A stretch of 25,514 nt of DNA from a virus: the IMG/VR virus record IMGVR_UViG_3300009149_000246, positions 1 through 25,514 of that record; one strand, 5' to 3'. A program made the translations under genes and the position numbers. Numbering within the stretch: the first letter of the stretch is position 1; each line of letters starts with the position of its first letter. The notes beneath the pieces were generated by a model that worked only from the letters and a program-made list of their open reading frames with translations, was not told the origin of the DNA and searched no databases. This document shows positions 1-25,514 of this stretch, in pieces.

Positions 1-1
1 C

Positions 2-1966
2 TACCGAGTAGTTTTAGATGATGGTGATGGTAAAGCAGCTTCTTATAGATATGAGCAACGTGAAGGTGATGTTGCAGCAATCTGGTATAAAATTTATGAT
101 ATGGATTGGGGAGAACAAAGTATTCTCTCAAATTTTTTATTATCAACACAAGATGTCTATGTTTATAAACATGGTGTTTCTGACAAGGATGAAAATGGTG
201 ATGTACTTCTCGGAACGCTTAGTGGACAACATATCTACGGTGGAGATCTCGCAAATCAAAACCTTACCCTACATGCAAATTCAGGGGATGGAGTCGGAGC
301 TAACACAGGCTTTATACAATTCGATGATCATACCCGGCCTATTGGCAATAATGTTTATGATGTTGGTACTGTCACTGATAAATTTAAAACAGGTCATTTT
401 GGCACGAGTATTCTTGTTGGTGACATTACTATTTCTAATGGTCAGATCATATCAAGTTCAGGTGCTTTAACATTTAATGATGAAAATTTAACTACTACTG
501 GAACTTTAACTGCAGGTATAACCACAGTTAATGGCCAGTTGGTAATGAAACAAATAACAACACCATCTAACCCCGCTGCTACATTCGACTCTTTATATTT
601 TAAAGCAGATGAAAAACTTTATAGATTAACAAGTGGTGGAGTAGAGAAATTAGTTGGATTAGAATTTTCCTCTACCAATGACAATAGATTAATTAGATCT
701 AATGGTACAGGTGGAGATGCGATTCAAGAATCTGGAGTAATAGTTTCAGATTTAGATGCTATTACCGGGGTGACAGCATTAACGATAGATAATTTATTTC
801 TTGATGGAAATACAATATCAAGTTTAAATACTAATGGAGATATTAATCTAACTCCAGATGGTACTGGAAAAGTTGTTACTCCAAATTTAAAAGTAACAGG
901 TTTAACAAATGATAAACTATTAGTTCCTAGAACAGATGGAACATTAACATCTACCGGGATTGATGTAGATGGATCTGACAACGTAACAGGAATGTTATCT
1001 TTAGATGTTGCCAATTTTCTATTAACTGGAAATACACTATCAAGTACAGACACAGATGGAAATATAACTATAACACCTGATGGTACAGGTGAAGTTGTTT
1101 TCTCAAAAATACTAAGACCATCATCAAACGGAACCTTAGATTTAGGTAAAACATCAAACAGAATACAAAATTTATTTTTATCAGGTTCTATAGGTGATGG
1201 AACAGATTCAATAGCAATAGCAACATTATTATCTTTCAGAGATGCTTTAGTAGGTATAGCCGATGGCCATACACTATTTTACGATAATGCTTCTGGAAAA
1301 TTTTTACCTTCCCTTCCAGATTTAGAAATAGATCATGGGGAGATCACAGGTTTATTAGATGATGATCATACGCAATATGTACTCCTTTCAGGTAGGAGTG
1401 GTGGTCAAGAGATTGTCGGAGACACGGATGCTTCTGGCAATCTCTTGTTATCAGCAACAAGTAATGCTGCTAAAGGCAGTATTTTCGCAAAGGATAACCT
1501 ATCTCCATTCGTTGATGCAAGTTATTCTGCAGGATGGAACGGAACAGATCTAGGAGATCCAACTCACTATTTTAGAAACTTATATACAAAGGGTGAGCTT
1601 TTTGGAGCTAGGCTAGAAAATATATTAGCATCGGCTTTACCCGCATTTTCAGCAAATAATAAAGGTAGAGTTTTTTACGCTACTGATACTGAGAAACTTT
1701 ATGTAGATACAGGATCTCAATTAAAAGTGGCAGGTGTAGGTAAACATTTAGAAGATTTAGCATTTAATGGTGTTGAACTAACAAAAACAATAAATGTTAG
1801 TGCAAATATTGGAGATGCTAGAAATGCTCTGATACAATTACTAGACAATACTAACAATTTTGAGAGAATATATTGTAAAATAGAAGCAACAAGTCAAACT
1901 GATGTAAGAGTAACTACCACAATACCGTTACCTGCAGGTAGTTATCGACTCATAGTTATGGAGTAA
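2..1966 (+). CDS. Phage tail fibre / appendage protein, 5' end cut by window edge
   Basis: The reading frame is open from position 2, so the first in-frame ATG (101) is probably not the start and the true N-terminus lies outside the window. The visible 654 residues are rich in Gly, Asn, Asp, Thr and Ser, with modules typical of phage fibres. There is an HxQY-LLSGRSGGQ-type motif near 1360-1410 followed by an Asp-Ala-Ser-Gly-Asn turn. Two copies of an L-x-GNT-x-SS ... PDGTG module occur at 788-1099, and 'K-x-DEKLY-x-L' strand motifs are shared with the next gene. The C-terminal 80 residues look like a small beta domain. The likely role is a trimeric virion fibre that contacts the host surface. 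The gene stops 2 nt before the next start, so the two are co-translated. The family is inferred from motifs and composition; the receptor is unknown. Confidence 0.75.
   Translation, partial: YRVVLDDGDGKAASYRYEQREGDVAAIWYKIYDMDWGEQSILSNFLLSTQDVYVYKHGVSDKDENGDVLLGTLSGQHIYGGDLANQNLTLHANSGDGVGANTGFIQFDDHTRPIGNNVYDVGTVTDKFKTGHFGTSILVGDITISNGQIISSSGALTFNDENLTTTGTLTAGITTVNGQLVMKQITTPSNPAATFDSLYFKADEKLYRLTSGGVEKLVGLEFSSTNDNRLIRSNGTGGDAIQESGVIVSDLDAITGVTALTIDNLFLDGNTISSLNTNGDINLTPDGTGKVVTPNLKVTGLTNDKLLVPRTDGTLTSTGIDVDGSDNVTGMLSLDVANFLLTGNTLSSTDTDGNITITPDGTGEVVFSKILRPSSNGTLDLGKTSNRIQNLFLSGSIGDGTDSIAIATLLSFRDALVGIADGHTLFYDNASGKFLPSLPDLEIDHGEITGLLDDDHTQYVLLSGRSGGQEIVGDTDASGNLLLSATSNAAKGSIFAKDNLSPFVDASYSAGWNGTDLGDPTHYFRNLYTKGELFGARLENILASALPAFSANNKGRVFYATDTEKLYVDTGSQLKVAGVGKHLEDLAFNGVELTKTINVSANIGDARNALIQLLDNTNNFERIYCKIEATSQTDVRVTTTIPLPAGSYRLIVME
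788..1099 (+). repeat. Two diverged repeat modules in the fibre gene
   Basis: Two copies of a ~30-residue unit (788-877 and 1010-1099) share the pattern L-x-x-GNT-(I/L)-SS-x-x-T-(N/D)-G-(D/N)-I-x-(L/I)-TPDGTG-(K/E)-VV. The copies begin 222 bp apart, and the stretch before each is also similar (V-D-x-D-x-(I/V)-TG-x-x-(A/S)-L). The full repeat is therefore about 74 residues. Such modules usually build the fibre shaft. Confidence 0.7.
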
Positions 1967-1968
1967 AA

Positions 1969-4200
1969 ATGAAAGTTTTTGGACTATTAGAAAGAGCACA
2001 AGCTGAACCATTGGCATCAGATCCCACAGGTGCAGGTTTAATTGTAGGTAGATTTTTCTACCACAGTGGAACAGATAGTTTTAAATACTATGGTGTATCC
2101 ATGCGAACAGTTGTTAATACTGATCAAGCACAGACTTTAGATAATAAGTCACTAACAACAGTTTTATTCCCACATCAAACAACACCTTCTAACCCCGCTT
2201 CTGGAAATATCAAAGTCTATTCAAAGAATGATGATAAATTATATGTACTAGATGAAAACGGAAATGAAACATCAGTTGGTTCAGGTGGTGGTGGATCACT
2301 AAACTTTTATGAAAAAGGTGATGCTGATCTAGCTCAAGTTGGAGAATTTTCTCAAGGTTCAGATCCTACTTTTGGTAATGGTGGAGCTTCAAGTTCTACA
2401 TTTGCTTTAACAGCTACTAACCCCGCTCGTGGAACCAAGTCTTTTGAGATGACATTAAATGGTACACCTTCAGCTTCTAATAATGATTATGTAAGATCTG
2501 AATTAATACCTATTCCACTTGGATATAGAGGTCAATTTTTAACTATCAATTTAAGATACAATTACGATGGACTTAATGATGATATTAAATTTGTTGTAAG
2601 AGATGAAACAAACTCAGTTATTATTACAGATACAACAGAAAAATTTGAAAAATATACTAACTCAAATGGTTATAAAGAATTTAGCTTTGTAGTTTATGTT
2701 GCTCAATCTTGTGCGAACCTTTCAGTAGGGCCTCAAGTTGTGAGTCACGCTGCAGGTAGTGAAGTTTTAAAATGGGATGATGTTTTAGTCACTCCAGATT
2801 TAACTAGAAGTACAAGTTTAAAAGATGATACAGAAATTATTTCTTATACAGGATTTTTAACTAGAAGTGGAAATGATGTACAACTTGCATCTGTTTTAGA
2901 AGATACAAGTAAAGGTTTACTTGCTCACACATCAAATGCAGGTGGAACTAGAATACAGATATTAAAAGATTGTTATATAGCGGTAACATATAACTGTTCT
3001 ACCCTTAGTGGAATAAATCTTTCTCAAATAGTTTTATTTAATGATACACCTGTAATTGAGCAATACTCAATAGATCAAGAAGGGTCAGGTGGAATAGCTT
3101 GGGCAAAATCAACATCTTTAAATGCCTACGTTAAAGCGGGATATGAACTAAGAGTACGGACATCAGTTAATGTTGATAACAATGGTGCAACAAATTTCAC
3201 CTGTATAGCTACTCCACTTTCATCAACAGAACACATACTAACCCCTGCAAAGACAGGAGACATTGGAGCAATTCAAGCTTTTGGTACAACAACAACTCCA
3301 GATGGTTTTCTATATTGTGATGGTAGTTCACTTTTAAGATCTCAGTATGCAGATCTTTTTGCTTCACTTGGAACAGCTTACGGTACTGCAGATGGAGATC
3401 ATTTTAATTTACCAGATTTCAGAGGTAACTTCATGAGAGGTTACGATGGGGTCGGTGCAGATCCAGATGCAGCTTCAAGGGTAGCATCTAAACCGGGTGG
3501 TAATACTGGAGACAATATTGGTTCTTATCAAGGACATGCTTTTCAAACGCATATACATAACTATGATGCTAGATTAGGGGCAATTCAAGGTGACTTAGTA
3601 GCAGGTTCACCTCACTTATCTAGGTTCATTACAACACAAGGAACAACGGCCCCGGTTACAGGAACAACATCTTCTGAAACAAGACCTGTCAACGTGTCAG
3701 TTCGTTACTATGTTAGATATAGATCATCAGTTACAACTGCAGCACTTCCAAAAGTTTATGCAGGTATAGTTGGAGATGTTAGACACTCTCTCTTAACTGA
3801 AGCACAATTCCAAACCTATGCAGGTGAGGGATGGGTTCTCATGGATGGTAGATCTGTAGTTGGATCTGCTTATGAAGCAATAACTGGAAATACAAATATT
3901 CCAGATGCTCGTGGTAGAGCACTAAGAATGAAAGATAATGCCGCAGGTGTAAACCCCGATGGTGATTTAGCTTTAGGTACATTACAAAGTGATGCGTTTC
4001 AAGGACATTGGCATCAGGTAGGAGTTAATAGTTCAGGAGCACTAGGTAATGCAGGTGTATCTGGAAAAGACGGTGGAGTACAGGGAAGTCCAAATAGAGC
4101 ACAAGCTCCTGTAACAGATGGGGTGAATGGTACACCTAGAATTTCATCAGAGACAAGAATGGCAAATGCCACAGTTAACTTTTTTGTAAAAATTAACTAA
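1969..4200 (+). CDS. Large tail fibre with two tail-collar domains
   Basis: This 743-residue protein starts at an ATG preceded by TATGGAG and 2 nt after the upstream stop. Residues ~60-110 repeat the 'TTPSNPA ... DDKLY-x-L' module of the previous gene and end in a Gly/Ser linker. Residues ~115-285 look like a beta-sandwich (jelly-roll or CBM-like). Residues ~290-425 resemble a C1q-like beta domain. Two phage tail-collar modules follow. The first, from ~427, has GD-IGA-x-x-x-FG, a GFLYCDG segment, NLPDFRG and HxH. The second, from ~594, has GWVLMDG, NIPDARGRAL and HWH. Each ends in a SSETR-x-x-N-x-(S/T)-V-x-(Y/F)-(Y/F)-V motif. Collar domains cap receptor-binding fibres. The duplicated collar suggests two tip heads or an internal pseudo-repeat. 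Confidence 0.85.
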   Translation: MKVFGLLERAQAEPLASDPTGAGLIVGRFFYHSGTDSFKYYGVSMRTVVNTDQAQTLDNKSLTTVLFPHQTTPSNPASGNIKVYSKNDDKLYVLDENGNETSVGSGGGGSLNFYEKGDADLAQVGEFSQGSDPTFGNGGASSSTFALTATNPARGTKSFEMTLNGTPSASNNDYVRSELIPIPLGYRGQFLTINLRYNYDGLNDDIKFVVRDETNSVIITDTTEKFEKYTNSNGYKEFSFVVYVAQSCANLSVGPQVVSHAAGSEVLKWDDVLVTPDLTRSTSLKDDTEIISYTGFLTRSGNDVQLASVLEDTSKGLLAHTSNAGGTRIQILKDCYIAVTYNCSTLSGINLSQIVLFNDTPVIEQYSIDQEGSGGIAWAKSTSLNAYVKAGYELRVRTSVNVDNNGATNFTCIATPLSSTEHILTPAKTGDIGAIQAFGTTTTPDGFLYCDGSSLLRSQYADLFASLGTAYGTADGDHFNLPDFRGNFMRGYDGVGADPDAASRVASKPGGNTGDNIGSYQGHAFQTHIHNYDARLGAIQGDLVAGSPHLSRFITTQGTTAPVTGTTSSETRPVNVSVRYYVRYRSSVTTAALPKVYAGIVGDVRHSLLTEAQFQTYAGEGWVLMDGRSVVGSAYEAITGNTNIPDARGRALRMKDNAAGVNPDGDLALGTLQSDAFQGHWHQVGVNSSGALGNAGVSGKDGGVQGSPNRAQAPVTDGVNGTPRISSETRMANATVNFFVKIN

Positions 4201-4210
4201 GGAAGTTTAA

Positions 4211-4402
4211 GTGAAAAAATTTGGAGCTGAGTTAATTATTCTAGGTATACTGTTCCCGATTTTATTGGCAGTATCAGGATATGTTGCTTCAAAAACAGTT
4301 GACAATGAAAATGAAATATCAGCACTTAAAACTGCAGACAAGTACCAAGTAGAAATGCTTAAAGAAATGAAACTAGATATTAAAACTCTTCTAAAGAGAT
4401 AA
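4211..4402 (+). CDS. Small single-pass membrane protein (holin-like candidate)
   Basis: This 63-residue ORF starts at GTG 4211 with AAGGAAG about 7 nt upstream. Residues ~6-27 form one hydrophobic segment (LIILGILFPILLAVSGYVA) after a short basic N-terminus. The rest is a charged helix able to form a coiled coil. Size, topology and position between fibre genes and a lipoprotein gene fit a holin or another small membrane protein of a lysis cassette. No family-specific motif is visible, so the function is a guess from topology and context. Confidence 0.6.
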   Translation: MKKFGAELIILGILFPILLAVSGYVASKTVDNENEISALKTADKYQVEMLKEMKLDIKTLLKR

Positions 4403-4430
4403 CACCACAAAACCTGATAGGGAGAATAAA

Positions 4431-4943
4431 ATGAATGATGAAACACAAGTAGAAGAAACAGTAGAAGAAAATGAAGAAGCTCTAAATGAGATTATGCAAC
4501 AAAACCCTTTAAGTGAAGAAGTTGAAGAACTTGAAGCTGAAGAAGCTACAGAAAAAGTTGTTTTAGAAGAAGCTGAACTACCTGAAGTAGAAGCTCCAAA
4601 AGTTAAAGTAGGAGATCACAAAGGTATTAAAGAAACTAAAGAAGTTTTAAAACTTGGTTTCGCATTAGCTAAAGCTTACAAAGCGGCTAACTTAGATGGT
4701 AAAGTAAACCTTTTAGATGCTCCACTTCTAGTAAGAGCTTTTCCTGATTTAACAGCGGCCTTTGAAGGTATCACTGAAGTACCAGATGAAGTTAAAGATT
4801 TAAGTAAAGAAGAAGTAGCAGAGCTTTTAAATTTTGCCGCTGTACATTTATCTGAATCTTCTGATGATGAAAAACTTGTTGCAAAGGTTGAAAAATCTTT
4901 AGCAGTTGGATTAGCTATAGTGAGTCTATTAAAGGAATTTTAA
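4431..4943 (+). CDS. Acidic phage protein of unknown function
   Basis: This 170-residue protein is preceded by a GGGAG ribosome binding site. The first ~55 residues are extremely acidic (runs of Glu, no Lys before residue ~42) and probably disordered. Residues ~62-170 form a predicted helical domain with a DGKVNLLDAPLL segment and a GI-x-x-(V/I)-P-x-E-(V/L)-x-DL pattern. I associate that layout with small accessory proteins near tail and lysis genes in other phages, but I cannot name a family. The stop overlaps the next start (TAATG), so it is translationally coupled to the following gene. Confidence 0.6.
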   Translation: MNDETQVEETVEENEEALNEIMQQNPLSEEVEELEAEEATEKVVLEEAELPEVEAPKVKVGDHKGIKETKEVLKLGFALAKAYKAANLDGKVNLLDAPLLVRAFPDLTAAFEGITEVPDEVKDLSKEEVAELLNFAAVHLSESSDDEKLVAKVEKSLAVGLAIVSLLKEF

Positions 4944-5191
4944 TGCTTCAGTTAAAAGCTATAATAGAGGCAATAACAGGTATTGCCTCTATCTTTAAAA
5001 TTATAAAAGATCTCTATGAAGCACACATGGAGAAAAAAATAGAGAAGCACTATGAAAGAAAAAATTCTGTAATAACAAAAGTGTCTACAGAAATAGAAGT
5101 TGAAACAACAAAACCAAAGGAAGAACAAAGCGATGAAAAGCTTAAAGATTTACATCGTAGGCTTACTAACCTTAATAGCAGGGTGCAGTAG
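4943..5191 (+). CDS. Small helical protein, overlapped by a lipoprotein gene (possible inner spanin partner)
   Basis: This 82-residue ORF starts at the ATG of a TAATG overlap. An N-terminal amphipathic or weakly hydrophobic helix (residues ~4-27) is followed by a highly charged, Lys/Glu-rich, probably coiled-coil tail. The final 59 nt are overlapped in another frame by a lipoprotein gene. Overlapping spanin pairs have this layout: an inner-membrane helical protein followed by a nested lipoprotein. However, the N-terminal helix contains Glu and Lys and is a poor transmembrane anchor. I therefore treat the spanin reading as possible only. Confidence 0.55.
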   Translation: MLQLKAIIEAITGIASIFKIIKDLYEAHMEKKIEKHYERKNSVITKVSTEIEVETTKPKEEQSDEKLKDLHRRLTNLNSRVQ

Positions 5192-5414
5192 CTTTAAACT
5201 AATAAACCCTATAGAACCTGTAGGGCCTAAATGTATCCAACTTTCAAAGGATATGTTCTGCATAGATTCTGGAACAAAAAAAGAATACCTTGTACCACTA
5301 GATAAAACTCGTGGTTATCATTGTACAACTAATTTACATACAGCACAGTTGAAGCTTTTTTTATCTAATATTTTAGAGGATAATGAAAAATTAAAACAAA
5401 GAAGTAGGAGATAG
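5133..5414 (+). CDS. Small lipoprotein (outer-spanin-like candidate)
   Basis: The start is ATG 5133, about 9 nt after AAGGAAG; this gives a classic lipoprotein signal peptide directly after Met. It reads MKSLKIYIVGLLTLIAGCSS, with lipobox L-I-A-G-C at Cys18, processed by signal peptidase II. The mature part is about 75 residues with further Cys residues and no clear domain. It ends in a charged helix and stops 1 nt before the next gene. The start lies inside the previous gene in a different frame. Lipobox, size, overlap and position suggest an outer spanin, though a superinfection-exclusion or other envelope lipoprotein is equally possible. Confidence 0.65.
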   Translation: MKSLKIYIVGLLTLIAGCSSFKLINPIEPVGPKCIQLSKDMFCIDSGTKKEYLVPLDKTRGYHCTTNLHTAQLKLFLSNILEDNEKLKQRSRR

Positions 5415-5415
5415 A

Positions 5416-5793
5416 ATGGGAACTTTAACACATGGATACTATAAACCGGATGATGGTGATAAAGGTAAAGTGCTTTTTGGACATTTAGAAGATAATATCC
5501 AACTTGTGAATGATCACAATCACGATGGGATTACAGGTTTAAAAGTTCTATCAACAAACATACAAAACCTTAGTCAAGTTGCTTTAAGTGCTAACTGGGT
5601 ATCACAACCAAATGGTCTTTACAGACAACTCATATCTACAACAGGTGGTATTGATTATACTAATCATGCTGTGTTTTTTAGAGATGATGCTAACCAAGAT
5701 CCATTAGAACTGACAACAGAGTTTGTTGCTTTAGCACAATTCTATGTCTACATAAATGACAATACTAAAGATGTAAAGATACTCTATACATAA
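5416..5793 (+). CDS. Small fibre-like structural protein
   Basis: This 125-residue protein has a perfect AGGAG 8 nt before ATG. The N-terminus carries a THGYYKPDDGDKG segment and an NDHNHDG motif. Short His/Asp-Gly motifs like these are common at the N-termini of small phage fibre or baseplate decoration proteins. The C-terminal half is predicted to be all beta and resembles the tip domains of neighbouring fibre genes. It sits between a lipoprotein and a large structural gene. No family is recognised with certainty. Confidence 0.55.
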   Translation: MGTLTHGYYKPDDGDKGKVLFGHLEDNIQLVNDHNHDGITGLKVLSTNIQNLSQVALSANWVSQPNGLYRQLISTTGGIDYTNHAVFFRDDANQDPLELTTEFVALAQFYVYINDNTKDVKILYT

Positions 5794-5802
5794 GGGAAAT
5801 AA

Positions 5803-8058
5803 ATGTTAAACACAAGGCCTTTATATTTAGACGATTTTTCAGGTGGTATCACAGATAATTTCATTGATGCTCCTTTGAACAAATATCAATTTGCTCAGAA
5901 CTTCTTAATAACAGAAAACAAAAAACTAGAAACAATTGCAGGTAGTAGAGTTTACGATTTAGATAAACCACAAATACCTTTAGGAAATCAAAGAGTAGGT
6001 TCTCTTATAGATTTCAATGATGATTTATTAGTCCAAGCTAACACAAAAGTTTACTATGAAAATGGAGCTGTGTGGGGAGAACTTACAGGGCCGGGTGGTT
6101 CTGCTTTTTCTATTGGTGATGCCAATTCAGGAATATCCACAGCATATTGGAATAATCATTTACTTTTAACCAATGATGAATACTCCCCTACAATTAAAAT
6201 TTATAGAGATGACTTAGGTATTCTACAGTTAAGATCTGCAGGTTTACCAAGATTAGATTCAGATCCATCATTCGTTGGCACAGGTGGAGCTAATGATTAC
6301 CTATATTCTTTTATATATTATTATGAGTATAAAGTTGGCACAGTAACTTTTGCTGATTTTGGGCCTACAAGAGATGGACAAGTTACAAGTGTAAATGCTC
6401 CTGATGTAAATAGTATTGGAATATCCCTTATACCTGTTTTAACAAATTCAGGTGGTAAACAATGGGATCTAGCAAATGTTAAAGTAAAAATATATAGATC
6501 TATTGCAGGTGGAACTGTTTTATATGAAGCGGGTGAAGTCACAAATGGAACAACAGTTTTCACTGATACATTATCTGATTCACTATTATCTACAAACGCA
6601 GTAATTTATACAGAAGGTGGAACTCAGCAAAATGCAGAACCACCATTGGCACAAGCATTACACGTTAATAATGGTGTTGCTTGGTATGGAAATGTTAAAA
6701 TTGGTTCTGAAATAATTGCTAACAGAGTGTACCAATCACAACCATCTGACATTGACTCAGTACCAGAAACAAATTTTATAAACTTAGAAGATGACATTAT
6801 GGCTATATCTTCTTACTTAGATAGAACCATTGTTTTATGTAAGAGATCTGTCTATCGTTTAGATGGAACTTTTAATGAGCAAGGTGGTGGTGGAGTAGAG
6901 TACCAGAAAATATCTGATAAACTTGGATGCGTTAGTTTATCTTCAGTTGTCAGGGTTCAGGATGGTGTTGTCTTTGCTTCAGAAGAAGGTTTTTGTTTCA
7001 CTGATGGATTTAAAACATTTAAAATTTCAGATGACTTCAATAAAAGATATAAAACTTATGTTCAAACAGATGTGCAAAGAAAGCGTATATACGGTACTTA
7101 TGACAGAATAGATGGAAGAGTTTGGTGGAGTGTACAGTCAGGTGAAGGACTATCTGATGACATAGACAACTCATATATCTTAGATACTCGATATGGCTTC
7201 ACATCAAATTCTTCTTTTACAACTGCAGGTAATCAGCCTGAATATTCTCCAACATCTTTAATTTTTAAAGATGGAGATATGATAAGGGGAGACAAGCGTG
7301 GATTTCTTTTTCAACATGATGATGAATTATTATCACACCCTAAAATTGATTTATCTAAAAATCCTTCAACTTGGTTTAAAGCACCAATACAATATGATTA
7401 TGTATCAAGTGCTACTGGTTTTGGTGATACTAGAAATAGAAAATTTGTTCCTAGAGTTATTTTAAGTTGTGACAATGTTTCAAACATATCAACACAGCTT
7501 GTATCTATATCTGACATTGGTTCAAGAGAAAGAGATATACCTATAATTAGATGGAGAGGTAATTTTGTTTGGGGAGATCCTCTATTTGTTTGGGGAGCTG
7601 ATGAATTTACATGGGGTACACCGGGATTTATAGAACAAATGAGAAGATTTAATTCTGATGATCTAAGGTGTACTTATAAACAAATACAAGCAAAAAATGC
7701 TTTTGTTACTATAACTGAATCAGATGGTTTTGTTAATGGTGTAGTTGATGCTTTTGCAAAGACAGCTACAATTGTTAACCCCGGAACAAACGTATGGCCT
7801 ACAGATATGGGTGGATACACTATTCACTTTAGTAGTAACTATGACATCGGATATGAGATATTAGCTCAGAGTGATGATACTTTAACATTAAAAGATGATG
7901 GAGCAACATTAGTTGATGGTTCTCAGGGATGGGAAATTAGAGGATATGCTAAAGATGAAATTATTAAAATCTTAGGTATAACTATGTTGTACGCATCACT
8001 TGGACAACAGCAAACAGATTTTGATCCTAGTTCTCTAGGTGGTAATAGTGGCAATTAA
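5803..8058 (+). CDS. Large virion structural protein (tail stabilisation / tubular type)
   Basis: This 751-residue protein follows a strong AAGGGA site. The N-terminus has the LDDFSGGI-x-(D/N) pattern followed by Gln-Asn and a Leu-Glu-Thr-Ile-Ala-Gly-Ser-Arg segment. In many short-tailed phages this pattern opens a large beta-propeller-like tail or DNA-stabilisation protein. The rest is beta-rich, with repeated aromatic-Gly motifs, including a triple 'FVWGDP / FVWGAD / FTWGTP' run at about residues 587-607. The function is inferred from N-terminal pattern, size and neighbourhood: a tail-associated virion component. The end overlaps the next gene by 11 nt. Confidence 0.6.
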   Translation: MLNTRPLYLDDFSGGITDNFIDAPLNKYQFAQNFLITENKKLETIAGSRVYDLDKPQIPLGNQRVGSLIDFNDDLLVQANTKVYYENGAVWGELTGPGGSAFSIGDANSGISTAYWNNHLLLTNDEYSPTIKIYRDDLGILQLRSAGLPRLDSDPSFVGTGGANDYLYSFIYYYEYKVGTVTFADFGPTRDGQVTSVNAPDVNSIGISLIPVLTNSGGKQWDLANVKVKIYRSIAGGTVLYEAGEVTNGTTVFTDTLSDSLLSTNAVIYTEGGTQQNAEPPLAQALHVNNGVAWYGNVKIGSEIIANRVYQSQPSDIDSVPETNFINLEDDIMAISSYLDRTIVLCKRSVYRLDGTFNEQGGGGVEYQKISDKLGCVSLSSVVRVQDGVVFASEEGFCFTDGFKTFKISDDFNKRYKTYVQTDVQRKRIYGTYDRIDGRVWWSVQSGEGLSDDIDNSYILDTRYGFTSNSSFTTAGNQPEYSPTSLIFKDGDMIRGDKRGFLFQHDDELLSHPKIDLSKNPSTWFKAPIQYDYVSSATGFGDTRNRKFVPRVILSCDNVSNISTQLVSISDIGSRERDIPIIRWRGNFVWGDPLFVWGADEFTWGTPGFIEQMRRFNSDDLRCTYKQIQAKNAFVTITESDGFVNGVVDAFAKTATIVNPGTNVWPTDMGGYTIHFSSNYDIGYEILAQSDDTLTLKDDGATLVDGSQGWEIRGYAKDEIIKILGITMLYASLGQQQTDFDPSSLGGNSGN

Positions 8059-8506
8059 ACTTTTACTAAAGGAAATAAAAGATAGGTATATCCAAGAAAA
8101 CTTTCAAAGAATAGCAAAAGAAATTGAAAGTCTTGATAGTGGTGTGGCAGGTTCTATTAGTAATGTTGTAAACATAACGGCTACACAAGTATGGAATAAG
8201 TTTGATGACAGCGTATCGGCACTATCTACAAAAACAATAGATAGTTTGTCATCCACTAAGATGCTTCAAGCTAAATACGTAATAACGATATACAATGTTA
8301 ATGAGGATAAATTTAAAAGTTTTGAAATGACAGTTAGCAGAAAAGAAGGTACTGTAGGTGATACAGTTTTTAATAAAATAGGCGACTCCATAGACTATGG
8401 GATAAATGCAATAGAAGTAGGCCCAGTTGTGCAGTTGCAAGTACAGAATAATGAATTATTTAACTTAAATGTGAGCATAGGAAGGCTCAGTCTTAACACG
8501 GAGTAG
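8048..8506 (+). CDS. Small structural protein with C-terminal beta domain
   Basis: I place the start at GTG 8048, because AGGTGG lies 6 nt upstream; a GTG at 8039 is also in frame. The product is about 152 residues. The first ~60 residues are helical (KEIKDRYIQENFQRIAKEIE). The second half starts with an AKYVITIYN strand and looks like a beta sandwich. It resembles the C-terminal domain of the next gene, which begins VKYLITIEK. The likely role is a short virion appendage or adaptor subunit; no named family is recognised. Confidence 0.55.
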   Translation: MAIKLLLKEIKDRYIQENFQRIAKEIESLDSGVAGSISNVVNITATQVWNKFDDSVSALSTKTIDSLSSTKMLQAKYVITIYNVNEDKFKSFEMTVSRKEGTVGDTVFNKIGDSIDYGINAIEVGPVVQLQVQNNELFNLNVSIGRLSLNTE

Positions 8507-8508
8507 TT

Positions 8509-9834
8509 ATGAGTAGACAATTTTTTGAAGTAGAAAAGGGACTTAGCATTGTATCTGAAAACGCAGATACAGGTGTTAAGTTATTATTTGGTGCAAATGC
8601 TCCCGGTGGAGCAACTGAAACAGATGGTGCAGAACAGGGTTCAATATACTGTAGAACTAATGGTGAATTTTACCAAAAGAATACATCTGGAACTGGAACA
8701 GATAAATGGGTTAGGATGGCCAATCTTAACGACATTACTGCATTATCATGGAGACCTGAACTTGTTAGAGCTGCTACTGGAGATGTAGCACCAACAACAG
8801 GATCGGTTATAAATTTAGTTACTAATCCATTTGGTGATGATGAAGGAACAACATTAGTTGCTGCAGACTTTGTAGTTGGAGAACATATTTTATTTGGTGT
8901 AGGTGGTACACCAAAGTTAATGAGAGTTTCAGTTGTTTCTGCACCTAACATTACAGTTGTAGATGCTGATGATCCATTGACAGGTAACGATTCATTAATG
9001 GTTAGAAACTATCTACCAGATGCTACTGATGATCAAGAGAAGCAAGCATTGGTTTTATATAATGGATCTGCAATTGTTAAACTAGCTGATTTCAATTGGG
9101 ATATTGCTACAGGTATTAATTTATCTTCAGGGTATGCTCAAACAAATGGAACACTAAGTTCTGCAGATACAGTAGAAACTGCAATTGAAAAGTTGGATGG
9201 TAATCAAATTGACCTAACAACTCTTTCTGGAGTAGGACAAGGATCTGTTAATCTAGGTACTTTTACAGGTGCAACAATTTTAGATAATAGAACTACTAAA
9301 CAAGCTCTACAGGATCTTGAAACTGCCTATGAAGAAACAGATCAAAACGTAGATGATCTTATCACTTTATCAGGTGTAGCTGAAAATGCTACCAATCAAG
9401 GAACTATGACAGGTGGAGATATTTTAACCGATAACTCTACAGAAAATGCGTTATTCCTTGAGATAGATGGTGAGCTAACTAGGCAACGTGGAAAATCTAC
9501 TCTTGCAGGTGTAACTACTATTACTACATTGGACAGTGTTTTAGTTGATGATGTTTCAGCGGTAAAATATTTAATAACAATTGAGAAACAATCAGCACCG
9601 GGACAAAAGAGACATGTAGAATTTTTTGTTGGCCATAATGGTCATGCCAGTGGTGATGCTACAGTTGCAGATTCAACTGAATACGCAAAACTTAAAATAG
9701 GATCAAACTTTAATTACTCTATATCAGTAGATTTAAACGGAGTTACAACCGCTCAAACAATGAGACTGAGAGTAGCTTCTACTGAACCGGGTGGAATTAA
9801 TGTTTATGCTAAAAGGATAGAAGTGTTGTTCTAA
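8509..9834 (+). CDS. Fibre / adhesin protein with helical shaft repeats
   Basis: This 441-residue protein starts 2 nt after the previous stop, with CGGAG upstream. The N-terminal ~70 residues contain a GSIYCRTNGEFYQK motif and a W-V-R strand, a module often seen at phage-fibre N-termini. Residues ~205-345 hold about three degenerate repeats of the form (L/Q)-G-T-(F/M)-TG-x-x-I-x-D-N-x-T-x-x-AL-x-x-(L/I)-(E/D), ending in LSGV or LAGV; they probably form a trimeric coiled shaft. The last ~95 residues, from VKYLITIEK, form a beta-rich tip domain. The most likely role is host adhesion. The stop overlaps the next start as TAATG. Confidence 0.7.
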   Translation: MSRQFFEVEKGLSIVSENADTGVKLLFGANAPGGATETDGAEQGSIYCRTNGEFYQKNTSGTGTDKWVRMANLNDITALSWRPELVRAATGDVAPTTGSVINLVTNPFGDDEGTTLVAADFVVGEHILFGVGGTPKLMRVSVVSAPNITVVDADDPLTGNDSLMVRNYLPDATDDQEKQALVLYNGSAIVKLADFNWDIATGINLSSGYAQTNGTLSSADTVETAIEKLDGNQIDLTTLSGVGQGSVNLGTFTGATILDNRTTKQALQDLETAYEETDQNVDDLITLSGVAENATNQGTMTGGDILTDNSTENALFLEIDGELTRQRGKSTLAGVTTITTLDSVLVDDVSAVKYLITIEKQSAPGQKRHVEFFVGHNGHASGDATVADSTEYAKLKIGSNFNYSISVDLNGVTTAQTMRLRVASTEPGGINVYAKRIEVLF

Positions 9835-10526
9835 TGGTAGACCTACGAAAAGCATTTGAGGTTAATGAGGGCATCCTTGTTAACCTTGAAAATGCAGGTA
9901 CATTCTCAGAAGGCCCATTCTTAACAGGTGGGACAATTTCTCCAGTAGGCTTAAACTTACCTGAGAAAACTATATACCTTCAGAATACAGCTGCAGGTAT
10001 TATTATTTGGAGAAAGTTTGGAAATGGTGTAAATGATTGGAGACAATTATCTGCCCAAGATATCCCTTTCGTCCCAACAACTACTGATTTAACTTCCTTT
10101 AATTCCCAAGCAGCAATAGAAGAACTTGCTAACCGTCATTATGGAAAAGATTTCGCCTCTAAAACAAAAGAATCCGGGGAGGATACTACAGGAAATTCTT
10201 TTGATGAATATGATAATTTAGCTTTTAATGTTTCAGATACTTCTGGAACTAATAAATATAGAATTGCTGTAAATTTCTTTTTCGGACACAGTAGCGCATC
10301 AAATGATATTAGAGCAAGGCTATTGCTAGATGGAGAACCTGTATATGAGATCAGAGTGGAACCTAAAGACGCTGGTACAGCTCAAAGAATACCCGCTTTT
10401 ATCATTGATTATCCTGAGAATTTATCAAATGGTTCTCATAATATAAGTTTAGAGTATAGACCTGCTTCTTCTAGTAAGGTTTCTAGAATGTATAGAAGTA
10501 CACTAGAAGTTTGGAGGGTAGAATGA
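9834..10526 (+). CDS. Short fibre / adhesin paralogue
   Basis: This 230-residue protein opens with a segment (RKAFEVNEGILVNLENAG) that parallels the N-terminus of the preceding gene (FFEVEKGLSIVSENADTG), followed by a shared 'I-Y-(L/C) ... W-R' strand pattern. The middle has an AIEEL helix, and the last ~110 residues form a beta domain starting NKYRIAVNF. The layout is a shortened version of the upstream fibre without the shaft repeats. This suggests gene duplication, or alternative tips on a shared base. It stops with TGA overlapping the next ATG (ATGA). Confidence 0.6.
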   Translation: MVDLRKAFEVNEGILVNLENAGTFSEGPFLTGGTISPVGLNLPEKTIYLQNTAAGIIIWRKFGNGVNDWRQLSAQDIPFVPTTTDLTSFNSQAAIEELANRHYGKDFASKTKESGEDTTGNSFDEYDNLAFNVSDTSGTNKYRIAVNFFFGHSSASNDIRARLLLDGEPVYEIRVEPKDAGTAQRIPAFIIDYPENLSNGSHNISLEYRPASSSKVSRMYRSTLEVWRVE

Positions 10527-11002
10527 TTCACACTTATTCAGTAATAGATGACACCTTAAATGGAACTGTAGATTTGGGTATTTTATCTAAGCAATTTACT
10601 GGACTACCTTTTGATAAAATTACAGTAAAGAATGGGATTATAGCTATACATACTAATGAACCTAAGACATCTTTCGATCCAGTTGTAGCGGCACATAGTT
10701 CTTCTATAGTTACAGTTTATGAAGGAGTTGTTAGGGGTGCTATGGATTTCTTTAGTACAATGATGGTTCACTTCGCAGCCGAGAATGTAACCATGGGGAT
10801 TACTCAAGCAGGCAAAACAAAAGAAGCAGCCGATTACTTATCTGTGGTAATGAGGTACGGACAATCTGGTTCGTTATATGCGGTAATGAATGAGATTGAT
10901 ACTTTAGTATCTAATGGTGTCCCCGCTTCACTTTCACCATTTGTCACAAGTGCTAGACTCACAGATTTCAAATCAGAAGTAGCGGGGTATTTAGGACTAT
11001 GA
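10523..11002 (+). CDS. Phage structural or accessory protein, unknown
   Basis: I place the start at ATG 10523 (ATGA overlap), with GGAGGGT about 7 nt upstream; an ATG at 10511 would lie before that site. The 159-residue product has a beta-rich N-terminal half and helices in the C-terminal half. There is no signal peptide, membrane segment or recognisable catalytic motif. Tight coupling to genes on both sides suggests a virion or assembly role, but no function can be given. Confidence 0.5.
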   Translation: MIHTYSVIDDTLNGTVDLGILSKQFTGLPFDKITVKNGIIAIHTNEPKTSFDPVVAAHSSSIVTVYEGVVRGAMDFFSTMMVHFAAENVTMGITQAGKTKEAADYLSVVMRYGQSGSLYAVMNEIDTLVSNGVPASLSPFVTSARLTDFKSEVAGYLGL

Positions 11003-11493
11003 AAGTTAAGGTTTTAAAATGTAGACCATTAATGAAATTACCGCTCCTAGCATGGGCCATTATGCTCTTTCAAGGTTTTAAACCGTGGGATGCACACGCT
11101 TTTTCCCACTTCGCTGTAGAGTTTACAAGCATTACAGGATATTCAAAGGTTATGGATGCCTCAAGTAAGGGAGTAAGAGACAGATTAACTCAGAAATTTT
11201 ATGAAAGTTATTCCATTGTCAACTATAAAGAACTAGAATTAGAGTGTGAAATAGTTGATTTTTTACGATGGTATGAGAAACTAGAAGATAGACCGTATGA
11301 TTATAGTCAAATTTTTGGTTTAGCTCTAAAAGCATTGGGCCTTATATCGTTTAATAAGTACGGAAAAAACTATAAAGCTTTAACCTGCAATGAGGTTGTT
11401 CTATCTATGTTGGAAAATTTTACCCCCTATACATTTGGTGATCCTGATAACTATGACCTATTAATGACATGGCAATCTGTGAAGGAATTATAA
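10999..11493 (+). CDS. Probable permuted NlpC/P60 (papain-fold) protein
   Basis: This 164-residue protein is coupled to the previous gene by ATGA. After a short N-terminal hydrophobic stretch there is an SHFA-V-x-F motif (His near residue 37) followed by a strand with 'VMDASSKGV'. A Y-D-Y-x-Q-I-x-G segment comes next, and then TCNEVV (Cys near residue 135). In circularly permuted NlpC/P60 (YiiX/LRAT-like) proteins, the catalytic His comes first in an SH-(V/F)-(A/G) motif and the Cys follows in a C-(S/N)-E-(L/V)-V motif. The match is by motif order only. In phages such proteins may act as cell-wall or protein-processing hydrolases in the virion or in assembly. Confidence 0.45.
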   Translation: MKVKVLKCRPLMKLPLLAWAIMLFQGFKPWDAHAFSHFAVEFTSITGYSKVMDASSKGVRDRLTQKFYESYSIVNYKELELECEIVDFLRWYEKLEDRPYDYSQIFGLALKALGLISFNKYGKNYKALTCNEVVLSMLENFTPYTFGDPDNYDLLMTWQSVKEL

Positions 11494-12215
11494 TGAGATA
11501 TTGGACATACTTAGAAATTAAAAACAAAGTTAGAAGAGATCTTGGAATAGAGCAAGAAACTTTCGTTACTCCAGAAGAATTACTTGGATATGTAAATGAA
11601 GCTATTGATGAATGTGAATCTGAGATCCACACATTATATGAAGATTACTTTTTAACAAAATCACTAATCTCAATTGTCAACGGTACAAAAGATTATGAAC
11701 TACCCGCAAACATTTATGCCATGAAAATTAGATCTATGATTTTCACAGATGGCAATGAAGTCTATACAATTAAAAGATTCAAGAACACCATGCAGATGTT
11801 TGAAAAACTAGAGTATCAAGATTTAGTTGCTGATGATATATTTAGATATGTTCTATTTAATCACCAAGCTCTAACTGTCTCAGATCTTCCAGTTATACAA
11901 TTAGTTCCAACTCCTAGAAAAAGTTTTACAGATGGAATAGCACTGTATTATTTCAGAAATGCTAACAGGATGGTAGATGATACTAGTGTCTGTGACATTC
12001 CCGAATTTATTCATTACGTAGTTCAACATGCAAAAGCTAGGTGTTATGAAAAAGAAGGTGATCCTAGAGCTATAGGTGCATTATCTATAGCTGATCGCTT
12101 CAGACAAAACATGGTCAACACATTAACTCAAATGACTCCTGATGGAGACAATGAAATAGAAAAAGATTTATCACACTATAGCGACATGGCAATAGATGAT
12201 CAGTCATTCGATTAG
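11493..12215 (+). CDS. Putative head-tail adaptor / connector protein
   Basis: The start is ATG 11493 in a TAATG overlap with AAGGAA 6 nt upstream; an in-frame ATG 24 nt earlier lies inside the preceding gene and has no good site. The 240-residue product begins with a helix (YWTYLEIKNKVRRDLGIE), then VTPEELLGYVNEAIDECE. Next come beta segments with 'G-x-x-x-YELPANIYAMKIRSM' and a C-terminal helix with VVQHAKARCYEKEGDPRA. I associate this layout (N-terminal helical pair, YELP strand, C-terminal helix with Glu-Gly-Asp-Pro-Arg) with small adaptor proteins in marine and other short-tailed phages. The assignment rests on pattern recognition. Confidence 0.55.
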   Translation: MRYWTYLEIKNKVRRDLGIEQETFVTPEELLGYVNEAIDECESEIHTLYEDYFLTKSLISIVNGTKDYELPANIYAMKIRSMIFTDGNEVYTIKRFKNTMQMFEKLEYQDLVADDIFRYVLFNHQALTVSDLPVIQLVPTPRKSFTDGIALYYFRNANRMVDDTSVCDIPEFIHYVVQHAKARCYEKEGDPRAIGALSIADRFRQNMVNTLTQMTPDGDNEIEKDLSHYSDMAIDDQSFD

Positions 12216-12226
12216 GAGCGTTTAAA

Positions 12227-13297
12227 ATGGCACAAAATAATATGCCTACGGCACAAGAAATTCAAATGCAACAATTGATGGATCAAATGAAATCTCAGGG
12301 TGAAGCAATGAAAGGCATCCAAGGTCAATTTAATTCTGGAAATATCATGCAAGCAGGTGATGATGGTTTACTTAGAGTTGGTGGTGGAACAAATAGATAC
12401 GGTGAAGTAAGGCCAGATTTTACAACCATGCAAGGTGAACCGGGACAACTAGCGGATCAATTTAAAGAATCATTAGGGCCTTCATATCAAGCAATGCAAG
12501 ATAAAGGACTAACTGAAGGTGATACAAGAGCTGCGGGTTTAGCTAGAGAACAACAGGGTTTAATGTCAGCTCAAGCAATGGATAGAAACGCTAGACAAAA
12601 CGCAGGTGCTCAAACAGGTGCTAGAGGTAGTTTAGCTATGCGGGGTGGACTTACAGGTGGAGCTGCAGAAAGAATGGCTTCAGGTGGTGCTCAAGGTTTA
12701 ATGAGAGCACAGCAAATGCAAAACATGCAAGATCAACAAGCTAACCTACAAATATCTGCAGGTGATGAAGCAATGAAAAATAAAATGCTTGGACAAACAG
12801 GTGGAGCTGAACAAATGATTGGTGGTAGAAATGTTGGTAGACTACAGCAAGATATTACTAATCAAAACAAACAAAAATTTGGTATTTATAAAGAAGATAT
12901 GCAAGCGTTTGGTGCTGAAAAAACTGCACAAGCTCAACAACAGGCTAACTCAGGTGGGTGTATTATCACCACAGTTTTAAATGAAACTAAAGAGTGGACT
13001 GATAAAGAAAAATTACGTGCAGTTGTTTGGTGTAGAAGAACACACCATGATGGATCTCTCAGAGGTAAAATGTGGGTAGATGGGTATCATGCTTGGGGTG
13101 GAGTTTTTGCGGGAGTTATGCGTAAAAATAAAATCGTGAGAAAGATATGCAAATACTTGACTAAAAAGTTTGTTAAACACGTTACAAATGAAAAAAATAT
13201 AATTGGTTTCGCAGTTAAATGGATATGGGTAAACCCCGCTTCATATACTATCGGAGCAATTTTAAATCTAGGAGATAGTTATGCTGAAGTTCTTTAA
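12227..13297 (+). CDS. Internal virion / ejection-type protein with C-terminal Cys-box domain
   Basis: This 356-residue protein has TAGGAG overlapping the upstream stop. Residues 1-240 are rich in Gln, Met, Ala and Gly, predicted helical or low-complexity, and lack Cys and Trp. Then a sharply different domain begins after an N-S-GG linker. It starts GGCIITTVLNE and has LRAVVWCRRTHHDG, followed by a Trp/Tyr/His-rich stretch, two hydrophobic helices and a WVNPASY segment. The opening resembles 'CFI-box' domains (GGCF-I-(A/T)-TA ... LR-x-(F/W)-R-D), which occur as C-terminal modules of surface and phage proteins. It is first in a run of four genes that probably form the ejected internal proteins. 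Confidence 0.55.
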   Translation: MAQNNMPTAQEIQMQQLMDQMKSQGEAMKGIQGQFNSGNIMQAGDDGLLRVGGGTNRYGEVRPDFTTMQGEPGQLADQFKESLGPSYQAMQDKGLTEGDTRAAGLAREQQGLMSAQAMDRNARQNAGAQTGARGSLAMRGGLTGGAAERMASGGAQGLMRAQQMQNMQDQQANLQISAGDEAMKNKMLGQTGGAEQMIGGRNVGRLQQDITNQNKQKFGIYKEDMQAFGAEKTAQAQQQANSGGCIITTVLNETKEWTDKEKLRAVVWCRRTHHDGSLRGKMWVDGYHAWGGVFAGVMRKNKIVRKICKYLTKKFVKHVTNEKNIIGFAVKWIWVNPASYTIGAILNLGDSYAEVL

Positions 13298-13874
13298 ATT
13301 AATAATGAAAAGTGAAGATGGTTTTTGGATACCACTAGCTATGATGGCAGGTGGAATGATAAAAAATCAATTCGATAAAAAAGCTAATCAACGTCAAAAT
13401 GATGCACAGATAGCACAGACAAAATATTCTGCTTTAACTGGAATGGGGCCGGGTCAAATTAAAAGTGATCCAAGTACAATTGGAGCGGGATTAAAATGGG
13501 GTGCTGCAGGTTTAGGTTTGCAACAAGGTCTTGCAGCGGCAGCGGCAGGTGGTTTAGGTGGAGCAGGTGCAGCGGGAGCAGGTGCAGTTGGAGCGGGTGC
13601 TCAAGGTGCGGGTCTAGCAGGTACAGCGGGATTAACAGGTGCGGGTGCTGCAGGTGCGGGTGCTGCAGGTGCAGGTGCAGGTTTAGCGGGTGCAGGTGCA
13701 ACAGGACTTGATGCAGTTATGAGTGGTGGTACTGGAATGGGTAGTGCAGCGGGAACTCCAATGCAATCAGTAGGTGTTGATCCCTATGGAATGGGAAGTG
13801 CAATGAATGTTCAACAACCAAGTTGGCAACAATTACAACAAATGCAACAACAACCCGGTTTATATAACGCATAA
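13281..13874 (+). CDS. Gly/Ala-rich internal virion protein
   Basis: This 197-residue ORF overlaps the preceding gene by 17 nt, with GGAG 6 nt before ATG. Residues ~15-27 are hydrophobic (FWIPLAMMAGGMI). Residues ~30-75 are polar, and residues ~85-143 consist almost only of Gly and Ala in dipeptide-like repeats. The C-terminus is Gln/Met/Pro-rich. Position and composition fit a small membrane-active ejection protein (the role of gp14 in T7 or gp7 in P22), but there is no visible sequence motif in common. The role is inferred from context. Confidence 0.55.
   Translation: MLKFFKLIMKSEDGFWIPLAMMAGGMIKNQFDKKANQRQNDAQIAQTKYSALTGMGPGQIKSDPSTIGAGLKWGAAGLGLQQGLAAAAAGGLGGAGAAGAGAVGAGAQGAGLAGTAGLTGAGAAGAGAAGAGAGLAGAGATGLDAVMSGGTGMGSAAGTPMQSVGVDPYGMGSAMNVQQPSWQQLQQMQQQPGLYNA
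13533..13709 (+). repeat. Gly/Ala codon repeat tract
   Basis: The tract is built of GCA GGT, GCG GGT/GGA and GCT GCA GGT units coding for AG/GA dipeptides, with occasional Leu, Thr, Val or Gln. The repeats are imperfect. The tract makes the opposite strand look like a Leu/His ORF and is prone to slippage. Confidence 0.75.
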
Positions 13875-13883
13875 GGAGTAATT

Positions 13884-15077
13884 ATGGAAGATGGAAGCGG
13901 GACATGGTTAGGTCAATATAAAACTCCTATGTCCATATTGAGTGATAAATTAGATTTAGCGGGTGGTGCAAAAAGTATGTATCAAAATCTGCAACAACAA
14001 CTAGCTATGAAAGATGCAAAAGAAAATTTTGGTGATCAAATTCAGGCGCAACAACCATATAGATTAGCTGAAGCGGGTCAAGGTGATCCTTTACCAAAAA
14101 CAGTTGAAGATGCTTATCAACAAGCAATGCGTGGTCAAGGTGATACTTCTTCATTACCTATGACAACTCCTGTACCTACAAAAGAAAAAACAAAACAGGA
14201 TCAAGAAAAAAATAAATTAAAAACAAATGCTCAAAATCAATACGAAAAAAATATGAGAAAATTCATGGAGCATAGAGAGAAGTTAATTAGAAATTCTGAA
14301 GAGCAAGCTAGACTGATGCGGGGTGGAGAAAACAGAGTAGATCTTTCTTCATTAATGGCTTTAGCTGATAGTGAGACAGGATCTAATCTGGCCAGATCTT
14401 ATAAAGCTCCAATGACTCCAGAAAGAAGAGAGCAATTAGCGCAAGCAATGGAAGCTAGAGCGGGTCAAGGTTATGGTGCTCTTGCTAACAATGAATACCA
14501 GATGGCAACTCTTAATAATCAAAGAGATAAAGCTTTGAGAGATAGATTAACAGGTGGATTAAAACCTATGGATCTACAACGAATAAGGCAAGACTTTTCA
14601 AAATCTGGAGAAAAGAAAAACATGGATTCTTATGTTAACTTTTCAGATGAATTAAAAGACTATAAAAGTGCTCTCCAAGATTTTGAAGAAAAAGGTTCAC
14701 CTTTAACTGGTAAAGAAGCTGCTAGAGTAGAGGCACTATTTAATAAACTTCTTACCACTATAAACAGAGATGAAGCGAAACTTGGTGCATTAGCAGGTGA
14801 AGATTTAAACATTCTTAGGGGTATATTAAAAAAACAAACAGGTGTAGGTGGAATAACTAATAGAACCCTAAGTGGGGGAGTACAGTCACAATATGAAGCT
14901 ATTGATCATTTTATAAATACATCTTCAAATAAAGCTAATAAATATTTAGAGAACACAAGGGATATTTACCCGGTAGGTGTTGAAAAATCTATAGACACGT
15001 ATAAAGATAGGGTAGGTGGTATCCGTGGATCTAGTAACATTCCTTTTGATCCCGACTCTTTTATTAAAGGAATATAA
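13884..15077 (+). CDS. Putative internal / ejection protein, Gln-rich helical
   Basis: This 397-residue protein has a perfect TAAGGAGT site 6 nt before ATG. It is predicted almost entirely helical, rich in Gln, Lys, Ala and Met. A charged, probably disordered region spans residues ~75-140, with coiled-coil-like segments after that. No Cys is visible, and no enzyme motif. It sits in a four-gene run between the Gly/Ala-rich protein and a 628-residue protein with hydrophobic glycine-rich segments. This order resembles the internal-core protein cluster of short-tailed phages. No named family is recognised. Confidence 0.5.
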   Translation: MEDGSGTWLGQYKTPMSILSDKLDLAGGAKSMYQNLQQQLAMKDAKENFGDQIQAQQPYRLAEAGQGDPLPKTVEDAYQQAMRGQGDTSSLPMTTPVPTKEKTKQDQEKNKLKTNAQNQYEKNMRKFMEHREKLIRNSEEQARLMRGGENRVDLSSLMALADSETGSNLARSYKAPMTPERREQLAQAMEARAGQGYGALANNEYQMATLNNQRDKALRDRLTGGLKPMDLQRIRQDFSKSGEKKNMDSYVNFSDELKDYKSALQDFEEKGSPLTGKEAARVEALFNKLLTTINRDEAKLGALAGEDLNILRGILKKQTGVGGITNRTLSGGVQSQYEAIDHFINTSSNKANKYLENTRDIYPVGVEKSIDTYKDRVGGIRGSSNIPFDPDSFIKGI

Positions 15078-15079
15078 AT

Positions 15080-16966
15080 ATGTCCGAACAAGCTAGACAA
15101 TGGTTAGAACAAAATCCAGATGATCCTAGAGCTGAAGCTGTAAGACAAAAGCTTCAATCAATGCCAACTCAAGAAGCTCCACAATCTCAAGGTAATCCAC
15201 AAGCTGAAAAATGGCTTCAAGAAAACCCTGATGATCCTAGAGCTGAAGCTGTAAGACAAAAACTTGGATCTACTGGAAAAGTAGTTGATGAAGCTCACCC
15301 TGCAATATCTTGGAAGGATAGGGCCATAGTGAAAAACTTTGGTACTGGAAATGGACTAGGCTATCTAAAAAGTAAATACCCAAATCTACAAATTGAAGAA
15401 CGTAGTGGCGATGTCGTTATGAAGGGTAAGAATGAAAATGAATGGAGAAAATTAGATCCAAGCTCACTAGAATTTGCTGATGTTTCTGATATTGCTTATG
15501 ATGTTGGTGCAGGTATTTTAGAAGGTGGAGCAACATTAGCGGGTGCAGGTGCGGGAAGTTTACCCGGTGCTATAGCAGCGGGATCTGCCAGTGGTGCAGG
15601 TATGGAAGCACTAAGACAAAAAATCGGACAAGCTTTAGGTGTTAATAAAGAAATGGACATGGGACAAATGGGAGCTGCAACGGTAGCAGGTGGATTATCC
15701 CCGGTTCTTTTTGGTACAGGAAAAGCAGGTGCAAAATATTTAGAGAAAGGTTTACTTGGTGAAACTTTAGGTAAAGGTGCTAGTAAAGCATATAAAAAAG
15801 TTACTCGTGGATTTCTACCGGGTATGGCAGAAGTTTCTTCAGGTGAAAAAGCTAAAGTCTATAAAGACTACATTCGCAACATAGATGAAATGGAAAATTG
15901 GAAAAAAGATCCTGAATCATTTTTAAACTTTGCTGAAGAAGCGGGTATGGCAGTTGAAAAAAATGTTAATGATGCTGTGTCTCTACAGGGAGATAAGATA
16001 GGTCAGGTGCTATCTGAATTACCTGATTTAGATTTAACTAAAGTAATAGATATTAGGCCAGTTAGAAATGAGATGGTTCAACAAGCTAGTCTAATGGCGG
16101 GAAATCCAAAACCTAAAATAAGAGCTGCAGGTGAAGAACAACTAAAAATACTAAAAGAGATATTTGGAGATCATAAATTAGGTGCAGATGGAAATCCTAT
16201 ACCTACTGATTCTTGGAAGGATTTTGTATCTTTTAAAGATGCTGAAGGAATGAGAAACGAATTTACAGATCTTAATAAACAATTTAAAACAGATTTCTCA
16301 GGTGGTGAATTTTCAGATATGAAAAAGAAATATGGTATTGAGGGATGGAAAAATGTTGATAAAGCTGTAAAAGATTCTCTTAATAGTTATGGTGGAGACA
16401 CTGGTAATAGATTAAAGCAAGCTCATAGTGAATATAGAAAAGCATTGGCAAATAGAAATAGATTAGAGAAGAAAATATTTACTGTAGATCCCGGTACAGG
16501 TGAGAAAGATTATACTAAAGTTTTTGACTTAGGTAGAACTCTTGATAACCCATCTAAAAAACTTATTAAAACTCAAATATCTAAAATGAGTCCCGACTTT
16601 ATAAAAGCTGCAGATAAGATTGAAGCTTTTGCAAGGTTAAGTGATCCATCATATTTTCCAACGTCAGGGCCTTCGACATCAACAACAAAAACTCTTGCAA
16701 TGGCAGGGTTAGGTGCGGGTGTAGGAGCAATAGGGGGTGATCAAAAATCTACTGGAATTGGATTAGGTATAGGATTACTTGGAATGGGGCCTAAAGCTTG
16801 GAGATTTTATTTTTCAAAAGGTAAATCAGGTGAAGATTTTCTCAAAAGAAAATTTAAAGAAGCGGGTGCTAAAGTTCCTAATGATATTAAGAAATATTAT
16901 AACAAACAAATGGCAACACAGGGAACTTGGAATACTTTGAGAGATAGAGAAGCAAAAAACGAATAA
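15080..16966 (+). CDS. Large putative ejection / internal core protein
   Basis: This 628-residue protein is the last + strand gene before the terminator. The N-terminus has two copies of a WL-x-x-NPDDPRAEAVRQKL repeat (residues ~9-25 and ~46-62). A helical Gly/Ala-rich hydrophobic stretch follows at ~140-215 (AGILEGGATLAGAGAG, PGAIAAGSASGAG), and a second at ~540-575 (GLGAGVGAIGG, GIGLGIGLLGMG). Charged helices lie between. Such glycine-rich amphipathic segments occur in phage proteins injected with the DNA that insert in the host envelope. I see no lysozyme or transglycosylase catalytic motif. The assignment comes from position, size and composition. Confidence 0.55.
   Translation: MSEQARQWLEQNPDDPRAEAVRQKLQSMPTQEAPQSQGNPQAEKWLQENPDDPRAEAVRQKLGSTGKVVDEAHPAISWKDRAIVKNFGTGNGLGYLKSKYPNLQIEERSGDVVMKGKNENEWRKLDPSSLEFADVSDIAYDVGAGILEGGATLAGAGAGSLPGAIAAGSASGAGMEALRQKIGQALGVNKEMDMGQMGAATVAGGLSPVLFGTGKAGAKYLEKGLLGETLGKGASKAYKKVTRGFLPGMAEVSSGEKAKVYKDYIRNIDEMENWKKDPESFLNFAEEAGMAVEKNVNDAVSLQGDKIGQVLSELPDLDLTKVIDIRPVRNEMVQQASLMAGNPKPKIRAAGEEQLKILKEIFGDHKLGADGNPIPTDSWKDFVSFKDAEGMRNEFTDLNKQFKTDFSGGEFSDMKKKYGIEGWKNVDKAVKDSLNSYGGDTGNRLKQAHSEYRKALANRNRLEKKIFTVDPGTGEKDYTKVFDLGRTLDNPSKKLIKTQISKMSPDFIKAADKIEAFARLSDPSYFPTSGPSTSTTKTLAMAGLGAGVGAIGGDQKSTGIGLGIGLLGMGPKAWRFYFSKGKSGEDFLKRKFKEAGAKVPNDIKKYYNKQMATQGTWNTLRDREAKNE
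15119..15261 (+). repeat. 32-bp direct repeat pair encoding DDPRAEAVRQK
   Basis: An identical 32-bp stretch occurs at 15119-15150 and 15230-15261, 111 bp apart and in frame. It starts GATGATCCTAGAGCTGAAGC. It encodes the core of the N-terminal repeat of the 628-residue protein. The identity at DNA level, synonymous positions included, suggests a recent duplication or recombination between copies. Confidence 0.85.
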
Positions 16967-16970
16967 AAAA

Positions 16971-17012
16971 TGCTTCCCTTCATACCATTGGCCGTGGGTA
17001 TTTAGGGAAGCA
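16971..17012. terminator. Bidirectional intrinsic terminator between the convergent gene blocks
   Basis: TGCTTCCCT (16971-16979) pairs perfectly with AGGGAAGCA (17004-17012). Inside, after a 2/2 internal loop, ATACC (16982-16986) pairs with GGTAT (16997-17001). On the - strand the stem is followed directly by TTTTTTATTC, a good U-tract. On the + strand it is followed by AAGTTCTTTCTTTTT, a weaker one. It lies in the 118-bp gap between the last + gene and the last - gene and should stop transcription from both sides. Confidence 0.8.
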
Positions 17013-17084
17013 AAGTTCTTTCTTTTTAAATACTAACTGTTTTTCATATAATAAACTCTCGCTTATTTAAGTTTGGCCAATTTG

Positions 17085-17576
17085 TTATCTAATTGCTTGT
17101 ACGTTACTTCCCTTCATTTCACCTAGTTTTTCTTCACGAGTAAGAATAACTGCCTCTAAAGAACCTAAAACTTCAGCTTCAATAGCTATGGAAGCTAAAT
17201 CATCAAGATCAATTTTATGTGATTCAATGGCAACTTGGATCTCCATAAATTCTTTAACAGCTTTTTTAACACTATCATCTTCTAATTCAATATAAGAATT
17301 TGGAATGGGTTCACCTGCAGCTTGTACTACCTTCCCTTCAGCGTCTAGTTTCTCTACTGTAAGAGCGGGTTTAATCTCCCCTTCTTCAGTTAGCTCAACA
17401 TTCTTTTTTAAAACGTCTAAATAGGCATCTCTACCTTCAGCCATTTCTTTATCAATTTGCTTGATCATTCGAGTCAAGTTCCACGCTGCTTTTGTGGGTA
17501 GTTTTTGTGCTCCTAGAACTCGAAGTCCTTCTGATAGTGATGGTGAATTTAATTGTTCATAGCTTAAATTAAACAT
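17085..17576 (-). CDS. DUF1617-like phage protein
   Basis: This 163-residue protein starts at ATG 17576 with AAAGGAG about 10 nt upstream. The N-terminus has the pattern L-x-V-L-G-A-Q-K-LPTKAAWN-L-x-R-M-I-x-x-I-D-K-E-M. A variable linker follows, then 'EGEIKP' and acidic helices. The 'A-x-K-L-P-x-K-x-A-W ... R ... E' pattern resembles DUF1617-type phage proteins of unknown function. It is the last gene of the - strand block and is cut off from the rest of it by an oppositely oriented nuclease gene. Confidence 0.55.
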   Translation of the reverse strand: MFNLSYEQLNSPSLSEGLRVLGAQKLPTKAAWNLTRMIKQIDKEMAEGRDAYLDVLKKNVELTEEGEIKPALTVEKLDAEGKVVQAAGEPIPNSYIELEDDSVKKAVKEFMEIQVAIESHKIDLDDLASIAIEAEVLGSLEAVILTREEKLGEMKGSNVQAIR

Positions 17577-17590
17577 ACTCTTTTACTCCT

Positions 17591-17620
17591 TTGATATAGG
17601 AAATAATTTCCCTGTATAAT
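17591..17620 (+). promoter_or_regulatory. Near-consensus sigma70-type promoter enclosing an inverted repeat
   Basis: TTGATA (17591-17596) and TATAAT (17615-17620) are 18 bp apart. Between them GGAAAT-A-ATTTCC (17599-17611) is an inverted repeat with 6-bp arms, a natural operator position. The ATG of the + strand nuclease gene begins 8 nt after the -10 box, so the transcript would be leaderless. The Shine-Dalgarno sequence of the divergent - strand gene overlaps the -35 side. Confidence 0.7.
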
Positions 17621-17627
17621 ATTATTA

Positions 17628-18044
17628 ATGAATAGTAACCAAATTGGCCTGATGGCCGAATTAAAATTCCAAACTTTGGCAATCTCTAAAAATTTAAAAA
17701 TTAGTGCTCCAGTGTGTGCGTCTTCCCGGTATGACTTCATTGTTGATAATGGTATTAATCTTTTAAAAGTCCAAGTGAAAAGCACTAAGACTGAAAGAAA
17801 GAGAAAAAACACAGTAGCGTATGAAGTGGCATTGTGTGGTGGTGATAGGATGACTAAATATAGGTCAGATGAAGTAGATATGTTTTGCATATACTTAGAA
17901 GCTTTGGATATTTGGTATGTACTACCTGCTAAAAAAGTTAAAGATATAAAATACATAACCTTATTTCCTAATAGTGAAGATTCAAAATATGATGTTTACA
18001 AAGATGCTTGGGATTTATTCTATAATCCCGATAACAAAGAGTAA
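17628..18044 (+). CDS. PD-(D/E)XK endonuclease, group I intron-associated type, free-standing
   Basis: This 138-residue protein matches the PDDEXK_5 pattern (the group I intron homing endonuclease family that includes I-Ssp6803I). Glu11 lies in a GLMAELK helix, Asp36 in SRYDFIVD, and Gln49-x-Lys51 in LLKVQVKS. These give the E ... D ... (Q/E)-x-K metal-binding core. It probably cleaves DNA. It is the only + strand gene in the - strand replication block, has its own promoter, no ribosome binding site, and overlaps the VRR-NUC gene tail to tail by 25 nt. The closest reading is an inserted homing-type or moron nuclease; a recombination nuclease is the alternative. Confidence 0.75.
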   Translation: MNSNQIGLMAELKFQTLAISKNLKISAPVCASSRYDFIVDNGINLLKVQVKSTKTERKRKNTVAYEVALCGGDRMTKYRSDEVDMFCIYLEALDIWYVLPAKKVKDIKYITLFPNSEDSKYDVYKDAWDLFYNPDNKE

Positions 18045-18319
18045 ACTTCTTCCCAGTTTTCGGGATAAACTCTTAAACCTATTCCACCTGCTTTTCTTAT
18101 TAATTTTAAGTTATGGTTTTGAAGTAGTTCACCATCTCCACCATGCCCTTTTTTTCTAACTTTTAATTCCAGTGCTACAAATCTACCATTAACTAATCCA
18201 ATCACATCTGGAATACCAAACATTCCTACAAGCTGTACTTTGAACCACCATGACTTAGGTATTGATTTAAGTTTTGGTTTTATTCTAATCCAAAATACAG
18301 ATTCAGGTTGTTTTGCCAT
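18020..18319 (-). CDS. VRR-NUC domain nuclease
   Basis: This 99-residue protein is the size of the minimal phage VRR-NUC proteins. The PD-(D/E)XK core is visible: GIPDVIGLV (Asp38), FVALELKVRKKG (Glu51-x-Lys53) and LLQNHNLKLIRKAGG (Gln67). It ends with a GLRVYPENWEEVYSLL helix. Stand-alone phage VRR-NUC proteins cut branched DNA such as Holliday junctions and usually sit with SNF2 helicase and PolA genes, as here. The start ATG shares a base with the upstream TAA (TAATG), and no strong ribosome binding site is visible. Translation is therefore probably coupled. Confidence 0.85.
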   Translation of the reverse strand: MAKQPESVFWIRIKPKLKSIPKSWWFKVQLVGMFGIPDVIGLVNGRFVALELKVRKKGHGGDGELLQNHNLKLIRKAGGIGLRVYPENWEEVYSLLSGL

Positions 18320-18762
18320 TAGTCTCTATCTGTGACAAATTCTAAACTAACTGCATAGACATCAAAAGCTGAGTTATCATTTTTCTTTGCAATCTTTTTA
18401 CACTCTTTAACGTATTCTGTGTAGTGTTCATTCTTCCCTTCATCTTGTAGATCTTCAACTAAAACACACTCACATCTCACACACCAAATTTGTATACCTT
18501 CATGGCCTGAAAGGAATGTGTAGAATAGAGATTCAAGATCTTGCATAGCTCCCATAAGGTGCATTTCATTTGTAGTACACATCATTGCTGCTAGTGCATT
18601 TTTTGAATCATTAATAAATAAAACTTCAGTAGAAATATCAGCTACATTTTCTTCACCTAGTTGTAGCCCTACTCCCATTACATCTGGTTCATTAATTTCT
18701 TCTTCACCTAAAATTTTTGCTTCTTCTTCTTCGATGTCTAATTGTTGTTCTTGAATTTCCAT
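18319..18762 (-). CDS. Acidic phage protein of unknown function
   Basis: This 147-residue protein starts at ATG 18762 with AAAGGAG about 8 nt upstream. The first ~35 residues are Glu-rich. The centre has several Met and Cys residues, including a WCVRCECVLVED segment with a C-x-x-C-x-C arrangement (residues ~93-98) that could bind metal. The C-terminus is a mixed alpha/beta stretch ending in EFVTDRD. It lies between PolA and VRR-NUC and is coupled to both. I do not recognise a family. Confidence 0.55.
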   Translation of the reverse strand: MEIQEQQLDIEEEEAKILGEEEINEPDVMGVGLQLGEENVADISTEVLFINDSKNALAAMMCTTNEMHLMGAMQDLESLFYTFLSGHEGIQIWCVRCECVLVEDLQDEGKNEHYTEYVKECKKIAKKNDNSAFDVYAVSLEFVTDRD

Positions 18763-18763
18763 A

Positions 18764-19201
18764 TTACGCTCCTTTATAAGCTAGTTTTTCACCCCATGAT
18801 TTCTTAGAGAAATCAACACCTACTGTATATGGTAGGTGTTTAGTTGGGGCAACATTTTCCATAATTTCTTTTAACAACGGCACTAAGTAAAATTCATCGT
18901 TGTGAATGTCAAAAAGTAATTCGTCATGTACCTGCAGTATCATCTTAGACTTTGTACCCTGTAGTAAAGCAAAACATTTGATCATAGCTCTTTTAATCCA
19001 ATCTGCAGTTTCACCTTGGATAAGGTAGTTAGGGCCTTTGTATGCAAAATTCTTAATTTTAAAGGTGTACTTCCTACCAAAATCATTAAACAAAGCTCCC
19101 TGTTCTGCAGCTTCAATTGTTCTTTTAACAAATGCTTCAACTGCAGGTAGTTTAGAAAAGTAGGTTTGTTTTAGGTCTTTTGCTTTTGTTAATATCTCCA
19201 C
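18764..19201 (-). CDS. Family A DNA polymerase, C-terminal palm part (after in-frame TGA)
   Basis: The frame continues from the N-terminal part after a single TGA (19259-19261), with 19 further codons before the only in-frame start-like codon, GTG at 19201. The 145 residues contain the rest of a PolA domain: YFSKLPAVEAF, GRKYTF, LIQGETADWIKRAM, and motif C VHDEL with catalytic Asp93. No Shine-Dalgarno is visible before the GTG. Separate initiation is thus weakly supported, and stop readthrough or an error/mutation in the TGA codon is more likely. Joined to the upstream part it gives a protein of about 640 residues, a usual size for phage PolA. Confidence 0.85.
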   Translation of the reverse strand: MEILTKAKDLKQTYFSKLPAVEAFVKRTIEAAEQGALFNDFGRKYTFKIKNFAYKGPNYLIQGETADWIKRAMIKCFALLQGTKSKMILQVHDELLFDIHNDEFYLVPLLKEIMENVAPTKHLPYTVGVDFSKKSWGEKLAYKGA

Positions 19202-19258
19202 ACCATGTTCAACATCATTTATACTTAACTCTAATTCGTTTGCTATTCTGATATTGTT

Positions 19259-20686
19259 TCATTGAAAATCTCTAAAGAAATGGTACTTCTGAATTAATTT
19301 TAAAATGTGTTCAGGTAAATGAGATCCATATAAACCCATTGCCATAACTGCAATCCCGCCACCGTATAAAAGGAGAAAATTCATCATTTTAGCTTTATCC
19401 CGGTCATTAATCTCCATTTGATTATCAGTGGCAGTATGGACATCTAAACCTGTTAGCACCTGTTCAATAACTCCCATCTCTTCAGCTTTGTTAAGCATCA
19501 TACGATATTCAAATTGATCAAAGTCTAGTGCAAATAATGTGTGATCTTTGGAGCGGGGTAGAAAAGCTTTTCTTACGGGAAATCTGGAATTGGCTTCATT
19601 TCTCTTTGGAACCTGCTGTAAGTTAGGGTCACTGGAACTAAAGCGGCCTGTTCTTGTTGCTGCTTGATTAAGACTTGCATGGATAAAGCAAGATTCATCT
19701 GAGTGGTAAATATATGAAGCAAAGAATGATGCTTTTTTATTGCAGCTTCTAAAGTCTCTAATAGCTTTAGCGATTGGGGTGTTAAGGTTTTCGAGAACAT
19801 CTTTTGTAAACGATGGATTACCCTTTTCTGTAACTGGGTATTTATATCCAAGCGATGTAAAAGATTCAGCATGTCTTTTTCCAGAATCGACAAATTCAAA
19901 ACCAGAAATTTCTCTGTATCTTTCTTTGACTTTAATGGCTTCATTTGTGTAGTGATCATAAGCTTCCTCACAATACTTTAAGTCTACCTTAATTCCCTCC
20001 CGCTTCATAGTAGCTAGAACTGGAACTAGATCTCTTTCAGTTTGAACAGAATCTTCCCATCCAAAAGGGTTAGGTATAGACATTAATTGTTGAAAGTAGT
20101 GGATACCTAAATCATAGGTTATTCTTGCATCTTGATTGGCATATTTAAACATTATTTCAAATGGAACCAAGTGAAAAAAGTATTCTGTTTCAGGTGTCTT
20201 TTTTCCACGTACTTGAAATTTTCTGAAAAGTTTATGTTGTACACAATAAGCTTTTACAATATCAGATTTAGCTTCACCAATATCCTTTGCTAATGTTGCC
20301 ATTCCAATTGCAAAGCGGTCATTATTTACTAATCTTGCTAATGATTCATTTGGATAGATCCTAATTTTTGAAAGATCTGCATTTTCCATTACCATCATTA
20401 ATATATCAAACACAGGATTTTGCATAAAAATACGGCCTGTGAAGTTTTCTAAAATTTTAGGTATAAAGTTTCTGTTAAGTGGGAGTTCTATATTCCTAAG
20501 ATGATCAGGGTGAGAATTAAAATTAAAATAATATTCTTCATCTTTTGTCCCTATAGTTATACAAAATAATCTATGTCCTTTATGATAATAAAGTCCTTCA
20601 GTTTCAGTGTCAAATGAGATGTAGGGAGAATCTACTATGGCCTCAACAGCTTTGGTAAATGTGCTCGGAGTGACCATAATAGACAT
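19259..20686 (-). CDS. Family A DNA polymerase, N-terminal exonuclease and fingers part
   Basis: This 475-residue ORF is replicative PolA, 3'-5' exonuclease plus most of the polymerase domain. Exo I is DTET (Asp26, Glu28), Exo II N-x-x-x-D (Asn90, Asp94) and Exo III Y-x-x-x-D (Tyr182, Asp186). The PolA signature T-R-T-G-R-F-S-S ... PNLQQVP is at ~344-360. Motif A is ALDFDQFEYR (Asp388). Motif B, the O-helix, is R429 ... K433-x-x-NF-x-x-x-YG442. The ORF ends at TGA 33 residues after motif B, before motif C. There is no 5'-3' exonuclease domain, as usual for phages. It starts 4 nt after the stop of a small upstream gene. Confidence 0.9.
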   Translation of the reverse strand: MSIMVTPSTFTKAVEAIVDSPYISFDTETEGLYYHKGHRLFCITIGTKDEEYYFNFNSHPDHLRNIELPLNRNFIPKILENFTGRIFMQNPVFDILMMVMENADLSKIRIYPNESLARLVNNDRFAIGMATLAKDIGEAKSDIVKAYCVQHKLFRKFQVRGKKTPETEYFFHLVPFEIMFKYANQDARITYDLGIHYFQQLMSIPNPFGWEDSVQTERDLVPVLATMKREGIKVDLKYCEEAYDHYTNEAIKVKERYREISGFEFVDSGKRHAESFTSLGYKYPVTEKGNPSFTKDVLENLNTPIAKAIRDFRSCNKKASFFASYIYHSDESCFIHASLNQAATRTGRFSSSDPNLQQVPKRNEANSRFPVRKAFLPRSKDHTLFALDFDQFEYRMMLNKAEEMGVIEQVLTGLDVHTATDNQMEINDRDKAKMMNFLLLYGGGIAVMAMGLYGSHLPEHILKLIQKYHFFRDFQ

Positions 20687-20690
20687 TAAA

Positions 20691-20903
20691 CTATTTCCAA
20701 GTAGAGATTAATTTAGTTTTCTTTGCAGATACTAAAACTTGGTTAATAAAAGCGGCTTTAGATAGATTCATCTTTTTAGCTTCTTTCATAACCCAGTCTC
20801 CAGTTTTCTGATCTGTGTAACTATAAAGTTTAACAGGTACAGGAGTGGCGGTCTTTTTGGAAATAACTTTCTTTGTTACTGCTTTTCTTGGTAGTGTTCT
20901 CAT
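20691..20903 (-). CDS. Small basic protein, possible ribbon-helix-helix DNA-binding protein
   Basis: The start is ATG 20903 with AAAGGAG about 10 nt upstream; an earlier in-frame start at 20936 has no such site. The 70-residue protein has a basic N-terminal tail of about 25 residues (Arg/Lys/Thr). Then VKLYSYTD resembles a beta strand, followed by two helices (GDWVMKEAKKMNL and SKAAFINQVLVSA). The strand-helix-helix layout with S-x-x-x-F-I in the second helix fits Arc/MetJ-type repressors. It lies between DnaQ-like and PolA genes. The fold is inferred from pattern only. Confidence 0.6.
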   Translation of the reverse strand: MRTLPRKAVTKKVISKKTATPVPVKLYSYTDQKTGDWVMKEAKKMNLSKAAFINQVLVSAKKTKLISTWK

Positions 20904-20914
20904 TTTTGTCTCCT

Positions 20915-21664
20915 TTAGACTTCTTCTACAGGACATGGAAATTCCATATTATTAATTAATATTAATTTTGATTCTAAAACCCATGTCTTTGAATCGGGAT
21001 GCCATTTAAATCCAAGGTTTTTTACACCGTCTTTAATGGTGTTGAAATCTTCCATTGCTTGTTTGAAATTTCCGTTACGCTCTTTAGGGTATTGGAATTT
21101 TGCAATCAACTTTACAATTGGAGATTCAGCAATGGCCTGAACTTCTTCCCAAGGGTACATTGCCATAACCTTTAACATGGAGAGAACATCGGCTACAGCT
21201 CTATGTGGAAATGGGTTAGCAAAACCATGAAACGCTTGAAGGTAAGTTAGGTTTCTTGATTTACAATTATTTGGAAATGGTATATCTGTCATGGTGTCAA
21301 TCAAAGTTTTACCGGGTGTTCTTAACCCTAGAGCTTTGAAGCGGGATGCCATGATTGGTATGTCAAAATTTCTACCATTGTGAGCTACTAAATAATTAGC
21401 TTCAAATGCCATGTCAGAAAACTTATTTAACGCATCTAATTCATTAACACCATGATTGTTACACATTTCAGTTGTGATCCCGGTGTACTCTACAGCTTCA
21501 GGAGAAACTTCTTTTCCTTCAGGTTGTACTAATGTGTTGTAAATTTCTAATGGCATGTTGGTATCTGTATCCCAAAGAACACAACCAATTTCTGTTATCC
21601 AATTTTCTTCTTTAGGTAGATTAAAAGCTCCACCTGTCTCTAAGTCAAATCCTAATACTTTCAT
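20915..21664 (-). CDS. DnaQ-like DEDDh 3'-5' exonuclease
   Basis: This 249-residue protein has all motifs of the DEDDh exonuclease superfamily. FDLETGG gives Asp7 and Glu9, HNGRNFDIP gives Asp101, and HRAVADV gives His154 and Asp159. The conserved SPEAVEYTGIT segment typical of DnaQ/PolC-epsilon proteins is at ~54-64. Residues ~175-249 form an extra C-terminal domain with KWHPDSKTWVLE. It probably removes nucleotides from 3' ends in replication, repair or RNA turnover. The PolA here also seems to have its own exonuclease site, so this is an additional activity. Its ATG overlaps the upstream TGA. Confidence 0.85.
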   Translation of the reverse strand: MKVLGFDLETGGAFNLPKEENWITEIGCVLWDTDTNMPLEIYNTLVQPEGKEVSPEAVEYTGITTEMCNNHGVNELDALNKFSDMAFEANYLVAHNGRNFDIPIMASRFKALGLRTPGKTLIDTMTDIPFPNNCKSRNLTYLQAFHGFANPFPHRAVADVLSMLKVMAMYPWEEVQAIAESPIVKLIAKFQYPKERNGNFKQAMEDFNTIKDGVKNLGFKWHPDSKTWVLESKLILINNMEFPCPVEEV

Positions 21665-21894
21665 TTTGATTTCCTTTTATGTTTATTGAATCTTTTACGA
21701 ATATCTTTAAAATTACTTAGTGCTATAACTTTGTTCGATTTTTTAACGGTTATACTGTATGCGAAATCTAAACGATAGATACAGTCTTGAATTATTCCTT
21801 CAAGGTTTTTAATGGTTTCTTCTTGGGTATATTCTTTGGTAGTGGCATAGGCTTTTGCTTTTCCCACTTTATCATTTCCCATAATAAAATTCAT
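21661..21894 (-). CDS. Small basic protein, unknown
   Basis: I prefer ATG 21894, with AAAAGGAG about 6 nt upstream, giving 77 residues. A TTG at 21975 would extend the frame over a strong hairpin and has no ribosome binding site. The protein has an NLEGIIQDCIYRLD helix, a short beta segment and a very basic C-terminus (RKRFNKHKRKSK), suggesting nucleic-acid contact. It ends by ATGA overlap with the exonuclease gene. No family is recognised. Confidence 0.5.
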   Translation of the reverse strand: MNFIMGNDKVGKAKAYATTKEYTQEETIKNLEGIIQDCIYRLDFAYSITVKKSNKVIALSNFKDIRKRFNKHKRKSK

Positions 21895-21914
21895 ACCTAC
21901 TCCTTTTAAATAGG

Positions 21915-21956
21915 CCCACTCCTTCGATGAATAGTAATTCACGTACCGGGAGTGGG
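21915..21956 (-). promoter_or_regulatory. Long hairpin in an untranslated leader
   Basis: CCCACTCC (21915-21922) pairs with GGAGTGGG (21949-21956), and inside the loop TGAAT (21928-21932) pairs with ATTCA (21937-21941) around a 4-nt loop. It lies in a ~116-nt gap, unusually long for this block, and ends about 9 nt before the ribosome binding site of the small basic gene. No U-tract follows, so it is not a standard terminator. A role in translation control, RNA processing or mRNA stability is possible. Confidence 0.55.
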
Positions 21957-22010
21957 GGATCTTATAGAATCTCAAACTTTAACTTCACTATAACTCAGCA
22001 AAAGTTTTAC

Positions 22011-22787
22011 CTAAAAATTTACGTTGTTTAACTTTTCTTCAGCATCAGCTTTTGTGACTGTTTTTGGTGCTGATTTTTGTTCAGTTGGAGCATCTTGCTG
22101 TGCCATGAATTTAGCTTTAGTGGTATTGAACTCATTGAAGTATTGGATACAAACTTCAGTTTCTTTTGCAGTTGCATCTCTACCTATAGAGAGATCCGCT
22201 CCCCACCAAGTATCCTCACCATTTGTTCTTTGAGATATTGAAGCTCTAAAAACTCTTTGATGTGAAGAGATACCTTTAGCACCTAATCTTTGAATAACAG
22301 AATTTAACTTTTTAGTTTCTTTAACTGCAGTTGATCTAAATGCAAATTCATAAGGCATTTCAAGGCCGTCTTTGATTTCTTCTGGTAAAAGAACAACATA
22401 AGAAAAATGAAATGTTCTAGTTAATAATTTACCATCAACTTCTTCTTCCCAAGGTAATTCATTGGCATTTACACCGGGAAATTTAGCTACAAAATCTTTT
22501 GTGTTCTTGTCTTTAACAACCCAATATTTCATAACTCCCACAATCATAAAATCTAATGGCTTTGCTTCTTCATCTTTGTAACCCTTATGAGCAAGCTCAA
22601 TTTCTGGTTCTTGAAGATTAACAATTGAACCTTGTCTACACTTCTCTTCTTTAACGAAATCAGATCCCGGTTGCATAAGTGTTAATCTACCTTGTTGAAC
22701 ATCATCATTAGATAGATCACCTGCAATACCACCCTGTACTTCAGTTGATACTGCATTACCTTTTGTTTTTGCTACTTGTTTTGTCAT
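22011..22787 (-). CDS. Putative ssDNA-binding-type phage protein
   Basis: This 258-residue protein has a strong AAGGAGC site. The N-terminus contains DLSNDDVQQGRLTLMQPGS, then beta-rich segments (KPLDFMIVGVMKYWVV, RTFHFSYVVLLPEEI, PYEFAFRSTAV) consistent with an OB-like or SSB-like domain. A polar linker (Gln/Lys/Pro/Thr-rich) and a short acidic tip ending in Phe follow (AEEKLNNVNF). Disordered linker plus acidic aromatic tail is typical of SSB proteins. The position, between helicase and PolA genes, also fits. No diagnostic residue proves ssDNA binding, so this is inference. Confidence 0.45.
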   Translation of the reverse strand: MTKQVAKTKGNAVSTEVQGGIAGDLSNDDVQQGRLTLMQPGSDFVKEEKCRQGSIVNLQEPEIELAHKGYKDEEAKPLDFMIVGVMKYWVVKDKNTKDFVAKFPGVNANELPWEEEVDGKLLTRTFHFSYVVLLPEEIKDGLEMPYEFAFRSTAVKETKKLNSVIQRLGAKGISSHQRVFRASISQRTNGEDTWWGADLSIGRDATAKETEVCIQYFNEFNTTKAKFMAQQDAPTEQKSAPKTVTKADAEEKLNNVNF

Positions 22788-22797
22788 TTTCAGCTCC

Positions 22798-23247
22798 TTA
22801 CTTTTTCTTAGTTAGTGAATATTTTGTCCAAGGGTCTTTTCTTAAAACTCCCGGTGGAATAAAATTAAAATCATTTCTTGCTTCAGCAATTTCTACTTCA
22901 GACTTAACATAAGAATTAAGAGAAGCTGCGTTAACAGTAATCATTGATGTGTACATTTCTTTTTCTTTTAAATAAGCAAAAAATTCTTCTTTAGATTCAT
23001 CGTCTTTTGGAAGGATATAACCTTCTTCAAGTTTTGCTGTGAATGTACCAACTTTAGAAATGTATTTTTTCATCTCTAACTTTTCAAGCATCATGCCTAC
23101 TTCATGGCATTTTTCTTCATAATTACACCAAACTTTAGCGTTTAAATCTTTGTTGTATTTGTGCGTTGCTTTTAAATCAAAAGCTTCAGCGATTGTTGAC
23201 TCCAGTTTGGATACTGTGATGTCATCTGCAATTGGTTTATCTAACAT
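22798..23247 (-). CDS. Phage replication-block protein, unknown
   Basis: The start is ATG 23247, about 7 nt after AAGGAA, giving 149 residues. A further ATG at 23271 lacks a ribosome binding site. The protein is mostly helical, with a EFFAYLKEKEM segment, then a TVNAASLNSYVKSEVE helix and a basic end (KYSLTKKK). The same 'FF-x-(W/Y)-L-x-x ... LNS-(F/Y)' layout occurs, as I remember it, in small proteins next to phage SSB or recombination genes. I cannot assign a function. It overlaps the previous gene by 11 nt and sits 10 nt before the SSB-like gene. Confidence 0.5.
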   Translation of the reverse strand: MLDKPIADDITVSKLESTIAEAFDLKATHKYNKDLNAKVWCNYEEKCHEVGMMLEKLEMKKYISKVGTFTAKLEEGYILPKDDESKEEFFAYLKEKEMYTSMITVNAASLNSYVKSEVEIAEARNDFNFIPPGVLRKDPWTKYSLTKKK

Positions 23248-23470
23248 GTGAGTTCCTTGAATAAGTTTCAAACATTGATTTCAATGCTCTTATATGATCT
23301 TCATCTAAATATTTAGGTGGTACTACCAATGTTGTTCCATTGAATTTATTTTGTAAGCAAAAACAATATCTAATAATTTCACTAGAAATTTCTTTTGCTT
23401 GGGCTTCATTTTCTTGTTTCTTTAATAGTTCTAGGTATTCATCATAATCAATTGTAATTCGTTTAGTCAT
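23237..23470 (-). CDS. Small protein, unknown, first gene after an internal promoter
   Basis: The start is ATG 23470, preceded by AAAGGAG with 6 nt spacing. The 77-residue protein begins MTKRITIDYDEYLELLKKQE: a strand followed by a helix, as in short phage regulators or chaperone-like proteins. It has a CFCLQNKFNG segment and ends in a helix (EDHIRALKSMFETY). There is no recognised family. It lies directly downstream of the palindrome-containing promoter and could be the regulator or first product of that transcript. Confidence 0.5.
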   Translation of the reverse strand: MTKRITIDYDEYLELLKKQENEAQAKEISSEIIRYCFCLQNKFNGTTLVVPPKYLDEDHIRALKSMFETYSRNSHVR

Positions 23471-23489
23471 TGGATCTCCTTTGCGAACA

Positions 23490-23521
23490 TGTATATTTGC
23501 GTACCGTACGGTAAATGTCAA
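23490..23521 (-). promoter_or_regulatory. Candidate promoter containing a perfect 12-bp palindrome
   Basis: On the - strand TTGACA (23521-23516) is a perfect -35 box, overlapping the helicase stop codon. TATACA (23495-23490) is a fair -10 box with a 20-bp spacer; AATATA with an 18-bp spacer is the alternative. Inside the spacer TACCGTACGGTA (23502-23513) is a perfect palindrome, an ideal repressor or activator site. The next gene starts about 20 nt downstream with its own ribosome binding site. Confidence 0.55.
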
Positions 23522-24966
23522 AAGCTTTTTCTAACTAAGGCTAATATTTCTTCTGAAGTGACAATTTTTCTCGATAAACTCGAATCAATTTCTTCATCAA
23601 TAGTCTCTCTACACTGGATAACAATTTCAGTGATTTTATCATGTAAGTCGATACTTCCACCCCGGTAGTTACGTGCCGCAGCCTGAATCTTTCGCTCCAA
23701 ACTGAAATCACGACTATACCATATAGAATGACTAGCCGACTTAATATTAACACCAATCCCCAAACTAGCGGGATGGCCAATACAAACGGAGATAGAATCA
23801 TCCTCATTAAAAGACTTAATGTTAGCAAACTTTTCCTTAGTATTGATGAGGCCGTGTCCTTCAACATATCCAAGTTTGAGTGATTCACAGACTTCTCGGA
23901 TCTGCTTGTAGTTTTCGTGGAATACGGCCCAGATGATGACTTTTTGCTTTGCTTCAACGCAAATGTCGAATAAGAGTTCTTTAAGTGCTTTTTCCCTTTC
24001 ATTTTTTAACCTTACAATTTTTCCATCTTCAGTCTTAACAAAACCAGATGATATTTGGGCCAATCTTAAAAGTTTAACTAAGGCAATATCCGCAGTTACA
24101 GCTTCACCATCTATGACCGTTATTAGATGTTTTTTCATTTCATTGTATGCTTTTCTCTGTGAAGGGGTCATGTCTACTTTAACAATCTTCTCTACCTTCT
24201 CAGGGAGATCTATACATTCTTCTTTTAACGCTCTCATTGATTTAGCATAGATCTTTTCATTCATTTCATCATAAGCACCTGTTCTCACCTTCCAATCTGG
24301 AATGTGGATATTATTAACTTTGGGTCTACCGTAGTTAGCATCATAGAAATATTTGTTCTGGAAATTATAAAAGTTTCTTCCAAATGATTCACCCTTATCT
24401 AAGATCCTAAATTGAGCGTAGGCATCAAATGGTGAGTTAGTTATAAAAGAACCTGTGAGCAAATATCTGAACGTAGTTTTGTCAGATATTGTTGAAATTC
24501 GTTTTGTTCTTTTTGCATTGTGAGTTTTACATCTGTGAGATTCATCAAGAACCAATACTTCGGGGCAAAATTCCTTTCTAATAAAATCATAGAACTCTGT
24601 AGATGCTCCAATGGCTTCATAATTTGTGATAAGTATGACGTTACCATCGTATTTATCGAGTGCGATACTCGCTTGCTTAATTCTTCTTTTAACAGGCCCA
24701 AATAAAGGGATAACTCTTTCTCTAGGAGTTTTTGAGAATTTGTCAATCTCTTGCTGCCAATTTTCCAAAGTGATAATTGGGGATATAATAAGTGTACGTA
24801 AAACCCGCCCCGCTTTAAAATATCTGTAACGGAGTAGAGTAATGAGTGTAAGTGTTTTTCCTGTTCCAACATCGAATAAATATGCGTACTCAGGTAAGTC
24901 TTTTGCTGCATGAAAACCATTCTCCTGATGCTTCCAGTGTTGAACTATGTCATTTGGAAAATCCAT
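23518..24966 (-). CDS. SNF2-type superfamily 2 helicase / translocase
   Basis: This 482-residue protein is a compact SF2 ATPase. Walker A is FDVGTGKT (Lys37, Thr38). Motif Ia lies around LIISPIITLENW, with Trp70. Walker B is DESH (141-144) and motif III is LTGS (170-173). Motif V/VI is SLGIGVNI ... QAAARNYRGG (428-437, arginine finger Arg432). Phage SNF2-type helicases of this length sit with PolA and VRR-NUC and probably remodel replication forks or branched DNA. The gene starts by TAATG overlap with the upstream gene, with AAGGGTGA as ribosome binding site, and ends in TGA within the next promoter. Confidence 0.85.
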   Translation of the reverse strand: MDFPNDIVQHWKHQENGFHAAKDLPEYAYLFDVGTGKTLTLITLLRYRYFKAGRVLRTLIISPIITLENWQQEIDKFSKTPRERVIPLFGPVKRRIKQASIALDKYDGNVILITNYEAIGASTEFYDFIRKEFCPEVLVLDESHRCKTHNAKRTKRISTISDKTTFRYLLTGSFITNSPFDAYAQFRILDKGESFGRNFYNFQNKYFYDANYGRPKVNNIHIPDWKVRTGAYDEMNEKIYAKSMRALKEECIDLPEKVEKIVKVDMTPSQRKAYNEMKKHLITVIDGEAVTADIALVKLLRLAQISSGFVKTEDGKIVRLKNEREKALKELLFDICVEAKQKVIIWAVFHENYKQIREVCESLKLGYVEGHGLINTKEKFANIKSFNEDDSISVCIGHPASLGIGVNIKSASHSIWYSRDFSLERKIQAAARNYRGGSIDLHDKITEIVIQCRETIDEEIDSSLSRKIVTSEEILALVRKSF

Positions 24967-25205
24967 TATTTCACCCTTGAGTAGTTAAAGTCTCTTCGAC
25001 TTAAAAAAGCTACCGATAGATCCACTTTTACTGAATCTATTGTTTTATCTTTGTTAAATCTTTTATCCCAGTAATGAAATGCTCTATAGTTAAAATCGGG
25101 TATCTCTATTACTATTTTTTTTATTTTATTTGCACATTCTATAATATCAAATGTTGCTCCATAAGCAGCTTCAATATAATTGTGTACGTAGCTTACATTA
25201 GACAT
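24966..25205 (-). CDS. Small protein of unknown function
   Basis: This 79-residue ORF is joined to both neighbours by TAATG overlaps, which supports that it is real. It is rich in Tyr, Asn, Asp and Lys and has no signal peptide or membrane segment. A central IVIEIPDFNYRAFHYWDKRFNK segment and a C-terminal VDLSVAFLSRRDF strand are visible. No family is recognised. Coupling to the peptidase and helicase genes only shows that it belongs to the early transcript. Confidence 0.5.
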   Translation of the reverse strand: MSNVSYVHNYIEAAYGATFDIIECANKIKKIVIEIPDFNYRAFHYWDKRFNKDKTIDSVKVDLSVAFLSRRDFNYSRVK

Positions 25206-25514
25206 TACAAACTCGCAGGTTCATTATGACAGTGATAAAAAGTTGGATACTCTAAAACAACCTCAAAAGCTTGTGTGCAATATTCTTTAAGTGCTTCTTT
25301 ATCGTGCATAGATAGAAATTCAAAGTCTATATCAAGTGCTAAACCATATAGGTGTTTACTTGTGTGAGATCCACCTACTTCTTTACTCATATTATGAACT
25401 TGACAGCGATACCCACTATTAACATTTAAAGGTTTACCAAAATTAGCTCTTACAGCGTTCCATGAGTTTATTGTTTTGGTGTCAAAATATGTTGACATAC
25501 AATAGGAATTTGTA
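25205..25514 (-). CDS. Peptidase M15-type endolysin (L,D/D,D-carboxypeptidase fold), 5' end cut by window edge
   Basis: The frame remains open to the end of the window. The ATG at 25498 has no ribosome binding site, so the true start may lie outside. The visible ~100 residues hold the M15_3 core: R-x-x-FGKPLNVNSGYRC, HN-x-x-x-x-VGGS, then SKHLYGLALDIDF (zinc ligands His and Asp), and a C-terminal FYHCHNE with the final His. Enzymes of this family cut the peptide part of peptidoglycan. It is probably the lysis enzyme, though it lies in the replication block, far from the holin-like gene. Confidence 0.8.
   Translation of the reverse strand, partial: TNSYCMSTYFDTKTINSWNAVRANFGKPLNVNSGYRCQVHNMSKEVGGSHTSKHLYGLALDIDFEFLSMHDKEALKEYCTQAFEVVLEYPTFYHCHNEPASL

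Follow-up and report, generated by a model that had tools for sequence, protein, structure and literature searches.

The viral contig IMGVR_UViG_3300009149_000246, analysed here over its full length of 25,514 bp (the window; G+C 35%), covers part of the genome of an uncultivated, podovirus-like phage of apparently lytic habit; about 12 to 14 short DNA motifs have been eliminated from it. The pressure on these motifs reaches beyond CCWGG and GGWCC, the two words singled out in a preliminary description of the DNA. Very probably, selection purged these roughly 12 to 14 words because genomes without them evade restriction by the host or a related defence directed at specific DNA words. Gene layout and remaining sites of individual words are collected in Table 1.

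Table 1. Gene blocks, selected genes, and eliminated words in the window.
Feature	Position	Strand	Description	Expected count
Virion gene block	2..16966	+	collar/tail-fibre, internal virion, and structural proteins	
Replication gene block	17085..25513	mostly -	exception is the + strand nuclease gene 17628-18044	
Helicase	23518-24966		replication block	
DNA polymerase A (family A)	18764-20686	-		
Exonuclease	20915-21664		replication block	
PD-(D/E)XK endonuclease family protein, small	17628-18044	+	PF11645, 65 bits	
CCAGC (GCTGG)	10371..10375	-	sole site	about 29
CAGCAG	19613..19618	-	sole site	about 14-15
GAGCC	8484..8488	-	sole site	about 11
ACGGG	19575..19579	+	sole site	about 12
TCTAGA	10482..10487	+	sole site	about 10
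CACCAG/CTGGTG			none on either strand	25
AAGAGG			none on either strand	12
GGAAAG			none on either strand	11
GGAAAC			none on either strand	9
GAATTC			none on either strand	8
CATATG, ATGCAT			none on either strand of the whole window	

A nucleotide comparison of the window with 50,697 phage records gave no match. A 47-kb syntenic relative (G001) has 22 genes in common with it at 29-67% amino-acid identity, and the terminase of this relative itself has no relative in the phage collection. The PD-(D/E)XK gene, which lies on the strand opposite to its neighbours, has a counterpart in G001. One in-frame TGA, at about 19259-19261, splits the DNA polymerase A gene; the homologue in G001 has Trp at this position. 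Since TGA also ends other genes of the window, an isolated nonsense mutation or a mistake in assembly seems more likely than an altered genetic code. In an accessory region of G001 (35961-38764; L009:15961-18764), a 626-aa cysteine-rich protein adjoins a class II glutamine amidotransferase-like protein, both named by eye. No tRNA genes were found in the window. Two scans of genome contigs, made with the terminase and structural proteins, returned no match, and they yielded neither a host nor a restriction endonuclease or methylase with the avoided specificities.

An exact search of the window returns zero for each of CCAGG, CCTGG, GGACC, and GGTCC, confirming the complete absence of CCWGG and GGWCC reported in the preliminary description. 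CCSGG occurs 29 times (CCCGG 15, CCGGG 14) and GGSCC 19 times (GGGCC 13, GGCCC 6), where about 30 and 16 had been estimated. The codon choice described for these sites is also borne out by the counts: Pro-Gly is written with CCG (10) or CCC (7) and in 0 of 17 cases with CCT or CCA, while these two make up 216 of the 271 Pro codons in the window (80%). Analogously, Gly-Pro is written with GGG (9) or GGC (3) and in 0 of 12 cases with GGT or GGA, which make up 603 of the 679 Gly codons (89%).

In 2,000 synonymous-codon shuffles, which hold proteins and codon usage fixed, the expectation is 18.6 ± 2.8 for CCWGG (range 10-27) and 13.6 ± 2.0 for GGWCC (8-21). A second version of the null, which additionally retains codon-junction dinucleotides but not longer context, gives 16.5 ± 2.8 (6-28) and 10.2 ± 2.2 (3-18), respectively. 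Under either null, a count of zero for CCWGG or GGWCC is reached in none of the 2,000 shuffles, and the observed counts of CCSGG and GGSCC are matched by no shuffle, all shuffles being lower. Chance and base composition are ruled out as the cause by the codon shuffles together with the Markov expectation. The two outcomes named beforehand as contrary to the preliminary description, several exact sites or counts within the codon-shuffled range, were both looked for, and neither occurred. The pattern is one that a Dcm/EcoRII-like specificity would leave for the first word (CCWGG 0 against approximately 16.6 expected, CCSGG spared with 29 against about 10.5) and an AvaII-like specificity for the second (GGWCC 0 against 10.1, GGSCC spared with 19 against about 8.3).

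CCWGG is a classic 5-methylcytosine site, and CCWGG and GGWCC might have been removed without selection by mutational decay, in which Dcm-like cytosine methylation is followed by deamination. The deamination products show no marked excess, however (CTWGG/CCWAG 75 against 66.6 and GGWTC/GAWCC 98 against 86.9 expected); the excess lies instead in CCSGG (29 against 10.4) and GGSCC (19 against 7.9). Moreover, where sites are conserved between relatives, the difference lies mostly in the silent central base and not in C, and GAATTC, CATATG, and GGAAAC are missing as well. We find mutational decay barely credible.

The full extent of the loss emerges when every 4- to 6-base word is ranked against the same codon-shuffle null. 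A conditional analysis, whose shuffles exclude every word identified before and which defines elimination as 10% or less of expectation, leaves 19 separate words eliminated in the window. False positives amount to at most about 0.05 words per word length, as estimated separately from shuffled genomes with no words forbidden. Five of the 19 words, which are ribosome-binding-site-like or lie largely in one codon frame, were set aside, leaving a core of 14. These core words have 5 sites in the window against 186 expected, with 3 against 130 in the virion block (+ strand) and 2 against 49.5 in the replication block. Most eliminated words are asymmetric (non-palindromic). The depleted words GCAGGA, GGAGGA, GGAGGT, TAAGGA, and GATGAG resemble ribosome-binding sites; as a group, these five are not clearly depleted in two relatives (6 against 9 expected in L037, 23 against 26 in L018), and part of the 19 words may have a translational cause. 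CTGCAG is over-represented in the window (24 against 7 expected), as is CTGAAG (39 against 20), an excess that may stem from the use of codons like GCA for Ala in place of GCT contexts that are forbidden.

Among the CCAG contexts, CCAGG and CCAGC are both gone, such that CCAGS occurs once against about 46 expected. CCAGA and CCAGT are normal; within these, those preceded by CA are gone (0 against 14.5). A single word covering CCWGG, CCAGC, and CACCAG was considered and rejected, as the CCAG contexts resolve into two blocks, CCAGS and CACCAG.

The loss of words is independent of codon frame and strand. Off the main codon frame, palindromic core words occur once against 19.3 expected and asymmetric core words twice against 27.8, while the rarer orientation of the asymmetric core words is found 0 times against 31.6. 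These counts speak against a translational codon-context (codon-pair) bias, in which host ribosomes would disfavour certain codon neighbours, e.g., NCT-GG, and the words would be lost incidentally. Such a bias would fit the concentration of many words at a single codon junction (Pro-Gly, Gly-Pro, Ala-Gly) and the few depleted words that are ribosome-binding-site-like and largely frame-specific (GGAGGT, GGAGGA). It would leave unexplained why CCAGA and CCAGT are normal whereas CCAGC and CCAGG are gone, and why several forbidden words are freely used by a relative with mostly 67-76% identical proteins. As the main cause, codon-pair bias is largely refuted, and we consider it quite improbable.

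Related phages differ in the words they avoid, and they do so through silent changes. In a 4.5-kb terminase contig of a relative (L037), which was held out from word discovery, the core set occurs 0 times against 24.5 expected, the minimum among 150 shuffles being 14. L018, the closest relative that allows a gene-by-gene comparison (67-76% identity in most common genes), retains, over its full contig, CCWGG (24 observed/16.6 expected), CCAGC (56/50.8), and CACCAG (33/22.9), and is without most other core words (CAGCAG 1/20, GGAAAS 1/13.6, GAGCC 0/9.6). At amino-acid-conserved sites, CCWGG of L018 is replaced by CCSGG in the window in 4 of 6 cases, GCTGG by GCAGG in 8 of 8, and CTGGTG by CAGGTG in 6 of 7.

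Further relatives display other combinations. G001 lacks all CCNGG, GAGCC, and GAATTC and retains GGWCC, while L020 avoids CCWGG, CCAGC, ACGGG, and GGWCC, the latter with 0 observed against 12.4 expected while GGSCC stands at 23 against 10.5. L035 avoids CCWGG, GATC, GAGCC, and CTGAAG. In G002, GATC is the only eliminated word found, and in L021 no word is eliminated by the same criterion and none of the set is strongly avoided. GATC is almost gone in the IMG/VR relatives G002 (1 against 67) and G003 (1 against 52). The avoided words thus turn over on a background of conserved proteins, a pattern to be expected of pressure from defences that differ between hosts.

The relatives also bear on the identity of the CCWGG specificity. 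The window, L037, and L020 all lack both CCWGG and CCAGC, and one asymmetric specificity, CCAGS, could account for the CCWGG loss in the window. Since CCAGS covers CCWGG equally well, the Dcm/EcoRII-like assignment of the preliminary description is not uniquely implied, although its basis, the absence of CCWGG with CCSGG spared, holds. A true CCWGG system is also plausible, because G001 and L035 avoid CCWGG without avoiding CCAGC.

Under the mechanism that we favour, in which the phage evades restriction by its hosts or a related defence, incoming phage DNA that lacks modification would be cut at every occurrence of a word, and a silent codon change that removes the word would allow the genome to survive. 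The corresponding swaps would be CCW-GG to CCS-GG, GGW-CC to GGS-CC, GCT-GG to GCA-GG, and NCT-GGT-G to NCA-GGT-G. Phage lineages that met different sets of defences would come to lack different words. We infer that nucleases of the host bacteria are the agents, several of them with asymmetric recognition sites. The long selection on DNA words proposed at the outset is well supported by the silent swaps, the loss in all frames and both orientations, and the differing sets of the relatives. Restriction likewise stands as the best mechanism, but the number of two restriction or modification-dependent systems gives way to a larger one, with 12 to 14 words missing, most of them asymmetric.

A different source of the pressure might be the phage itself, if a word-specific nuclease or system of its own destroyed host or rival DNA and its own genome therefore had to lack the words. 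The PD-(D/E)XK endonuclease family protein (Table 1) is a candidate for this role, and a large part of the phage genome lies outside the window. More than 10 unrelated words are missing, however, which is too many for one or two nucleases, and the PD-(D/E)XK homologue occurs in G001, whose avoided set differs. Additionally, no DNA methylase of the two main families (PF01555, PF00145) is present in the window or in seven related records, although these are fragments in which absence is not proof. We therefore regard a nuclease of the phage's own as very improbable.

As to the kind of host defence, CCWGG, GGWCC, GAATTC, CATATG, ATGCAT, and TCTAGA resemble Type II sites; the asymmetric words point to systems of Type IIS, IIG, or III or to BREX-like ones. 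The loss of both orientations of the asymmetric words argues against a classical Type III requirement: on the coding strand, CAGCAG occurs once against 10.0 expected and CTGCTG 0 times against 4.6, which is not the one-orientation escape pattern, a pattern that is sufficient but not required for Type III avoidance. The asymmetric words might instead reflect a word-specific defence other than classical restriction, e.g., BREX or phase-variable modification-linked systems, a reading that overlaps with our favoured explanation. Systems of single-strand adenine methylation typically use asymmetric 5-6 base words with an adenine, and words of this form are among those missing. Further, the words have gone in both orientations, although a phage can evade Type III restriction by losing just one, as in T7 with EcoP15 (PMC3874151). 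The palindromic words, in turn, fit Type II, and nothing points directly to any particular system. On balance, we hold a non-classical defence behind the asymmetric words to be unlikely. The broader proposal that a dozen or more word-specific defences exert pressure at once, mostly on asymmetric words and by single-site action, with a set that turns over between close relatives, is advanced tentatively, as possible yet somewhat doubtful.

If this many-defence reading is true, it contradicts the view that phages spare non-orthodox sites, and the genome would be a readable record of the defence repertoire of its hosts. The avoided words offer a direct readout of the defences met by this uncultivated phage, and a route to host prediction through bacteria whose methylomes carry the same word set. 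With words that switch on and off between relatives at conserved protein sites, these phages form a natural experiment in the rewriting of genomes by restriction pressure. The group also bears on the question of whether systems with asymmetric sites (Type IIS, IIG, III, BREX-like) cause words to be eliminated; according to the main survey, they do so rarely or never.

That survey, which is large (Rusinov et al, 2018; PMC6286503), describes the elimination of sites without gene loss, strong in lytic (non-temperate dsDNA) phages and with few exceptions limited to the sites of orthodox Type II systems (7.1% of cases, compared with <0.5% for other types). The window agrees with it in that host restriction words are eliminated and differs in that these are mostly asymmetric and a dozen at once. 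Site avoidance itself is thus already known, while its breadth here, the preponderance of asymmetric words, and the clear-cut change of set from relative to relative extend that picture. The rare elimination of non-orthodox sites in the survey (PMC6286503) stands against a restriction reading of the asymmetric words. The window is nevertheless filed under the known phenomenon, since T7 and Lactococcus phage sk1 also lose asymmetric words in the same analysis. Elimination of asymmetric sites may be commoner than the survey suggests, as seen for CTGAAG and CAGCTC in T7.

Three phages served as positive controls. The method picks out GATC and CCWGG in T7 and GATC in Staphylococcus phage K, in agreement with known biology, and ACGT and GTAC in a Helicobacter phage; these recoveries support it. 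When sequences of equal or almost equal length are compared, the window has 19 separate eliminated words, an Ochrobactrum phage 13, T7 11, sk1 9, Staphylococcus phage K 3, and a Pelagibacter phage 0. Helicobacter phage 1961P (5 words) and phage K (3) resemble the window in having eliminated words, but in smaller number. T7, sampled as the first 24.9 kb of called genes (L038), is similar to the window in lacking several words beyond GATC and CCWGG, including the asymmetric CTGAAG (1 observed/24.9 expected) and CAGCTC (1/16.5), but its 11 words contrast with the 19 of the window at equal length. Moreover, T7 keeps 36 EcoP15 sites (CAGCAG), all in one orientation, and thereby escapes Type III restriction (PMC3874151), whereas a single CAGCAG is left in the window. 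The Staphylococcus podovirus phiAGO1.3 (PMC6346686), a small lytic phage, is comparable to the window: it has no GGNCC and two GATC, and its few or absent restriction sites have been linked to a wide strain range. In contrast to the window, the host and enzymes of phiAGO1.3 are known, and these are mostly Type I, with two Type II sites (PMC6346686).
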